From an uncultured Lutibacter sp. (GTDB taxonomy: Bacteria; Bacteroidota; Bacteroidia; Flavobacteriales; Flavobacteriaceae), in assembly GCF_947495725.1 (NCBI RefSeq), contig NZ_CANLZZ010000001.1, positions 186,001-250,000 on the forward strand: a stretch of 64,000 bases of DNA. Reading direction: 5' to 3'. The position numbers and the translations under genes were made by a program. The notes under the pieces were generated by a model that saw nothing but the letters and a program-made list of their open reading frames with translations, did no database searches and was not told the DNA's origin. Below, in pieces: positions 1 through 64,000 of this stretch; position 1 is the first letter of the stretch, and the number at the start of each line of letters is the position of its first letter.

Positions 1-506
1 ATTATGAAAAAACAATAATTAACTCTAAAGAAATTGTGCTTTCAATACTTCTGTTTACAATTGTATCTGTTATGGAAGAAATGTTATTAAGAGGTTATGT
101 ACTTCGTAATTTAATGATTTCATTTAATAAATATGTAGCACTTATTGTTTCCTCATTAATATTTGCAGTAATGCACGGTTTTAATCCAAACATTGATTTA
201 TTTAGTATGACCAATATTTTTTTAGCCGGTATTCTTTTGGGCTTATCCTACATCTACACTAAAAATTTATGGTTTCCAATTGCCTTACATTTAAGTTGGA
301 ATTTATTTCAAACACTTTTTGGATTTAATGTAAGCGGACAAGATACATATTCAATAATTGAATTTAGCATTACCGAAAACTCATTATTAAATGGTGGAGC
401 ATTTGGATTTGAAGGATCAATCCTATCCGTTATTGCAATGATAATAGCAATTATAGGAATTGCTTTTTACTATAACAAACCTAAACCTAGGCATCATTCT
501 ATTTAA
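1..506 (+). CDS. CPBP family intramembrane metalloprotease (5' partial)
   Basis: The reading frame is open to the left edge of the window, so the N-terminus is missing and the GTG at 36 is not the true start. The visible protein is hydrophobic with several membrane spans. It carries the CPBP (Rce1/ABI-type) motifs in order: EEMLLR (EExxxR), FAVMHG (FxxxH) and HLSWN, which supply the glutamate, histidine and asparagine of the intramembrane active site. Members cleave prenylated or other membrane substrates, or act in bacteriocin self-immunity; the substrate here is unknown. The next gene starts 57 bp downstream on the same strand. The family call is firm; the physiological role is not known. 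Confidence 0.85.
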   Translation, partial: YEKTIINSKEIVLSILLFTIVSVMEEMLLRGYVLRNLMISFNKYVALIVSSLIFAVMHGFNPNIDLFSMTNIFLAGILLGLSYIYTKNLWFPIALHLSWNLFQTLFGFNVSGQDTYSIIEFSITENSLLNGGAFGFEGSILSVIAMIIAIIGIAFYYNKPKPRHHSI

Positions 507-563
507 AATTATAGGTAGTTATTTAATTTTAATTACTTTTAAAACAAATAACTATTTTTTATA

Positions 564-1283
564 ATGAAAACTTGTAAAAGCTGTAACTCAGAAATTACTG
601 GCAATTTTTGTTCAAATTGCGGGCGAAAAACAGTAGTAAAAAGAATTGATGGAACTTATATTTTACATGAAATAGGAAGTGTTTTAAATTTTGAAAAAGG
701 CATACTTTTTACCATAAAAGAATTAACTATAAATCCGGGTAAAAGTATAAAAACCTTTATTGCCGAAGACAGAAACAGGCTTGTAAAACCAATTATTTTT
801 TTAATAATTACTTCTTTAATCTATACCATATTAAGCCAATTTTTTAAAATTGAAGATGGTTACGTAAATTTCGAAAGTACCACAGAATCTGCTACAACCG
901 CTATTTTTAATTGGGTTCAAAATAATTATGGATATGCAAATATAATTATGGGTATATTTATTGTTTTATGGTTAAAAGTATTTTTCAGAAAATATCATTA
1001 CAACTTTTTCGAACTCTTAATTTTACTATGTTTTGTTATGGGAATGGGAATGTTAATTTATGCTCTTTTTGGAATTTTAGAAGGAATAACATCTATTAAA
1101 TTAATGCAAATTTCGGGTATAATAGGCATTATATATTGTACTTGGTCAATTGGTCAATTTTTCGATAAAAGAAAGAAAATGAGCTATTTAAAAGCATTTA
1201 TAGCTTATTTTTTAGGAATGTTTACTTTTAGTATCTTAGCCGTTGCTTTAGGACTATTTATTGATTTTATTGTTGTTAAATAG
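564..1283 (+). CDS. DUF3667 zinc-ribbon membrane protein
   Basis: A 239-residue protein. It begins with a four-cysteine zinc ribbon (CKSC at residues 4-7, CSNCG at 16-20), followed by the conserved block with TIKELTINPGKSI and a basic DRNRLVKP segment. About four hydrophobic membrane spans cover residues 75-239. This layout is that of the Bacteroidota DUF3667 family, whose members are predicted inner-membrane proteins of unknown function. It lies between the CPBP protease gene and a MORN-repeat protein gene with short gaps. No catalytic motif is visible. The family assignment is confident; no function is proposed. Confidence 0.75.
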   Translation: MKTCKSCNSEITGNFCSNCGRKTVVKRIDGTYILHEIGSVLNFEKGILFTIKELTINPGKSIKTFIAEDRNRLVKPIIFLIITSLIYTILSQFFKIEDGYVNFESTTESATTAIFNWVQNNYGYANIIMGIFIVLWLKVFFRKYHYNFFELLILLCFVMGMGMLIYALFGILEGITSIKLMQISGIIGIIYCTWSIGQFFDKRKKMSYLKAFIAYFLGMFTFSILAVALGLFIDFIVVK

Positions 1284-1338
1284 CATTTACATTATTTTAA
1301 AAAAAAAACATCATTTAACATTTAATCCAATCTAAATT

Positions 1339-1770
1339 ATGAAGAAAACACTTTTATTTTTAGTAATAACATTAATTTTCAACTACTCAAATGCCCAAAA
1401 ACTAGTTGAAAAATATAATTATGCTAGCGGAAAAACTACAGAAACTGGTAAGGTTGATAAAAATGGTTTTCCTATTGGTGAATGGCAATATAAATTAGAT
1501 AATGGTGCTTTGGATTATACCATTAACTGGGAACAAAATTCTATAAAAAAATATTTTGAATCGGGTGAATTAAAAGAAACAGGAACTTTTATCCCTGAAA
1601 CTGGAGTAAGTATTGGCAAATGGATTTCTTATTATAAAAATGGCACAATAAAAACCATAAAAACATATGATACAAATGGTGTAAAGAATGGTGAGTTTAA
1701 ACACTACCTTAAAAATGGAACATTAAAAACTATCGAAACTTATAATAAAGGCATAAAACAAGAATTATAA
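1339..1770 (+). CDS. Secreted MORN-repeat (YwqK-like) protein
   Basis: A 143-residue protein with an N-terminal signal peptide ending near NAQ (residue 20). It has four or five degenerate MORN-type repeats of the form Y-x-N-G-x-x-K, seen at YYKNGTIKTIKTY and YLKNGTLKTIETY. Proteins of this kind in Bacteroidota are often annotated as YwqK-family antitoxin-like. The signal peptide and the lack of a toxin partner argue against a toxin-antitoxin role here. It is probably a small periplasmic or outer-membrane-associated protein. Function unknown. Confidence 0.65.
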   Translation: MKKTLLFLVITLIFNYSNAQKLVEKYNYASGKTTETGKVDKNGFPIGEWQYKLDNGALDYTINWEQNSIKKYFESGELKETGTFIPETGVSIGKWISYYKNGTIKTIKTYDTNGVKNGEFKHYLKNGTLKTIETYNKGIKQEL

Positions 1771-1834
1771 ATCTCAGCTAAAAATAATGTAACTTCTAAC
1801 CAAAATTATATACCTATTACCTTTCATTTATTCC

Positions 1835-1842
1835 TAACTTTG
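1835..1842 (+). promoter_or_regulatory. Predicted -7 box (TAACTTTG) of copA
   Basis: TAACTTTG matches the Bacteroidota sigma-A -7 consensus TAnnTTTG. It ends 29 bp before the copA ATG at 1872, a typical 5' leader length. No copper-responsive operator was recognised. Confidence 0.5.
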
Positions 1843-1871
1843 CATTGAAACTTATTATTTAATTGGGAGTT

Positions 1872-4124
1872 ATGGAAACAACTAAAGAAGTTAAAAATAC
1901 ATCTAGTACACGAAACGAAATTTACAAAGTTTCGGGTATGACCTGTGCTTCTTGTGCCATAAGCCTTGAATCTAACCTAAAACCTTTAAAAGGAATAATA
2001 CAAGTTTCAGTTAATTACCCAAATCAATCTATTGCTGTAGAATTTAATGAAGCTATTGTTTCAAAAGAAATAATACAAAAAACTGCAAAAGACATCGGCT
2101 ATGAAATTATAACTGGGGAAAATACTGAAGCACAAGAAACTTTTAATAGTAATGAAGAAAAAAGACTTAAAACTTTAAAATCGAAACTAATTTTTGCAGC
2201 CATTTTTTCCGTTCCAGTTTTCTGTATTGCCATGTTTTTTATGGGGAAAATACCATATGAAAACTGGATAATGATGGCATTGTCCATACCTGTTTTATTT
2301 TGGAGTGGTTCCGAATTTTTCACTATTGCTTGGAAACGTTTAAAACACTTTTCTTCTAATATGGATACGTTGGTTGCATTAAGTACAGGCGTTGCGTTTA
2401 GTTTTAGTGTTTTCAATACTGTATATCCACAATTTTTTCTAAGTAAAGGTGTAACGCCACATGTGTATTTCGAATCGGCAGTTGTAATTATTACACTTAT
2501 TTTGTTAGGTCGTTTTTTAGAGGAGCGCGCAAAAAGTAAAACCTCATCAGCTATTAAAAAACTAATGGGTTTAACTCCAAAACAAGTAACTGTAATAAGA
2601 AACGGAGAAGAACAAATTATTGCTAACAAAGAAATTATTAAAGGTGATTTAATAGTTTTAAAACCAGGAGATAAAGTACCTGTTGACGGCAAAGTAAAAA
2701 GAGGTGAATCTTTTATTGATGAAAGTATGATTTCAGGAGAGCCAATTCCTGTTTTTAAAAAAAAGGGTGATGCTGTTATTGCTGGAACCATCAATCAAAA
2801 AGGTTCATTAAGAATTTTCGCTCAAAAAATAGGAGACGAAACATTGCTTTCTCATATTATTAAATTGGTACAACAGGCGCAATCAAGTAAACCAGCCATT
2901 CAAAAATTGGTAGATAAAATTGCTGGTATATTTATCCCTATTGTAATTGGAATTGCACTGTTAACTTTTGCTGTTTGGTATGTATTTGGTCCAAATCCAC
3001 CATTTAGTTACGCACTTCTTTCATTAATAACGGTTCTTATTATTGCTTGTCCGTGTGCTTTAGGATTGGCAACTCCTACTGCTTTAATGGTTGGAATTGG
3101 AAAAGGAGCCGAACAAGGAATCTTAATAAAAGATGCCCAAGCTTTAGAAACCGCATATAAAATAGATACTCTAATACTAGACAAAACAGGAACTATAACA
3201 GAAGGCAAACCAAAAGTAACTGACATTATTTGGAATGAAAACAATAATCATGAAGAACTAAAATCTATTTTACTTGAAATTGAATCGCAATCCGAACATC
3301 CAATTGCTGAAGCCATCGTTCAAAACTTAAAGCAAGAAAATATTTCAGCTATCCAATCCCAATCTTTTGAAAGCATAACCGGAATGGGTGCGAAAATAAC
3401 CATTGATAATGTTACTTATTTAGTTGGAAATGAAAATCTAATGTATGAGAATAAGGTTATTATTTCTGAAAAGCTTAAAATAAGTGCACAAGAATTAACT
3501 GCAGAGGCAAAAACCGTTGTTTACTTTGGTAAAGCCAATAAAGCTGTTGCAATTATTGCAGTTGCCGACCAATTAAAAGAAAGAACAACAGAAGCTATTA
3601 AACAAATTCAGCAAATGGGTATTGAAGTATATATGCTTACTGGTGACAATGAAAAAACAGCTTCTGAAATTGCACATAAAGTTGGAATAAAACATTTTAA
3701 AGCAAATGTAATGCCTGCTGATAAAGGTAAGTTTGTAAAAGAATTGCAACTAAAAGGAAAAGTTGTAGCAATGGCTGGAGATGGTATAAACGATTCGCTT
3801 GCATTGGCACAATCTAACGTTGGAATAGCGATGGGAAGTGGTACAGATATTGCAATGGAAAGTGCAAGTATAACACTAATTCATTCCGATTTAACACAAA
3901 TAGTAAAAGCCATAAAACTATCAAAAGCCACAATGAAAACCATTAAACAGAATTTGTTTTGGGCATTTATTTACAACATTATTGCTATTCCAGTTGCCGC
4001 AGGAATATTTTACCCAATGTTTGGATTTTTATTGAATCCAATGATTGCGGGCGCAGCAATGTCAATGAGTTCAATTTCTGTAGTAACTAATAGTTTACGC
4101 TTAAAAAAACAATCCATTAATTAA
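1872..4124 (+). CDS. copA: Copper-exporting P1B-type ATPase
   Basis: ATP-driven Cu(+) efflux pump of the inner membrane. From the ATG at 1872 the 750-residue protein has one N-terminal heavy-metal-associated domain (GMTCASC, Cys25 and Cys28). The membrane core carries the metal-translocating CPC motif (about residues 393-395), and the phosphorylation motif DKTGT starts near Asp437. The TGD and GDGIND hinge motifs lie in the P domain, and SEHP in the nucleotide-binding domain. The CPC motif and CASC-type HMA domain indicate Cu(I) rather than Zn/Cd. A TTG at 1863 is in frame, but ATG 1872 is preferred because it sits 29 bp behind a good -7 box. The next gene, 9 bp downstream, encodes a small HMA protein. 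Confidence 0.9.
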   Translation: METTKEVKNTSSTRNEIYKVSGMTCASCAISLESNLKPLKGIIQVSVNYPNQSIAVEFNEAIVSKEIIQKTAKDIGYEIITGENTEAQETFNSNEEKRLKTLKSKLIFAAIFSVPVFCIAMFFMGKIPYENWIMMALSIPVLFWSGSEFFTIAWKRLKHFSSNMDTLVALSTGVAFSFSVFNTVYPQFFLSKGVTPHVYFESAVVIITLILLGRFLEERAKSKTSSAIKKLMGLTPKQVTVIRNGEEQIIANKEIIKGDLIVLKPGDKVPVDGKVKRGESFIDESMISGEPIPVFKKKGDAVIAGTINQKGSLRIFAQKIGDETLLSHIIKLVQQAQSSKPAIQKLVDKIAGIFIPIVIGIALLTFAVWYVFGPNPPFSYALLSLITVLIIACPCALGLATPTALMVGIGKGAEQGILIKDAQALETAYKIDTLILDKTGTITEGKPKVTDIIWNENNNHEELKSILLEIESQSEHPIAEAIVQNLKQENISAIQSQSFESITGMGAKITIDNVTYLVGNENLMYENKVIISEKLKISAQELTAEAKTVVYFGKANKAVAIIAVADQLKERTTEAIKQIQQMGIEVYMLTGDNEKTASEIAHKVGIKHFKANVMPADKGKFVKELQLKGKVVAMAGDGINDSLALAQSNVGIAMGSGTDIAMESASITLIHSDLTQIVKAIKLSKATMKTIKQNLFWAFIYNIIAIPVAAGIFYPMFGFLLNPMIAGAAMSMSSISVVTNSLRLKKQSIN

Positions 4125-4133
4125 AAAACAATT

Positions 4134-4343
4134 ATGAAAACTGTAAAATTCAAAACAAATATTAACTGTGGAAATTGCATTAAAACAGTAACTCCTTTTT
4201 TAAACGAATTAGATAATATAGACACTTGGAAAGTGGATACCGATAATCCGGATAAAATTTTAGAAGTAGTACTTGATGACAATAATGACAAAATAGTAAT
4301 TGAAGTAGTAAAAAAAGCTGGTTTTATTATTGAAACAATTTAA
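4134..4343 (+). CDS. Small HMA-domain metal-binding protein
   Basis: A 69-residue single-domain protein of CopZ type. The metal site is CGNC (Cys12 and Cys15), and the ferredoxin-like alpha/beta order fits an HMA fold. It is co-transcribed with copA (9-bp gap) and probably delivers copper to the ATPase or buffers cytosolic Cu(I). The domain is diverged from classical CopZ (NCGNCIKTV instead of GMTCxxC), so a passive binding role cannot be excluded. Confidence 0.75.
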   Translation: MKTVKFKTNINCGNCIKTVTPFLNELDNIDTWKVDTDNPDKILEVVLDDNNDKIVIEVVKKAGFIIETI

Positions 4344-4377
4344 ATTAAGGCATTTTAAAGTAGTTATAATTTTCTTT

Positions 4378-5889
4378 CTATTTCATATCAGGATTCATTA
4401 AAACAACACCATCCTTACGAGCTTTCATATACACGGCTTTTGAAGGTCTTGGTCTAATTCTGTACTTAGTTGGTAATCCCGTTTCTCTAAAAAAATCATC
4501 TGGTGTTCTTTCTGTTGGAAGAACATCATTTGTGGTTACTCTAATAGTATTTAACAACGAGCGCATATTCTCTAAAGCTTCAGCATATGCTGGACTTGTT
4601 GCTAAATTATGAAGTTCGTTTGGATCGGCTACAATATCAAAAAGTTCCTCTTCTGCTCTTGGAATTTCAAAACATTTTAATTGCGCTATATTTAACGTTC
4701 CTTTCTCCTTTTCCTCTTTCATACTTTGCCAACTTCTACCTCTAATTACATCTGCTGAAGGTGTATTTGGTAAATCTGGATAGTAATTTTTTACATATTT
4801 ATATTTTTTTGTACGAACAGCTCGGGTATAATCTTCAAAATCATGGAAATGGTCCTCTGCATAAATTTCATTTCTTACACCTTCCTTTGATTGATTTAAT
4901 AACGGTGTAAAATCGACCCCTTCAAAATCTGTTAAAGGCACCAACCCTGCCAATTTCATAAAAGTAGGGGCAATATCAATTGAACTTACAAGATTATGAT
5001 TTACAGTGTTAGGTTTAACTTTTTTAGGCCATTTTACTATCCAAGGAGTTTTTATACCTCCATCATACAGTGTTGTTTTATCTCTTGGAAAAGCTCTACC
5101 ATTATCTGAAATAAAAAGTATTATTGTGTTATCAGAAACGCCTTGAGCCTCTAACTCAGCAACTACTTTCCCAATATAATTATCCATTCTAGTAATTTCG
5201 TCATAGTAAAGAGCAAAATCTTTTTTTACCAATTCTGTTTCTGGCACATATGGAGGTAAAACTACTTCTTCAGGATTATGCGGATTCTCGCTCATACCAT
5301 CATAAAATGGTCTATGAGCATCAAATGAAGCTAACCAAGTAAAAAAAGGCTTGTCTTTTGGTCGCTGTCTCAATAATTTTAGCCAATCATCACATCCACT
5401 TCCATCACCAACCAAACGTCTATCAAGTCCAATTGGAGCATCTTTCCATTGCATTTCTAAAAGCAAATTAAAATCATCTCTAACAGGATCTCCCATATGG
5501 TATTTCCCTGCCAATCCTGTCCAATAACCCGCTTTTTTTAACTCTTCAACAAAAGTTTTTTTATTCTCGGGTAAAGGCCAAGATAATTGTTCTGCGTCTG
5601 TATTATGAGGATACAATCCTGAAATTATGCTTGTTCTACTAGGACTGCAAGAACTGGTGGTTAAAAATGCCTCAGTAAATAACATACCATCTTTAGCTAA
5701 CTTGTCTAAATTTGGTGTTTTAACTTTATTATTTCCATAAGGACCAATATCATTCCAACCAACATCATCTGCAATTATAAATACAATATTAGGTTGTTCA
5801 ATAAGAGCTTCCACTTTTTTTTCACTACAAGAAACAAAACATATTGATACTAAAAATAAAAGAATTTTGAAGTGGTGATTTAATCTCAT
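4378..5889 (-). CDS. S1 family sulfatase, lipoprotein
   Basis: Formylglycine-dependent sulfatase of 503 residues that removes sulfate esters from polysaccharide. A lipoprotein signal ends at Cys21 (FVSC). The metal-binding DD pair is at residues 41-42. The modification motif is C-S-P-S-R (Cys81 to Arg85), where Cys81 would become formylglycine. The SSCSPSRTS context resembles the sulfamidase-like branch of family S1, but the subfamily cannot be fixed by eye. It is the most downstream intact gene of the leftward hydrolase island and has its own predicted -7 box at 5952-5959. An anaerobic sulfatase-maturing enzyme or formylglycine generator was not seen in the window. Substrate inferred from context: a sulfated algal galactan. 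Confidence 0.88.
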   Translation of the reverse strand: MRLNHHFKILLFLVSICFVSCSEKKVEALIEQPNIVFIIADDVGWNDIGPYGNNKVKTPNLDKLAKDGMLFTEAFLTTSSCSPSRTSIISGLYPHNTDAEQLSWPLPENKKTFVEELKKAGYWTGLAGKYHMGDPVRDDFNLLLEMQWKDAPIGLDRRLVGDGSGCDDWLKLLRQRPKDKPFFTWLASFDAHRPFYDGMSENPHNPEEVVLPPYVPETELVKKDFALYYDEITRMDNYIGKVVAELEAQGVSDNTIILFISDNGRAFPRDKTTLYDGGIKTPWIVKWPKKVKPNTVNHNLVSSIDIAPTFMKLAGLVPLTDFEGVDFTPLLNQSKEGVRNEIYAEDHFHDFEDYTRAVRTKKYKYVKNYYPDLPNTPSADVIRGRSWQSMKEEKEKGTLNIAQLKCFEIPRAEEELFDIVADPNELHNLATSPAYAEALENMRSLLNTIRVTTNDVLPTERTPDDFFRETGLPTKYRIRPRPSKAVYMKARKDGVVLMNPDMK

Positions 5890-5951
5890 AAAATAGGTGT
5901 TTTAACTAAAGCTCTTGAATTTATAACACACTTTATATGTATTACATCATA

Positions 5952-5959
5952 CAAATATA
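5952..5959 (-). promoter_or_regulatory. Predicted -7 box (TATATTTG) of the sulfatase gene
   Basis: The reverse strand reads TATATTTG, an exact TAnnTTTG match, 63 bp upstream of the sulfatase ATG at 5889. It implies that this sulfatase is transcribed separately from the GH29 remnant and hydrolase upstream. Confidence 0.45.
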
Positions 5960-6055
5960 TATAATTTTATAAGATACCCAAATTAACCTATTTTATATAA
6001 CCTCAATTACTTAAATATAGTTTTAAGTAAAATAATGTAGAACAATTCTTATTAT

Positions 6056-6515
6056 TTAATATCTTTCAATTTTTAGAACATACGCAAAATCACAAGGTTT
6101 TTCCGTTGGAAATTTCACTATCAAACCTTTTTCTGTTTGTTTCCAGTTAAGTTTTGCATTTGAACCTAATAATGTAATCGATTTAATATCATTAGGATAT
6201 AATTTTCCGTTACTTCCAAGGGTTCTAACAACAATTTGATCTCCTGGCCAATCCATACAAATTGCATACAAGTTTTTACCGTTTTGAGTAAATCGTATAT
6301 CTTCAGCAGTATATTTAGGAATTAATTCGCCGTGGTTTTTTCCTTGTCCGTGGTGTCCAGGATTAGTAACTTCGGTTGGGCCTTCACCAAAAAACACCCA
6401 AGGAATGGTATTATAAATAGCTTCTCCATTAATTTTTAACCAAGCTCCCATTGCATACAATTCTTTTTTAGTTTCTTCAGGAAAAGAGCCATTTGCCAAT
6501 GGCGGAACATTTAAG
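6056..6515 (-). pseudogene. Duplicated 3' fragment of a GH29 gene
   Basis: About 450 bp (6063-6515) match 9913-10364, the 3' third of the intact GH29 gene at 9908-11413, with only a handful of substitutions. By eye I counted about eight, near 98% identity. The encoded piece is the C-terminal beta-sandwich region and ends in IERY instead of IERI. It has no start codon context, signal peptide or catalytic domain, and the similarity stops abruptly at 6515 and at 6063. This is a recent partial duplication or recombination remnant and not a functional enzyme. No insertion sequence or long terminal repeat was found at the borders. Confidence 0.88.
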
Positions 6516-6555
6516 GACCTATTTTTTCATTGAAAATACAATGAAATTTTGTATC

Positions 6556-8301
6556 CTAATCTCCTGATGAGTCATTACCAATTACAACGAATTTAGATAA
6601 TATAGAAGGCTTCAGTTCTTTATGATATATAATTGTTGAAACTGCATATTGAGTGTTTTCTTTGAAGGCCACCTTACTATTTAACTTAACTTCAAATTGC
6701 TCGAAAGGAGCTATGCCAGGAACTTTTGAAGGAATTTTTTCAATAATAGAATTATCTTTTTTAATAATTACAACTAATTCGCATTCCTGAGAGTTAACTT
6801 GTCCAAAATTCTCGATTACTACACTTACGTTGGTTAACGTTTCTTTTTTAGTGAAAACTGGTATTCGAGTAGATAGAATTGGCTCTAAATAATTAACACC
6901 CGGTAAATGAGAAAAACCGAATAATAATTTTCCTTTAGATGTTTTTCCTATTAGTTTGGCTGTAAAATTATTATTTGTAATACCATTTCCTTCTCCATTA
7001 AATACTAAGATTAAATCATTACCCGCTTTTTCTGTTTTTTGGAGTTTACAACCTTTTCCATAATCAACCTTTTCAGGAGCTCCAAAACTTAGTGAAGAAA
7101 AATCGATGTCGGTATGTGGATTAAAGTTATCCTCTGCAAGTACCTTAACTTTTATCGTTTTTGTTTTTGAATTAATGGGTTTTTTATTTTCAATACTCAA
7201 TAATCGGCCAACAGTAAGAGGTACAAATACGTTTTTACATCCGTGATTATCATTAGCTTTATTAAGATATTTTATGGTATCCGACACAGCAAAATTAGCA
7301 AGAAACGCTCTTCCATACTTATCCTGAGTAACTTTTATTCGTTCATATTTATACCAATCTTCTTTAATCCCATTTTTTTGAACAGTTATTCCTGGAATAT
7401 AAGCTTCTCCATCATCCCATTTCCATTTAACACCATCTTTAGATCGCATATAATAAGCAATACGTCCTTGCCAATCATTTACAATTAAATGATATTGAAT
7501 GTTATCACGCCAAATAACGGGATCTTCAAATTCTCCATCTACATTTGGATAAATGCAATCTGTTGAAACTCTTTGATAGGATGTCATCCCTGTTTTGCTA
7601 AACCAAACATCCCCATGTCGGTTTACCATTAAAAATGAACCATCTTCTCGCTGTGCAAAAGTATTATTTGTAAGGTAATCACCTGGAGCATTAGGATCAC
7701 GGCGGTCACGACTATCATATTCTAATGTATAGCGTGTCCAAGGTCCAGTCACATTATCAGATACATAAGCATAGGGAATAACATAAACAACGTATTTCCC
7801 TTCTTTAGAAATGTACCATTCTGTATTATGTCCATATCCTAAATCATCGATTACCTTATATGGACCAAATGGATTATCAGCTATTGCATGCACGGTATTG
7901 GAAAAACCAAAAGGTAAATGTGTACGGTTATGTATAAACTTACCTTTGTTTAGTCGTCTTGTACTTTGTGGCCAACGTGCAACAAATAAATGGTACTTAC
8001 CATCGTCAGCTAATCGGGCATTTCCACCCCAATAATCATATACTGGATTTTCAATTCCATTATTAACTTCTCGAGGAACAACATTATTACCTCCCCAAGT
8101 GTTGTCTGTTATTCCTCCTAGGTCGGGCATAGGTAAGTATCGATCTAAAAAACGACCACCATATACTAAACTATCCCATTTTGACGGAGCATTACGCTCA
8201 ATAACGTGGATGCGAGTGTCACTTATTATTGAATTACTTTTTTGCGCACTAATAGTAATTTGAAGAAAGCATAACAACAGAGTTAGATGTTTTATTTTCA
8301 T
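6556..8301 (-). CDS. Secreted beta-propeller glycoside hydrolase-like protein (GH43/GH117-like)
   Basis: A 581-residue protein with a signal peptide ending near SAQ (residue 20). Residues about 85-370 have the recurring blade pattern of five-bladed beta-propeller hydrolases. Landmarks are GGNARLADDGKYHLFVARW (92-110), GHNTEW (157-162) and FEDPVIWRDN (258-267). The EDP and GHN elements recall GH43 and GH117, the latter being the 3,6-anhydro-L-galactosidase family of agar breakdown. A C-terminal CARDB-like beta domain follows (about 480-570). It lies in one leftward transcription unit with the GH29 gene at 8334-9845 (32-bp gap). The exact CAZy family cannot be named by eye. The GH29 fragment begins just downstream of its stop, so the 3' end may have been altered by that event. 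Confidence 0.6.
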   Translation of the reverse strand: MKIKHLTLLLCFLQITISAQKSNSIISDTRIHVIERNAPSKWDSLVYGGRFLDRYLPMPDLGGITDNTWGGNNVVPREVNNGIENPVYDYWGGNARLADDGKYHLFVARWPQSTRRLNKGKFIHNRTHLPFGFSNTVHAIADNPFGPYKVIDDLGYGHNTEWYISKEGKYVVYVIPYAYVSDNVTGPWTRYTLEYDSRDRRDPNAPGDYLTNNTFAQREDGSFLMVNRHGDVWFSKTGMTSYQRVSTDCIYPNVDGEFEDPVIWRDNIQYHLIVNDWQGRIAYYMRSKDGVKWKWDDGEAYIPGITVQKNGIKEDWYKYERIKVTQDKYGRAFLANFAVSDTIKYLNKANDNHGCKNVFVPLTVGRLLSIENKKPINSKTKTIKVKVLAEDNFNPHTDIDFSSLSFGAPEKVDYGKGCKLQKTEKAGNDLILVFNGEGNGITNNNFTAKLIGKTSKGKLLFGFSHLPGVNYLEPILSTRIPVFTKKETLTNVSVVIENFGQVNSQECELVVIIKKDNSIIEKIPSKVPGIAPFEQFEVKLNSKVAFKENTQYAVSTIIYHKELKPSILSKFVVIGNDSSGD

Positions 8302-8333
8302 TGATTTATATTTTAAGTTGAAGAATGGAAGAT

Positions 8334-9845
8334 TTATTTTAAAATTATCTTGTACACAATTGCCGCATCTGCTTCTTTCGGTTTTTGTGATGGGGTTATA
8401 ACCTTTAATCCCTCATTAGTTTTTCTCCATTTTATTTTTTCTTTGCTTCCCAATACTGAAATAGATTTTATTTTGAAATGCTTAGCATTACCTGAAAATG
8501 TTTCCATAAGTACTGTTTTATTTTCTCCAGGCCATCCTAATTGAATAGCATAAACAGTATTTCCTTTTGAAGTAAATCGAATATCGCCTGAGTTTAATTC
8601 CCATAATCCAGTACGAACTAACTTGTAAGTATTCCATTCATAATCTAAATCATTTACAATCTTGGTTACACCTTCGCCATAAGCGACAAAAGGTCTCGTT
8701 TTATAAATTGCTTCACCATATAGTTTCAACCATTCACCAATCTTTTTCATTGTTGCAAGTTGTTCTGGAGGGATAGTTCCATCTGCCATAGGTGCAGCAC
8801 AAAAAATCATTGTTCCGTTTTTACTTACGATATCAGCTAAAATTCGAAGTGCTTTTTGTGGGTTAATTGCCGTTCTATTAAATTGGTTGTAACTCCAATT
8901 TGAGCCCAGTTTAAAGTCTGAAACCCATGTAAATTTAGAAATGTCTGGCAGGGTAGCACGTTCCACATTAATAATCGCCAAGTCAGTTGGAAAAAATCCA
9001 CCTTTGGTGTTTACTATAACTTCTTTGTTCTTGTCTATAGCGTGATTAAAATAATTTACCAAAAACTGTTGAAGATATTCATCTTTTAAAAACCGTTGAC
9101 CAAAATCCATCCAAATATAATCTGGACTGTATTGGTCAATTACTTCATCTAGCTTTTGCAGCCAATATTTGTGCGCAGACTCATATGAAAGGTTTCCATA
9201 AAGTTTGTCATAATCTCCTCCTTTAGGATACAAGAAATCGCCTTTTTCCATCATATTGTAACGACTCATAGGTCTAACAAAAGAATTCTCAGATTTTGGA
9301 TAATACATCATATTAAACCCATGATGAAAAGTTGCCATAAATTTCAATCCCCTTTTACGTGTTTCTTTGCTAATAGCTCCAATAATATCAATTTTCGGTC
9401 CCATTGCTTTGGCATTCCAAGGATTAACTTTACTATCCCAGAGTGAAAATCCATCGTGGTGTTCAGCAATTGCTCCAATATATTTTGCGCCCATATCTTC
9501 AAAAGCATCGACCCATTCCTTTGCGTCGAATTTTGGCGTTTTCCAATCTTTACAGAAGTCGTGGTAATGATAATTTGGCCCAAAGTTTTTTTGATGATAA
9601 TCATAGGTTTTTTGCCCTCTATTATTTATTCCTGGAGTGTACATCCAGCGTGGATACCATTCTCCTCCACTTGCAGGAATTGAATAAGGTCCCCAAGTAA
9701 AGTATACACCAACTTTAGCATCTCGAAACCATTCAGGTGCGGCTTCATGTTTTTTTAGCGATTCCCAGTCTTGAGTATATTTATTTTGTGCATTTACAAT
9801 TATGCAAGTGTTTATCAATATCAAAAATAAAACAAAGGTTCTCAT
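8334..9845 (-). CDS. GH29 exo-alpha-L-fucosidase-type enzyme (HH motif intact)
   Basis: A 503-residue secreted retaining glycosidase with a signal peptide ending in NAQ (residue 20). The GH29 hallmarks are complete: KVGVYFTWGPYS (44-55), the substrate-binding EHHDGFSLWDS block (128-138), and IWMDFG with the predicted nucleophile Asp247. A C-terminal beta-sandwich follows. Keeping both histidines of the HHDGF motif makes this the copy most like classical alpha-L-fucosidases. It sits 62 bp downstream of another GH29 gene and 32 bp upstream of the propeller hydrolase gene, all leftward. In a red-algal galactan island the target could be L-galactose or fucose-like residues (inference). Confidence 0.88.
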   Translation of the reverse strand: MRTFVLFLILINTCIIVNAQNKYTQDWESLKKHEAAPEWFRDAKVGVYFTWGPYSIPASGGEWYPRWMYTPGINNRGQKTYDYHQKNFGPNYHYHDFCKDWKTPKFDAKEWVDAFEDMGAKYIGAIAEHHDGFSLWDSKVNPWNAKAMGPKIDIIGAISKETRKRGLKFMATFHHGFNMMYYPKSENSFVRPMSRYNMMEKGDFLYPKGGDYDKLYGNLSYESAHKYWLQKLDEVIDQYSPDYIWMDFGQRFLKDEYLQQFLVNYFNHAIDKNKEVIVNTKGGFFPTDLAIINVERATLPDISKFTWVSDFKLGSNWSYNQFNRTAINPQKALRILADIVSKNGTMIFCAAPMADGTIPPEQLATMKKIGEWLKLYGEAIYKTRPFVAYGEGVTKIVNDLDYEWNTYKLVRTGLWELNSGDIRFTSKGNTVYAIQLGWPGENKTVLMETFSGNAKHFKIKSISVLGSKEKIKWRKTNEGLKVITPSQKPKEADAAIVYKIILK

Positions 9846-9907
9846 AAAATGTTTGTTTTTACAATTGTTTCTAGTGATTAATTATTATGTAGAAATAACT
9901 ATTAATA

Positions 9908-11413
9908 TTAAATTCTTTCAATTTTTAGAACATACGCAAAATCACAAGGTTTTTCCGTTGGAAATTTCACTATCAAACCTTTTTCTGTTTGTTTCCAGTT
10001 AAGCTTTGCATTTGAACCTAATAATGTAATCGATTTAATATCATTAGGATATAATTTTCCGTTACTTCCAAGGGTTCTAACAACAATTTGATCTCCTGGC
10101 CAATCCATACAAATTGCATACAAGTTTTTACCGTTTTGAGTAAATCGAATATCTTCAGCAGTATATTTAGGAATTAATTCACCGTGGTTTTTTCCTTGTC
10201 CGTGGTGTCCAGGATTAGTAACTTCGGTTGGGCCTTCACCAAAAAACACCCAAGGAATGGTATTATAAATAGCTTCTCCATTAATTTTTAACCAAGCTCC
10301 CATTGCATAAAGTTCTTTTTTAGTTTCTTCAGGAAAAGTACCATTTGCCAATGGTGGAACATTTAAAAGCATTCGTCCATTTTTACTAGTCATATCCACC
10401 AACATGTCAATAAGAGTACCTGCAGATTTAACTTTGTTAACTGGATTGTAAAACCAAGTTGTTTTCCACTCAAAATGGCGCTGCATATTTACATCAGACA
10501 TCCAAGGGTCGTACTGTAAACCAATTAAATTTCCATCTTCAATATCTCTAACTCCAATTCCAGTTGGAATATCGTGTGTTTTATAAATAACTTCTACCCC
10601 TTTATTCCATTCTATCCCTTTATTAAAAAAGTGACTAATCATTTTTTGTTGATACTTTTCAGGAGCACTTCTTAACTCATTATTTCCTTCAGGCAACAAT
10701 CGTCCATTGCTAGCATGTCCTCGTAATTCAGCAGGTACAGTACCTCCAAAACCAGTATCAAACCAAATCATATCTGGTTTGTATTTATCTATTGCTTCCG
10801 TAATACGGTCAAACCAAGCATCGAAAATAGCTTCTGAAATTCTACCATTATTAGAAGTTGCATAAACAGAATTATCTTTATTTGGATCAAGGTTTGTTTT
10901 ATTTTTCCAAGATAATTGACCCCACATTCTACTCCAAAAATCTCCAGTATGAAATGATGAAATAACAGGCATTCCTCTTTTACGAAGTTCTTTAGCGAGT
11001 GAACCATATATATCTACCTTTGGACCTTTTTTTACCGAATTCCAATCTGTAAGTTTACTATCCCAATTTACCACACCGCTTCCGTGCCAAGCCACAGGCC
11101 CGCCAAATTGTGCTCCAGCAGCTTCAAATAAATCAACCCACTCTTTGGCATCAAATTTTTCTCCTTTCCATTTTTCAATAGCTTCTAATCTAGTTATGTT
11201 TTCATTTCCTGGTAATCGCTCAACTGTTTGTGGCCCCCAATGACAGTAAATTCCAAATTTTAGTCCATCGAACCATTCAGGTGTATTGTGTTTTCTTAAT
11301 GAAGACCAATTTGCATTGTAGTGCTTATTATCTTTTAAATTTTGACTATTGGCATTGTATATAGTTCCAACAATAATTGAAATTACTAGAAATAATAATA
11401 AGTGTTTTTTCAT
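9908..11413 (-). CDS. GH29 family enzyme with altered substrate-binding His motif
   Basis: A 501-residue secreted GH29 protein with a signal peptide to about residue 24 (NSQ). Key blocks are WSSLRKHNTPEWF (36-48), FGIYCHWGP (53-61) and IWFDTGFGG with the predicted nucleophile Asp219. The usual EHHDGF block is replaced by AWHGSG (108-113), so only one of the two conserved substrate-binding histidines remains (His110, followed by Gly111). This suggests a sugar other than plain L-fucose. L-galactose is a candidate, since a porphyran-island GH29 is reported to act as an alpha-L-galactosidase. It is first in a leftward unit with the second GH29 and the propeller hydrolase. Its 3' third is the source of, or shares an origin with, the fragment at 6056-6515. 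Confidence 0.85.
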   Translation of the reverse strand: MKKHLLLFLVISIIVGTIYNANSQNLKDNKHYNANWSSLRKHNTPEWFDGLKFGIYCHWGPQTVERLPGNENITRLEAIEKWKGEKFDAKEWVDLFEAAGAQFGGPVAWHGSGVVNWDSKLTDWNSVKKGPKVDIYGSLAKELRKRGMPVISSFHTGDFWSRMWGQLSWKNKTNLDPNKDNSVYATSNNGRISEAIFDAWFDRITEAIDKYKPDMIWFDTGFGGTVPAELRGHASNGRLLPEGNNELRSAPEKYQQKMISHFFNKGIEWNKGVEVIYKTHDIPTGIGVRDIEDGNLIGLQYDPWMSDVNMQRHFEWKTTWFYNPVNKVKSAGTLIDMLVDMTSKNGRMLLNVPPLANGTFPEETKKELYAMGAWLKINGEAIYNTIPWVFFGEGPTEVTNPGHHGQGKNHGELIPKYTAEDIRFTQNGKNLYAICMDWPGDQIVVRTLGSNGKLYPNDIKSITLLGSNAKLNWKQTEKGLIVKFPTEKPCDFAYVLKIERI

Positions 11414-11471
11414 TCTAAATATATTTTGTACATGTTTAATAAGTCTCCATTTTAATACTTGAAAACCTATT

Positions 11472-11479
11472 CAAATATA
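11472..11479 (-). promoter_or_regulatory. Predicted -7 box (TATATTTG) of the GH29/GH29/propeller operon
   Basis: The reverse strand reads TATATTTG, an exact TAnnTTTG match, 59 bp before the ATG at 11413. Gaps of 62 and 32 bp make the three following hydrolase genes a probable single transcript. Confidence 0.45.
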
Positions 11480-11602
11480 AGCTTGATTCATCCGAAAACA
11501 TTGAAAAAACAACTATATAATAACTACATTTAGTTAAAAACCGCAGCATTTAAACTATATTTAATTAATATTTACACTTTCAATTTTCAATCTGTATCAA
11601 TT

Positions 11603-12769
11603 TTACTTCTTTGGTTTAAACACTCTAAACCAATCTACTTTCATTGTATTTTTAACTTTATTTTTTAAATCCGCATCAGTAGGTGTTCTTCCAGCCTTAA
11701 CATGCCAATCTTGAGATTCTAAGTTAATTATAATATTTAATGGTTTTGTAAAACCTTTACCTCCCTGATATTCGTATGGATCAATAATACTAACTGTTGA
11801 TGCATTACTTGCTTTTTTTAATTCTTCAAAAGAGTAAGAGTTTAACGTGCTAAACTTTGTGATTTTTTGTTTTCCTTGTTTAACATCTAATTTTCCATTT
11901 GTCATTGTTGGATAACCATATTCCCATTTTCCATTTACTTTAGTAACCAACGCTTTATCATATAAAACTCTTACTAATTCACCTTCAATATAATGTTCAA
12001 AATGTATTGGGCTTTTCCAATAAACTCCGGTTCTTACGTATTTTCTATCTCCATTATTCCAACAATACTCACCCCAACCTGTAATTCCTTCTTTATTAAA
12101 CCACGCACCATTATCTCTTGGCTGATAATCGGTAAAAGGCTTTCTAATAAATGAATGATGACTTATATGAATAGATTTGGCGAAAAATGAATTTCCAGGT
12201 TCTTTACCTCCATAACACTCCATAATATCTATTTCTTGCGTAGCATCGGGGCTCAATAACCAAACATCAGAAGCTAAAACTATATTGGCAACACTCGCTT
12301 TAGATTCAATAAAAACAGGATATAAAACCTGTTTGTTAGATGTTATACAACCCGCACTAATACCACCGTTAGGCTTGTTCATTTTATTTGCTTGAAAAGC
12401 TTTGGGAGCATCTTCATTTGCTTCATCCCAACGAGATGAGGTAATTAGCAAATCGTTACCATCTACAGAAACATGATTATATTTCCAGTAGGTAGTTCCC
12501 GGACCATCCCATTTACTTTGATAAAAATTATACCATTTGCCTTTACCAAAGTTGGTTTTTTTATTGCTTGGAGCAAATTTATAATTAAAATCATCGGATA
12601 AATCAGATTGAAATTCCCATACAGTACCATCTTGCAAATTAGTTGGCAATGGTAAAGTTTTTATATTTTCAGGTTCTTGTAAATTTGTTTCATTGTTAAC
12701 TTTATTTACAGAACTACAAGAAATTAGATTTATACAAATAAGTATTAAAGCAATATTTTTATATGTCAT
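11603..12769 (-). CDS. GH16 beta-agarase/porphyranase-type lipoprotein
   Basis: A 388-residue endo-acting glycosidase candidate, probably lipid-anchored at Cys18 (LISC). The GH16 catalytic signature ExDxxE is present as EIDIME (Glu179 nucleophile, Asp181, Glu184 acid/base), preceded by SDVWLLSPDATQ. The downstream HISHHSFIRKPFTDYQP block (about residues 196-212) is shared with agarase/porphyranase-type GH16 enzymes. These cut beta-1,4 bonds in agarose or porphyran, and the long insertions distinguish it from laminarinases. No carbohydrate-binding module or T9SS tail is attached. As the only endo-enzyme of the island it would start depolymerisation, leaving GH29, GH2 and the sulfatases to trim the products. 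Agarase versus porphyranase cannot be decided from sequence by eye. Confidence 0.82.
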   Translation of the reverse strand: MTYKNIALILICINLISCSSVNKVNNETNLQEPENIKTLPLPTNLQDGTVWEFQSDLSDDFNYKFAPSNKKTNFGKGKWYNFYQSKWDGPGTTYWKYNHVSVDGNDLLITSSRWDEANEDAPKAFQANKMNKPNGGISAGCITSNKQVLYPVFIESKASVANIVLASDVWLLSPDATQEIDIMECYGGKEPGNSFFAKSIHISHHSFIRKPFTDYQPRDNGAWFNKEGITGWGEYCWNNGDRKYVRTGVYWKSPIHFEHYIEGELVRVLYDKALVTKVNGKWEYGYPTMTNGKLDVKQGKQKITKFSTLNSYSFEELKKASNASTVSIIDPYEYQGGKGFTKPLNIIINLESQDWHVKAGRTPTDADLKNKVKNTMKVDWFRVFKPKK

Positions 12770-12887
12770 TATTAATAAATTTTTAAGCTAAACTACTTTT
12801 CTATATTAAAATAATAGACAATAAAAATCCTTAATAGTATAACTATTAACTTAAATTTTAAAAAATGTTGTAATAATAAACTAGATT

Positions 12888-13220
12888 AAAACTTTACATA
12901 TTCAATAATAATATCAATTTTTGGTTCTTCTTAAATTGAATTCCAATTGGTTATTTTACTCTCCTAATTTAAGCCACCTAATTGCTTCGTAGTCTGGTAA
13001 GTCATGTTTTTCTAATTCTAATTTAATAGATTGTGTTCCCCCAATGACTGTAAATTCCAAATATAGCTTCTAACATCCATTGTGGAGTATCATGTTTTTG
13101 AAGTGAAGACCAATTTATATAGTATTTATTTTTTTAATACTATACTTGTTCTTGTTTTTTATCAATTGAACAAGCAAAGAACAAGCAAATTATTGATAAG
13201 ATTAATAGGTGCTGTTTCAT
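12888..13220 (-). pseudogene. Decayed GH29 lipoprotein gene (relic)
   Basis: This explains most of the 493-bp gap between the GH16 and GH2 genes. Reading left from ATG 13220, the frame gives a lipoprotein leader with LFFACS, then in-frame TAG and TAA stops. In the same frame it continues with NWSSLQKHDTPQW and FGIYSHWG, both clearly GH29 N-terminal blocks (compare WSSLRKHQTPQW and FGIYSHWG in the GH29 at 15762-17171). A frameshift follows, giving YEAIRWLKLG. After an internal deletion comes TNWNSI and, past a stop, EEPKIDI, matching TDWNSVKKGPKVDI of the intact copy. Everything after about residue 135, including the catalytic Asp, is gone. Confidence 0.8.
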
Positions 13221-13261
13221 ATATAGGTTGTTATTTATTGGTATATGTATAGTTTTGCTAT

Positions 13262-15721
13262 CTAATTACTTTTTAAATTAATAATTGTTGTTTCTAGTCC
13301 TTCAGAAGTCACTATTACTTTAATTTTTCCAGTTTCTCTAGTAGATTGAATAATAGCTAAACATTTACCATTAAAAGCTGTGCGTTGCTTTGCTTTAAAA
13401 GGTTCTAATCCCATATTATCACCATTTGCAACACCAGCAATTGTTGCTGGACCTTCAACTTTAAATTTTAACAAATTATTTGCTATTGGAACTTCAATTC
13501 CTTCTTTATCCAAAATGGTGCATTCAACATAAATTACATCTTGCCCATTTGCTTTTAATGCTGTTCTGCGCGTTTCAATTTTAATTTTTGAAGGTTTACC
13601 TGCAGTTTTAACCACTTTTTCAGCAAAAACTTTTCCATTTTTGTATGAAACAGCTTTTAATTCTCCAGGTTTGTACACAACATTCCAAGTTTGGTATTCT
13701 ACCTTTTCAGTATTATTTTTTTGTTTCCCTAAAGATTTTCCATCTTGAAATAATTCAACCTCATCTCCATTTGTATAACTATAGACTGAAACTTTTTTTC
13801 CTTGCATTCCTTCTAAATTCCAATGAGGAAAAATATGTACCATTGGTTTATTAGACCACTGACTTTGATAAAAATAGTAACCATCTTTTGGAAATCCAGC
13901 CAAGTCAATTGGAGCAAATGATGATGAGCGCGCTGGCCAACCAAATGGAATAGTTTCACCAATATAATCCCAACCTGTCCAAATAAACATTCCCATTACA
14001 TAAGGCGTTTCTTTTACCAATCTCCACGCTTCCATTCCGGCTTCTCCTCTAATATCTCTTTTTTCAACCCAGTTAAACGCATCATCATACTTATAGTTCA
14101 ATTTATTCCACCATTCTTCTTTTTGTTTTCCGTATAAATAAGTTGAACGTGGATAGAATGATTGTGCAGACTCGTGTTCTGTAATTACTGCCATTACATT
14201 TGAAAATTGTTCTCTTTCCCAATCTAAACGGTCTTGTTTAATGTAATTATATCCGTAAATATCACTTGTTGCAGCAGCTTCTTGATTTGGACGTTTCATA
14301 TCCCAGTAACCGTGAACACCATTAGTTGCAGGGCGATAATCAAATTTATGAACTATATCCACCAAACGCTTTCCTATGGCAATTCCTGTTTCGTCACGCA
14401 TTTGATCAATTTCATTACCAATACTCCACATAATTACAGATGGATGATTTCTGTCGCGAAGTAAAAAATCTTCTAAATCTTTATCAGCCCATTTTTTGAA
14501 TAAATGTGCGTATTTGTGAACAGTAATCTTTTGCTTTTTCCCGTCTTGTGTAGTTGCAGGTTGTTTTGGTCGTTCCCATTCATCAAAGGCTTCATTCATT
14601 ACCAAAAACCCCATTTCATCACAAACATCTAAAAATTCTTCTGAAAAGGGATTGTGCGCAGTACGCACTGCATTACATCCCATTTCGCGTAATTTTTCTA
14701 GCTGACGTTCAATAGTTCTTCTATGAACTGCTGCACCTAAAGGACCACCATCGTGATGTAAACAAACACCTTTTAATTTGGTAACCTTTCCATTCAATTT
14801 AAAACCATCGGTATTACTAAATTCTAATTTTCTAATCCCTGTTTTAGTACTTTCCGTATAAACTACTTCGTTATTAAAAATAATTTCGGTTTTTACTGAA
14901 TACAAATAAGGATTTTCTGTATCCCAAAGGGTTGGATTTTCTATATCTAATGAAGATTTATAAACACTAGAATTATTAGCTGCCAAAGATCTAGTTTCTA
15001 TTTTTGAAGTAACAACTTCACCATTTTTATCGATAACTGAAGTTTCAATTTCAAATTCTTTTTCTTTGCTGAAATCATTTTGAACGGTAGTTTCAACAGC
15101 TATTGTTGCTTTTTCTTTTGAAACGTTTTTTGGAACAATATAATTCCCCCAAATTGGCACATACAGTTTTTTGGTTGTAATTAAATGAACGTGACGGTAA
15201 ATTCCCGTTCCGGTATACCAACGTGAGCCTGGTTGCTTAGAATTATCCAATTTTACTGTAATTACGTTTTCTTTTCCAAAGTTGATATGCTCAGTCATAT
15301 CATAATAAAAAGCAATGTAACCAAATGGTCGTTTTCCTAATAAATGACCGTTAATATACACTTCTGAATTACGGTAAGCGCCATCAAAATAAATAACAAT
15401 TCGTTTGTTTTTATCTGTTGAAGGCACTGTAAACGTCTTTCTATAAGCTACTTTTCCCGTTGGAAGCCATCCACCACGAGAAAATGATGGATTATCTTTA
15501 CTGAAATCCCCTTCAATACTCCAATCGTGAGGAAGGTTTACCGTTCTCCATTCTGAATCATCAACGTATTTTGATTCCGCATTTTCAATTTCTCCTGCAT
15601 AAAACTTCCAGTCAAAATCAAAGTTTTCTTTGGTATTCTCTTTAATACTTTTCAATGAAGTGGTACATGCATTTAAAAGTATCGCTAACAATAACAAAGT
15701 TATATTCCACGTAATTTTCAT
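13262..15721 (-). CDS. GH2 beta-galactosidase-type lipoprotein
   Basis: An 819-residue glycoside hydrolase with a lipobox Cys at residue 19 (LNAC). Domain order is the GH2 sugar-binding jelly roll (about 35-185), an Ig-like domain (about 190-300), a TIM barrel (about 305-600), then DUF4982 and Ig-like C-terminal domains (about 620-815). The acid/base is in MWSIGNEID (Glu437), and the nucleophile is probably Glu515 in the ITEHES segment. The conserved TAHNPFS and WTGWDYIGE stretches are also present. It is the second gene of a leftward unit behind a GH29 (40-bp gap). In agar/porphyran systems GH2 enzymes release terminal beta-D-galactose, which fits this island. Beta-glucuronidase or mannosidase activity is less likely but not excluded. 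Confidence 0.87.
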   Translation of the reverse strand: MKITWNITLLLLAILLNACTTSLKSIKENTKENFDFDWKFYAGEIENAESKYVDDSEWRTVNLPHDWSIEGDFSKDNPSFSRGGWLPTGKVAYRKTFTVPSTDKNKRIVIYFDGAYRNSEVYINGHLLGKRPFGYIAFYYDMTEHINFGKENVITVKLDNSKQPGSRWYTGTGIYRHVHLITTKKLYVPIWGNYIVPKNVSKEKATIAVETTVQNDFSKEKEFEIETSVIDKNGEVVTSKIETRSLAANNSSVYKSSLDIENPTLWDTENPYLYSVKTEIIFNNEVVYTESTKTGIRKLEFSNTDGFKLNGKVTKLKGVCLHHDGGPLGAAVHRRTIERQLEKLREMGCNAVRTAHNPFSEEFLDVCDEMGFLVMNEAFDEWERPKQPATTQDGKKQKITVHKYAHLFKKWADKDLEDFLLRDRNHPSVIMWSIGNEIDQMRDETGIAIGKRLVDIVHKFDYRPATNGVHGYWDMKRPNQEAAATSDIYGYNYIKQDRLDWEREQFSNVMAVITEHESAQSFYPRSTYLYGKQKEEWWNKLNYKYDDAFNWVEKRDIRGEAGMEAWRLVKETPYVMGMFIWTGWDYIGETIPFGWPARSSSFAPIDLAGFPKDGYYFYQSQWSNKPMVHIFPHWNLEGMQGKKVSVYSYTNGDEVELFQDGKSLGKQKNNTEKVEYQTWNVVYKPGELKAVSYKNGKVFAEKVVKTAGKPSKIKIETRRTALKANGQDVIYVECTILDKEGIEVPIANNLLKFKVEGPATIAGVANGDNMGLEPFKAKQRTAFNGKCLAIIQSTRETGKIKVIVTSEGLETTIINLKSN

Positions 15722-15761
15722 ATTGTAAATTAAGAGTTTTATTTAATCTATTATTAATCTA

Positions 15762-17171
15762 TTAAGAAGTTTCAATTTTAAAACAGATTGCGTGTTTCGC
15801 TTTCAAATCATTAGGAATATCAACGGTTAATCCTTCCTCATTATGAATCCATTTAACAGTTCCAGAATATCCAACAATACTTACATTTTTTATAAACCCT
15901 TTATGCATTTTAAAATTTGTGTTTAATGCTTTAATAGTAATTGATGTATCGGGTATTCCTAGGCTAATTGCATATAAAAATTCTTTATTTGTTGTAAAAC
16001 GAATGTCCTGTTCAGAAAACTTGTGTTGCCCAAAATGTTCATTATGATGAAAAGTGTAGTTTCCTGATTTAATTTCAACTGGTCCTTCTCCAAAAATAAA
16101 CCAAGGTGTTGAGCCATAAATAGCTTCTCCATTTATCTTTAACCATTCTCCAACACCAAGAAGAGTGTTTTCAATTTCAGTTGAAAAAGAACCATCAGCT
16201 AATGGAGGGACATTTAACGACATTACCCCATTTTTACTTACAACATCAACCAACATATCAACAATATTATTAGTATCACGCAAGGGAATACCATCTCGGT
16301 AAAACCAACCATGAGTTTCCCAATCAGGACAAATATTCATATCCATATCAGTCATCCAAACATCGTATGCTGTATGGTCTAATAAACCGTTTTCAAGATC
16401 ACGCATACCAACGCCTGGAGGAATATCGTAAGATTTATAAATAAATTCTACTTCTTTGTTTTGCTTCAGAGCATCATTAAAATAATGCGACAAAAACTCA
16501 CGTTGGTGTTTGTCGCTTACAGATCTACGAGTTGATTTTCCTTCTCCTATAAATTTTGAACGATTCAGTACTTTTTGGTGATTTGCTCCTTTTGTCCCTC
16601 CAAAACCAGCATCTACCCAAAATAAATCTGGATGGTATTTATCTACAACTTCTTTTCCATAATCAATCCATTGATCGTTATCCATTTCCCAATGCAATGA
16701 AATAAATGTTTTTAAACCCTGTTTCCGCATTTCAATAGCCGATTCACCAACGATATCTCTATGAGGTAACATTTTAACCGACGTATAATCTGTTAAATCA
16801 CTATTCCAATGCAAGTATTTACTTCCGTGCCAACCAACAGGACCACCAAATTTTGCTCCTGCATTTTTAAAAAGTTTGGCCCATTCTGCAGCATCAAAAT
16901 TTTCCGCTTTAAACTTTGAAATTGCCTCATCTAAAGGTAAAGCACCACTCCCCATATAACCTTCAGCATATTGAATTGTCCAAATTCCCCAATGACTGTA
17001 AATACCAAATTTACCATCTACCAACCATTGTGGTGTTTGATGTTTTCGTAAAGAAGACCATTCAGGTTTAAATTGTTCTGTAACTGTTTCTTTTTTTTCT
17101 GCTTTTTGCTCTGTACAAGAAAATAAACCTATAGAAAAGGCTACTATTAAGATTGTTTTAAATAGATTCAT
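15762..17171 (-). CDS. GH29 family lipoprotein with altered substrate-binding His motif
   Basis: A 469-residue GH29 enzyme anchored through Cys19 (LFSC). Visible blocks are WSSLRKHQTPQWLVDG (38-53), FGIYSHWG (55-62) and LFWVDAGFGG with the predicted nucleophile Asp187. Like the GH29 at 9908-11413 it carries WHGS (GWHGSK, 113-118) in place of the HHDG block, so one substrate-binding histidine is replaced by glycine. A C-terminal beta-sandwich is retained. It is closest to the decayed relic at 12888-13220, which also has a lipoprotein leader and FGIYSHWG. It starts 3 bp after a short leader-only reading frame and precedes GH2. Presumed exo-alpha-L-glycosidase, possibly on L-galactose units. Confidence 0.85.
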   Translation of the reverse strand: MNLFKTILIVAFSIGLFSCTEQKAEKKETVTEQFKPEWSSLRKHQTPQWLVDGKFGIYSHWGIWTIQYAEGYMGSGALPLDEAISKFKAENFDAAEWAKLFKNAGAKFGGPVGWHGSKYLHWNSDLTDYTSVKMLPHRDIVGESAIEMRKQGLKTFISLHWEMDNDQWIDYGKEVVDKYHPDLFWVDAGFGGTKGANHQKVLNRSKFIGEGKSTRRSVSDKHQREFLSHYFNDALKQNKEVEFIYKSYDIPPGVGMRDLENGLLDHTAYDVWMTDMDMNICPDWETHGWFYRDGIPLRDTNNIVDMLVDVVSKNGVMSLNVPPLADGSFSTEIENTLLGVGEWLKINGEAIYGSTPWFIFGEGPVEIKSGNYTFHHNEHFGQHKFSEQDIRFTTNKEFLYAISLGIPDTSITIKALNTNFKMHKGFIKNVSIVGYSGTVKWIHNEEGLTVDIPNDLKAKHAICFKIETS

Positions 17172-17173
17172 AA

Positions 17174-17257
17174 TTATAATAATTTGGTGTTTTTTGTTGG
17201 TGTTTTACTGCATGACAATAAAATTACAGACAATAATATTAAGAGTATATTTTTCAT
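17174..17257 (-). pseudogene. 27-residue lipoprotein-leader stub
   Basis: An ATG at 17257 opens a 27-codon frame whose product is almost nothing but a lipoprotein signal (hydrophobic run, then LLSCSK) plus ten residues and a stop. It lies 3 bp before the GH29 ATG at 17171. It looks like the 5' end of a lost lipoprotein gene, consistent with the GH29 relic and fragment nearby. A genuine micro-lipoprotein is possible but less likely. Confidence 0.45.
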
Positions 17258-17314
17258 TAGTTTAGAGCTGTTAATAATTTTTAAAAGTGTTTTTGCTTCA
17301 AAAAATACTAATTA

Positions 17315-18754
17315 TTATTTTTTTGAATTTACTTCTCCAGCACTAGTTTTTTTCATAATAACCTCACGAGCTTTTTTCATTTTACCAATGTTAGGTAAAT
17401 GTGCATCTGGCCAATGGTTTTCAACATTGTCTTTATTCCAATTATCGTAATCAGATTTTAGTTCTTTTACTTTTTCAGGTAAAGTAGTAACTAAATTCTT
17501 TTGCTCATATGGATCTTCTTTTAAATTGAAAAGAAATAACTCATCTCTAACAGCTTCTTTTACTAATTTGTAATCACCTTTTCTAACGGCAAATCCAGCT
17601 CCATCACTATAACGCCAAAACAGCTTTTCGTGAGTTGTTTTATTAGTTACTTCACCTTTTACAAATGGAATTAAATCTACTCCATCAAGATCCTTTTTAG
17701 CATTAATATTGGTAGCTTTCATAACTGTTGAAAATATATCATATGCTATTACTGGTTCGTCAATTTTATTGCCACCTTCAAACCCTGCAGGCCAAGACAT
17801 TAAAAAAGGAACTCGAATACCACCTTCAAACAACAAACCTTTTTGTCCACGGTAAGGACTTTGGCTAGAACCTTTTCCATGGCCACCATTATCGCTGTAG
17901 AAAAAGATTAAAGTATTCTCATATTCACCAGTTTTTTTCAATTGTTCAATTACTTTTCCAATACCAACATCCATTCCTGAAACCATTGCTCCATAAGCAG
18001 CTCTTTCTCCTTGTTCTATATGATCTACAGTTTTAAGATATTCTTTTGTTGCTTGAATTGGAGCGTGAGGCGCATTGTATGCCAAATACATAAAGAATGG
18101 TTTTTCTGATTTGCTATAATCGTTTATATATTCAACTGCAGCGTTAGAAAAATCATCCGTTAAATAACTTAAATTTTCTAAAGGTTCAGGTTTCCCATTA
18201 CGCATAATTTGATGCCAAGTATTATAATCCTTTCCCCAAGATTTTCCCCAAAAATTTCTTGAACCACCGGCAAAACCAAACCAGTCGTCAAAACCTCTTC
18301 CGTTTGGCCAATATTCTGGAGTATTTCCTAAATGCCATTTTCCAATAGCACAAGTTTGATAACCATTTTCTTGAAGTACTTCTGAAATCATTTTTTCATC
18401 TAATGGAACTCCTGGAATTGGTCCGTCAAAACTCTTTCCTATATTATTTTCACACCCAAAGCGTTGCTGATACCTACCAGCTAATAACCCAGAACGACTT
18501 GGTCCACAATAAGAATGTGATGCATAACCATTTGTAAATGAAACACCTTGGTTTGCTAACGCATCTAAATTTGGCGTAGGAATATCTGTACTTCCATTAA
18601 AACCAACATCAGCCCAGCCTAAATCATCTGCTAAAATAATTATTACGTTGGGTTTTTCTTGTTTTGTATTAGCTGTTGTAATTTTATTTTTTAATTGTTT
18701 AGGGGAGCAACTAACTATTAATATTAATAATGAAAGTAATATGTTTTTAATCAT
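17315..18754 (-). CDS. S1 family sulfatase, lipoprotein
   Basis: A 479-residue formylglycine-dependent sulfatase with lipobox Cys16 (IVSC). It has metal-binding DD at 43-44 and the maturation motif C-G-P-S-R (Cys83 to Arg87) in the context YCGPSRSGLLAGRY, typical of exo-acting arylsulfatase-A-like family S1 members. It is the first gene of the leftward island, with a predicted -7 box at 18790-18797, divergent from the TPR/LuxR regulator gene. It differs clearly from the sulfatase at 4378-5889 (CSPSR), so the two probably act on different sulfate positions. Substrate inferred as sulfated galactan oligosaccharides. Confidence 0.88.
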   Translation of the reverse strand: MIKNILLSLLILIVSCSPKQLKNKITTANTKQEKPNVIIILADDLGWADVGFNGSTDIPTPNLDALANQGVSFTNGYASHSYCGPSRSGLLAGRYQQRFGCENNIGKSFDGPIPGVPLDEKMISEVLQENGYQTCAIGKWHLGNTPEYWPNGRGFDDWFGFAGGSRNFWGKSWGKDYNTWHQIMRNGKPEPLENLSYLTDDFSNAAVEYINDYSKSEKPFFMYLAYNAPHAPIQATKEYLKTVDHIEQGERAAYGAMVSGMDVGIGKVIEQLKKTGEYENTLIFFYSDNGGHGKGSSQSPYRGQKGLLFEGGIRVPFLMSWPAGFEGGNKIDEPVIAYDIFSTVMKATNINAKKDLDGVDLIPFVKGEVTNKTTHEKLFWRYSDGAGFAVRKGDYKLVKEAVRDELFLFNLKEDPYEQKNLVTTLPEKVKELKSDYDNWNKDNVENHWPDAHLPNIGKMKKAREVIMKKTSAGEVNSKK

Positions 18755-18789
18755 GTTTAAAAAAGTTTATTTATGTTAAATACTTATAT

Positions 18790-18797
18790 CAAATTTA
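18790..18797 (-). promoter_or_regulatory. Predicted -7 box (TAAATTTG) of the sulfatase/GH29/GH2 unit
   Basis: The reverse strand reads TAAATTTG, matching TAnnTTTG, 36 bp before ATG 18754. It faces away from the regulator promoter about 80 bp to the right. Confidence 0.45.
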
Positions 18798-18873
18798 GTA
18801 TTAAACCATAAATAAAAGCTTAAAACCGCCTATATTAAAACTACACTATTGTTAAATACACTCACATTATAGC

Positions 18874-18881
18874 TATATTTG
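18874..18881 (+). promoter_or_regulatory. Predicted -7 box (TATATTTG) of the regulator gene
   Basis: An exact TAnnTTTG match with a TTG 22 bp further upstream (18849-18851), as expected for a -33/-7 promoter. The regulator ATG is at 18929. Confidence 0.45.
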
Positions 18882-18928
18882 TACATATTTAAACATATGT
18901 TATACAACTCAAAGACATTAATGTTAAT

Positions 18929-20494
18929 ATGCTAAATACAAAGACGTTATTAGCGCTGTTTATTTCTCTAAGCTTTTCTTTATATGTGAAACCCTTTACT
19001 ATACAGTTAAAAGATTCAACTACATTTAATGCTAAAGAATTTACTTCTATAGGTTATAAACTTTCTAAAGAAAATCAAGATAAAGCTTATGAGTATTTTG
19101 AAAAAGGTGCAGCTTATTTTAAACTAAAAAAAGATACTGTAGCATATCTAGAAGGTATGATAGGATTGTCGGAAATAGAAAAACGAAATGGAAAATATAA
19201 TAAATCGTTTGATATTTTATGGGGCGTTTTACCTTTAGCAAAAAAGACTAACTATAAAAAGCCTTTAATTAGAATTCATCGAAAATTAGGAACCTTATAT
19301 GGTGTTTATGGAAAAGATAGTCTTGCGTTATTTCATTTAAAAAAAGGACTTGAAATTGGAAAAAAAAATATAGACAAAAATCATCTTGCTAGTTCTTATT
19401 TACCAATTGCCGAACAATATATAAATCTTAAAGAATATGATAGCGCATTAAAATATTTAGATTCGTGTTACCTAACTATGGATTCTAATAAAAGGTTAAT
19501 ATACATAGATGCTTATTACGGTCATATTTACACAAAAAAAGGAAATTCTCATAAGGCCAACATTTATTTTAATAACCTTACACCTCTTTTTGAAAAAAAT
19601 AAATTTGCTTTTTTAGCAATGGTATATTGGTTTCAGGCAGATTTACATTTATTGAAAAAACAACCTGATAGCGCTATTTATTATTTAGAGAAATCTCTTA
19701 TGGTAATAGATACCATGAAAGTTCATATTGAAATAAAACCAACCGTTTTAGAACATTTAGCAAATTTACATTTTGAAAAAAATGATAAAACAAAGGCTTT
19801 CGAATATATGAATGCTGCAAAAACAATTTCAGATAGCCTTTTTCATATGCAAAGTAAGCATAATAAAGAGTTGTTTGAAATTAAGAGTAAGTATCAGGAA
19901 GATTTATCTAAAAAGGATGAAGAAATTATAGCGCAAAATAAAGTATTGGAATTAAAAGATAAAGCAAGTTTTAGGTTAAAATTAATTCTAGGTATTTTAG
20001 TGGGAGTTGTTTTAATTGGTTTATTAATATATAGATTACGCTCGCAGTCCAAACATATGGCTTATAATAAAGAAAAAAACAAAGCAATATTAGAAGTGAA
20101 AAATAAAGAATTAACTGCAAATGCATTACAGATGATTGAAAAAGAAAATGCTGTTAATGAACTTCTTGAAACAATTAAAGAAAACATTCCTGAAAAACAC
20201 AAATCACTTTACACTAAATACAAACAGAATAACGAAAAGATTTGGGATGACTTCCACCTTCAATTTACACAAACTAACAATAAATTTTATAAAGATTTGT
20301 TAGAGTTGCACCCAAAATTAACACCAAATGATTTAAAGTGTTGTGCGCTTATAAAATTAAAATTTGACAGTAAAGAAATGTCACAAATTTTAGGAATTTC
20401 TCTTCATAGTGTACATATGGCTCGCTCTCGTGTTCGTAAAAAACTAGGATTAGCTCGTAAAGATAGTTTAAGTAACTATTTATCTTTAATTTAA
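18929..20494 (+). CDS. TPR membrane regulator with C-terminal LuxR-type HTH
   Basis: A 521-residue protein with an N-terminal signal or membrane segment (about 5-25) and TPR-like helical repeats (about 40-310). A single membrane span follows (LKLILGILVGVVLIGLLIY, about 341-359), then a coiled coil (about 375-420) and a C-terminal HTH (about 455-515). The HTH holds KLTPNDLKCCALIKLKF and SLHSVHMARSRVRKKLG, the recognition helix of the LuxR/GerE superfamily. This TPR-TM-coil-HTH layout is common in Flavobacteriia and is often next to polysaccharide-utilisation loci. It is divergent from the sulfatase-led island, so it is the likely regulator of that island, sensing through the periplasmic TPR region (inference). 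No phosphoacceptor or kinase domain is present. Confidence 0.75.
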   Translation: MLNTKTLLALFISLSFSLYVKPFTIQLKDSTTFNAKEFTSIGYKLSKENQDKAYEYFEKGAAYFKLKKDTVAYLEGMIGLSEIEKRNGKYNKSFDILWGVLPLAKKTNYKKPLIRIHRKLGTLYGVYGKDSLALFHLKKGLEIGKKNIDKNHLASSYLPIAEQYINLKEYDSALKYLDSCYLTMDSNKRLIYIDAYYGHIYTKKGNSHKANIYFNNLTPLFEKNKFAFLAMVYWFQADLHLLKKQPDSAIYYLEKSLMVIDTMKVHIEIKPTVLEHLANLHFEKNDKTKAFEYMNAAKTISDSLFHMQSKHNKELFEIKSKYQEDLSKKDEEIIAQNKVLELKDKASFRLKLILGILVGVVLIGLLIYRLRSQSKHMAYNKEKNKAILEVKNKELTANALQMIEKENAVNELLETIKENIPEKHKSLYTKYKQNNEKIWDDFHLQFTQTNNKFYKDLLELHPKLTPNDLKCCALIKLKFDSKEMSQILGISLHSVHMARSRVRKKLGLARKDSLSNYLSLI

Positions 20495-20523
20495 TAATAA
20501 ATAACAGAATATTTACAAAATTT

Positions 20524-21699
20524 TTACTTGTTAGAAAGTTTAAACTGATTTTGTAATGAAACACCATAAAGCCCTTCTAGTTCTGACTTAATTTTCTTAT
20601 AGAATTTAGTATCTGGAGGCATACTCAAAGTGTTCCAAAATTGTTCATTATAAGGTACATCAACAGAACCCATATCTGTGTCACCGCCATAATTACGCAC
20701 TCTTATTTTTTTCTTATCAGTTTCAACATCATATACAAAGGCTTCTAATCTATAGGTCATTTTTTCCGCTTCCGTATTCCAATATTCTTCAGGAATCATA
20801 TCTCTTCCAAATCCCCATTCTCTAGAATAATAATTTAAATGTAATTTTCCGCTCTTATGCTTTTTGTACAAGTATAAAGATTTAGGTCTTTCTATTCTAT
20901 AAATTGCATAATTATCTAATCCTATAAAAAAGGTAATAAAATCCCATTTATTAGAATTATGAGTTCCTTTAACAATAACCACATCTTCACCATCATAAGA
21001 TGAATCTCCTATTTTTTTCCAATTATATTTTTTAAGATTTGGTTTTTTCTCGGAAGGTCTTAATGGATTACCTGATGCCATATAATTAATAGAGTGTGTC
21101 CATTGTGTACGCTTCCAAATTCTATAATCGGCTGATTTTCTAACCTCCGCCACTTCAACTATTCCTAAAGTATAAGCTGGACCACGGTCTCTAATTTTAA
21201 TATAATTTTCAACAAAAAACTTAGATTTCCCACCTTCTGTAGCTGCTCTTCTATATAATAATTCTAATTTGTGAGGTTTACTAATAGTGTTTTCTTTTAA
21301 TTTTTCAACTGCGCTAAACACATATTCCGAAGGTTTAAACAGCATAATTTCATCCATTTTAACTACACTTTCTTTTAAAACAATTTTTTGTTCTTTTTGT
21401 GATAAAAAATCTTGAACCTTTATTTTAAAAGAATCGAAACCTAAGGATGAAATAGAAAGGCTATCTTGAAGCTCATTTTTAGAAATAAGCATAGAAAACT
21501 CTCCATCTTCAGTACTTGAAGTACCAATTCCTTTTTCAATAATACTAACCGAAACGTAAGGAATAGTGATATTTGTTTGATCAAAAATAATTCCTTTTAC
21601 TTCAATTTTCTTTTCTTGCGCAATTGTTGAAAATGAAATTAATACTACTAAAACAAAAGAATAAAAAAAATAATTTTTTTCAAATGATTTATAAACCAT
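20524..21699 (-). CDS. Secreted carboxypeptidase-regulatory-like domain protein
   Basis: A 391-residue protein with a signal peptide (to about residue 27). A CarboxypepD_reg-like beta-sandwich occupies about residues 32-115 (VKGIIFDQTNITIPYVSVSI and the STEDGEFSM turn). The C-terminal 270 residues resemble DUF5686-like proteins of Bacteroidota by general pattern only. It is not a TonB receptor because barrel and plug are missing. It converges with the regulator gene (29-bp gap) and has its own -7 box at 21730-21737. Predicted outer-membrane or periplasmic location. Function unknown. Confidence 0.6.
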   Translation of the reverse strand: MVYKSFEKNYFFYSFVLVVLISFSTIAQEKKIEVKGIIFDQTNITIPYVSVSIIEKGIGTSSTEDGEFSMLISKNELQDSLSISSLGFDSFKIKVQDFLSQKEQKIVLKESVVKMDEIMLFKPSEYVFSAVEKLKENTISKPHKLELLYRRAATEGGKSKFFVENYIKIRDRGPAYTLGIVEVAEVRKSADYRIWKRTQWTHSINYMASGNPLRPSEKKPNLKKYNWKKIGDSSYDGEDVVIVKGTHNSNKWDFITFFIGLDNYAIYRIERPKSLYLYKKHKSGKLHLNYYSREWGFGRDMIPEEYWNTEAEKMTYRLEAFVYDVETDKKKIRVRNYGGDTDMGSVDVPYNEQFWNTLSMPPDTKFYKKIKSELEGLYGVSLQNQFKLSNK

Positions 21700-21729
21700 A
21701 ATACTTAATATGTTAATTTAGATAAAAAA

Positions 21730-21737
21730 CAAATATA
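21730..21737 (-). promoter_or_regulatory. Predicted -7 box (TATATTTG)
   Basis: An exact TAnnTTTG match on the reverse strand, 31 bp before ATG 21699. Confidence 0.4.
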
Positions 21738-21874
21738 GAATAAATCTCTTGGCAATTAAAAAAACCTTAATTTGTAAAATGAATTCACCATAGATAAATG
21801 GTTTTGCTTGAGTTATTTATAAAGGGAAAATAAAAATCATAAATTTTAAATAAGTGACAAAAAGCGATTTTATT

Positions 21875-23344
21875 TTAAAACCTGCTTGTAACTCTTAATT
21901 CAACACCTTTAAAATCAAGTACTTCATAGCAAACACCTGCATTACAAGCCGGACCTCCTCTGCGCTCACCGGCAAATAATTGAAAACTATGTTTATTATT
22001 AAGTTTATATTTTAAATTGGCACCTAACCAATATTTTGACCCGCTATTTACCAAATAATTATCTGTACTATGTTCTGCAACTATACTACCAATAATTTTA
22101 GATTTATAAGCGTAACCAACACTTAAAACCTGATTTACATTGCCCTCATTCAATCTGTCAAAATGTTGAAATTCATAATCGGTTCTTATGGTTGAATTTT
22201 TACCAGCTTTCCATTCAGAATACAAACCAGTTGATATTCTATTTTCTTCTAATTTGAAAGGATCTTCTGCATAATCAATAAACAACTTAATATCATGTTT
22301 GTCTTTTAACATAAAATCATATTCTAAAAAGTACTCATTGAAAGTAAATTTTTGCCCAAATTTATTAATAGCTTTGGTATGATTTAAAGTTAAAACGGAT
22401 AAGTTTGGCATTGTATAAAATGCTTCTAATTGATAGCCCGATTCATTTAAAGGTTGAGGTACATGGGTACTTCTATTTAATAATCTATATGTGTGTTCTT
22501 TTACTAAGGCTGGTGGTTCATTAATTCCTGATCCTATTAAAAAATTATTGTAATTTTTATACTCTGCACTTATACCAATGTTGTTTAGAGAAATATTTAC
22601 ACCGCTATAAATTGCATAGGAAGCCGCATCTGAAAAATCATTAATACTGTTATTTTTTATATTTTTTGATACTTCGGTATAATAAGATATTTTAGGTGAA
22701 ATGCTTCCTGAAAGCGTAATCATTGAGAATAACTTTTCATTTCCAGAATTTGAATGATGCATTATAGCCGCTCCAAGAGTCTGATTTTTATAGGTATATT
22801 CTGAATACAATGCAGCAATAGTATCTGATCTTCGTAAATTTGAGTTTTGGTTTGGTGGAAAAACATAATTTAACGGACTTCCATATAACACTTTAGTCAT
22901 AAAATTATTGGATTGAAATTTTACTGAAGCACCTAATATATCTCTATTAAAATAATGCCGTGATCGATAACTTAAATCCTCTAATATAGCTCCTGGAATT
23001 TGAAATGAATGTAGTAATGTCCCTCTTCCAATTGTCTCATAAAAATTACCAAGTTTCACTTGTATTTTATCGGAATTATATTGAACTGAAAATTGAGAAA
23101 TATTGGTATAATTGCTCCCATCATATTCCGAATAAAACTGCTCTAATGTAACATCTGAACGAAATGATTTATAATTAAAATTGGCCACAAACCTATCGTA
23201 AATTGATGATATTGCATTAACATCATTTGGCGCTTCACCAAATTGGTATTCAACTAAATTAGTTCCATTAAACTGTCCAAACACATTAAAAGATGCCAAA
23301 ACAATCACCACTAAACAAATTGAATTTTTTACAATTTTAGTCAT
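21875..23344 (-). CDS. DUF6029 family outer-membrane barrel protein
   Basis: A 489-residue protein with a signal peptide ending near VFG (residue 23). The body is a long series of amphipathic beta strands with aromatic girdles, ending in the strand ELRVTSRF with a terminal Phe, as expected for an outer-membrane beta-barrel. The N-terminal blocks (DRFVANFNYKSFRSDVTLEQ, FYETIGRGTLLHSFQIPGA) fit the Bacteroidota DUF6029 family. It follows a TlpA-like gene by 8 bp and a CPIC redoxin lipoprotein upstream, so the three form one leftward operon. A surface-delivered redox or metal-acquisition role is possible but unproven. Confidence 0.65.
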   Translation of the reverse strand: MTKIVKNSICLVVIVLASFNVFGQFNGTNLVEYQFGEAPNDVNAISSIYDRFVANFNYKSFRSDVTLEQFYSEYDGSNYTNISQFSVQYNSDKIQVKLGNFYETIGRGTLLHSFQIPGAILEDLSYRSRHYFNRDILGASVKFQSNNFMTKVLYGSPLNYVFPPNQNSNLRRSDTIAALYSEYTYKNQTLGAAIMHHSNSGNEKLFSMITLSGSISPKISYYTEVSKNIKNNSINDFSDAASYAIYSGVNISLNNIGISAEYKNYNNFLIGSGINEPPALVKEHTYRLLNRSTHVPQPLNESGYQLEAFYTMPNLSVLTLNHTKAINKFGQKFTFNEYFLEYDFMLKDKHDIKLFIDYAEDPFKLEENRISTGLYSEWKAGKNSTIRTDYEFQHFDRLNEGNVNQVLSVGYAYKSKIIGSIVAEHSTDNYLVNSGSKYWLGANLKYKLNNKHSFQLFAGERRGGPACNAGVCYEVLDFKGVELRVTSRF

Positions 23345-23352
23345 GGATTATT

Positions 23353-23835
23353 CTACTTTAAAAGTTTTTCAATTTCTTCAATTACCAACTTTTGATCGCC
23401 CGATACAAAGCCCTCGTGCACCCAAACAATTTTATTATTTGAATTAACAATTACCAATGTTGGGAACGCATTTAAATTTAATTCTGATTTTATTTCAGAA
23501 TTAATATCTAACAATATGGGATATTTTATTTGTAATGTTTTACTTAAAGGAGCAACTTTAGAAACACTTCTTGGACCATCGCAACTTACACCAATAAACT
23601 CTACTCCTTTAATTTTATAGGCTTCATATATTTTGTTCAATTCAGGAATTGCCTTTACACAAGGCTTACACCAAGTTGCCCAAAAATCGATAACTGTTAA
23701 TTTTGAACCTTTTAATTGCGTAAAACTTTGAGTGTTATTTTCAATGTCTTTTAATTTAAAATTTCTTACTTGTTGTGCTGAAACATTTAAAATGGAAAAC
23801 AACATAACTACAATTATCAATGCTCTCATATACAA
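23353..23835 (-). CDS. TlpA-type thiol-disulfide oxidoreductase
   Basis: A 160-residue periplasmic thioredoxin-fold protein. A signal peptide runs to about residue 20 and the active site is WCKPC (Cys56, Cys59) within VIDFWATWCKPC. The cis-proline loop is at FPTLVIV. It probably reduces or exchanges disulfides outside the inner membrane. An alternative start at the third codon (Met3) would give a more usual signal peptide. It lies between the CPIC redoxin lipoprotein (43-bp gap) and the DUF6029 barrel gene (8-bp gap). Confidence 0.82.
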   Translation of the reverse strand: MYMRALIIVVMLFSILNVSAQQVRNFKLKDIENNTQSFTQLKGSKLTVIDFWATWCKPCVKAIPELNKIYEAYKIKGVEFIGVSCDGPRSVSKVAPLSKTLQIKYPILLDINSEIKSELNLNAFPTLVIVNSNNKIVWVHEGFVSGDQKLVIEEIEKLLK

Positions 23836-23878
23836 TTTTTAAAAAATAAATTATGATTTAATAAACAAAATGCTAAAA

Positions 23879-24499
23879 CTAGCTTCCTAACAGTTCATTT
23901 ACTTTTGTAGTAACTGCCGCAATATCTGCTGATGCGGTTTGTTTTCCAGAAAAAACAATATTTCCTGATTTATCAATAACTACAAGTCTATCATAGGTAG
24001 TTTTATAATCTGCAGCAACCTCAGATGCATTCAGTAACAATGGAAAACTAACATTCGTAGATGTTTTAAAGGCTTCAACTGAGTTTGCATTCCCATTCCA
24101 TTGATCTAACCCAAGTATTTGATAATCCGACCTTCCATCAAATGGAGAGGCTAATTCACTTTCAATCTTTGGACCTACAGCTTTGCAAATTGGACAGCTA
24201 TTTCCAAAGAAAAAAAGCACAACCACTTTATTTGAATAATCCGACAATTTTACATCTACACCAGCTAAAGATTTTAAAGTAAATGAAGGAGCACTAACTT
24301 CTGGATCTGTGCTTTCTTCAGGATCTGGATCAGGATCTGTAGTCATGTTAGAATTTCCAGTACTTCCTGTTGGTGAAGTAAAAACCTCTGCATCATCATC
24401 TCCAGAACCAGAACAGGATACAACAGATAAAATAACAACAAGTATAACTATTAACTTTAGGTTGCTTGTAAAAATCGATTTCAAATTAAAAATGTTCAT
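23879..24499 (-). CDS. Redoxin-domain lipoprotein with CPIC active site
   Basis: A 206-residue protein. The lipoprotein signal ends at Cys29 (VVSC). An acidic Asp/Pro/Glu-rich linker (about 34-68) precedes a thioredoxin/redoxin domain (about 70-205) with active site GNSCPICKAVGP (Cys102, Cys105). The acidic linker right after the lipidated cysteine resembles a lipoprotein surface-export signal, so this may be displayed on the cell surface together with the DUF6029 barrel (inference). First gene of the three-gene operon. CPIC is an unusual CxxC dipeptide and could indicate a peroxiredoxin-like or reductase role. Confidence 0.72.
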   Translation of the reverse strand: MNIFNLKSIFTSNLKLIVILVVILSVVSCSGSGDDDAEVFTSPTGSTGNSNMTTDPDPDPEESTDPEVSAPSFTLKSLAGVDVKLSDYSNKVVVLFFFGNSCPICKAVGPKIESELASPFDGRSDYQILGLDQWNGNANSVEAFKTSTNVSFPLLLNASEVAADYKTTYDRLVVIDKSGNIVFSGKQTASADIAAVTTKVNELLGS

Positions 24500-24813
24500 T
24501 CTTTAATGCTTTTTAGTTACTAACATTCATTTTGTCGAAAGAAATTTCAAAACTTTCAAAAAAAATTAATTTTTTTGCAATTAATAACAAATAAAACCTC
24601 ATTTTCCTTATCAAAAACAATTAAAAATTATAAATATCGCCCTAAAAACAATAATTCAAATTAAATCTTTTAACAAATGATATGGCAAAATGATATATCT
24701 TTTATTCTTATATTTATCGTTCTTTAATTAATTAGAAACAATACTGCCAGATTTTATTTACAGTCTGGAAACATAAAATTTTCGTTTAAAACAAATCATA
24801 AAAAATCAAAAAC
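24500..24813. other. Divergent intergenic region (redoxin operon / cysK)
   Basis: A 314-bp AT-rich gap between divergent genes. It must hold both promoters, but no convincing TAnnTTTG box was found in either direction. The only structure seen is a small inverted repeat, CCAGA (24747-24751) and TCTGG (24764-24768), 46 bp before the cysK ATG. No open frame of note and no tRNA were seen. Confidence 0.4.
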
Positions 24814-25725
24814 ATGAAAATTAATAACATTTTAGAAGGAATTGGAAATACTCCAGTTGTCCGATTGAGTAAATTATTTCCAAAGAATGAAGTTTGGATG
24901 AAACTTGAAAAATCTAATCCAGGAGGAAGCATTAAAGATCGAATTGCATTAGCAATGATTGAAGATGCCGAAAAAAGAAATCTTATAACTAAAGACACGG
25001 AAATTATTGAACCTACTTCTGGAAATACTGGAATTGGGTTAGCAATGGTTGCCGCAGTAAAAAACTTAAAATTAACCTTAGTAATGCCAGAATCTATGTC
25101 TGTTGAAAGACGTACTTTAATGGCTGCTTATGGAGCAAACCTTGTTTTAACGCCAAAAGAATTAGGTTTAAAAGGCACAATTGCCAAAGCTGATGAATTG
25201 GTTGCAAATAATAAAAATGCTTGGATGCCTTCTCAATTTACAAACCCAGCAAACCCTGAAATACATCGAAAAACTACAGCTTTAGAAATTGCAAATGATT
25301 TTCCTGACGGAATAGATTATTTAATTACAGGTGTTGGAACCGGAGGTCATATTACTGGTATGTCTGAAGTTTTAAAAGAAAAATTTCCCGAATTAAAGGT
25401 TTTTGCCGTAGAACCAAATGATTCTCCAATAATTTCGGGAGGAGAACCTGGACCTCATCCATTACAAGGAATTGGGCCTGGATTTATTCCTGAAGTTTTT
25501 AACACCAAATCTATAAATGGCGCAATTAGGATTACCAAAGAAGAAGCTTTTGAAGAAGTTCAAAATATTGCAAAAACAGAAGGTATTTTAGTAGGTATTT
25601 CTACTGGAGCTTCGTTAGCTGCAGTTAGAAAACAATTATCAAAATTAAAGTCAAGTAATGTTATTCTAACTATGAATTATGACACTGGAGAACGCTATTT
25701 ATCTGTTGAAGGACTTTTGATCTAA
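24814..25725 (+). CDS. cysK: Cysteine synthase (O-acetylserine sulfhydrylase)
   Basis: A 303-residue PLP enzyme that makes cysteine from O-acetylserine and sulfide in the cytosol. The cofactor lysine is Lys41 in NPGGSIKDR. The substrate-binding loop is EPTSGNTG (about 70-77), and the phosphate-binding glycine loop is [16 protein letters not shown] matches the CysK pattern (GIGAGFIP in E. coli) better than CysM. Slightly short at the C-terminus compared with E. coli CysK. Monocistronic: it is followed by a strong hairpin terminator. Sulfate released by the sulfatases could feed this pathway, but the assimilation genes are not in the window. Confidence 0.88.
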
Positions 25726-25748
25726 CATTATAGATACTCATTTTAGCT

Positions 25749-25781
25749 AAAAAAGACAGGGCGTTTGCCTTGTCTTTTTAC
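25749..25781 (+). terminator. Intrinsic terminator of cysK
   Basis: AAAAAGACAGGGC pairs with GCCTTGTCTTTTT (one wobble) around a GTTT loop, with a T-rich 3' arm, 24 bp after the cysK stop. The A-rich 5' arm could also stop leftward transcripts. Confidence 0.75.
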
Positions 25782-25795
25782 ATTTATAAAAAACA

Positions 25796-26128
25796 TTAAC
25801 CAAAATCAGGAATTATATTTAATTCATCTAAATCTAATTGATTAGAAAGAGTCACTTGCGATACTTCTCCTTTTCCTTTACTTAGCAAATATCTAAAACC
25901 AGCTTTTAAAGCCAATTCATCACTTTTAATATTTCTAATATGTAACACAAATATATTATTAGGAAATCGTTTCTGTATTTCTTCTAACAACTTATCTGTC
26001 CCGTCCGTACTTCCATTATTTACTAAACAAATTCTAATATTCTTATAACATTTCAAAAATGCATCGAAAAAGGTTTTACTAATTTCTTTTTCTTTATTGT
26101 TAATAGTTAAAATTACTCCTCTCTCCAT
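25796..26128 (-). CDS. Short GT2-like protein, probably a truncated glycosyltransferase
   Basis: A 110-residue protein with the N-terminal half of a GT-A fold: VILTINNKEKEI, then VNNGSTDGTDKLLEEI, which corresponds to the nucleotide-binding NDGSxDxT motif of GT2 enzymes. It ends before the catalytic DxD and acceptor region, so glycosyl transfer is unlikely. It resembles the GT2 part of the receiver-GT2 fusion at 26887-28023 in layout. It is second in an operon behind the CAP-domain gene (24-bp gap), under the first LytTR-type promoter. It may be a degenerate remnant or a binding-only domain. Confidence 0.55.
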   Translation of the reverse strand: MERGVILTINNKEKEISKTFFDAFLKCYKNIRICLVNNGSTDGTDKLLEEIQKRFPNNIFVLHIRNIKSDELALKAGFRYLLSKGKGEVSQVTLSNQLDLDELNIIPDFG

Positions 26129-26152
26129 AAAATATTTATATTAAAGTTTTAA

Positions 26153-26641
26153 TTATTTAGTTATAAAAATTAACGTAAAATAGTTCCGGTTATCATTACT
26201 TTGTTCGGTTGAAATACCAAAATGAGTATACTTTGAATTTTCAATTAAAACTCTATGAGAATCGCTCGCAATCCAAGCGTTAAAAACTCCTTTTGCTGTA
26301 TTAAACCCATAACCTACATTTTCACCAACCACTTTAGCCATAGCCGAACTAACTAATTTTTTATGACGTTCTGGAAAATTATCATGACTTACTTTTCCAA
26401 TTTCTGCCATATATTTTGAATGAGTAGATGCCACTGAAGAAACTACATCTAATTTATTTAACTTATTAATTTCTAAAGTATTTCTGTAATTGTTTACCAA
26501 ACTAAGAATTTCTAATTCCATTTTAGAATAGCTGTTTTTTGATTCAGTAATTGGATTTAAATAAATTTCATCGTCTTCTTTAGAACATGAACCTAAACAG
26601 CTCAATAACATTAAAATTAATAGTAGTTTGAAAGTTTTCAT
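26153..26641 (-). CDS. CAP/SCP-domain lipoprotein
   Basis: A 162-residue lipoprotein with a lipobox at GSCSK (about residue 19). A CAP (CRISP/antigen 5/PR-1, SCP-like) domain covers residues about 38-160. Its signatures are LVNNYRN, a THSKYMAEIGKVSHDNF block with HD, GENVGYG, and a second-half WIASDSHRVLIENSKYTHFGI. The His and Glu cluster typical of the CAP cavity is present. CAP proteins are secreted and bind lipids or act on surface polymers; activity here is unknown. It is first in an operon with the short GT2-like gene and is driven by a predicted LytTR-type promoter at 26670-26759. Confidence 0.78.
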   Translation of the reverse strand: MKTFKLLLILMLLSCLGSCSKEDDEIYLNPITESKNSYSKMELEILSLVNNYRNTLEINKLNKLDVVSSVASTHSKYMAEIGKVSHDNFPERHKKLVSSAMAKVVGENVGYGFNTAKGVFNAWIASDSHRVLIENSKYTHFGISTEQSNDNRNYFTLIFITK

Positions 26642-26669
26642 TTTTTTAGTTTTATTATGATTAACAATT

Positions 26670-26759
26670 CAAAAATAACCTAGATATCAGCTCTTTAGGA
26701 TAATTTTAGATTAGACATTTATTTGTTTCGACCAATGGTTAATATCTTTCGTTAAATGA
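26670..26759 (-). promoter_or_regulatory. LytTR-type promoter A (CAP operon)
   Basis: In plus-strand letters: -7 box CAAAAATA (26670-26677; TATTTTTG on the minus strand), then 11-bp half-sites TAGATTAGACA (26707), TCGACCAATGG (26728) and TCGTTAAATGA (26749), each 21 bp apart. The proximal one starts 30 bp beyond the end of the -7 box. The predicted leader is about 23 nt. The best half-site reads ACCATTGGTCGA in promoter orientation, close to known LytTR/AlgR boxes. Confidence 0.7.
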
Positions 26760-26823
26760 AAATTGAGGCCAAAAGCCCTCCATTTTTTAGCTTAAAAATT
26801 TAGATAGAATAAAATTTAAAGCA

Positions 26824-26856
26824 TAAAAAAATGCAGCTTAAAGCTGCATTTTTTTA
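26824..26856 (-). terminator. Bidirectional hairpin terminator
   Basis: A perfect inverted repeat AAAAAAATGCAGCTT / AAGCTGCATTTTTTT with A and T runs on both flanks. It lies 31 bp after the stop of the receiver-GT2 gene (leftward) and separates it from the CAP promoter. Confidence 0.85.
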
Positions 26857-26886
26857 AAATCATTTAATACGTATTTCAATCTATTA

Positions 26887-28023
26887 TTATCTCAAAACCC
26901 AAGCTATTTGTCCTAGTTGACCAATAATTTTAATTGAATCTTTCATAGAAAGTTTTGAACCATCAGCATGAATCCATCTTTTCAATGGTTTTTCACATAA
27001 AATTTCTTTTGCTTTTTGTAAACCATACTGTTTTCTAATTCTAATAAATATTTCAACATCGAATAACCACTTTGTTAAAAATTTATTACTAAATGCAGTA
27101 TTTATAACATCTTTATGGAATATTTTAGCTCCACATTGGGTATCTTTAAATTCCATTTTTAATATTTTTCTAATAATATAATTTATTGTTAAACTAATTA
27201 TTTTACGAGCAGATTCTTTTGTAATATCTGCACCCATTCTGCTAATTCTAGAACCACTTACAATCTTATAATCGGAGTTTTCAATTGTTGAAACTAAATC
27301 GTCAAAATCGGCTAAATCTGTTGATAAATCCGCATCTAAAAAACCTATATAATCTAAATCTTCCTTTTTAGCCATATGAAGCATTCCCAATCTTACCGCT
27401 TCTGCCTTTCCTCCATTTTTTTCGCAATTATAAACAGTAATAAAACTTTCTCTTCCTTTTCTTAAATTGTGTAAAACTTCCAATGTATTATCCTTACTTC
27501 CATCGTTTACAAAACATAAATGATAACCCGAATGTTTATCAACAAAATCTAAAAACTGCGTACTTAGCAACCTTTCTTCTTCATTATAACAAGGTATTAC
27601 AACACCAACACATCTTTGTTCAATAATTGTATTTCCTTTGTTTTCAACAACAACACTAGTTTCTGGAGCTCCAATTAATCTTTTTACTCTTGCGCTAATT
27701 TCATTTAAACTTAAAGGTTTTTTCATATAGTCATTTATTCCTAATTCAAATCCTTCCGTAATTACTTCATCATTTGTATTACCTGAAAGTACCATTACCG
27801 GAATTGATGATTTTTCTTCAATCCTTATAAATTTTACAACATCAATTCCAGAAACATCCGGCATATTAATATCTACAATAACCAAATCTGGTTGAAATGA
27901 TTTAAAAGATTCCATTCCATCTTTTGCATTACTTTCGGTTTTAACTTCGTAACCCAAAGATTCTAATCTTTTTTGAAGTGGTAACAATACTAATTGCTGA
28001 TCATCAATGGCTAATACTTTCAT
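26887..28023 (-). CDS. Response-regulator receiver domain fused to a GT2 glycosyltransferase
   Basis: From ATG 28023 this is a 378-residue cytosolic protein. Residues 1-118 are a CheY-like receiver: acidic pair Asp7/Asp8, phosphoacceptor Asp51 (VIVDINMP), Ser80 (VLSG) and Lys102 (KKPL). Residues about 135-375 are a GT2 domain: VVIPCYNEE (141-149), FVNDGSKDNT (171-180) and the catalytic FLDADLSTDL, then an FKDTQCGAKIF segment typical of dolichyl/polyprenyl-phosphate glucosyltransferases. The start at 28068 is rejected because it would lie upstream of the predicted -7 box at 28054-28061. A receiver controlling a sugar transferase directly would let phosphorylation tune polymer or lipid-sugar synthesis (inference). 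It is divergent from the large membrane protein gene at 28202. Confidence 0.85.
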   Translation of the reverse strand: MKVLAIDDQQLVLLPLQKRLESLGYEVKTESNAKDGMESFKSFQPDLVIVDINMPDVSGIDVVKFIRIEEKSSIPVMVLSGNTNDEVITEGFELGINDYMKKPLSLNEISARVKRLIGAPETSVVVENKGNTIIEQRCVGVVIPCYNEEERLLSTQFLDFVDKHSGYHLCFVNDGSKDNTLEVLHNLRKGRESFITVYNCEKNGGKAEAVRLGMLHMAKKEDLDYIGFLDADLSTDLADFDDLVSTIENSDYKIVSGSRISRMGADITKESARKIISLTINYIIRKILKMEFKDTQCGAKIFHKDVINTAFSNKFLTKWLFDVEIFIRIRKQYGLQKAKEILCEKPLKRWIHADGSKLSMKDSIKIIGQLGQIAWVLR

Positions 28024-28053
28024 AATTTTTAATTTTTTAAATGATTTATACCC

Positions 28054-28122
28054 CAAAAATAGAGTCATTTGCCGTTTAAAATTTAAAATTTAGTTGAATC
28101 AAACTCTAATTTAGACGAATGG
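28054..28122 (-). promoter_or_regulatory. LytTR-type promoter B (receiver-GT2 gene)
   Basis: -7 box CAAAAATA in plus letters (28054-28061). Half-sites are TAGTTGAATCA (28091) and TAGACGAATGG (28112), 21 bp apart, the proximal starting 30 bp beyond the -7 box end. The distal site reads ACCATTCGTCTA in promoter orientation. The leader to ATG 28023 is about 25 nt. The downstream TTTTGGGGTATA is shared exactly with promoter E. Confidence 0.7.
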
Positions 28123-28144
28123 TAGTTTTAAGCAGATAAATAAA

Positions 28145-28175
28145 ATTGACCGGCCAAACAATTTCTTTATATTTA
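28145..28175 (+). promoter_or_regulatory. Possible promoter of the 28202-34072 operon
   Basis: TTG at about 28146 and TATATTTA (28168-28175, one mismatch to TAnnTTTG) at suitable -33/-7 spacing, 27 bp before ATG 28202. The LytTR half-sites at 28091-28122 lie just upstream and could also act on this promoter. Confidence 0.35.
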
Positions 28176-28201
28176 CATGATTGAAGAAACTTTAATTTTT
28201 A

Positions 28202-31200
28202 ATGCAGGAAAAGACAAATAAATACTTAATTGTTGCTTTACTAATAGGTGTTATATTTCATGGTACATCTATGTTTTTCACTCTCGAAAACACTTATGAT
28301 GCATTAATACATTTATTTTTTGCTGAACACTATTCTACTAGTTGGTTCGAACCTTGGAACTATAAATGGTATACCGGATTTACAGTAATGGGATATCCTC
28401 CATTGGTTCATCAAAGTATAGGTTTACTATCTTTAATTGGCGGATTAAAATTTGGTATGTTTACCGTAGCAATTATTGCAGTAATTTTATTTATAACTGG
28501 TTCGTATAGATTTTCATTATTAATAACAGCTGATAGAAAAGCGGCGGGTTATGCTGCTATTTTAGCAACTTTATCTTCATCATTTGTTGAAACACTTCAT
28601 ATTTTTGGACAATTACCCAGTATTATTGGTGTATCGATATTAATGCATTGCTTACCAGAAATATACCTATGGATTAAAACTGGCAAATATAAATACCTAA
28701 TTACTTCCATTTCATTATTAGCTGTAACCGTTACGTCACATCATGTTACACCCATTTTTGGAATGATTTTTTTTATTTTTCCATTAATTGGAATGGTAAT
28801 AATGGATCATTCTAGAGATCAGGTAAACTCAATGAAAGAAGTAACCTTTAAAGTATTTTTAAAATCGTTTTTTCAATTATTTAAACGAATTATAGGATTT
28901 GGAGGACTTTCTTTAATGGTTATAATTATTTGCATTTTACCTTATTGGGTAAACTCAAAAGCCAATCCAATAACACAAGTACCAATTCCACATGGTAGTA
29001 GAGATAATTTTTTGGAAGTAACCTCATCTGGCTTGGTATTTTTTCTAATTCCTTGGGGTATTTTACTTTTCATTCTACCTTATATATATTATAGATATTA
29101 TTCAAAAAGATATCTTTTCTTCGGTTTATCTTTTACTTTATTATCAATTTTAGGTACTGGAGGTACAACTCCAATACCTTTAAAAATGCTTGGTGAAACA
29201 GCGTTTAATATTTTAACTTTAGATAGATTTACCTTATGGGCTTCTATAATGGCAATACCCATGTTTGGCGAATTTGCTTATCGGTTTGTTGAAGGTGATT
29301 TAAAAGAAAAAATTCAACAAAAATTTGGTGCAGTATATCATAGAATTTTAGGTGGTGCATTTATGGGCTTGTTTTTATTTTTTACAGCATTTACAATAAC
29401 ATTAGGTTATTTTAGACCAACTCAGCCTCAAAAAATTAAAATGTTGCCAATTTTAAATTTCCTTAATCAAGATCAGCACGATCACTGGAGATTTTTACCT
29501 TTAGGATTTGGAGATCAAATAGCTTGGCTTTCTGCACAAACAAATGCAATGACAGTTGATGGAAATTATCACTCGGCTAGAAGATTACCTGAACTTACTA
29601 CACGAGCAGTTGAGCGACTTGAAAATTCAAAATTTAGAGGTGTTGAAGGTATTGGAAGTTTACAACAATTTTTAACTGTTCCCGAAAAATATAATTTGAA
29701 ATATGTTTTTTCTAATGATAAATTTTATGATCCTATCCTATTTTTTTGTGGTTGGCAGCGGCTAAGACAATTAGAAAATGGCATAATGGTTTGGGAAAAG
29801 TTAAATGTTCCTCCACTTTCAAAAATATTACCTAAAGATGATGTTCCTATGTTTTTAAAACTAATGTGGGGTATCATTCCTTTATTAACAGTTTTAATAG
29901 CATTTGTTTTAAATATTCAAATGGTTTGGTACCAAACTTTAAAAATAAAAATTAAAGAATCGCCTCCGTTTTTAAAATTTAAAAACAATTATTCTAAATT
30001 CTCAAGCAAATTAATTCTAATAAATCATATATGGGCGCTTATATTAACCGGTATTTTCTTTTATGGAATCTATTTATTTTATATTAAAAATACCGCACAA
30101 ATTAGCCCTAAAAATGTTGTTCAATCCTATTACGATGCTTTAGATTTTAAAGAATTTGAGAGAGCACATTCATATTTAAGTCCGGATAGTGATTTAAGTA
30201 TTGCACAATATATGTTAGAAGTTTCTGTAACAGATGGTATTTTAAGCTCGTATGCAAAATTAGATGCAATTGATGTGGAAATTTTGAATAAAACCGATAA
30301 AAGCGCAAAAATAATTGCAAAAACCGAATGGATTACACCCTTAGAAATAATTAATAAAACCTATAAGCACGAGTTGATTAAAAAGGGTAATAAATGGTAT
30401 GTTATTCCAAACTCTTATGATTTAGATATTCCTCCAGATCAGTTATTTTCCGATAATATTCCTGAGTATTATAACCACGGAAGAAGACGTATTACAACAC
30501 AACAAACAAATCATGAAGATGTTTTAAAACAACCCGTGTTAGAAATTTTATCGGCATCTTTGGTAAAATATAAAAATCAATATGCTATTGTTGGTGAAAT
30601 TCAAAATGTAGATAATGTACCCGCAGATGTTGTTTTGAAAGGAACATTATACTCTAAAGAAGATAAAGAATTAGCTACGTACAATGCAAAATATATAATA
30701 AAACATAAATTATTACCAAAAGAGGTAACTAGTTTTAGAGTAGATTTTGAAGGAATTGCTTGGCTTAATCCAAATGAAAAAATTCCAGAAACTTTTAACC
30801 CAGATGAATTTACCCCAATCGAACTTGAAGATCAACCAACAAAATTTGATTTACAAAGTGCCGGAAATGTAGCCACCACAGATTTGTATAAAAATGTAGC
30901 TATATCAGATTTGGATATTAGCGATAAAAACATTGAAGGAACTTTGTTTAATTATGGGATACAAGAAGTTACCATTCCGCAAATATTAATTTCATATTAC
31001 AATAACAATAGAGAATTAATTTGGGTAGAGCATCAATTTCTAAGAGAAGGTGTTCGAGTGCAACGAAAACAGTATTTTAATTATCCGCTTCAAAAAAATG
31101 ACAGTATTGAAGTAATTAATAATAGTATAGAGAATTGTTTTGTAAATGGGCTACCAAATAAATCTATTGCCCAAAAAGTAGTTCCTAACAGAAATAAAAA

Positions 31201-31300
31201 CCATTTAAAAGAACAATTACAGCCTATAAATATAAATGGAAATTCCGAATTTAAATTTATTAAAATAGAACTTAATAATTACATTGGAAATCCGAAATAA
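28202..31300 (+). CDS. Large multi-spanning membrane protein (PTPS-related/GT-C-like) with C-terminal NTF2- and FxLYD-like domains
   Basis: A 1032-residue inner-membrane protein. Residues about 5-400 contain roughly ten or more membrane spans with short loops, in the style of 6-pyruvoyl-tetrahydropterin-synthase-related membrane proteins and GT-C glycosyltransferases. An acidic/aromatic first loop (ENTYDALIHLFFAEHY) would hold the catalytic site of a GT-C. A soluble region (about 400-550) and two more spans (about 550-575 and 610-635) follow. Then come an NTF2-like domain (about 645-745) and beta-rich FxLYD-like domains (about 770-1020). It overlaps the next gene by 1 bp (TAATG), so translation is coupled. 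It may polymerise or transfer sugars on the periplasmic face (inference). The assignment to a named family is tentative. Confidence 0.6.
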   Translation: MQEKTNKYLIVALLIGVIFHGTSMFFTLENTYDALIHLFFAEHYSTSWFEPWNYKWYTGFTVMGYPPLVHQSIGLLSLIGGLKFGMFTVAIIAVILFITGSYRFSLLITADRKAAGYAAILATLSSSFVETLHIFGQLPSIIGVSILMHCLPEIYLWIKTGKYKYLITSISLLAVTVTSHHVTPIFGMIFFIFPLIGMVIMDHSRDQVNSMKEVTFKVFLKSFFQLFKRIIGFGGLSLMVIIICILPYWVNSKANPITQVPIPHGSRDNFLEVTSSGLVFFLIPWGILLFILPYIYYRYYSKRYLFFGLSFTLLSILGTGGTTPIPLKMLGETAFNILTLDRFTLWASIMAIPMFGEFAYRFVEGDLKEKIQQKFGAVYHRILGGAFMGLFLFFTAFTITLGYFRPTQPQKIKMLPILNFLNQDQHDHWRFLPLGFGDQIAWLSAQTNAMTVDGNYHSARRLPELTTRAVERLENSKFRGVEGIGSLQQFLTVPEKYNLKYVFSNDKFYDPILFFCGWQRLRQLENGIMVWEKLNVPPLSKILPKDDVPMFLKLMWGIIPLLTVLIAFVLNIQMVWYQTLKIKIKESPPFLKFKNNYSKFSSKLILINHIWALILTGIFFYGIYLFYIKNTAQISPKNVVQSYYDALDFKEFERAHSYLSPDSDLSIAQYMLEVSVTDGILSSYAKLDAIDVEILNKTDKSAKIIAKTEWITPLEIINKTYKHELIKKGNKWYVIPNSYDLDIPPDQLFSDNIPEYYNHGRRRITTQQTNHEDVLKQPVLEILSASLVKYKNQYAIVGEIQNVDNVPADVVLKGTLYSKEDKELATYNAKYIIKHKLLPKEVTSFRVDFEGIAWLNPNEKIPETFNPDEFTPIELEDQPTKFDLQSAGNVATTDLYKNVAISDLDISDKNIEGTLFNYGIQEVTIPQILISYYNNNRELIWVEHQFLREGVRVQRKQYFNYPLQKNDSIEVINNSIENCFVNGLPNKSIAQKVVPNRNKNHLKEQLQPININGNSEFKFIKIELNNYIGNPK

Positions 31301-32538
31301 TGAGAAAAACAAGCTACATATCATTTTTTATAATAATTGCAATTGTAATTTCTGCATTTTCAATTAAAATGGTTACACCTAAGAATGATTCTTTTATTCT
31401 CAACACAACCTCTAAAACCTTTATTGCGGGTACAGAAATTATATTAACTTTTTCAACTAAAAATAAAACTACACCTTTTCTTTTTATTAAAAACTCCTAT
31501 GGAAGTAACTTATTAAAACCTGAACAAATTGACACTAAATTAGCTTATAGAATTCCATCGGTATTTACTAAAAAAGCTGGAGTATTAAATTGGACTCTTA
31601 TTAACGAAGGTGAAAATTTATTAAAAAACAAAATAGAAATTCTTCCAAATACCACTTCTAAAACACTTCTTGAAAGTTATTTAGGACCAAGAAGTGTTTT
31701 GGCAGGCAATAAAGATTATTCTATGTTAGTTGTTATTCCCACTGATATGTTTGACAATCCTCTTCCAGAAAACACTTCTGTAAAAATTAACGAACAGTTT
31801 TTAAACAACATAAATTCAAAAGAAGAAAAAACTAAAAATCTTATTGTCTGGAACAATATAATGGCAAAAGAAAAAGCTGGATCTATATTAGTTTCTTCTT
31901 CTAGTAACACAACAAATTCTAATGAATTAACAACGGTTATATATCCTTCAAATGCCACCAATTTTACGATAAATTTTAAAAGAAATCACCATTTTGCTGA
32001 TGGTAACCAAATTACATATCTTTCAACTTCTAAAATTGAAGATGAGTTTAAAAATATAATTAGTGACGGAACTATTGTTGAGTTTAACATTACGACATCT
32101 AAAAACACCATTTTAAAAACACGCGCTACAACTATAAATGGAATTGCCAAAGCTAAAATTTTACACCCTGATGAAAAAGATACTTGGAAAGTAAAAGCTT
32201 TTGTAAATGGTTTGGCCGAAAGTAATGTAATTAGTATAAATTATGAACCTATAATTACCAATTTCGATGTCAACTTTTCTAAAAATAATAGGGAAATAAC
32301 AGTAGGACCTATTCAAAGTTTTATGAACCAATTGATTCCTGATGGAGCACTGGTAAAACTTAAAATATTTAACAATAATAATTTAATAGAAACAAAAACA
32401 TCAACATCTTTTAAAGGGTTTGTGTCTTTTAATATTTCGGCTGAATTTTACACAGAAAATAGTTATTCCTTTATTGTGGAAGTTCTAGGTAATTCTAAAA
32501 CTATTGATACAAAATATTATGCAACACAAACTAAATAA
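31300..32538 (+). CDS. Membrane-anchored Ig-like domain protein
   Basis: A 412-residue protein with one N-terminal hydrophobic anchor or signal (about 6-25), followed entirely by beta-sandwich sequence. At least three Ig-like or Big-type domains are suggested by repeated strand patterns such as ISDGTIVEFNITTSKNT and PDGALVKLKIFNNNN, which recall invasin-type domains. No catalytic motif. It lies between the large membrane protein (1-bp overlap) and the glycosidase (20-bp overlap), so it probably works with them in the periplasm, perhaps as a scaffold. Function unknown. Confidence 0.6.
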   Translation: MRKTSYISFFIIIAIVISAFSIKMVTPKNDSFILNTTSKTFIAGTEIILTFSTKNKTTPFLFIKNSYGSNLLKPEQIDTKLAYRIPSVFTKKAGVLNWTLINEGENLLKNKIEILPNTTSKTLLESYLGPRSVLAGNKDYSMLVVIPTDMFDNPLPENTSVKINEQFLNNINSKEEKTKNLIVWNNIMAKEKAGSILVSSSSNTTNSNELTTVIYPSNATNFTINFKRNHHFADGNQITYLSTSKIEDEFKNIISDGTIVEFNITTSKNTILKTRATTINGIAKAKILHPDEKDTWKVKAFVNGLAESNVISINYEPIITNFDVNFSKNNREITVGPIQSFMNQLIPDGALVKLKIFNNNNLIETKTSTSFKGFVSFNISAEFYTENSYSFIVEVLGNSKTIDTKYYATQTK

Positions 32539-34072
32539 AAATATCTATCGAGGAATTTTAATTCTGTCATTTATTGCCATAAATGTGCTAATTATTTATA
32601 GTGTGAGCTTTGTTTTAGCTTATTTAAAAACAGGAGCTGATAGAGCAAACATGCTGCATATAGATATAAAAAGTGAAACTGTTTATGCTCCAAAAATAAA
32701 TTGGGCCAATTCTGAAAACATTGGACGAAAAATATCTAAACAAGAACTTAAAAGCATTGAGGATAATTATTTAAAATCTTGGTATATAAAAAATACCGCA
32801 TTTAAAAATAATAGTCCTTACGGAATTGAAGATTTTTATACAGATAGCGCTCGAGTACATATCTTTAATAATTTAAAATTAAATAAGAAACAACAAATTT
32901 CAATTGAAGCCACCACGATTAGTCATTCTCCCAAATTAGAATTTTACAGTGAAGATGGGAAACTTGCCGTTTTAACCGATAAAAATGTGGTTGAGTTTCA
33001 AAAAATATATAAAAACAATAAGCTTTTATTTAGCTCTACTGACACAAGTTCGTATAAAGTTGTTTTATTATTAGAAGATGGTTTTTGGAGGATAAGACAC
33101 AAAGTTAAAATTGAAAACGAATATTATAAAGACTCCACTAAAACAATACAACCTAAACAAATTAAAGATTCGGAAATTTTAGTTGAAGGAAAACCATTTA
33201 CCATAAAAGGAATTAATTATTACCCAAAGGAAACACCTTGGGATATGTTTGGTGAAAATTACAATTTACAAACTATTGAACAAGATTTTAAACTAATTAA
33301 AAATTCAGGTTTAAATAGTATTAGAATTTTTATTCAATATGAAGATTTTGGAAAAGAAAAAGTGCAACTCGAAAAATTAGAAAAGCTTAGAGAAGTTTTA
33401 AATACTGCTGAAAATATTGGATTAAAAGTAGTAGTTACTTTATTTGATTTTTATGGAGATTATTCTGTGTTAAATTGGACCTTAACTCATAGACACGCAG
33501 AACAAATTGTTTCAACATTTATAAACCATAATGCCATTTTAGCTTGGGATATTAAAAATGAACCAGATTTAGATTTTGAGTCTAGAAATAAAGAAACCGT
33601 ATTAGCATGGCTTTCTCAAATGATTAAAGAAATTAAAAAATTTGACCCAAATCATTTGGTAACAATAGGTTGGTCTTCACCTGAAGCAGCAAATAATTTA
33701 GTAAATGAAGTAGATTTTGTTTCGTACCACTATTATAAAAACATAGATAATTTTGAAAAAGATTATGAAACCTTAAAAGAAAATTCTTTAAACAAACCTA
33801 TAGTATTGCAAGAGTTTGGACTATCTTCTTATGGTGGTATTTGGAATTTGTATAGTAGTAGCGAAACCAAACAAGCGGAATATCATAAAAAAATGCAAGC
33901 AATCTTTAAAAAAGATTCACTTGCATTTATGTCCTGGGGCCTATATGACTTTAAAAAGATTCCAACTGCTGTAGCTGGTAGATTACCTTGGAAAAATACT
34001 AAACAAAAATATTTTGGTTTTATAAATGAAAACGGCGTTAAAAAAATGTCATTTTTACATATCACTAACTAA
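32519..34072 (+). CDS. Membrane-anchored GH5-like glycosidase with NTF2-like domain
   Basis: From ATG 32519 (TTG 32504 rejected as a weaker start) the protein has 517 residues. It has an N-terminal membrane anchor (about 12-38), an NTF2-like region (about 75-200) and a C-terminal TIM barrel (about 225-515). Clan GH-A signatures are AWDIKNEPD, with acid/base Glu348, and VLQEFGLSSY, with nucleophile Glu432. GH5 or a GH2-like barrel both fit. As a periplasm-facing hydrolase encoded with a GT-C-like protein, it may trim or edit a nascent polymer, as hydrolases do in cellulose, alginate and Pel export systems (inference). Its last 18 bp overlap the convergent GT4 gene. Confidence 0.75.
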   Translation: MQHKLNKNIYRGILILSFIAINVLIIYSVSFVLAYLKTGADRANMLHIDIKSETVYAPKINWANSENIGRKISKQELKSIEDNYLKSWYIKNTAFKNNSPYGIEDFYTDSARVHIFNNLKLNKKQQISIEATTISHSPKLEFYSEDGKLAVLTDKNVVEFQKIYKNNKLLFSSTDTSSYKVVLLLEDGFWRIRHKVKIENEYYKDSTKTIQPKQIKDSEILVEGKPFTIKGINYYPKETPWDMFGENYNLQTIEQDFKLIKNSGLNSIRIFIQYEDFGKEKVQLEKLEKLREVLNTAENIGLKVVVTLFDFYGDYSVLNWTLTHRHAEQIVSTFINHNAILAWDIKNEPDLDFESRNKETVLAWLSQMIKEIKKFDPNHLVTIGWSSPEAANNLVNEVDFVSYHYYKNIDNFEKDYETLKENSLNKPIVLQEFGLSSYGGIWNLYSSSETKQAEYHKKMQAIFKKDSLAFMSWGLYDFKKIPTAVAGRLPWKNTKQKYFGFINENGVKKMSFLHITN

Positions 34073-35260
34073 CTTTACTCCTGAGTTTTTAACCGCAATA
34101 GCGTTAAAATGTTCAATATACATATCGGTAATTGTTTCCATTGGTAATGAACAAGCTGCTTTATAATTATTTTTACCTAATTCCATTCTATACTCATCTT
34201 TTGTAATAATTTCTTGAATGGCATCTGCTAAAGATTCAGTACTTGTTGGATTAAAAAATTCACCTCTATACCCTTCATCTTTCACCAATAAACTTAAATC
34301 TCCTAAATCGGGTAAAACAACTGCTTTACCATAACTTCCGGCCTGGTGTAAAACTCCTGAGCTTCCAGTTGTAGATGTATAAGGAAATACAACCACTGCA
34401 CTTTTATTAAATATTACTGGCACATCACTTTCTTCTACATAGCCTGTAAATGTTAGGTTTGGCACATGTGCGTACTGCTTTTTAACATTTTCTAAATAAC
34501 CTGGAGTATTTGGGCTATCGGTTCCTGCTATTACAATCTCAATTTCTTCGCTTGTTCTTTTTCTAATTTCCTGAACAGCTTCTATCATTATTTCAACCTT
34601 TTTATAAGTTCCAAATTTCCCAAAAGTCATAACTTTTTTAGGACCTTTTGGTAAATCGAAACTTGGTTCTGGTGGAGTTTCAAAAGATCCGTGAGGGATT
34701 AAAACAACATTGTTAGCGTTATATTTTTCACTAAGAATTTCAACATACTTACCAATTGTTACAGCAACTAAATCTGCTTTCAATAAAAACTTTGTTAATG
34801 TAGTTCCAATAAAATTATACACCTTTTGTAATAATTTATTCTTTGCAAAACCTGCACTATCTAAATCAACTTGTTCTAAAATATTATGTAGTAAAACAAT
34901 TGAAGGAATTCTTTTTAATTTAAAAATCATAGGTAATAATAAACCTAAAGCTGCTGGAATTTTTTTATCACCAAACTTCATAAATTGAAGGTTAAATAAT
35001 ACGGCATCTGGTTTTTCTTCATTTATTGCTTTATAAATGCTTAGTACATTTTTATAGCTATTAAATTTCCAACTATCTTTTACTGTAATTTTACAATTAT
35101 TAGTCTCAAAATCAAGTTGTTTTTCTTCTTCTGTATGATCTGTTATTAATACTATTTCGCTTACTTCTTCTTTTTGAGCGAAGTGTTTTACTAAATGATA
35201 ACCATACTCTGTTAAAGTTACTTTGCTAGGTGGAAATGCTGTTACTATTGCTATTTTCAT
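34055..35260 (-). CDS. GT4 family glycosyltransferase
   Basis: A 401-residue GT-B glycosyltransferase. The N-terminal domain begins MKIAIVTAFPPSKVTLTEYG. The C-terminal domain has the nucleotide-sugar region from KVMTFGKFGTYKKVEIMIEA (about 215) and FTGYVEESDVPVIFNKSAVVVFP, with SGVLHQAGSYGKAVVLPD holding the acceptor/nucleotide motif in GT4 style. It probably adds a hexose to a lipid-linked or polysaccharide acceptor in the cytosol. It has its own LytTR-type promoter (35295-35363) with a leader of about 28 nt. Its 3' end overlaps the glycosidase gene by 18 bp on the opposite strand. Confidence 0.82.
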   Translation of the reverse strand: MKIAIVTAFPPSKVTLTEYGYHLVKHFAQKEEVSEIVLITDHTEEEKQLDFETNNCKITVKDSWKFNSYKNVLSIYKAINEEKPDAVLFNLQFMKFGDKKIPAALGLLLPMIFKLKRIPSIVLLHNILEQVDLDSAGFAKNKLLQKVYNFIGTTLTKFLLKADLVAVTIGKYVEILSEKYNANNVVLIPHGSFETPPEPSFDLPKGPKKVMTFGKFGTYKKVEIMIEAVQEIRKRTSEEIEIVIAGTDSPNTPGYLENVKKQYAHVPNLTFTGYVEESDVPVIFNKSAVVVFPYTSTTGSSGVLHQAGSYGKAVVLPDLGDLSLLVKDEGYRGEFFNPTSTESLADAIQEIITKDEYRMELGKNNYKAACSLPMETITDMYIEHFNAIAVKNSGVKLVSDM

Positions 35261-35294
35261 AATTTAATATTTTTTGTTCTGTTTAATTTCTATT

Positions 35295-35363
35295 CAAAAA
35301 TAATGAGAACAAACAGTTTAAAAATTAATCTTCGATAAGAGGAAAAATAGTTTCGATGAATGG
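35295..35363 (-). promoter_or_regulatory. LytTR-type promoter C (GT4 gene)
   Basis: -7 box CAAAAATA in plus letters (35295-35302). Half-sites are TCGATAAGAGG (35332) and TCGATGAATGG (35353), 21 bp apart, the proximal starting 30 bp beyond the -7 box end, as in promoters A, B, E and F. Confidence 0.72.
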
Positions 35364-35415
35364 AAAATATATAAGGTTAAAAGAATTTTAAAATGGTTAA
35401 ACTTTTTAAAATAAA

Positions 35416-35465
35416 AAAGGGTATTAAATAACTGCTCGGGGTTAAGCAATTTATCCAATCCCTTT
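35416..35465 (-). terminator. Bulged stem-loop terminator of the flippase gene
   Basis: Read leftward, AAAGGG (35465-35460) pairs with CCCTTT (35421-35416). Inner ATTT/AAAT and TGCT/AGCA helices frame a loop with CCCC. A T-rich tract follows the 3' arm. It lies 22 bp after the flippase stop. The extended bulged form is longer than a usual terminator. Confidence 0.5.
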
Positions 35466-35487
35466 ATATAAACAAAACAATGTTTTT

Positions 35488-36762
35488 TTAATTTGTTCTA
35501 AATTTTAATTGATTGGATTTATGGTAATAAAAGAAATAACCTAATTGAAAAATCAACAATACAACCATTGCTATAATTTGCATAATTACAACTTGGTGTA
35601 AAGAGTTATGAAATGCTATAATTAAACCAATTTGAGTAGAACCCAAAACGGCAGACACGATTACAGGAATATACTTATCTATAGATAAAAAGTAATAGGC
35701 AAATATATTGGCTATTGCAAAAATTGAAGTTGCCAATGCATATTTCCATAACAATGGAGAAATGGAAATATACTGTTCTCCAAACATTAATTTCACAACA
35801 AACTCTGGGAATAAAAAGGTGAATAAAACTATAAAAGAAGATAGCACAAAAATATAACCAACATATTTTAACAATAAAGGCATGGTGTTTTTTCCTTCTT
35901 TTTTAAGCTGAATTACTTTTGGTAACAACAACATTACAAACATCCAGGCAACAAAATAAACAACACGACCAATTAATGCTAAGGACGCATACAAGCCTGC
36001 TTGTTCGCTTTCAAAATAATGTTTTACTAAAATAATATCACTGTTGTTTATTAAAATTTGAGTTAATTCGTAAAATGCAGTTAACATAAAAAATGAAGTA
36101 ATTGCTTTTTTCTCAACTAATTTCTCGGGCACCAAAGTAATTGCTTTCACAATCTTATTTTGAAACGGAAACAAACCAAACACAAAAGAAACTACAATTC
36201 CAATTGCTATAGCTACAGAGGTTGGTATAAAAGGCAATAGATAAATAACTCCAAGAGTAATGACTAATCTACTTAACATTTCAAATTGATAAGTAACCGA
36301 TAATTTGTTTAAAACATCTTTACCTTGAAATAATCCTCTGTTAATACTCATTAAAAAGTAAATTGGTAGTCCAACAGCAAAAATCCAAAACATTGACGAT
36401 GTTTGAGTGTGAAAAATTAATTGCAAATCTTTATGAAACGCAATTATTAAAGCGGCTAAAATTAGCCCTATAATTACTGCATATTTTGTTGCAAAATTTA
36501 AAAACGAATTTAATTTCGATTTTTCAAAAAGCACCGCATATTTTGCTGTTACTATTTGAAAAGTCATACCTACAAAAGACAACACTAATAACAATGTAAT
36601 TAGTATTGCGGCATCAGAAAATTCAGCTGGACCTAAAATTCGACCTAACAACAAGTTGTAAATATAATTACCTCCGTTCACCAATAAAACCGATAACATA
36701 AATAATTGTTCTGGTTTAATTTTTATTGAAGATGTACTGAAACTTAAGATTGATGCTTTCAT
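35488..36762 (-). CDS. Wzx-like polysaccharide flippase (MOP superfamily)
   Basis: A 424-residue inner-membrane protein with about 12 predicted helices over its whole length. It begins with the typical RILGPAEFSDAAILITLL block after the first helix. The overall pattern fits lipid-linked oligosaccharide flippases of the multidrug/oligosaccharidyl-lipid/polysaccharide exporter superfamily. It would move undecaprenyl-linked units to the periplasm. It is the second gene behind a STAS protein (40-bp gap) under promoter D and ends at a long stem-loop. Partners for complete Wzx/Wzy assembly are not in the window. Confidence 0.8.
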   Translation of the reverse strand: MKASILSFSTSSIKIKPEQLFMLSVLLVNGGNYIYNLLLGRILGPAEFSDAAILITLLLVLSFVGMTFQIVTAKYAVLFEKSKLNSFLNFATKYAVIIGLILAALIIAFHKDLQLIFHTQTSSMFWIFAVGLPIYFLMSINRGLFQGKDVLNKLSVTYQFEMLSRLVITLGVIYLLPFIPTSVAIAIGIVVSFVFGLFPFQNKIVKAITLVPEKLVEKKAITSFFMLTAFYELTQILINNSDIILVKHYFESEQAGLYASLALIGRVVYFVAWMFVMLLLPKVIQLKKEGKNTMPLLLKYVGYIFVLSSFIVLFTFLFPEFVVKLMFGEQYISISPLLWKYALATSIFAIANIFAYYFLSIDKYIPVIVSAVLGSTQIGLIIAFHNSLHQVVIMQIIAMVVLLIFQLGYFFYYHKSNQLKFRTN

Positions 36763-36802
36763 TTTTTATAAATATTTTAAAAAAGTAGGATATTGAAAAA
36801 GA

Positions 36803-37087
36803 CTAGTATGTAAAAATATTTTCCTTTTTAAATAATTGAACTAATTCTTTATCGTACAAGTCCACAATAAAAAAAGCCTTGTTTTTTTTAACTGCCTTTT
36901 TATATAAAGAAGAAATGAATTTTACACCAGCGCTATCCATTCCTTTAATTTTATTTATAGAAAGTTTAATATATGCTGATTGATCAATAAGTAATTCGAA
37001 GTAATTTTTAATTGAGTTAATCGTTTGTGAGTTTAACTCACCATTTATTTCATATGTTCCCGATTGTTTTGTAATTGAAAGTGCCAT
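36803..37087 (-). CDS. Stand-alone STAS-domain protein
   Basis: A 94-residue single-domain protein with the STAS fold pattern of anti-sigma-factor antagonists: a beta strand, then INGELNSQTINSIKNYF, and the conserved KGMDSAGVKFISS loop. Ser52, after Asp51, matches the usual phosphoserine position. No cognate anti-sigma kinase or PP2C phosphatase is encoded nearby. It is first gene of an operon with the flippase. It could form a partner-switching module with a kinase elsewhere, or act as a scaffold. Confidence 0.75.
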   Translation of the reverse strand: MALSITKQSGTYEINGELNSQTINSIKNYFELLIDQSAYIKLSINKIKGMDSAGVKFISSLYKKAVKKNKAFFIVDLYDKELVQLFKKENIFTY

Positions 37088-37117
37088 AAATAATTGTTTT
37101 ATTGTTTATACCTGATA

Positions 37118-37187
37118 CAAATATCCGTTCAATCTGCCCGAAAAGTTGAAATTATTCGATGAATTGCGCTTTATTGTCGACGAATTA
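37118..37187 (-). promoter_or_regulatory. LytTR-type promoter D (STAS-flippase operon)
   Basis: Half-sites TCGATGAATTG (37156) and TCGACGAATTA (37177) are 21 bp apart. The -7 element CAAATATC in plus letters (37118-37125; GATATTTG on the minus strand) matches TAnnTTTG except the first T, and the proximal half-site starts 31 bp beyond it, as in promoter G. A weak third half-site may lie at 37135. The divergent gene at 37237 could share the sites. Confidence 0.6.
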
Positions 37188-37236
37188 TTAGCACTTTATA
37201 CTTAAATTGCAATCACAAATAAATAATAAAAAGAGA

Positions 37237-39291
37237 ATGAATTTTCTTAAAAAAATATGCTTTTCAATAGCGTTCATTTTTACATCTGTAACTTTTGCTC
37301 AAAACATGCAAGAAGGTTTTCAATATTTGGAAACTGGAAAATTTGATAAAGCTCAAACCTTTTTTCAAAAAATACTTGTTGATTACCCTAAAAATAAAAC
37401 AGCGAATTTGTGTTTTGGTAGAGCGGTTGGACTTAACGGAAATGCCCCAAAAGCTGTTGAAATATTTACAGATTTATTAAAGGATTATCCTAAAGATCTT
37501 GAAATTCAATTAAACTATGCCGAATCTCTTTTATGGGGAAAGCAATTTGAAACAGCAAAAATTTATTATACAACACTAGTCGCCAAAAACCCTACTAATT
37601 TTGCTGCTTTACTCGGATTTGCAAATACATTTTCAAATTTAAAAGAATATGAAAACGCTCTTAATTACGTAAACAAAGCGTTGGAAGTTTCAGTAAAAAA
37701 TCCAAATGCACTCAACTCTAAAAAATACATTCGTTTAGGTTATGCCAATGAATTTGTACAACAACAAAATTACGACAAAGCTATTTCGCTTTTAAATGAA
37801 AATTTAATAGATTTCCCAAATGACAAAGAAACCTTATTAAATAAAGTTAATATTTATTTAATGACCAAAGAAACTGAAAATGCTACTAAAATTTATAAGG
37901 AAATAGCAACCAATGCCAAAGACAGTTTACTTGCACTAAATGGTTTGGCTTTAGTTTCTCATATTGCCGAAAAAGATAAAAATGCTTTAGAAATAGCTAC
38001 AAATGCATTGTTAAAATCGAAAAATGTAAAAGACTCTACTTTAACCAAACAAACTTTTGAACGTTATACTCAAGCGCTAATTTGGAACAGAAAATTTAAA
38101 GAAGCTGAAAGTAAAATAAATGACTTATTAGCTGATTATGGTAAGGAAAACTGGGTTCTTGCCCTTCGTGCAACCTTAGGAATGTATAGAAGCGACTTTA
38201 AAGAAACCATTGCCGATTATAAAGAAATATTAAAAAAAGATTCTCTTTCGTTTGACGGAAATCTTGGAAGCACTAACGCCTATTTTGCGAATGGAGAAAT
38301 AAAAAACGCATACAAAGGTGTTTTTAAAACATTAGATATTTTTAAAAACCAAAAAGATGCAGTAGGTTTTCTATCTAAAATAAATAAAAATTACACTCCA
38401 TATGCTGAAGAAAAATTGAGTTATACCTTTGATAATGGAGATAACGTTGCCTACTCTACTTTTACAAAAATAATGTTTCCAATAAATACCAACTTAAGTC
38501 TTTCTGCTAATTTTGAATATAGAAAAACCGAAAATACTATTTCCAAACACGAAGCCAAATCAAATAATTTCAATTTAGAAATGCAATATCAATTGCATCC
38601 TAAAATTATTTTTAAAGCCAAAACTGGTATTTCTCATGCAAATTCTTTTAATAACCAATACTCCCAAATTTTAGCAGAAGCCTTTTTTAAAATGAAGCCG
38701 CTTAAACTGCAAGATTTAGAAATTGGATATAAAAGAGAAGTCCAAAATTTTAATGCTGATTTAATTGACGAAGAAATTGCATCAAATAACCTTATCTTAA
38801 ATTATAATATTAGTACAAATTTTAAATTTGGATGGTTTACACAATATTTTTACACCACTCAAACCGATGACAATGAAAGAAATCTTTTGTTTACATCTTT
38901 GTATTATAATTTCTTGAAAAAACCAGCCCTAAAAGGAGGAGTAAATTATCAATTCATCACATTTAAAAATCAAGTTCCAACTGTATACTTTAGCCCTGAA
39001 AAATTTAATGCAGTAGAAGTATTTATTGACATTTCAAAAAATGATAAAAAACTGTTTTATAGTTTAAATGCGGCAACCGGTTATCAATACATTGAAGATC
39101 AACCAAAACAATCTACATATAGACTACAAGCAAAACTAGGTTATAATATTTCCGATAGATTAATTACAAATATATATGGAACTCGTAGTAATATAGCCTC
39201 TGCAACGGCTTCAGGGTTTACTTTTACCGAGGCAGGCATTGTTTTAAAGTGGTATTTAACAAGAAAACCTACATTTATAAAAAATCTATAA
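37237..39291 (+). CDS. TPR-repeat outer-membrane protein (exporter-like)
   Basis: From ATG 37237 (an in-frame TTG at 37207 is less likely) the protein has 684 residues. A signal peptide ends near FAQ (about residue 21). About ten TPR units follow (to about residue 390), such as GFQYLETGKFDKAQTFFQKIL. The C-terminal 285 residues are beta-strand-rich and look like an outer-membrane barrel. Periplasmic TPRs joined to a C-terminal barrel are the layout of polysaccharide exporters of the BcsC/PgaA kind, and of YaiO-like proteins. In this neighbourhood an export pore for a surface polymer is plausible (inference). It is divergent from the STAS operon across the promoter D half-sites. Confidence 0.68.
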   Translation: MNFLKKICFSIAFIFTSVTFAQNMQEGFQYLETGKFDKAQTFFQKILVDYPKNKTANLCFGRAVGLNGNAPKAVEIFTDLLKDYPKDLEIQLNYAESLLWGKQFETAKIYYTTLVAKNPTNFAALLGFANTFSNLKEYENALNYVNKALEVSVKNPNALNSKKYIRLGYANEFVQQQNYDKAISLLNENLIDFPNDKETLLNKVNIYLMTKETENATKIYKEIATNAKDSLLALNGLALVSHIAEKDKNALEIATNALLKSKNVKDSTLTKQTFERYTQALIWNRKFKEAESKINDLLADYGKENWVLALRATLGMYRSDFKETIADYKEILKKDSLSFDGNLGSTNAYFANGEIKNAYKGVFKTLDIFKNQKDAVGFLSKINKNYTPYAEEKLSYTFDNGDNVAYSTFTKIMFPINTNLSLSANFEYRKTENTISKHEAKSNNFNLEMQYQLHPKIIFKAKTGISHANSFNNQYSQILAEAFFKMKPLKLQDLEIGYKREVQNFNADLIDEEIASNNLILNYNISTNFKFGWFTQYFYTTQTDDNERNLLFTSLYYNFLKKPALKGGVNYQFITFKNQVPTVYFSPEKFNAVEVFIDISKNDKKLFYSLNAATGYQYIEDQPKQSTYRLQAKLGYNISDRLITNIYGTRSNIASATASGFTFTEAGIVLKWYLTRKPTFIKNL

Positions 39292-39294
39292 CAT

Positions 39295-39321
39295 AAAAAA
39301 AACCGAAGTAAACTTCGGTTT
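39295..39321 (-). terminator. Intrinsic terminator between convergent genes
   Basis: AAACCGAAGT / ACTTCGGTTT form a perfect 10-bp stem with a 2-nt loop (39300-39321). The eight-T tract is on the minus strand, so termination is best leftward. Rightward it is followed only by TTTAATA, but it may also serve the exporter-like gene. Confidence 0.8.
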
Positions 39322-39379
39322 AATAGGGGTTTCTAATTATAACAATATCAATTAAACTAACTAATTAATCAATAAGTAT
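39295..39379 (-). ncRNA. Candidate LytTR-controlled small RNA (~85 nt)
   Basis: Predicted from three juxtaposed signals on the minus strand. These are tandem LytTR-type half-sites, an exact -7 box TAATTTTG (39391-39384), and, about 58 nt beyond the expected start, a perfect 10-bp hairpin followed by eight Ts. The stretch between has no ATG and only trivial frames. It lies between the convergent ends of the exporter-like gene and the FN3 lipoprotein gene, antisense to neither coding part. Alternatively the hairpin simply terminates the upstream operon (43457 to 39479) and the promoter is vestigial. Confidence 0.55.
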
Positions 39380-39383
39380 ACCC

Positions 39384-39475
39384 CAAAATTAAATATTGTA
39401 TCGTCCACATATATTAAAATTCGTTAACATATACCTTTTGTTTCGATAAATGATAGGTTTAGTATCGACCAATGG
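39384..39475 (-). promoter_or_regulatory. LytTR-type promoter E (orphan, small RNA)
   Basis: -7 box CAAAATTA in plus letters (39384-39391). Half-sites are TCGTTAACATA (39421, 30 bp from the -7 box end), TCGATAAATGA (39443) and TCGACCAATGG (39465), 22 bp apart. A weaker one, TCGTCCACATA, lies at 39401. It points left between two convergent genes, where no protein gene starts. Confidence 0.65.
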
Positions 39476-39478
39476 TTT

Positions 39479-40174
39479 TTAATCTGTTTTAAAATTCCAA
39501 ACCTGTCCAATTGTTTTTCCTCCTTGAGAATCTTTAACAACTACTTTCCAATAATAAACTTTTGAAGATACAACCTCTACATTTAAATTATTTTCATATT
39601 GATTAGAACTCACCTTTTGTGTTGGTGGATTATTTGTCCCAAAAAATATATCATATATTAGAGCATCTTTATCAACATCACTAGCTGTCCACTTCAAATT
39701 TACTGAAGCTGTTTGCACTACAGAACTTAACTCAGGACTTACTAACACGGGTGAAAATGGCAAATGATTTTCAGAAGCAACTCCCTCTGTATAAAATTGA
39801 AAAGTTGATGAAAAACTACTTGATTCATTTTTACTATCTGTTGCTTTTACTCTCCAGTAATATGCCTTTCCTTTATCCAATGCAAAAGTAGTTGTTGTTT
39901 CTGTTACGTTAGTATTGTGTTCAATTTGTAAAAACTGATTATCTTCTGAAATTTGAATTGTATAATTAATGTCGTCTCCATCCAAATCTAATGAAGAACC
40001 CCAATTAAAAGCAACCGTGTTATCGGTACACAATAAATTATTAACTGGAGCCTTTAAAACGGGTGTAGATGGTGTTTTGTTTTCAGCAACTGGAATTGAC
40101 TCTAAATCATTTTCCGAGCTTCCACAAGCTATTATTGCACTTACTAAAAAGATTAGATATAAATACTTTTTCAT
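39479..40174 (-). CDS. Lipoprotein with two fibronectin type III-like domains
   Basis: A 231-residue lipoprotein with lipobox IIACGSS (Cys17). Two FN3-like domains follow (about 35-130 and 138-231). Each begins with a proline-rich P-x-x-P-x-L-x-x-P segment and contains the D-x-D-x-D-x-I-x-Y-x-I/D-I strand (LDLDGDDINYTIQIS; DVDKDALIYDIFFG) and a Y-Y-W-R/K-V strand. These are common on Bacteroidota surface proteins that bind carbohydrate or protein. It is second gene behind the 1093-residue T9SS protein with a 1-bp gap, so probably its partner at the cell surface. Confidence 0.75.
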   Translation of the reverse strand: MKKYLYLIFLVSAIIACGSSENDLESIPVAENKTPSTPVLKAPVNNLLCTDNTVAFNWGSSLDLDGDDINYTIQISEDNQFLQIEHNTNVTETTTTFALDKGKAYYWRVKATDSKNESSSFSSTFQFYTEGVASENHLPFSPVLVSPELSSVVQTASVNLKWTASDVDKDALIYDIFFGTNNPPTQKVSSNQYENNLNVEVVSSKVYYWKVVVKDSQGGKTIGQVWNFKTD

Positions 40175-40175
40175 T

Positions 40176-43100
40176 TTATTGTTTTATAATTTTAATAACA
40201 ACTGGCTTGTTTAAATTTAATTTTGCCATATAAACTCCCTTCGGTTTATTTTCTAAATTTAATTGTACACTTCCATACACATTAGAATAATTTTGTTTTG
40301 ATATTAACTGTCCGTTCATATTAAAAATTTCAATAGCTACCTCTTCTTTTGTAGTTGGCATTGAAATTTGAAACATTCCATTGGTTGGATTAGGATATGC
40401 AGTAAATAAATCTGTTGCGTCTATTGTTTTTGAAAAAACACCTTCACAAGCAATATCTGATTTTACTTCAACCTTATCTCCTGCATTAACATCTAAATCG
40501 AATGAAGTTGATTGTGTTTTTAAAACACTTGTTCCATTTACAAAAACATTATATGGTGCAGTTCCTTCACCAATATCTATAGATACTTTTCCAGAAGTTA
40601 TACTTGATTTACCGGTTAAAACACTGCCACTTAAAATTTCAATAGAATAGCAACTACTAACTTTTTCATTTAAATCAAAATCACCTAATATATTTAAACA
40701 AAAATTATAAACACCTGGAGATAAATTGGAAACTGTAATACCTTCTGTTGAAAAATTATAGTTAACTCCATTAATAATAGTTTCATAGTTGTAATTTTCT
40801 TTAGCTGAAATTATTAATTGCCCATTTTTTATATCTGTACAAGTTTCTCCAACTGCGGTAATATTAAAATTATCGAAAGGTAAACTAAAACAACCTGATG
40901 CATTAATATCAGCTCCATAAGGAGTATTCATACAATTATCAAGTTCATCTATTATACCATCTTGGTCTAAATCTTGAAGAAATGCAAACTCATTTATTTC
41001 TAAATTGAAGGCCTTAAATTGGTTAAAATCACCTATTATAGAAAATACAACGCCTACTATTTTATTGATTTTTATAGGATTACCCTTTCCATTTTTAAAA
41101 TTCTTAAATGCTATGTTATATTTTTTTTCCGTTTCATTAGGTTCTATTTGAAACCGTAATCTGTCATTCCAATCTGTTAATCCTTCAGTAACTATAACCA
41201 CTTCAATAGGTAAATTATTAATGGTTTTAAATTCTAAAACCCCAAACTTCTCCGCATCAAATGCCAAATTACCAGCAATAATGTTTCTAAATAAATTTAC
41301 TACACCTTTAACGTTTCCTTTTACTGAAGATTTTCTTTCAATTTCATATTTGGTAGAATTTACATCAATAGATCTTTGCTGAACGTTAAATTCAATAGTT
41401 TTGGCATCGTCAGTTAAATAATCAATTCCCCAAGGTCCATCTGCTAAGTAAATAGCATCAGTTTGTAAAGAGTTTTCTCCTTTTATAGAAAATCCTATAT
41501 CAAATAAATTTCCGGTTTCTAAAATTATTTGTTCTTCTACATTTCCCGACAAATTAATATTTTGAGATATATGCTCCGAATAAGATTTTTCTGTACTTCT
41601 TTTATTTCCTTCAAAATAAAAAGAGCTGTCGTTAGATTTATTTTTTATATCTAAATACAATTTTCCATTTTTATAAAATCCTTTTTTTACAAAAACAGAA
41701 GGAACTCTGTTTTCATTAGATAAATTCTCACTAGACAAATGTACGCTTGTAGCAGACTCCAAATTTGAAATAATTTTATCTGCAATAAAATGTACTTGAC
41801 CTTTAGTACTTCCCCAAATTTGAAAATTCATATAATCACCAGCAGGGTATTGTTCAATACTCCAATAACTGTGTAATTTATTTTTAGTATTTAGAAGTTC
41901 TATTGAAAAATTTAAAGCATACTCTATCAATCCATTATCACGTTCAATCTGAAGCATAATAATTTGATGCTCTTTAACCATAGAAACAGTAGCATCAATT
42001 AATGAAGAACTATTTAATCTATCACAAATTACTTTTGAATGATCATAAACTTTGTCCGTTGTTTCAGTTGCCAAAACAGCGGCTACTCTATTATCTGTAT
42101 TTCCAACGTAATAATCAACTCCAAATATTTGTATTGCATTTGTAACATTTAACAAATCTTCTGCGGTAGAGATATGTGCTGTTTCTGTAGTATTTAATCC
42201 CGATTCGGGAAATAAAGTAGCTAAATTAATACCGCTTTCATTTGATTTTCTTTGAATTCCTTTTTTTGAAAATTTAGATTGCTTTTGCTTTTTATTTAAC
42301 TGATTATTGGTTTTTATTCTTTTAAAATTTCTATTAGCAATAAGACTTGCCAAATCTCCATTACTTTCCAAACCTCCATCATTTGCCGAAGTAACCGTAG
42401 TAGGTGGAGGAGCTAAAACTTGTAATTCTAAACTAGTAGTATCTGATTTAGATTGACTATTCGACAACCTGCTTGTTGTTGCTACAACTTCATAAGTACC
42501 TTCAGTAAATTCTGGAGCTAAAATAGTTAAACTCCACAATGTATTATCTATTACTAAACCATTTTCCACACCGTATGTATAACCATTAACGGTAACTGTT
42601 AAACTATCGTCACCTAACATAGTTCCTCCCCAAGTTCCTGTTATTCTTGGAGACGTATCTTCTGTAGTTAATTTATTTACTGTTGGGGTTAAAATTTCAC
42701 CCGAAGTAATGTTATTTAGGGTTCCGTTAATAATAATTCCTAATTCTTCCCAAGTTTTATCTAAAACTCCTGGTTCTTTATCGTTTATTCCTCCAATATC
42801 TCCGTTAGATGTTTGGCTTGTTGAGGTAAAACCATATAAAGCAATTGCAGAATCACCGTTTATTACAATTCCAAAGGTATTTAAAACATAAGCTTTTATA
42901 CTTTCTTCAGTAAAACCAAATTCTAGCCACGAATCTGGTCCCGCTCCATCAATATCTGTTCCTGCCGCATAATTAAAAATTCCAGCATTTCTATATGTTA
43001 GTTGCAATTCACCATTTCTTGTGCCATTTAACCAGGCAGTTTGTGAAGGAGAAAGTCCAGTTTTAGAATAATCTCTTTGATGAAAAGAAACATAAGGAGT

Positions 43101-43457
43101 TTTGTTTTTCCAATTAGCTTCGACAAATACGTCCGCAATCATATCTCCAGAAACATCTATTCCTAAATAAAAGGAAGTTAATGGATTCATTTCCGCCATT
43201 CTAGTCCTAAAATAATAAACATCATCTGTAATTCCATCACTAAAAGCTGTAGTCTCCTTTTTTGTTTCAACCAATGCGTAATTAGCATTCCCCACAAAAT
43301 CCTGATCGGCATTAGACTGTTGATCGTCATTTGGATCAAAATTATCGCCTTGCATAATTGCAACCCAAGCACTATTTGTTTGTTTAACAATACTTGTGTT
43401 TTGCGATATACTAAAGTTTATAGTAAAAAGAAAAGCTAAAAGTAAAATTTGTTTCAT
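40176..43457 (-). CDS. T9SS-secreted multidomain surface protein
   Basis: A 1093-residue protein with a signal peptide ending near SIS (residue 18) and a C-terminal type IX secretion sorting domain. The sorting domain starts at TAYPNPTNGMFQI (about 1019) and ends KIIKQ. Between them are a beta-rich N-terminal domain (about 20-245) and an Ig-like domain (about 255-350). Then come a low-complexity basic linker (NRNFKRIKTNNQLNKKQKQ, about 375-395), a large beta domain (about 420-830) and a calcium-binding thrombospondin type 3-like repeat (LDQDGIIDELDNC). No catalytic motif was recognised. It probably functions as an adhesin or matrix protein. It is led by LytTR-type promoter F and co-transcribed with the FN3 lipoprotein. 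Confidence 0.8.
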   Translation of the reverse strand: MKQILLLAFLFTINFSISQNTSIVKQTNSAWVAIMQGDNFDPNDDQQSNADQDFVGNANYALVETKKETTAFSDGITDDVYYFRTRMAEMNPLTSFYLGIDVSGDMIADVFVEANWKNKTPYVSFHQRDYSKTGLSPSQTAWLNGTRNGELQLTYRNAGIFNYAAGTDIDGAGPDSWLEFGFTEESIKAYVLNTFGIVINGDSAIALYGFTSTSQTSNGDIGGINDKEPGVLDKTWEELGIIINGTLNNITSGEILTPTVNKLTTEDTSPRITGTWGGTMLGDDSLTVTVNGYTYGVENGLVIDNTLWSLTILAPEFTEGTYEVVATTSRLSNSQSKSDTTSLELQVLAPPPTTVTSANDGGLESNGDLASLIANRNFKRIKTNNQLNKKQKQSKFSKKGIQRKSNESGINLATLFPESGLNTTETAHISTAEDLLNVTNAIQIFGVDYYVGNTDNRVAAVLATETTDKVYDHSKVICDRLNSSSLIDATVSMVKEHQIIMLQIERDNGLIEYALNFSIELLNTKNKLHSYWSIEQYPAGDYMNFQIWGSTKGQVHFIADKIISNLESATSVHLSSENLSNENRVPSVFVKKGFYKNGKLYLDIKNKSNDSSFYFEGNKRSTEKSYSEHISQNINLSGNVEEQIILETGNLFDIGFSIKGENSLQTDAIYLADGPWGIDYLTDDAKTIEFNVQQRSIDVNSTKYEIERKSSVKGNVKGVVNLFRNIIAGNLAFDAEKFGVLEFKTINNLPIEVVIVTEGLTDWNDRLRFQIEPNETEKKYNIAFKNFKNGKGNPIKINKIVGVVFSIIGDFNQFKAFNLEINEFAFLQDLDQDGIIDELDNCMNTPYGADINASGCFSLPFDNFNITAVGETCTDIKNGQLIISAKENYNYETIINGVNYNFSTEGITVSNLSPGVYNFCLNILGDFDLNEKVSSCYSIEILSGSVLTGKSSITSGKVSIDIGEGTAPYNVFVNGTSVLKTQSTSFDLDVNAGDKVEVKSDIACEGVFSKTIDATDLFTAYPNPTNGMFQISMPTTKEEVAIEIFNMNGQLISKQNYSNVYGSVQLNLENKPKGVYMAKLNLNKPVVIKIIKQ

Positions 43458-43474
43458 TTAATAACATTTTTAAA

Positions 43475-43543
43475 CAAAATTAACTTTCATTTAAAACTAT
43501 TATTATCATATTCGATTAAAACAAATTTAGTATAGATGAGTGG
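43475..43543 (-). promoter_or_regulatory. LytTR-type promoter F (1093-residue surface protein)
   Basis: -7 box CAAAATTA in plus letters (43475-43482). Half-sites are TCGATTAAAAC (43512) and TAGATGAGTGG (43533), 21 bp apart, the proximal 30 bp beyond the -7 box end. The 35-bp block from 43512 aligns base for base with 50166-50200 of promoter G, with about six differences. Confidence 0.72.
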
Positions 43544-43556
43544 TAAATACTTGTAG

Positions 43557-44261
43557 TTAAAGCAAGTTAAGGCGCTTCATTAATTCCGGTCTATTAGAGC
43601 GACTAACAGGAATAACATTATTACTTATTAACACACTATTATCTTCTATATCAATAATTTTTTTTGTGTTTATTATAAACGATCTATGCACCTTTAAAAA
43701 CAAATCATCGGGTAATTTTTCTTCAATTTTTTTCATTGTAGAATGTACAGTATAGTTTTTGCCATCTGTTTTAATTAAAATATAATCGCCCTTTGCTTCA
43801 ATTAAATTAATTGTTGCAAAATTTATTTTAACCAATCTTCTATCAATATTTACGTAAAGTTCATTTATAACTTCTGTTTCTTTTGATTTTGATTCAACAT
43901 TACTGGCCTGAGAAAATAATGTTGCTTTTTGAACTGCTTTATCAAAACGTTTTTGTGTAACTGGTTTTACTAAATAATCTACTATACAATCATATTCAAA
44001 AGCTTCAATTGCAAAGTTTTTATCTGATGTGGTAAGTATTACTTTTGGTGGATTTTTTAATGTTTGAAGCAAATCAAAACCTGTAAAAGTTGGCATATGG
44101 ATGTCTAAAAATATTAGATCTATTGTATTTTGATTTAAGTATTTAATTGCATCTATGGCATTAGAAAAACTTTCAACTAAACTTAACTTCTTGTTTTTGG
44201 AAATTAATTGCTCAATAATGGCACGTGCCATTTCTTCATCATCAATTATAATACTTTTCAT
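43557..44261 (-). CDS. LytTR-family response regulator
   Basis: A 234-residue transcription factor. The receiver (about 1-120) has acidic Asp7/Asp8, phosphoacceptor Asp53 (FLDIHMP) and a KPV segment. The LytTR DNA-binding domain (about 130-234) has FATINLIEAKGDYILIKTDG, KKIEEKLPDDLFLKVHRSFIIN and IPVSRS, the family's core. LytTR proteins bind direct repeats spaced by two helical turns, exactly the arrangement found in seven promoters here. It is last gene of the sensor operon, 12 bp after the HPt gene, and is the most likely ligand of those sites. Its operon carries one of them, suggesting autoregulation. Confidence 0.9.
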   Translation of the reverse strand: MKSIIIDDEEMARAIIEQLISKNKKLSLVESFSNAIDAIKYLNQNTIDLIFLDIHMPTFTGFDLLQTLKNPPKVILTTSDKNFAIEAFEYDCIVDYLVKPVTQKRFDKAVQKATLFSQASNVESKSKETEVINELYVNIDRRLVKINFATINLIEAKGDYILIKTDGKNYTVHSTMKKIEEKLPDDLFLKVHRSFIINTKKIIDIEDNSVLISNNVIPVSRSNRPELMKRLNLL

Positions 44262-44273
44262 AAAGCTTTTTTT

Positions 44274-44594
44274 TTAATATTGATTTATAAAGTTAACCAT
44301 AACTTTTAAAATAGTATCAAATTGCGTTTTTGATTTTGTTATTTTTTTCTTTAATTCTTCTTCGTAATCAATTGCAACCTGATAACTTTTTTCAAGACCT
44401 AAAGTACTAATTTTATGTTTAATTTTATGCACAATTTCTGCAGCTTGTTTAAAATTCTGCTCTTTTAAAAAAGTTTCATAACTTTTTATTTCTTCTGGAA
44501 GTTCATTTTTAACTATTTCTAGCATTTTTTCTTCAAAAATTAAATCGCCTCCTGAAATTTCTTTTATATATTTTAAATTAGGTTTTTCTGTCAT
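44274..44594 (-). CDS. Stand-alone HPt phosphotransfer protein
   Basis: A 106-residue all-helical protein with the histidine phosphotransfer signature IVHKIKHKISTLGL, His56 being the predicted phosphoacceptor. There is no kinase or receiver domain. It overlaps the upstream histidine kinase gene by 4 bp and precedes the LytTR regulator gene by 12 bp. A free HPt implies a four-step relay: a kinase, a receiver (probably the one at 49687-50100), this HPt, then the LytTR regulator and possibly the receiver-GT2 fusion. Confidence 0.85.
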   Translation of the reverse strand: MTEKPNLKYIKEISGGDLIFEEKMLEIVKNELPEEIKSYETFLKEQNFKQAAEIVHKIKHKISTLGLEKSYQVAIDYEEELKKKITKSKTQFDTILKVMVNFINQY

Positions 44595-45640
44595 TTTGTA
44601 TTTTTTGGTATGGTAAAATAAAAAGTTGTTCCTTTGGATAAATCACTAGTAAGCCAAATTTCACCACCATAAAACTCTATAATTCTTTTTACTATTGACA
44701 AGCCAATACCTGTTGTATTTTGCTCAACATCAATACTTTGAAAAATTTCAAATATTTTCTTATGGTATTTTTCCAAAATTCCTTTTCCGTTATCTTTAAT
44801 ATAAAATTCCCAAAAATGGTTTTTATCGTTTACACCAACTTCAATTTTACCATTAGTTTTATCAATACTTTTTATAGCATTTTGTAGTAAATTTTGAAAC
44901 ACTTGCTGCAATCTATATTTATCACCAACTATTATTGGTAAATTGTCATGTATAATTAACTGCACATGTTCTGGGATTAACAAAACTTCTCTTAATTCTG
45001 AAACTAAATAATGTATATCTACATCATATTTTTCAACTTCCGCTTTATCTATTGTAGAATAATTTAAGATGCCATTAATCATAGCGTCCATTTTTTCAAC
45101 ATTTTTTAATATTAATTGAAAATGGCTTTTACTTTCCTCATCAATTTTATTATTATCGTTTTCCAAAATCCAATTAACCAAAGAATCAATACTTCTTAAT
45201 GGCGATTTTAAATCGTGCGAAACAATATGTGCATAATTATTTAATTCTTGATTTTTAAATTCTAAATTGGCAAGTAATTCTTCTCGCTGCTTATTTACTT
45301 TTAATATTTCTTTAGATTGCTTTTTAATAAATTTTGCCAAATCTACTTTTTCATCAATATCTAACTCCGTTTCTGAAGAATCTCCAAGCTTTAAAATTCT
45401 TACAATATAATTTAAGTTTTCAATAATTCCTTGTTGAATTTCGGCATCTTCCTTTAACTTTTTATTAGCCTGAAATAATTCATCTGAGCTAATAATCATT
45501 GCTCTTTGAGACATTTTTAACTGATCTTCATAATTGGCGTATGATTGATTTATTGCTGAAAAAAAATTCTCTAATCTTTTTTCATCAACCAAATCATCTG
45601 GAAGATGTTTTCTTATTTGTCTAAGTAGTAACGAATTCAC
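44591..45640 (-). CDS. Cytosolic histidine kinase paired with the FIST sensor
   Basis: A 349-residue kinase without membrane spans or PAS domain. The N-terminal region (MNSLLLRQIRKHLPDD, then SAINQSYANYEDQLKMSQRAM and ISSDELFQA) is an element I associate with FIST-linked kinases. A coiled coil follows (about 55-135), then HisKA with His142 (IVSHDLKSP) and an ATPase domain with N box (QQVFQNLLQNA) and GTTFYFT. The start is a GTG sharing its first base with the FIST gene's TAG, so translation is coupled. The H-box region is almost identical to that of the PAS kinase in the operon (AHIVSHDLKSPLRSI), suggesting that both kinases use the same receiver. Confidence 0.86.
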   Translation of the reverse strand: MNSLLLRQIRKHLPDDLVDEKRLENFFSAINQSYANYEDQLKMSQRAMIISSDELFQANKKLKEDAEIQQGIIENLNYIVRILKLGDSSETELDIDEKVDLAKFIKKQSKEILKVNKQREELLANLEFKNQELNNYAHIVSHDLKSPLRSIDSLVNWILENDNNKIDEESKSHFQLILKNVEKMDAMINGILNYSTIDKAEVEKYDVDIHYLVSELREVLLIPEHVQLIIHDNLPIIVGDKYRLQQVFQNLLQNAIKSIDKTNGKIEVGVNDKNHFWEFYIKDNGKGILEKYHKKIFEIFQSIDVEQNTTGIGLSIVKRIIEFYGGEIWLTSDLSKGTTFYFTIPKNTK

Positions 45641-46773
45641 TATTCACTAATTAATGTTAATGTCATTGTTTGATTGTGTAACTCACATGCTGTTTCTCCA
45701 TAAAATGGCGCCATTTCGCCATAAGAATAAAAACCTGTTAACGAAGTTTGCTTACCAATAACATTTATTACCTCTTCAATTTCCTCCTCTGCTCTTTGAT
45801 CCATAACTAGTTTTCGACCAATACAACTTACCAACAATGCTAATTGTGGTTTATTTACTCTTTTTTCCATTGCTAATTTTGCAGCTTCATATGCGCCATC
45901 AGCAATTGCATCTACAGATGCCATCATTAATTGAACTTTAGATCCTTCAGGTACATCACCTGCCAATATCATTGAATTATTTTCTTTATTTATAGATAAA
46001 ATGGTTCTAACTACTGGTTTCGATTTTCCTTTTGGAGTTACATTTAAAGGGAAAAGCAACGATGCCTGAGGAAGCTCAGATGCTTTATCTCCCAAATATT
46101 TAGAATACAAATCTAATGCTGGTAAATCATCTATTTCAAATAATATGTTTCCCTCCGATTTTGTAATAATTCGTTCCGGTCCAAACGGTCTCCAACCTCC
46201 AAAACTTGCAAATGAAATTTCTAATGCATCTCCATAAAAGCCAATTATAATTACTTCTCCTTCTTTAGGATTATCTTTATATGATGCAAGTGTTTTTTCA
46301 AACCTTGCTCCATCTCCACACATTCCACCAGTTAACGAAATTTTATCATAAAAAGAAGATTCAATTCCTTCAATTAAAGCGCTTCCGTTTACAAAACTTC
46401 CTTCTGATAAAACAAAAACATGTTTTAAATGTTCTTTTGGCAACTCTTTAATTAAACTTTCTCCTAAATTTTTAGCATTTTTATTAAAATCAAAAATATT
46501 AGCAGTTTTCACAACATATAAGCTTTTTTCAAACTCAATAGCAGTTACAACAATTGATGTATCTAAAACGTGCTCTCCTATTATTTCTCCTGAAGTTGAA
46601 CCAAAAACTAAATTTTTATACGGAAATTCTTTTCTTACATTATCAATTACTTCCTTGTTTTCCAATTCGAATCGTCCTCCAAAAACCAATACTAGTGGGT
46701 TTTTTAGGGATTTATTTTCCGATAAATATTCCCACCTTCCATTTTTAGTTTTTTTAGCTTGTACTACCTTCAT
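45640..46773 (-). CDS. FIST-domain sensor (NosP-type haem protein candidate)
   Basis: A 377-residue soluble protein made of FIST_N (about 20-215; LVFGSTSGEIIGEHV, LTGGMCGDGARFEKT) and FIST_C (about 220-370; LDLYSKYLG, then the terminal GFYSYGEMAP and CELHNQTMTL). Some FIST proteins (NosP) are nitric-oxide-binding haem sensors that inhibit a partner kinase encoded next door. Here the partner is the kinase at 44591-45640, translationally coupled. The haem ligand of NosP cannot be assigned by eye. FIST domains may also bind small molecules such as amino acids, so NO sensing is inferred from the neighbouring H-NOX gene. Confidence 0.82.
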   Translation of the reverse strand: MKVVQAKKTKNGRWEYLSENKSLKNPLVLVFGGRFELENKEVIDNVRKEFPYKNLVFGSTSGEIIGEHVLDTSIVVTAIEFEKSLYVVKTANIFDFNKNAKNLGESLIKELPKEHLKHVFVLSEGSFVNGSALIEGIESSFYDKISLTGGMCGDGARFEKTLASYKDNPKEGEVIIIGFYGDALEISFASFGGWRPFGPERIITKSEGNILFEIDDLPALDLYSKYLGDKASELPQASLLFPLNVTPKGKSKPVVRTILSINKENNSMILAGDVPEGSKVQLMMASVDAIADGAYEAAKLAMEKRVNKPQLALLVSCIGRKLVMDQRAEEEIEEVINVIGKQTSLTGFYSYGEMAPFYGETACELHNQTMTLTLISE

Positions 46774-46776
46774 ATA

Positions 46777-49143
46777 TTACTTTTTTATACTAAAAAAGAA
46801 AGTAGTTCCAATTCCTACTTCACTTTCGATCCAAATTTTTCCTTTATATAATTCAACTACTTTTTTTACAATATTTAATCCAATTCCTGATGAATTTTCA
46901 TAATTACCTAAAGTGCTAAACATTTTAAATATTTTCTCGTGATATTCTTTTGGAATACCAACACCATTATCTTTAATTGAAAAGGTATAAAAATCTTCCG
47001 ATTCGGAATAATCAACCTCAACCAAACCCATTTCTTTATCAATATAATTTACTGCGTTACCAATTAAATTTTGAAAAAGCTGCTGTATCCTTGTTGCATC
47101 GGCTTTTATAATTGGTAATTTTTGTTTGGTAACTACTTTTATATGATCTGGAATAAAAATAATGTGTACAATATCTTTTATAATATTATTTACATCAACA
47201 AGATCATAATTCATACCTTCGTCTTCAATACTTGAATAATTTAAAATATCACCTATTAGCTTATCCATTTTCTCAACCTTATCTTCCATTAGGTTTAAAT
47301 TAACCAAGCTCTGTTCTCCTAATTTCTCTTCAAAATCTTCTTTAGTCCAACTTAACAAAGCCGAAATACTTCTTAATGGCGATTTTAAATCGTGCGAAAC
47401 AATATGTGCATATTCATTTAATTGTTCATTCTGTTTTTCTAAACTTTTCAGTAATTCTTCTTTTTGCTTTTCTAAATTTTTTTGTTCGGTAATATCCAAA
47501 TGAATTCCAATTGAACCAACTATTTCTCCATTTACATTATAATTTGGAGCGCCGCTTATAAGCCAATTCTTAATGTCGCCACTTTTAGATATTGCATTTA
47601 CTTCATATGAATCTGAAATCCCTTGTTCTCTATTATTCATTTTGGTATAAAATACCTTAGAGCTTTCTTTACTTAAAATTAATTCTGCTGCTTTTTTTCC
47701 AACTAATTCATTTAATGAATAACCACTTAATTCACAAAAACTTTGGTTTGCAAATAAAATTTCGTCGTTGTTATCAACTTCGAGTAAACCCAAATTCATA
47801 TTAGCAATTATACTGCTATATTTTTCTCTTTGAGCTTCTAAACTTTCTTCATATCTCTTACCAATAGTTATATCATCATAGCTCCATAAATAGCCCTTAT
47901 AAACTCCATCTTGGAGTATTGGAATTCCATTTCTTTCAAAAACTCTACCATCATTTAATTCAAGCTCTTGTTTATAAACATCATCGTTTTTTTGTAAAAC
48001 TAGATTATTGGTATTTAAAAAATAATCTGGTTTTTTAAAAAGGTGTTTTGCTTTTTCATGAAAATGAGATACTTTTTTTCCTTGTATTGCTAATTCATCA
48101 TCAAATAAATCAAATAATGAACAAAACTTTTTGTTTACAACTTGAATATTCTTGTGATTGTCTTCCAATAATATTCCTGTTTGAAGATGACCTATTAAAG
48201 TTGATAGCCTATTTTCTGAATCTTTAAGTTTTTCTTTTGCCTCTTTTTCTTGAGTGATATCTTCAATTGTAGTAACATGGTATTTAACATTGTTTTTATT
48301 GTCTTTTACACCCGTAACAGAAGTTTTAGCCCAAACTATTTCACCTCCTTTTTTTACATATCTTTTGTCTAAAAAATAAGAATCTATTTCGTTATTATAC
48401 AACTTATTACGTTTAACAGCTGAAACATCTTTATCTTCTAAATATGTAATATCCTGAAGTTTTATTGTTTTTAATTCTTCGTGAGAATAACCAAGCATTT
48501 GAGCTAAAGAATTATTTGCCATAATTAACCCAACGTCATCTTTCCTAGATAATGAAATTCCAATAGGAGAATGATCTACAATAATATCTAACTGTTTTTT
48601 TTGTTGCTCTATTAGTTCTTTGTAAATATTTTCTTGTGTAATATCTCTTAAAATTCCTTGGGCTGCAATTGGTTTTCCTTCTTTATTATAAATAATACTA
48701 GAATTTACCTGAACTAATTTATCTCCGCTGTTTTTTGTTTTAATTACAGCTTGATAATCTTTATAATAGCCTTTTTCGTATAATTTTTTAAAAGCTTTTT
48801 CTGTATATTCTAAATAATCTTCAGTAACAATTGAAGTTAAATTAAATGATTCTTTGCTTGCATCATAACCCAGCATTTCAACTGCGGCTTCGTTCATATT
48901 TAAAACATTGCCCATAATATCCATAACAATATAGGCATCAACAATATTTAAGAAAACACCTTCTAATTCCGATGTTTTTTGACTTAAAGAATCTTCTAGT
49001 TTTTCGTTTGAAATTTTTAACTCTTGGGTTAAATTGTATAATTCATAAGATTTTTCTTCAAGAATCTTTTCTGCTGCTTTTCTTGCCGCCTTTTCTCTTT
49101 GAAGTGCTCTTTCTAATATTTCAACTTTATTATTGTTCTCCAT
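46777..49143 (-). CDS. Four-PAS histidine kinase paired with H-NOX
   Basis: A 788-residue soluble kinase. An N-terminal coiled coil (1-65) precedes four PAS domains (about 66-185, 186-305, 310-430 and 435-555), three of which end in the PAC-like D-I-T-Q-E motif. HisKA with His584 (IVSHDLKSP) and an ATPase domain with RIQQLFQNLIGNA and SSGIGL follow. No transmembrane segment. Its start overlaps the H-NOX stop by 14 bp, the usual coupling of H-NOX with its kinase, so NO-bound H-NOX probably inhibits its autophosphorylation (family knowledge). No haem-PAS histidine was identified with confidence. Confidence 0.88.
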   Translation of the reverse strand: MENNNKVEILERALQREKAARKAAEKILEEKSYELYNLTQELKISNEKLEDSLSQKTSELEGVFLNIVDAYIVMDIMGNVLNMNEAAVEMLGYDASKESFNLTSIVTEDYLEYTEKAFKKLYEKGYYKDYQAVIKTKNSGDKLVQVNSSIIYNKEGKPIAAQGILRDITQENIYKELIEQQKKQLDIIVDHSPIGISLSRKDDVGLIMANNSLAQMLGYSHEELKTIKLQDITYLEDKDVSAVKRNKLYNNEIDSYFLDKRYVKKGGEIVWAKTSVTGVKDNKNNVKYHVTTIEDITQEKEAKEKLKDSENRLSTLIGHLQTGILLEDNHKNIQVVNKKFCSLFDLFDDELAIQGKKVSHFHEKAKHLFKKPDYFLNTNNLVLQKNDDVYKQELELNDGRVFERNGIPILQDGVYKGYLWSYDDITIGKRYEESLEAQREKYSSIIANMNLGLLEVDNNDEILFANQSFCELSGYSLNELVGKKAAELILSKESSKVFYTKMNNREQGISDSYEVNAISKSGDIKNWLISGAPNYNVNGEIVGSIGIHLDITEQKNLEKQKEELLKSLEKQNEQLNEYAHIVSHDLKSPLRSISALLSWTKEDFEEKLGEQSLVNLNLMEDKVEKMDKLIGDILNYSSIEDEGMNYDLVDVNNIIKDIVHIIFIPDHIKVVTKQKLPIIKADATRIQQLFQNLIGNAVNYIDKEMGLVEVDYSESEDFYTFSIKDNGVGIPKEYHEKIFKMFSTLGNYENSSGIGLNIVKKVVELYKGKIWIESEVGIGTTFFFSIKK

Positions 49144-49681
49144 TTTTTTCTGAAATTAGAAATAGAACCTCAGTACCATCCTCTTTCAACAATGTGTAAT
49201 TTACAACGGCATTTTTATTATAATGCTCAAAAGTTTTTTCTATTAAAGCTTTGGCAAACATATACAATCCTCGGTCTGAATAATAAATCATTTCTATTGA
49301 CTTATCATCTTTTCTATTTATTTTAAATGTAGGCAATTCTGCCCCAGGATACAATTTCCTCACTTCTACATGGATATGGTTTTCAACAGATTCCAACAAA
49401 TTTATAGGCGAATTATAATAATTTATAATATCTGGATGTTGACGATGTAATACTTTGAAAAAATATAACCCATACGCATAAATTAAATCTTGTACTGGCA
49501 TATTAACCTTTTCACTTAGGTTAGAAATTAAACTAAGCATTTCAAAAAAATCATATGTCCCAACCGAAGTATAAACACCTTTTGATTTTAGTTCTGATTT
49601 ATATAAAATATAATCAACAGTTTCTAAACCAAATGTTTCTTCAACCATTTCCAAAAACTCTGTAAATACAATTCCTTTCAT
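49130..49681 (-). CDS. H-NOX haem nitric-oxide sensor
   Basis: A 183-residue cytosolic gas sensor. The proximal haem ligand is predicted as His104 in HIHVEVRKLYPGAELPTF, and the porphyrin-clamping YxSxR motif is Tyr133-Tyr-Ser135-Asp-Arg137, 29 residues on, as in characterised H-NOX domains. MKGIVFTEFLEMVEETFG is a typical H-NOX N-terminus. The position five residues after the Arg is Phe142. Characterised O2-binding H-NOX proteins have a distal Tyr at about that spacing, so an NO-selective site is favoured, although Tyr140 is nearby. It lies between the receiver gene (5-bp gap) and its PAS kinase gene (14-bp overlap). Confidence 0.9.
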   Translation of the reverse strand: MKGIVFTEFLEMVEETFGLETVDYILYKSELKSKGVYTSVGTYDFFEMLSLISNLSEKVNMPVQDLIYAYGLYFFKVLHRQHPDIINYYNSPINLLESVENHIHVEVRKLYPGAELPTFKINRKDDKSIEMIYYSDRGLYMFAKALIEKTFEHYNKNAVVNYTLLKEDGTEVLFLISEKNGEQ

Positions 49682-49686
49682 TTTAA

Positions 49687-50100
49687 TTAACCTTTTATTA
49701 ATTCATTAGCGCTCCAGTAGTCTAAAACTCTTTTTATTAATTCAACGTAATCGTTAAATTTAAGAGGCTTAATTACATAACCCGATACTCCAATTTTATA
49801 ACACTCTAACATATCTTTTCGGTTATTAGATGTGGTTAAAATTACAGTAGGTATATATTTTAATTCATTATCATTTTTTAGAATACTTAAAAATTCTATA
49901 CCATTTAATTTTGGCATGTTTAAATCTAACAAAATAATATCGGGCAATCTATCTTTTTTATACAAAATTTTCAATGCATCTTCTCCGTTATTAGCTTCAA
50001 TTATTTTGTGAGGATAATCAAGTTTAGAAATTGTTCTATTTAACTTCATTACTTCAATCATATCATCTTCAATTAGAAGTATTGTTAATTTTTTATCCAT
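49687..50100 (-). CDS. Single-domain response regulator (Rcp1-like receiver)
   Basis: A 137-residue CheY-like protein without an output domain. The acidic pocket is Glu11/Asp12/Asp13, the phosphoacceptor is Asp59 (LLDLNMP), with TTSN and the conserved Lys in VIKPLKF. First gene of the seven-gene operon. In a pathway with two kinases lacking receivers and a free HPt, it is the obvious intermediate that takes phosphate from the kinases and passes it to His56 of the HPt protein (inference). Confidence 0.88.
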   Translation of the reverse strand: MDKKLTILLIEDDMIEVMKLNRTISKLDYPHKIIEANNGEDALKILYKKDRLPDIILLDLNMPKLNGIEFLSILKNDNELKYIPTVILTTSNNRKDMLECYKIGVSGYVIKPLKFNDYVELIKRVLDYWSANELIKG

Positions 50101-50127
50101 TTTTTAAGAAATTTTATTAATTGAGAA

Positions 50128-50218
50128 TAAATATCGTAATTATGTAGTGTCTTGCTTCTTTAATCTCGCTCAAAACAAATTAACTATCGACGAATGGTTG
50201 AAAACTGTCGATAAACGA
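50128..50218 (-). promoter_or_regulatory. LytTR-type promoter G (sensor operon, autoregulation)
   Basis: Half-sites TCGCTCAAAAC (50166), TCGACGAATGG (50187) and TCGATAAACGA (50208), each 21 bp apart. The -7 element is weaker (TAAATATC in plus letters, 50128-50135), with the proximal half-site 31 bp beyond it, as in promoter D. ATG 50100 is about 22 nt from the predicted start. The central site reads ACCATTCGTCGA in promoter orientation, the best match to the consensus. Confidence 0.65.
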
Positions 50219-50251
50219 ATTTTAAAAATAGACTCTTTCTATAAGTATAAG

Positions 50252-50284
50252 AAAAGCCTTAACAAATTAAAAGTAAGGCTTTAT
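50252..50284 (-). terminator. Terminator of the usher/giant protein operon
   Basis: AAAGCCTTA and TAAGGCTTT form a perfect 9-bp stem with a 13-nt AT-rich loop, followed leftward by TTTTC. It lies about 50 bp after the stop of the 3617-residue gene and before promoter G. Confidence 0.7.
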
Positions 50285-50336
50285 TAAATTGAGATAGAAT
50301 TATAATCTCATTAACTATTTTAAAGTTTTTAAAATA

Positions 50337-53300
50337 TTAATTTATAAGAATCTTTTTTCTTTTTATTTTATTCTCACTTTTAGCTGTCACAATTAATATT
50401 TGAGTAGTTTTAGGCACATTAAAATAATGAATATTATTTCCTTCAACTGTTTTACTCAAAATCAATCTACCAAGCATATCAACAATTTTAACGTTAGTTT
50501 TTTCTTTAACCGAAGACAAATCTACAATTACCTGATTTTCATTGTAATAAATTAACGCCGATAAATCTAAACTTACCTCTGGTATTGATTCTATTGGTTT
50601 AAAATGAACTACAAATCTATCGTTATTATCCTTAAGTGTTGCTTGAAATTTATAATTCGGATTTTCTAATAAATTATGTAATGTTTCAGTTTTCTTGTCC
50701 TCCAATATTAAATAATTATAACTACCATAATCTACTTCTATGTTTAAAGTGTACTTTCCATCTTTACCTGGTTTAAACATTATTGGCACCATTGGATTAT
50801 CAATGGTATCGGTTAAGTATCTAACAGATAAATTTTCTTTCCCAACATTTAAATAGGTAGAAGGAGCTTCTTTTATTGTACTAAAAAGTTTAGCTGCACC
50901 AAATTCATTAGAATTATGTCCAAATTGAAATAAAACCTCATCGAAACCTAAGCCTGAATCAGAAGTTATTCTAACTTTTACACTACTAAGTATGTTTGTA
51001 CTTTTGCTTGGTTTCATCCAATTGCTCGCCCCAGTATGTAATCTAACGTTGTTGGTCATACTTATATTTGCGTTGCTTTCTGCTCTAACAAAAAAGCCTT
51101 GCATAGAAGCAATATATTGGTTAACAGAATTGGTACCTGTTGTACCCGAAGAGTTAAAAACTCCATAATTATTAGCCGCAGGATTCCAAATCCACATATC
51201 ATAGCCACCACCAGAATCAATTAAATTTGATCGTGTCCATCCTGAAGATGACTTCCAATCAATTGCACTTGGATATGGATTACCTATTAAATTAAAACCT
51301 TTTAATAATGGATCAGCAGTACTATTAGCAGTTATTGGGTAGCTTATTGTTCCATTATTTAAATTACCTTTAAACTCATTTGTAGGATTCTCTTCTTCAA
51401 CCGAATACAAATAACCTCTACCTGGAACAAAATTAGAAGCTGGATGAACAGTTGACCAACTTGGAGTTGCCGATAAGTTTGGCTGATATACCCAACAAGG
51501 AGTTGGTTCGTCCCAAACATATAAATCATATCCCGTTCCATTTCCATATGAACCACTTGGCAACCAATTTGAACCAACAATAGTTTGATTTGACACCGGA
51601 GATGAGAGTAAATGCCAATCCTCTGCATTTCCACTAATATATCTCTCAACTGTGGCTTGAACGTTATCTGTATTATGAATTAAGGATGCAGTTCCATCTG
51701 TTGTAGATTTTAATAAAAACCCTAAATAACCTACTGAATTTGTAATATTTCCATTAACCGTAAGTGTTCTTCCCCCCGCAATTGTTAAATTAGAAGTACT
51801 GGCCAAGTCTAGGTTTCTACCAACGGTTAAATTATTTTTTGTAATTGCTGAAGCACTCCCAGTTAAAGAAAAGTCATTTAATATTTGCATTGTATTAGTA
51901 GGTAACGACTTAATTCCTGTTCCGCTAAGAATTAAATTATTGTATCCTGTTGCGCCTCCATTTGGATTAATTACCCCTTGATCTGCTCCGTTGTATTCTA
52001 TTGTATTATTGGTTGTGGAAAAATCAAGAATACTACTAGTCTGAAAATTCATTAAGTTTTCAATTCTAATAACACTATTATTTTCTGGCTGAATATAAGT
52101 TTCATCGGTAATTGTAACATTATAAAAATTAGTGGTTCCACTTATGGAAACATAATTAAAATCATCATCATACGGATGGTCAAAAACAACAGTTGCAGTT
52201 CCGGGAATAAAAACACCATTATTTACCCATGCATTTTCATTTCCAAAAATAGTAATAGTATAATCTTCCTCTATTTCTAAAGTTGCCCCGCTTGCAATCT
52301 CCATTGAACTGGCAAAAGCTGGTGAAATTGTTGGAAGTAAATTTTTAGACGGATAAAAATCTCCATTATTATCTGACGGTAAAGAACTTGGGTGCGGAAT
52401 TAAAACAGGACAATTTTCCTCTGGAACACCACCATCCCAATTTCCTGGCAAACTCCAATCACCATCATAAGTTGGAGAACCATTTCCTGTCCATGTATGT
52501 AAATGCGCTCCAACATTAGAATAACTCAAACTCCACTGTTTAACATCTAATAAATTTGAAGTAGCAATATAATTTATAGCTGGCCCTGATAGTTGTATCC
52601 AGTTTTCACCTCCATTTCTAAAATTAAAACTGCGGGGATAAAACTTATCGAAACTATTTGGCGTAGTGTGTGTTTCATCATAAGCGTCCCAAAATACCAA
52701 TTTAGATTCATCTGTTTCTGGGCTATGTAATTCATTATCTAAATAATGTAATTTCACAATCATACGATCCGTTCCTCCACTTTGAGCAAAACTATAAATT
52801 CGATTAATAGCATCGCTTCTCCAACTTGGAGAGTCTCCAATACTAATCTTACATTTTACCCATGTTGGTTTAATTCCTCCTGGAACATTTAAAAAATTTA
52901 AACTGGTAAATTTATTACCAAAGCTGTATTCAATTCCATCTAAAAAAGTATGCTGTCTTCTAACAATTCCTGTAACATCTCCAATACCCATTGTTATTGC
53001 GTTTTCTCCCATATCAATAATACTAGATGACGCCATGTCTAAGCTGCCTTTTGTTAGAGATGGGTTATTGCTCTCTAAATTCAAAAATCCAGTTATAGAT
53101 ATATCTCCATTAGAAATTACACCACCAGAACCATTTACCGTAAAATTGGTAATATCTCCAGCAAATAAGTTCACTGGCAAATTAATAGATGATGTATTTG
53201 AAAATATCAAACCTGAATTTGTACTACTAGCATCAATAGTACCTGTTGTTCTTATTGGAGAACTCCCAGAAAATGTGAGCGTATTATCTAATAGGTTTAA

Positions 53301-56300
53301 TGTTCCTGAAATAGCATCTAAAACGCCATTAACAGTTATACTTTGATTACTTAAGGAAACACCACCCGAACGATTTATTGTTAAATTATTTACTTGAGGA
53401 TTATTACTAAATAAATTATTATTAAGTGTTAATGCAGAAGCCCCCCCAAAGACAAGATTGGAAGCTGAATTTACTTCAATTGCTCCTGATGGATTACTTA
53501 TGGTTCCATTAATTCCTAACGTAGAATTACCAACTAATAAATTCCCTCCTAGTAATTGTAATTCATTATTTACGTTTATGTTAGATATTAAATTAACATT
53601 TAATAAATTATCAATTGCTAAATTATCAAAATTACTCGAAGAAGTACCTAATATTGATTGCGCTAAAGTTCCATTAAATGTTACCATTCCTCCTGAAGTT
53701 CCTATAAACGTACCATTGTTTTCAAAATCACCTCCAAGTGAATGATTAAAATTACCAGTTGCAAAACTAGAACCGGTTTCTATAGTAGTATTACCCTGAA
53801 CAAATATAGACTCTGCAGCCGTAACGGAAGTAGTACCTGAAACACTAAAATTACCATTTATATTCATTGAATTTGTTGGCATGGTTTTAGTCCCGCTTCC
53901 GCCAATAATTAAATTATAATAACCACTATCTCCACCAATACCATTAGGGTTAACAATTGTTTGATTTGCTCCCGTCCACTCTACCGTATTATCTATACTT
54001 GAAAGATCTACAATACTTGATGCATATGCTGTTCCAGCACCAGAAATTCTTAGAATATTTCCGGCAACTGGCTGAAAAGTAGTATTTTCAGCTACTTCAA
54101 TATCATAAAAGTCTGTTTCTCCAGCTATTGTAACAATTTCATTAGGTAATCCATGATTAAAAAGCACTTTTCCTGTTCCAGGGTAAAACGTCCCTCTATT
54201 CTCCCAAGCACCTCCAGCTCCACTAATAGTAATGGTTTCAGAATTTGCTGTAATTGAAGCACCCAATGCTATTTCTAATGTGTTTGCTACCGCATTTGCA
54301 GTTGAAGTAAGAGATGGGTAATGGGTTAATCCCCCCGGAATTAAAACTTCCTCGGTTGACAACGGCACATGACTTCGAGTCCAATTATTTGGTTGTTCCC
54401 ATTCGGTTTCATGTCCGGCTACAATCCCTAGCCATGTATTTTTTGTACTTAATGAATAGGCCATTGTAACTTCTGATTCACTCAAATTTTCAGTCACACT
54501 AGAACCCAATGGAAAACCTGTAATTTGAAGCGAATAATTTACAAAATCCTGATTAGAAGGTCCATGTTCATGCGGCGTACCTCCACTATAATTTATATAC
54601 TTATGCCAAAATGTTAGTTGCGACTCGTCATTATAAGTCCCGTCTAGCTCTGACGGAAGGTAGTGCATATTAATCGTAGCCAATGATGAAGATGCATTCT
54701 CAGAACGCGCAATTTGATACAACCTTTTTATTTGGCCATTTGGTGTGTAACTAGCCCAAGTAGGTACTGTACCAATTGCTATTTTAATGGCTACCCAAGT
54801 TGGTTTTAAGTTGGTATCATCAAATGTAATATTGGTATTAACATTTCCAAAAGAATAACTTTTGTTGTTATCAAATATATGCTCTCTTCTTACAGTACCC
54901 GTAACATCACCCAAACCAGTAGTGGTGGCCAAAGAACTCATAAATAAAGTATTATTTCCCGTATCTAAACTTCCAATTGATGATGTTGGGTTTACACTTT
55001 GTAAATCTAAAATTCCATTTATTGTTAAATCCTGCCCCATTATTACACCACCAACACTATTAATTGTCAAATTTTTAAAAGTGGCTGTTCCATAAAACAA
55101 ATTACTTGGTAAAACCAAAGATGAAGTGTTTCCAAATGCTAGGGAAGAATCAAAATCTGCAAAAATAAATCCATTTGTTTTTGAAACTCCACCATTAATA
55201 TCTAATTGAACTTCACCAACATTTAAATTACCATTTGAAAGAATTAAGTTATTGCTTATTTCTATATCTGTTAACATTTTAACATTATTCGCATTGTTAA
55301 TTTTTAAATTGTTGAAGGTTACTGGTGCGTCACCTAGTATTAACTGTTCTTTTATACCATTTAAAGTAATTGTATTTCCAATTGAAGTTGTAAACATTCC
55401 ATCAATATCTAGAAGGTCTTCTAAATAATGATTAAATGCCCCAGTTATAAATGTTGCCGATGCTTCAACATGCGTTTCCCCTTTTACTGTTATCGAAGAC
55501 AAAGCGGTTGCCGTTGCCGAATCATCCAATTTAAAATCTTTTTTTATAATTAAATCAGCTCCGGGCATTGTTTTAATTCCAGTTCCACTTAAAATTAATG
55601 TGGAGTAGGTATTTGAAGTAGTATTTGGAATAACTACTGTTTGATTTGCACCATTATATTCTACAATTGTTTCACCTGCAAATGTTGTATTTAATACCCC
55701 ACGATCTGCACCAACTTCATTAATTATAATGGCTCCAGAAATTTTCATTGTTGTATTTGCAACCATTGAAAGCGTTGTTAGTTCACCAACATAAATATCA
55801 TTAAACGTAGTATTTCCCGATATAGTTGTGATACCTTCAAAAGGGAGGTGATTTACATCATCTTTTCTTATAAATTTAATAGTACTATTTCCAGCATTAA
55901 AAGTTCCTCCATTATTACTCCAAGTTCCAATATTATCTGTTAGAGTTAGTATAGCATTATCACTATTTCCCGAATTTAAAATACTTCCTGATTCGAGTAC
56001 AATTTTCATTATTTCTGTATCTTCATTTGAAGGTAAAGTTGGGTCGAAATTTGTTGTTGAAGCATCTGGAATACGTACAAACGAATTTATATCAGGAACC
56101 CCACTTGGAATCCAGTTTAATGAGTTATTCCAATCTGTACTATATTCTCCAATCCATTCCTTGTAGCTAAGTCCGGATTCGTCCATCGTAATTGGGAAGT
56201 AACCAAAAACTGATGGAAAAAAAGAGATGTTAACATCTGCTAATTCCAACCAATTTTCGCTTAAATTAAAGTTTGATCTTCCACTATCAACTGGAGGTGG

Positions 56301-59300
56301 TTGAAGTGAATAGTTTGTTGGAGTCCAAAAAGATAAATCTTCTTTAACATTTCCGTTAAGTTCAGAGTCCAAATAAGAAGCTCTAAAGGTAGCTATACTT
56401 TTATCTCCTCCAGATTGAATTAGGTCGTAAGATCGTTTTATTGGATCGGTTAACAGTCCCGAATTACCAGAAATTGCAGTACCTATTGTTACTCTTGCTT
56501 TTAAAAATGTAGGTAATGATAATGCACCTATATTAAATGCCGCAAACGTATTTTTATTTCCAAAAGTATAACTATTACCTTCTATAAATGAATACCTACT
56601 TATAACCCCTGTAACATCTCCATGTCCTTCTGTGGTGGAGTTCGGCCCCATTATTAATTCATTATAAATGCTATCATCTGTATAAGTTACATCTAACAAT
56701 CCCTTAGTTGCTGAAGGATTAGAATTTTGTAAATTTAAAACACCTATTACAGTTAGATTGTTATTTAAAGTAATTCCTCCCTCTCCACTTATGGTAAAAT
56801 TTTCAATTTCTGAGTTATTAAACAAAGAAGACGCTATTGTATAACCAGTAGTATTTTGAAAATCAACAGTATCAGATGTTTGATTAGCTACAATGTCTCC
56901 ATCTGTTATGTTAATTGTATTTGTAGCAATTGTTAACGTATTTCCATCAAGGGTTAAAGAACCATTTATTAAATCTAAACTACCAGTAACAGTTAAATCG
57001 CCTTCTAAACTAATCCCATTTGAGCGATTTAATTCAAAATTATTAGTAACTAAACTTGGTATACTTGTATTGGCACCATTTCCTCCAATTATAATATTAC
57101 TCGAATTACCACCTATTAAAGTTCCTAAAGTGGTTGTAACATTACCATTTATTGTTAAAGTATTTGCTCCAATTGAAAAAGCTCCATTGGTAAGCGTTAA
57201 TTGATTTTCAATAATAATATCACCATCTTGATTTAATCCATTACTATTGTCAATTATTAACCCATAAATTGTATTTGATGTAAAATTTGAAGAAGTTAAA
57301 TTTTGTGCCGAACTACCAGCAAATACAATTGTAGAGGAAATAGATGTAGCATCTATTTGGTCTAATGTGCTCGAAACAAGCCCATACGTTAAAGTTAACT
57401 GTTTGCCATTAAGTACAAACTTTTTATTACTTGTATTGGTTATTTTCCTTAACGTTCTATTTTGATCGAGATAGCAATCATTGGTGGGAGAAGTTGCAAA
57501 TGTAATATTAGCTCCATTTGGTGGAACTGCTCCATTTTCCCAATTTGAAGGGTTTGAAAAATCATTATTTACAGTTCCTTCCCACACAAATGGAAGCGAA
57601 GATTCTAAGGCTCCAATTTTTGGTGGACTATCTCTAGTAATTCCCTCAAAATCTAATAAAATAGAACAATCAACTCCCGTTAAAATACCCGAAGCTATAT
57701 AATCTAAATAGTTGGTACCTCCAGCATTTTTAAATATTGGATTAATTGATAAACTATTTAAATCTTGTCCTGAGACTATAGGCAATGAAGATTTATTAAC
57801 TCCATTGTAAAATCCAGGAACACCACCTGTTCCTAACACAAAATAATTATTAAAATCTAAAGTAATATTTGTATTAGAAGAATAATTAAAATACGCACCG
57901 TAATGCAAGTTTGTACCACCCACAGTTGAACGAGCATTCATAAAAATATTATTTCTAATGTCTCTTGTATTTGTGGATGCATTGCTAAATAATGCATATG
58001 ACTTTTCCGTACTTCCTGAAGTTATGTTCCCTTCAATATAAATAGTATTAAAATAAAGAGTATTATTATTTGTTTCAATACCTGTTTCATAAACACCGTA
58101 TACATTAGTTGCCGTATCTCCTCCTAAATTAATAATGTTATTAGAATAAATAGTTGTTCCCGATTCAATTTTAAGACCATAAATAGATCCATTTGATGAA
58201 CTTGGATCTACAGTTAAACTATGAATAAAGTTTTCCGAAACAACATTATTTCCAACGGTACTTCCTGCATAATACAATCCAATTATCGCTCCCGAAAATA
58301 ATGTGTTGGTATTTGATAAATTATAAACTATATTTCCTTTTATCGTTTTATTGCTTGTAGTTCCTGTTAAGGAAATACCACAAACCGAAGCATTATTATT
58401 AACTTCTATATTTGCATTTGAATTTACTAAATTAAATATATTATTATTAGAGACAGTAATTGATCCTGCATTAGAATTAATACCTTGAACAACCCCCAAA
58501 GTACCAGTTGAGGTATTTGTTGTTCCATTTGTTAAACTAGAAATTGTATTATTTGAAATGGATATAACACCAAAACCATTATTGTAAATTCCATAAACAA
58601 CTTGATTATTACTTGTACTAGCCGAACTTGCATTTATATTATTTGCAACTGTAGTACTACCAATAAAGTTATTGCTAATAGTTGTTGAACCCGGAGTTGA
58701 TGATTTATTAATTCCAAAAATATTAGATGCAAATGCACCTCCATTAGCAGTTGTTATCGACCCTATGTTATTCTTTTGGCAATTAACTGTTCCTGCACTT
58801 AAAATATGAATCCCGTACACATTTAACCCCGAAGTACTACCTGTAACTGTTACTAAATTATTTTCAGTAAGACTTCCAATAGTATTTCCTGTTACGTTTC
58901 CAACATTTACATTTCCACCCAAAATTTGTATCCCAGTCCAGCTACCGTTTGCAGAATTACTCCAATTAAAATTTCGAATTGTATTGTTTTGAATTGAACT
59001 TTCAGAAGAGGTTCCAACATTTAAACTTATAGCATTAAAAGTATTGTTTGTAGCATTAGTTTTGGCCCAAGCGGAGCCGTTACATTGAGGACTAGATCCT
59101 CCAATAAAATTGTCTGAAATATTAAAATTATTTCCTCCAGTATTGTCTATTCTAATAGCATTATAACCTACTGCAGCTGTTCCTGTAAAAGGGAGTGTCT
59201 CATAAAAACTATTACTTTCTATAATCCAATCTGTTGTATATGTTGAAAGAAAAATACCATTGGATGCTATACCACTATTAAAAAAATTGTAAATATTGTT

Positions 59301-61190
59301 AGCACTTATAATGTTTCCTCTATTTTCACCACCTGAAATACCTGAAGAGTAAATGACATTAACAGGCCTTTCGTTTGTAATTGCCGTGGAAATATCATTA
59401 TTTTCTATTGTATTATTATCATTGCTATTAAAAGAACTTGTAGTTGAAAAAAACAAAACACCACTTGAAGTATTCGTTTCAGAACCTTTAATTTCACAAT
59501 ATTTTATAGTGTTATTCTTGGCCCCATTTATAAATCGAAAAGTTGATGTGCCCGCCGTACTTGATGTACTATTATTAATAAAACTTAAGTCTTTTGATAA
59601 ACCAAGACCGTTAACGCGCCCATCAAATATTACATTATCCGCTCCATTTAAATCTATTAAAGGAGTTGAAAGGTTACCACTAATTGAAAGTCCACTTTTA
59701 GTAGGGTATATATTTACAATAGCATATTCCGCAAGACCACTTCCACTAGCATTTAAAACAGCAGAACTTGTTTCTACTGTGTTATCATTTATTTTTATAG
59801 TAATATTCCCTCTATGTGTTCCTGTATTTATTTTATCAAATGCATCTTTTAAGCTAGAATAATAAGCTAATGATGTTCCCAAAGTTGCATTTACCTCAAT
59901 AAAGGGTGGAGTATATTCTATCCATGTATTTTCAGTTCCGCTTTGAACTTCCTGCCATTTATTAAAAAATGTACTAACACCACTATGAAGCCCCATATCA
60001 ACTCCAGTTTTTGTTATGTCTTTCGATCCAAGTTTTAGAACAATTTTATTGGTAGATTCATAAAAACTAACTTGTAAATCTGCATATTTCTTATCATTAC
60101 GGTCAATTTCTAAATTATTGTATTCAATAGTAAATACCCTTTGGGGTGCATTTCCTGTAACTAAAGATTTTACCCAACCGCCATTATCACCTACTTTTGT
60201 CCCGTATACTCCCAGTCCAATTATTTGTCCAAGTTGAGTTGCTGCACTTGTTAAATCATACGATTCAGCATCTTGCCTTCTTGTGTTTGCAAGATCATCG
60301 AACCTAATAAAACCATTAGTTGTAACACTTAAATAATCATCTGTTGTGTAATTATTATCATAAATACGAAAGTCAAAAGGCCAAGAAATTTCCGCTTTTT
60401 TGTTATTACCACTAACAATATTATCACCTAATGAACAATCAATCCAGTTATAGGTAGTTCCATTACTCCCAGTAATTACACCATAATTCCAACTTGCCAA
60501 CGGACCAACTGGAGGTGTTGTTCGTGTATATTCTATATAAGTGTTTTCTGTTCCGTTCTTAAGTTCTTGCCATTTATTAAAATAGCCATTCACACCACTA
60601 TGAAGCCCCATATCAACTCCATCTTCTGTAATATCAAATTGTCCTAATTTTAGAACAATTTTATTTTCAGTTTCATAAAAACTTACCTGAACATCTGCAT
60701 ATTTATTGTCATTCCAATCAATCTCTAAATTGTTATATTCAATAGTTAATATTCGATTTGGAGAAGAACCGGTGACTAAATATTTCACACTAGAGCCACT
60801 TTCTGATGTATTTCCATCAGTTAGTGCTAAAGCAATGATCTGCCCAAAACTTGTATCAGCACTTGTTAAGTTATAATTTGTAGCATCGGTGTAACTTGTG
60901 TTAGCATCACCGTCTAAACGTATAAATCCATTAGATGCAATACTTAAATTACTAGTAGAGGTGTAGTTATTATCATAAAAACTAAAGTTAAATGGCCAAG
61001 GAATAGATGTTATCCCATCATCTTGACTAGGTGAGAATGACAATAGAGTTCCTGAAGAACTATCTATCCAACTATACTCAGCCCCTAATACACCTGTTTG
61101 AATGGCATAATTTGATGAAGCAACTGCTTGACCCAATACATTAAATTGAATAAATAAAAATAATATGAAAGCTAAAATTTTTGTTTTCAT
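50337..61190 (-). CDS. Giant T9SS surface protein (3617 residues)
   Basis: Signal peptide ending near LGQ (residue 21). Residues about 22-220 and 225-430 are tandem copies of one beta-sandwich domain (YxWIDxSxG; GxDMGLHSGV). Residues about 470-1130 are a right-handed beta-helix with many N-N-x-I and G-I-x-x-N rungs. Then come four repeats of about 450-550 residues. Each starts with W-x-G then N-W (for example EWIGEYSTDWNNSLNW), followed by beta-helical N-G-x-L-x-L segments and a block with GDVTG and R-x-Y-SFGN. The C-terminal region ends in a T9SS-type sorting domain (about 3540-3617, ending KKILIN). Probably a long adhesin or matrix fibre. Co-transcribed with the usher-like gene (2-bp gap). 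It is the largest gene in the window and is intact. Confidence 0.85.
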   Translation of the reverse strand: MKTKILAFILFLFIQFNVLGQAVASSNYAIQTGVLGAEYSWIDSSSGTLLSFSPSQDDGITSIPWPFNFSFYDNNYTSTSNLSIASNGFIRLDGDANTSYTDATNYNLTSADTSFGQIIALALTDGNTSESGSSVKYLVTGSSPNRILTIEYNNLEIDWNDNKYADVQVSFYETENKIVLKLGQFDITEDGVDMGLHSGVNGYFNKWQELKNGTENTYIEYTRTTPPVGPLASWNYGVITGSNGTTYNWIDCSLGDNIVSGNNKKAEISWPFDFRIYDNNYTTDDYLSVTTNGFIRFDDLANTRRQDAESYDLTSAATQLGQIIGLGVYGTKVGDNGGWVKSLVTGNAPQRVFTIEYNNLEIDRNDKKYADLQVSFYESTNKIVLKLGSKDITKTGVDMGLHSGVSTFFNKWQEVQSGTENTWIEYTPPFIEVNATLGTSLAYYSSLKDAFDKINTGTHRGNITIKINDNTVETSSAVLNASGSGLAEYAIVNIYPTKSGLSISGNLSTPLIDLNGADNVIFDGRVNGLGLSKDLSFINNSTSSTAGTSTFRFINGAKNNTIKYCEIKGSETNTSSGVLFFSTTSSFNSNDNNTIENNDISTAITNERPVNVIYSSGISGGENRGNIISANNIYNFFNSGIASNGIFLSTYTTDWIIESNSFYETLPFTGTAAVGYNAIRIDNTGGNNFNISDNFIGGSSPQCNGSAWAKTNATNNTFNAISLNVGTSSESSIQNNTIRNFNWSNSANGSWTGIQILGGNVNVGNVTGNTIGSLTENNLVTVTGSTSGLNVYGIHILSAGTVNCQKNNIGSITTANGGAFASNIFGINKSSTPGSTTISNNFIGSTTVANNINASSASTSNNQVVYGIYNNGFGVISISNNTISSLTNGTTNTSTGTLGVVQGINSNAGSITVSNNNIFNLVNSNANIEVNNNASVCGISLTGTTSNKTIKGNIVYNLSNTNTLFSGAIIGLYYAGSTVGNNVVSENFIHSLTVDPSSSNGSIYGLKIESGTTIYSNNIINLGGDTATNVYGVYETGIETNNNTLYFNTIYIEGNITSGSTEKSYALFSNASTNTRDIRNNIFMNARSTVGGTNLHYGAYFNYSSNTNITLDFNNYFVLGTGGVPGFYNGVNKSSLPIVSGQDLNSLSINPIFKNAGGTNYLDYIASGILTGVDCSILLDFEGITRDSPPKIGALESSLPFVWEGTVNNDFSNPSNWENGAVPPNGANITFATSPTNDCYLDQNRTLRKITNTSNKKFVLNGKQLTLTYGLVSSTLDQIDATSISSTIVFAGSSAQNLTSSNFTSNTIYGLIIDNSNGLNQDGDIIIENQLTLTNGAFSIGANTLTINGNVTTTLGTLIGGNSSNIIIGGNGANTSIPSLVTNNFELNRSNGISLEGDLTVTGSLDLINGSLTLDGNTLTIATNTINITDGDIVANQTSDTVDFQNTTGYTIASSLFNNSEIENFTISGEGGITLNNNLTVIGVLNLQNSNPSATKGLLDVTYTDDSIYNELIMGPNSTTEGHGDVTGVISRYSFIEGNSYTFGNKNTFAAFNIGALSLPTFLKARVTIGTAISGNSGLLTDPIKRSYDLIQSGGDKSIATFRASYLDSELNGNVKEDLSFWTPTNYSLQPPPVDSGRSNFNLSENWLELADVNISFFPSVFGYFPITMDESGLSYKEWIGEYSTDWNNSLNWIPSGVPDINSFVRIPDASTTNFDPTLPSNEDTEIMKIVLESGSILNSGNSDNAILTLTDNIGTWSNNGGTFNAGNSTIKFIRKDDVNHLPFEGITTISGNTTFNDIYVGELTTLSMVANTTMKISGAIIINEVGADRGVLNTTFAGETIVEYNGANQTVVIPNTTSNTYSTLILSGTGIKTMPGADLIIKKDFKLDDSATATALSSITVKGETHVEASATFITGAFNHYLEDLLDIDGMFTTSIGNTITLNGIKEQLILGDAPVTFNNLKINNANNVKMLTDIEISNNLILSNGNLNVGEVQLDINGGVSKTNGFIFADFDSSLAFGNTSSLVLPSNLFYGTATFKNLTINSVGGVIMGQDLTINGILDLQSVNPTSSIGSLDTGNNTLFMSSLATTTGLGDVTGTVRREHIFDNNKSYSFGNVNTNITFDDTNLKPTWVAIKIAIGTVPTWASYTPNGQIKRLYQIARSENASSSLATINMHYLPSELDGTYNDESQLTFWHKYINYSGGTPHEHGPSNQDFVNYSLQITGFPLGSSVTENLSESEVTMAYSLSTKNTWLGIVAGHETEWEQPNNWTRSHVPLSTEEVLIPGGLTHYPSLTSTANAVANTLEIALGASITANSETITISGAGGAWENRGTFYPGTGKVLFNHGLPNEIVTIAGETDFYDIEVAENTTFQPVAGNILRISGAGTAYASSIVDLSSIDNTVEWTGANQTIVNPNGIGGDSGYYNLIIGGSGTKTMPTNSMNINGNFSVSGTTSVTAAESIFVQGNTTIETGSSFATGNFNHSLGGDFENNGTFIGTSGGMVTFNGTLAQSILGTSSSNFDNLAIDNLLNVNLISNINVNNELQLLGGNLLVGNSTLGINGTISNPSGAIEVNSASNLVFGGASALTLNNNLFSNNPQVNNLTINRSGGVSLSNQSITVNGVLDAISGTLNLLDNTLTFSGSSPIRTTGTIDASSTNSGLIFSNTSSINLPVNLFAGDITNFTVNGSGGVISNGDISITGFLNLESNNPSLTKGSLDMASSSIIDMGENAITMGIGDVTGIVRRQHTFLDGIEYSFGNKFTSLNFLNVPGGIKPTWVKCKISIGDSPSWRSDAINRIYSFAQSGGTDRMIVKLHYLDNELHSPETDESKLVFWDAYDETHTTPNSFDKFYPRSFNFRNGGENWIQLSGPAINYIATSNLLDVKQWSLSYSNVGAHLHTWTGNGSPTYDGDWSLPGNWDGGVPEENCPVLIPHPSSLPSDNNGDFYPSKNLLPTISPAFASSMEIASGATLEIEEDYTITIFGNENAWVNNGVFIPGTATVVFDHPYDDDFNYVSISGTTNFYNVTITDETYIQPENNSVIRIENLMNFQTSSILDFSTTNNTIEYNGADQGVINPNGGATGYNNLILSGTGIKSLPTNTMQILNDFSLTGSASAITKNNLTVGRNLDLASTSNLTIAGGRTLTVNGNITNSVGYLGFLLKSTTDGTASLIHNTDNVQATVERYISGNAEDWHLLSSPVSNQTIVGSNWLPSGSYGNGTGYDLYVWDEPTPCWVYQPNLSATPSWSTVHPASNFVPGRGYLYSVEEENPTNEFKGNLNNGTISYPITANSTADPLLKGFNLIGNPYPSAIDWKSSSGWTRSNLIDSGGGYDMWIWNPAANNYGVFNSSGTTGTNSVNQYIASMQGFFVRAESNANISMTNNVRLHTGASNWMKPSKSTNILSSVKVRITSDSGLGFDEVLFQFGHNSNEFGAAKLFSTIKEAPSTYLNVGKENLSVRYLTDTIDNPMVPIMFKPGKDGKYTLNIEVDYGSYNYLILEDKKTETLHNLLENPNYKFQATLKDNNDRFVVHFKPIESIPEVSLDLSALIYYNENQVIVDLSSVKEKTNVKIVDMLGRLILSKTVEGNNIHYFNVPKTTQILIVTAKSENKIKRKKILIN

Positions 61191-61192
61191 AA

Positions 61193-63820
61193 TTACTTTT
61201 GTTTACGTGTTTTTAGTTCAAAATTTAAACCCTCAACTATGTCTCCATCTACCAATGGTTTAATTACAATATTTTGAGTTAACGGTGTGGCTTGATACCC
61301 TAACTTATCTAGCTGACTAGCATCAACACTCACATTGTAGTTTCCTGGTGGTAAACCCAAATAACTAAAATACCCATCAGATTCACTCAATACTTCAGCT
61401 ACTTTTTCCCTTTTACTATTATAAACTTGAATTGTAATTCTTCCTTGCGCCTTTAAATTATCATTATTCTTCAGGTAAACCATTCCACTTACTTCTCCCA
61501 TAACTTCAATTGGAATATCCACTTTTTTATATTGGTTTGGATCTACTAATATTTGGTAAGTATTGTGTTTAAAACGCCAAGAAATATTGTCTAAATCATT
61601 ATTTGAAAATGTTACATTGTAATTAATAAACGCATTTAAATCAGAAATTCGAACAATAGAATCTTTTTCACTAATCATCGCTTTTCCTCCACTTACTCTT
61701 ACATTTTTGAGTAACACTAATTTTTCTCCTTTATCTTTTTTACCATTCTGGTTTAAATCAACAAAGGGATAACATAAAATACCTCCTTTACCTAAGGCGG
61801 AATTATTACCACTTCTCACATAATTATCTCCACCAAATGCCAAACTTCCTTGCGCATTTTCTGAAAAATTTAGTTTATCATTGCTATAAGATGTAGAAAA
61901 ACCTAATCGTGCATTAGGCAAATCATATCTAAAACTAAAAAACACATTATCTGTAGCATATTGAATATTTCGCTCGTAAGAAGCTGAGAAAGACATTTTA
62001 GACACTCTTTTTTCAATTTCAGCACGATAACGCATCATTTTATTATTGGTAATGTTATACTGAACCGATGGACGTAATATAAACCCATTTCTGGTTCTTC
62101 TTGAAAAAGCTAAAGTAGTACTCATAAACGGATCTCTATTACCAACCCAGTTAGAAGCTATTGAAGCATTAGCTGAATAATTTTTATACCTTCCTGAAAA
62201 AAATGCATCTAATTGATTAAATTCAAATACATTATATAAATATTGATTAAAACTTAATTTTGAATTAACACTAATCTTTTTTATTTTAAAGGGCAGCGAT
62301 AAACGAAATTTTCTTTCTTCATTTGTATTGTTTAAAGTAGCTTGCTGTCCTTCAACAAATTTACTGTAATCAACTTCTAGAAAAGCGCTTCTACCTAAAT
62401 TAAAATTTAATAATCCTTTTAGACTTACATTATGGGCGTATTCCATATTAATCATCATCCTAGAAAAGGGCTGAAACGATATATTTGCAAACGGAATTAA
62501 AGGGTTATCTACAATCCTAGATAAGTATTCTGCACCTCCACCAATGGTAATAAACCTATTAACTCCATAATTGATTTCTCCTCGTCCAAATGTACTATTA
62601 TCTTCATCTTCCAACATACCTCCTGAAACATTATATTCTAGCACTTTAGCTGGCATTAACGTATAAGGAGTATTCATAATTTTTTCCTCAATTCGCTCTT
62701 CTCCTAAAGGTCCAAAATATTTCATTTTTAGAGTAGTATAACCATATACTATTGGAACATTAAATACATACAGACCAGAAGCGTCTGCCTCGGTATAGTC
62801 TACAAGGATGTCATTAATATATAATTCAACAGTCCAATTGGGCTCTGTATACTCACTTATAGTATAAGTTCCTTTGGCTTCACGTATGGTATTTGGAGAA
62901 TTATTAAAACTTGCTCCAACTACAGGGGCTCCTAAAAAAGCAATCGATTGTGATCCTATTTTACCAATTTGAGCTTGTTTAATATAACTATTGTCATTAT
63001 CTACCCAGCGCCAATTATAATAAAGCTGACGCCTATCAAGTTTTGTTTGATCATAATAATTGAAAGATATATTAGCTTCTCCAAACAATAATTCACTACC
63101 CAATCCTAAAGAAAATCGATTGTTAGTTTTTTCTCCTTCTTGCTGATTGGAAGAAATTGACCAATCAAGTGCTCCACCATTAAATAAATGATAATCTCTA
63201 TCAATAATTTTATCAATAACAATTTCTTCCTTAGACTGCAATTTTGTTACATTTTGTCTTACTTTTTCAAGTCTTGCCTGTTTTACTAAAGGTAATTCAA
63301 AATCAGCTTTTAATATAATTGATAAAGTTCGAAAATTAAATAACATATTTAATCCAAAAGCCTCGTTTAAAATCCTAGTTTCTACATAAATCGCACCTAA
63401 TTCCTTTACAATACCATTAACCGATTTAATTATATTACCATTCTTTATAATTTGCTTTGAATTAAAATCTATGGTATATTTTGTTTGTTCATTTTCAATA
63501 AATCCTTTTAATATATTTCGATCATTATCCACCTCACAAGAAATTCCTAAATTTTTAAACAACTCTTCTACATTTATGTAAACCAATTGTGTATCTGTAA
63601 TTATTACATCGGCTTCAAACCTTAAATAACCACTAACTATAATTTCAACAGGAACTTCATCAAATTCATTAATTGGCTCTAGAGGAATTTCTTTAAAATA
63701 ATCATTTGCACTAACCGTAATAAAACTGAGTAAAAAAAAACAACAAAATAGACTTAACTTAGTACATTTTTCATTTGATTGTAAAATATAAGAGGTTCCA
63801 TATGTTTTTCTACCTCTCAT
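61193..63820 (-). CDS. Usher-like outer-membrane protein with Cu-amine-oxidase-type N-domain
   Basis: 875 residues. A signal peptide follows an unusually long basic N-region (hydrophobic core about 23-38, FITVSA). A copper-amine-oxidase-N-like domain (about 60-165, TQLVYINVEELFKNLG) precedes a long beta-strand region (about 190-650). Within the latter, the part from GSQSIAFLGAPVVGASF through VELYINDILVDY to KMKYFGPLGEERIEE is fimbrial-usher-like: the plug and barrel pattern of FimD/PapC. A Ca-binding DLNQNGKKDKGE segment and a CarboxypepD_reg/SdrB-like domain close the protein. It lies between a DUF4402 pilin-like gene (adjacent, no gap) and the giant T9SS gene. It probably assembles DUF4402 subunits at the surface. 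No chaperone is visible within the window. Confidence 0.68.
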   Translation of the reverse strand: MRGRKTYGTSYILQSNEKCTKLSLFCCFFLLSFITVSANDYFKEIPLEPINEFDEVPVEIIVSGYLRFEADVIITDTQLVYINVEELFKNLGISCEVDNDRNILKGFIENEQTKYTIDFNSKQIIKNGNIIKSVNGIVKELGAIYVETRILNEAFGLNMLFNFRTLSIILKADFELPLVKQARLEKVRQNVTKLQSKEEIVIDKIIDRDYHLFNGGALDWSISSNQQEGEKTNNRFSLGLGSELLFGEANISFNYYDQTKLDRRQLYYNWRWVDNDNSYIKQAQIGKIGSQSIAFLGAPVVGASFNNSPNTIREAKGTYTISEYTEPNWTVELYINDILVDYTEADASGLYVFNVPIVYGYTTLKMKYFGPLGEERIEEKIMNTPYTLMPAKVLEYNVSGGMLEDEDNSTFGRGEINYGVNRFITIGGGAEYLSRIVDNPLIPFANISFQPFSRMMINMEYAHNVSLKGLLNFNLGRSAFLEVDYSKFVEGQQATLNNTNEERKFRLSLPFKIKKISVNSKLSFNQYLYNVFEFNQLDAFFSGRYKNYSANASIASNWVGNRDPFMSTTLAFSRRTRNGFILRPSVQYNITNNKMMRYRAEIEKRVSKMSFSASYERNIQYATDNVFFSFRYDLPNARLGFSTSYSNDKLNFSENAQGSLAFGGDNYVRSGNNSALGKGGILCYPFVDLNQNGKKDKGEKLVLLKNVRVSGGKAMISEKDSIVRISDLNAFINYNVTFSNNDLDNISWRFKHNTYQILVDPNQYKKVDIPIEVMGEVSGMVYLKNNDNLKAQGRITIQVYNSKREKVAEVLSESDGYFSYLGLPPGNYNVSVDASQLDKLGYQATPLTQNIVIKPLVDGDIVEGLNFELKTRKQK

Positions 63821-64000
63821 CTATTCTTGCGTAAAAGTTATTGGAAAACTACCTGTATATTCTCCAGGAATAGCGTTTGCAGGCACATTTAATTTACCCC
63901 CAGCACGCAAAACAGTAATAAAATTACAATTAGCATCTACGGGAAATTCATCACCACTTACTCCTCTTTCTGTTGGGCCTATAACAAGTTCCAATTGACC
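63821..64000 (-). CDS. DUF4402 domain protein (5' part outside window)
   Basis: The last 59 codons of a leftward gene that enters from the right edge. The tail contains GVSGDEFPVDANCNFI, then VLRAGGKLNVPANAIPGEYTGSFPITF and ends TQE. The G-G-x-L-x-V-P and G-x-Y-T-G-x-F/x-V-T-F strands are those of DUF4402, a family of secreted pilin- or spore-coat-like beta proteins. Its stop codon directly abuts the usher-like ATG, so the two are one operon. Confidence 0.75.
   Translation of the reverse strand, partial: GQLELVIGPTERGVSGDEFPVDANCNFITVLRAGGKLNVPANAIPGEYTGSFPITFTQE

Follow-up and report, generated by a model that had tools for sequence, protein, structure and literature searches.

The question raised by this locus is whether the repeated 11-bp half-sites found in front of seven leftward promoters of the window (the whole 64,000-nucleotide stretch of uncultured Lutibacter sp. 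DNA that was analysed) are operators of a single regulator, and which protein would bind them. To our knowledge, few transcription-factor sites are known in Flavobacteriaceae. The arrays and the genes behind them are as follows, with E values from a profile built on 69 promoters of other genomes:

26707..26761, minus strand: array A, three half-sites, the proximal one weak; -7 box 26670-26677; profile E 4.1e-10
26153-26641, minus strand: CAP-domain lipoprotein gene behind array A (Pfam CAP)
28091..28124, minus strand: array B, two half-sites and a marginal third at 28133-28145; -7 box 28054-28061; profile E 2.5e-10
start taken as 28023, minus strand: REC-glycosyltransferase gene (REC + GT2 fusion, Pfam) behind array B
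35332..35365, minus strand: array C, two half-sites; -7 box 35295-35302; profile E 1.0e-10
34055-35260, minus strand: GT4 glycosyltransferase gene behind array C (Pfam)
37156..37189, minus strand: array D, two half-sites; -7 box 37118-37125 (GATATTTG); profile E 1.4e-8
36803-37087, minus strand: STAS gene, first behind array D (Pfam STAS)
35488-36762, minus strand: gene of a 424-aa, presumably flippase-like protein, second behind array D
39421..39477, minus strand: array E, three half-sites with a 22-bp period; -7 box 39384-39391; profile E 1.3e-4
43512..43545, minus strand: array F, two half-sites and a marginal third at 43554-43566; -7 box 43475-43482; profile E 8.3e-11
40176-43457, minus strand: gene of a T9SS-tailed protein, first behind array F (Pfam)
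39479-40174, minus strand: gene of an fn3 protein, second behind array F (Pfam)
50166..50220, minus strand: array G, three half-sites; -7 box 50128-50135 (GATATTTA); profile E 9.3e-11
43557-50100, minus strand: sensor-regulator operon behind array G (Pfam)

For the gene behind array B, 28023 was chosen as the start codon, since the open reading frame has its first ATG upstream of the box. The array-headed genes look like makers of a surface coat. The 424-aa protein matched no family at E 0.001 in Pfam and NCBIfam, and Pel-named families were absent among the Pfam and NCBIfam matches of this protein and the GT4 protein, two libraries which may lack PelF/PelG models.

The geometry of the arrays is highly regular. 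All 17 half-site starts listed in the initial annotation were found in the letters, with the period of 21 bp in six arrays and 22 bp in E, and with the proximal half-site starting 30 or 31 bp beyond the -7 box in all seven, so that 29 bases separate half-site and box in A, B, C, E and F and 30 bases in D and G. The TAnnTTTG-like box had been assigned to every array; it is exact in five of the seven, whereas D (GATATTTG) and G (GATATTTA) carry imperfect forms. Leaders estimated before at about 12-28 nt for the six coding promoters become 13-30 nt when +1 is set by the -12 to -5 position of the box given in the available portion of PMC9723704. The half-site consensus is ACCATTC[G/A]TC[G/T]A, often followed by CACTTA, and the centre of the half-site pair falls near -58 by arithmetic from the box position. 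A third half-site 21 bp farther upstream is marginal at best in B, C and F (2.9, -1.2 and 0.7 bits, respectively) and none was found at that distance in D. By eye, no -33 element is conserved in the promoter alignment, from which 44 of 130 promoters without a box had been dropped and in which 69 of the remaining 86 were aligned. The layout reported for LytTR operators in the accessible text of PMC4847170 (repeats of 9-11 nt, spacers of 11-13 nt) is found in all seven arrays, which also stand upstream of a promoter at fixed phase, as the box phases in other genomes indicate, and are associated with a LytTR regulator gene. The proposed resemblance to the AlgR site likewise holds, with CCGTTCGTC for AlgR, as printed in the excerpt of PMC4064291, and CCATTCGTC in the window.

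The arrays stand out clearly from their surroundings. With a matrix of the window half-sites, the best pairs of the seven arrays score 22.9-31.8 bits; on the leftward strand of the window no pair above 11 bits lies clear of an array, and the best pair on the other strand reaches 12.0 bits. Paired sites at random frequency across the genome had been named beforehand as evidence against a regulon; instead, arrays A-G rank first to seventh in the 4.24-Mb own genome by the promoter profile, with E values of 8.3e-11 to 1.3e-4, followed by 2.5e-4 and then 0.045. The eighth match (G000:C8:68507, E 2.5e-4) precedes a gene resembling, by eye, a sugar nucleotidyltransferase; it was judged to be chance and rejected because an open frame of 195 codons encloses it and its box stands at the wrong distance, 18 bases away.

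The same arrays were observed across the Flavobacteriaceae. The window-only matrix, built from window half-sites alone with the -7 box excluded, gave the scan of related genomes that the initial annotation had called for and found arrays in 72 of 80 named loci, with 145 pair matches on the strand of the LytTR gene and 3 on the opposite strand. Although this matrix holds no box, 52 of 57 downstream TAnnTTTG boxes lie at offsets of 29-30 or 49-51, two phases 21 bp apart. On this strand bias and box phase, an origin as chance AT-rich repeats was rejected. In 20 relatives (696,343 bases, both strands), the same matrix gave 46 pairs above 19 bits, all in gene sense and in 19 of the 20 genomes, 42 of them no more than 500 bp ahead of a mapped orthologue. 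Arrays precede orthologues in the relatives and the window with p 0.006 or better for REC, the first gene of the LytTR operon (21/21 genomes, window included), GT4 (6/10), REC-GT2 (6/10) and STAS (5/6); no array was found with this matrix before GT4 and REC-GT2 in G038, G042, G047 and G055. In the named loci, profile R1, which was trained on 69 promoters from the very loci on which it was counted (213 of 245 rows used), places an array before REC in 61/71, GT4 in 20/26, STAS in 20/24, CAP in 4/4 and T9SS in 1/1 cases, before the operon-internal genes H-NOX in 2/46, FIST in 0/40, Hpt in 0/70 and LytTR in 0/78, and before REC-GT2 in 0/3. The exact pattern is less sensitive in relatives, occurring in 19 of 100 genomes, own included.

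The operon behind array G has the gene order REC / H-NOX / PAS-kinase / FIST / kinase / Hpt / LytTR:

49687..50100, minus strand: stand-alone receiver (REC) protein, first gene of the operon (Pfam)
49130..49681, minus strand: H-NOX (HNOB) protein (Pfam, 133.4 bits, cut-off 25.5)
46777..49143, minus strand: PAS-repeat histidine kinase (Pfam)
45640..46773, minus strand: FIST protein, NosP-like only (Pfam FIST N + C)
44591..45640, minus strand: histidine kinase (Pfam)
44274..44594, minus strand: Hpt phosphotransfer protein (Pfam)
43557..44261, minus strand: LytTR response regulator, proposed binder of arrays A-G (Pfam)

The H-NOX and FIST genes were absent from the initial annotation, as were the small RNAs that follow such arrays in relatives. 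What we take to be the His and YxSxR motifs of H-NOX are visible by eye in the window H-NOX protein, whose closest solved relatives are 6bde (E 2.6e-59) and 6bdd, the latter named as Ka H-NOX in the available text of PMC7356049. The FIST protein shows only the FIST N/C domains and scores 59.9 bits against the NCBIfam NosP equivalog cut-off of 450. The REC and LytTR domains of the response regulator exceed their curated cut-offs, and its phospho-acceptor Asp53 is invariant in 20 aligned sequences. H-NOX and/or FIST genes were found in 59 of 68 named loci and neither in 9, while six Lutibacter relatives (G001, G002, G003, G010, G016 and G026) keep the array with only REC, kinase and LytTR in the region fetched. 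We infer NO as the ligand of the sensor proteins, a proposal weakened because the FIST protein fails the NosP cut-off, 9 of 68 loci carry no sensor gene and those six relatives show only REC, kinase and LytTR in that region.

Judged from sequence comparison, arrays A-G are most probably (probability roughly 0.85) the operators of the LytTR response regulator at 43557-44261, forming one regulon through which a sensor-gated phosphorelay would switch on its targets. The local regulon suggested at the outset gains comparative support from the concentration of the best sites here within the own genome, from the 21 array-headed operons, and from strong profile matches (E 1.3e-5 or better) in 28 of 29 relatives with the LytTR orthologue versus 5 of 70 without it, cut-offs which were picked after the tables were seen; at the loose cut-off of E 0.01 the counts are 29/29 with a close orthologue versus 22/70. 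In two of the five genomes with strong matches and no orthologue (G007 and G029) the array stands ahead of REC and kinase genes, close to the end of a contig, and the regulon reading leaves unaccounted for the strong matches of G037, G044 and G092, where a close LytTR was not detected. A signal read by the H-NOX and FIST proteins would alter how phosphate reaches Asp53 of LytTR by way of both kinases, REC and Hpt; the phosphorylated regulator would then bind two or three half-sites on one DNA face and aid RNA polymerase at promoters lacking an evident -33 element, switching on its own operon from array G as feedback, the sugar-transfer and export genes (B, C and D), the surface proteins (A and F) and possibly a small RNA from array E.

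No open reading frame was found behind array E, where the predicted features are:

39295..39379, minus strand: predicted 85-nt transcript from array E, ORF-less, candidate small RNA (folding z -2.89)
39321-39300, minus strand: predicted intrinsic terminator ending this transcript

There is close to an even chance that array E is a relic whose downstream gene was lost, leaving a functionless 85-nt transcript: in the close relative G032 the counterpart looks degenerate and gives no profile match, and of the 60 profile matches in relatives 56 were checked, 53 of which are followed by an ORF of at least 40 aa. The high score of the array (31.2 bits), its exact box and the terminator argue against decay, as does the conservation of ORF-less RNAs behind such arrays in other genera. 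Somewhat below even odds, and thus tentatively, an H-NOX/FIST-gated LytTR phosphorelay may command dedicated small RNAs together with polysaccharide genes, with promoter E a lineage-specific member of this regulatory layer and not of the Tenacibaculum RNA family, the whole being the equivalent in Bacteroidota of the NO-to-small-RNA design of Vibrio. In this reading, promoters with LytTR operators would drive multicopy RNAs without an ORF in Tenacibaculum.

Unexpectedly, 24 copies of a hairpin RNA motif were observed just behind LytTR arrays in Tenacibaculum genomes. One Tenacibaculum RNA family, in tandem triplets or scattered (Tenacibaculum skagerrakense has tandem RNAs), carries a UUGGGGGAUUUA core, whose constancy is partly by construction; the hairpin that bears it shows compensatory changes and precedes a terminator. 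Alignment A3 leaves out 2 of 25 copies (L222 and L255), both deviating from the core. RNAalifold on A3 returned 5 pairs and no double change, and the 13-pair hairpin comes from single-sequence folds and was counted on those very sequences. A second RNA element has 19 sites in 4 of 58 genomes, at least 11 of them matched by eye to an upstream array. The GGGGG-hairpin RNA reached a best E of 0.238 in the own genome and was found in none of 397 family genomes at 0.01, an absence of little weight, given that 11 candidates were scored per genome and no known carrier was included. At the Rfam gathering threshold no match was obtained on the window, the E transcript included, or on 15 loci with RNAs of relatives, and in a set of 20 loci the matches were limited to tRNAs and, on the opposite strand, one Flavo-1.

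We infer activation by LytTR from the position of the arrays, and it is unlikely that the same protein binds there as a repressor whose hold on the genes is lifted by a signal such as NO. The sensor output may be of either sign, and NO-bound NosP inhibits the kinase VpsS in Vibrio cholerae (PMC6769237, in the portion available), which would suit repression; the pair centre near -58 is, however, close to that of the activator AgrA, whose repeats are centred near -60 in the accessible part of PMC4227749, and the lack of a -33 element conserved by eye in the alignment also speaks against a repressor. Still less probable is binding by a different regulator, such as another of the ten LytTR proteins suggested by the domain matches of this genome. 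In its favour, the site layout is common to LytTR proteins (PMC4847170, same text); yet strong arrays track the orthologue of 43557-44261 (28/29 versus 5/70), its operon is array-headed in 21/21 genomes, and the neighbourhoods read for seven of the nine other LytTR domains (1.5 kb each side) are without arrays, reaching at most 12.6 bits versus 22.9 at the window arrays. That all seven arrays lie within 24 kb in one orientation might recall copies of one promoter spread by local duplication with no shared regulator, a very improbable origin given that mainly the half-sites and box are shared while the sequence between them differs, that different genera have kept arrays at orthologous genes, and that they also occur at unlinked loci, standing before GT4 even where the polysaccharide cluster lies some 20 kb away (G056) or on a different contig (G039).

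For a signalling system that spans the Flavobacteriaceae and is linked to H-NOX/FIST genes, a LytTR regulon would provide a defined operator together with its candidate regulator and a list of targets, and H-NOX control in Bacteroidota becomes directly testable with one protein, seven promoters and one gas. The operator also serves as a probe, having led to conserved ORF-less RNAs without an Rfam family match in the loci searched. LuxO and its Qrr small RNAs belong to the Vibrio phosphorelay.

Among known systems, AgrA, PlnC/PlnD (operator of 9 + 12 bp in the available text of PMC2714321) and YpdB resemble the window arrays, as far as the source excerpts describe them, in having, upstream of the promoter, direct repeats some 9-11 nt long that recur about every 21-22 bp, whereas the window arrays differ in half-site sequence, in often having three sites and in the TAnnTTTG -7 box. 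That box is shared with the sigma-A promoters of Flavobacterium psychrophilum, a species whose REC promoter also bears an array (L119), and lies there at -12 to -5; the main text of this transcript map, in the form available, contains no mention of LytTR (PMC9723704). AlgZR of Pseudomonas aeruginosa likewise ties a LytTR regulator to exopolysaccharide, but its AlgR sites at algD, placed at -470, -394 and, with the orientation opposite, -45, form no tandem array in the account excerpted from PMC4064291. In the Vibrio H-NOX/NosP phosphorelays (HqsK, VpsS, LuxU), heme sensors similarly signal to kinases and to a phosphotransfer protein with a link to biofilm genes, according to the accessible part of PMC6769237, whereas in the window the FIST protein misses the NosP cut-off and a LytTR regulator with operators of its own would form the output.

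The 17 half-sites that the initial annotation had placed in seven leftward-promoter arrays (A–G) were all confirmed on reading the window sequence, and the strong ones are ACCATTCGTCGA-like in promoter sense. The constant distance between the proximal half-site and the -7 box (TAnnTTTG) was likewise borne out, at 29 bases in A, B, C, E and F and 30 bases in D and G, where the box is imperfect. With a 13-column matrix built from the 17 half-sites (pair spacing 20–22), the best pair of each array scored 22.9–31.8 bits; all leftward-strand pairs above 11 bits overlap arrays, and the top pair of the opposite strand reached 12.0 bits. Arrays A, E and G are triplets, and a third half-site is marginal in B, C and F (2.9, -1.2 and 0.7 bits, respectively). 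The genes concerned are as follows.

Array A, leftward: CAP lipoprotein
Array B, leftward: REC-GT2 fusion
Array C, leftward: GT4 glycosyltransferase
Array D, leftward: STAS protein and a 424-aa protein without confident family
Array E, leftward: no coding gene
Array F, leftward: T9SS-tailed protein and fn3 protein
Array G, leftward: sensor operon of REC, H-NOX, PAS kinase, FIST protein, kinase, Hpt and the response regulator LytTR (43557-44261, minus strand)
Rightward gene among the arrays: 1032-aa membrane-like protein without family
Rightward gene among the arrays: 412-aa protein without confident family
Rightward gene among the arrays: hydrolase with beta-glucuronidase and mannanase relatives
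Rightward gene among the arrays: TPR protein, BcsC_C match below cut-off

We infer that these genes form an exopolysaccharide cluster. A receiver domain and a family 2 glycosyltransferase are joined in one protein (26887-28023), and this fusion suggests a sugar transferase under direct phospho-control. The nearest PDB entries of the operon H-NOX are 6bde and 6bdd, the latter being the Ka (Kordia algicida) H-NOX in PMC7356049, and the FIST protein falls below the NosP cut-off. Adjoining the operon on its upstream side is a 3617-aa ORF (50337-61190) with 0 Pfam matches above cut-off.

The window matrix, without the -7 box, was used to search both strands of 20 relatives (696,343 bases), and 46 pairs above 19 bits were detected in 19 of them, all in gene sense; for 42 of the 46, the distance to a mapped orthologue downstream is at most 500 bp. 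When the best upstream pair was compared with 2766 background blocks, p values of 0.006 or better were obtained for REC (21 of 21, window counted), GT4 (6/10), REC-GT2 (6/10) and STAS (5/6) orthologues. Among 80 named Flavobacteriaceae loci (1,486,336 bases, some from the same genomes as the relatives), 72 contained pair matches, 145 on the LytTR strand vs 3 on the opposite strand; these 3 include one ahead of an inverted REC gene (L120) and one ahead of a STAS-like gene (L161). These pairs collapse to 130 promoters, with 57 TAnnTTTG boxes within the following 140 bp, at offsets of 29–30 (25), 49–51 (27) or elsewhere (5).

A sequence-only promoter profile, R1, was trained on 69 of the 130 promoters, none from the window genome and 5 from other Lutibacter. 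In the whole-genome scan of the Lutibacter assembly, A–G occupied ranks 1–7, which upholds the proposed local regulon (E values: F 8.3e-11, G 9.3e-11, C 1.0e-10, B 2.5e-10, A 4.1e-10, D 1.4e-8 and E 1.3e-4). LytTR matched at E 1e-60 or better in 29 of 99 relatives; with cut-offs set post hoc, R1 matched at E<=1.3e-5 in 28/29 of these vs 5/70 others, and at E 0.01 in 29/29 vs 22/70. Two of the five (G007 and G029) carry the array ahead of REC and kinase genes close to a contig end.

Since R1 was trained on many named-locus promoters, its gene counts there describe which genes bear arrays and are not a discovery: REC 61/71, GT4 20/26, STAS 20/24, CAP 4/4, T9SS 1/1, H-NOX 2/46, 424-aa protein 2/29, and none for FIST (0/40), Hpt (0/70), LytTR (0/78), PAS kinase (0/19), TPR (0/31), GH (0/7), the 1032-aa protein (0/3) and REC-GT2 (0/3). 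GT4 is still array-headed in G039, whose polysaccharide cluster lies on a separate contig, and in G056, where that cluster is about 20 kb distant; a UDP-glucose dehydrogenase-like gene stands behind an array at L160. Three 190-aa proteins of L. oricola (G009; L188, L189, L190) resemble one another, have signal-like starts and are encoded at three genome places, each with a strong LytTR array ahead; one, searched against Pfam, had no family. At L184 (G037:C30, ~1980-2200), two tiny tandem ORFs for short peptides (MKKVIKLSEKL..., MKKLAELAEKL...) follow a LytTR array. Sensor genes vary across the 68 loci with enough flank (both H-NOX and FIST 25, H-NOX only 19, FIST only 15, neither 9), so the sensors look exchangeable, with regulator and operator kept constant.

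Some arrays precede predicted ORF-less transcripts. Downstream of array E is an 85-nt ORF-less stretch with a predicted terminator at its end. An ORF of at least 40 aa begins within 170 nt of 185 of the 213 R1 promoters in named loci; for the other 28, a terminator was script-detected in 12, and at least one lies at a locus end. ORF-less units, alike within each group, occur right behind LytTR in Mesonia/Salegentibacter and Zunongwangia (3 loci each) and also in Tenacibaculum. In three Zunongwangia species, ~290 nt are well conserved behind the LytTR array (L112:10820-11120, L130:10818-11120, L133:10821-11120), and no ORF was found in these stretches directly 3' of the LytTR gene. Tenacibaculum-group RNAs, several in tandem, show an TTTAGATTTATTTGGTTGAT element preceding the terminator (L140:10740-11560, L168:8780-9700, L223, L224, L225, L226, L227); at least 11 of 19 such sites, matched by eye, have a LytTR-type array upstream.

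In the genus of T. skagerrakense, the pattern KGGGGGATTTA, the core of a GGGGG-hairpin RNA, occurs at no fewer than 115 sites in 58 genomes. At least 24 of these sites, in 17 genomes, lie 10–73 nt downstream of a same-strand promoter among the 150 R1 promoters listed (0.008 expected), and none lies so on the strand opposite a listed promoter; the pattern was picked after inspecting 5 of these genomes, without which at least 13 sites in 12 genomes stand behind R1 promoters. The core is invariant in 23 copies, partly by construction because copies were retrieved via the core itself, and L222 and L255 deviate. The hairpin has 89% of cells paired vs at most 53.8% on sliding, with double changes at 6/13 pairs; among 500 shuffles, 14 reached the number of double-change pairs, 204 the number of pair types and 0 the covariation score. 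Rfam gave no match on the RNA strand; a Flavo-1 RNA (RF01705; L242:288-359, minus) adjoins one copy on the opposite strand. A covariance model recovered the RNA in 7/7 genomes picked as carriers and did not find it in the Lutibacter assembly (best E value 0.238), which rules out the predicted array E transcript as a family member. The common feature of the candidate array E RNA and the GGGGG-hairpin RNAs is the LytTR-type array ahead.

With the -7 box set at -12 to -5, its position in PMC9723704, the proximal pair centres near -58 by arithmetic, similar to the -60 of AgrA (PMC4227749). This position, together with the lack by eye of a conserved -33 element in the promoter alignment, favours LytTR as a putative activator at the arrays; repression from the same sites is less likely. 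Within open-access titles and abstract openings, among the matches listed, no LytTR operator in Bacteroidota, no H-NOX-LytTR link and none of the array-associated RNAs found here were described, and such sites are absent from the LytTR passages of PMC10197871, PMC5395568 and PMC10057207 and the H-NOX passages of PMC8776716. The LytTR operator type is already known, and what is new is its setting and the RNA branch.
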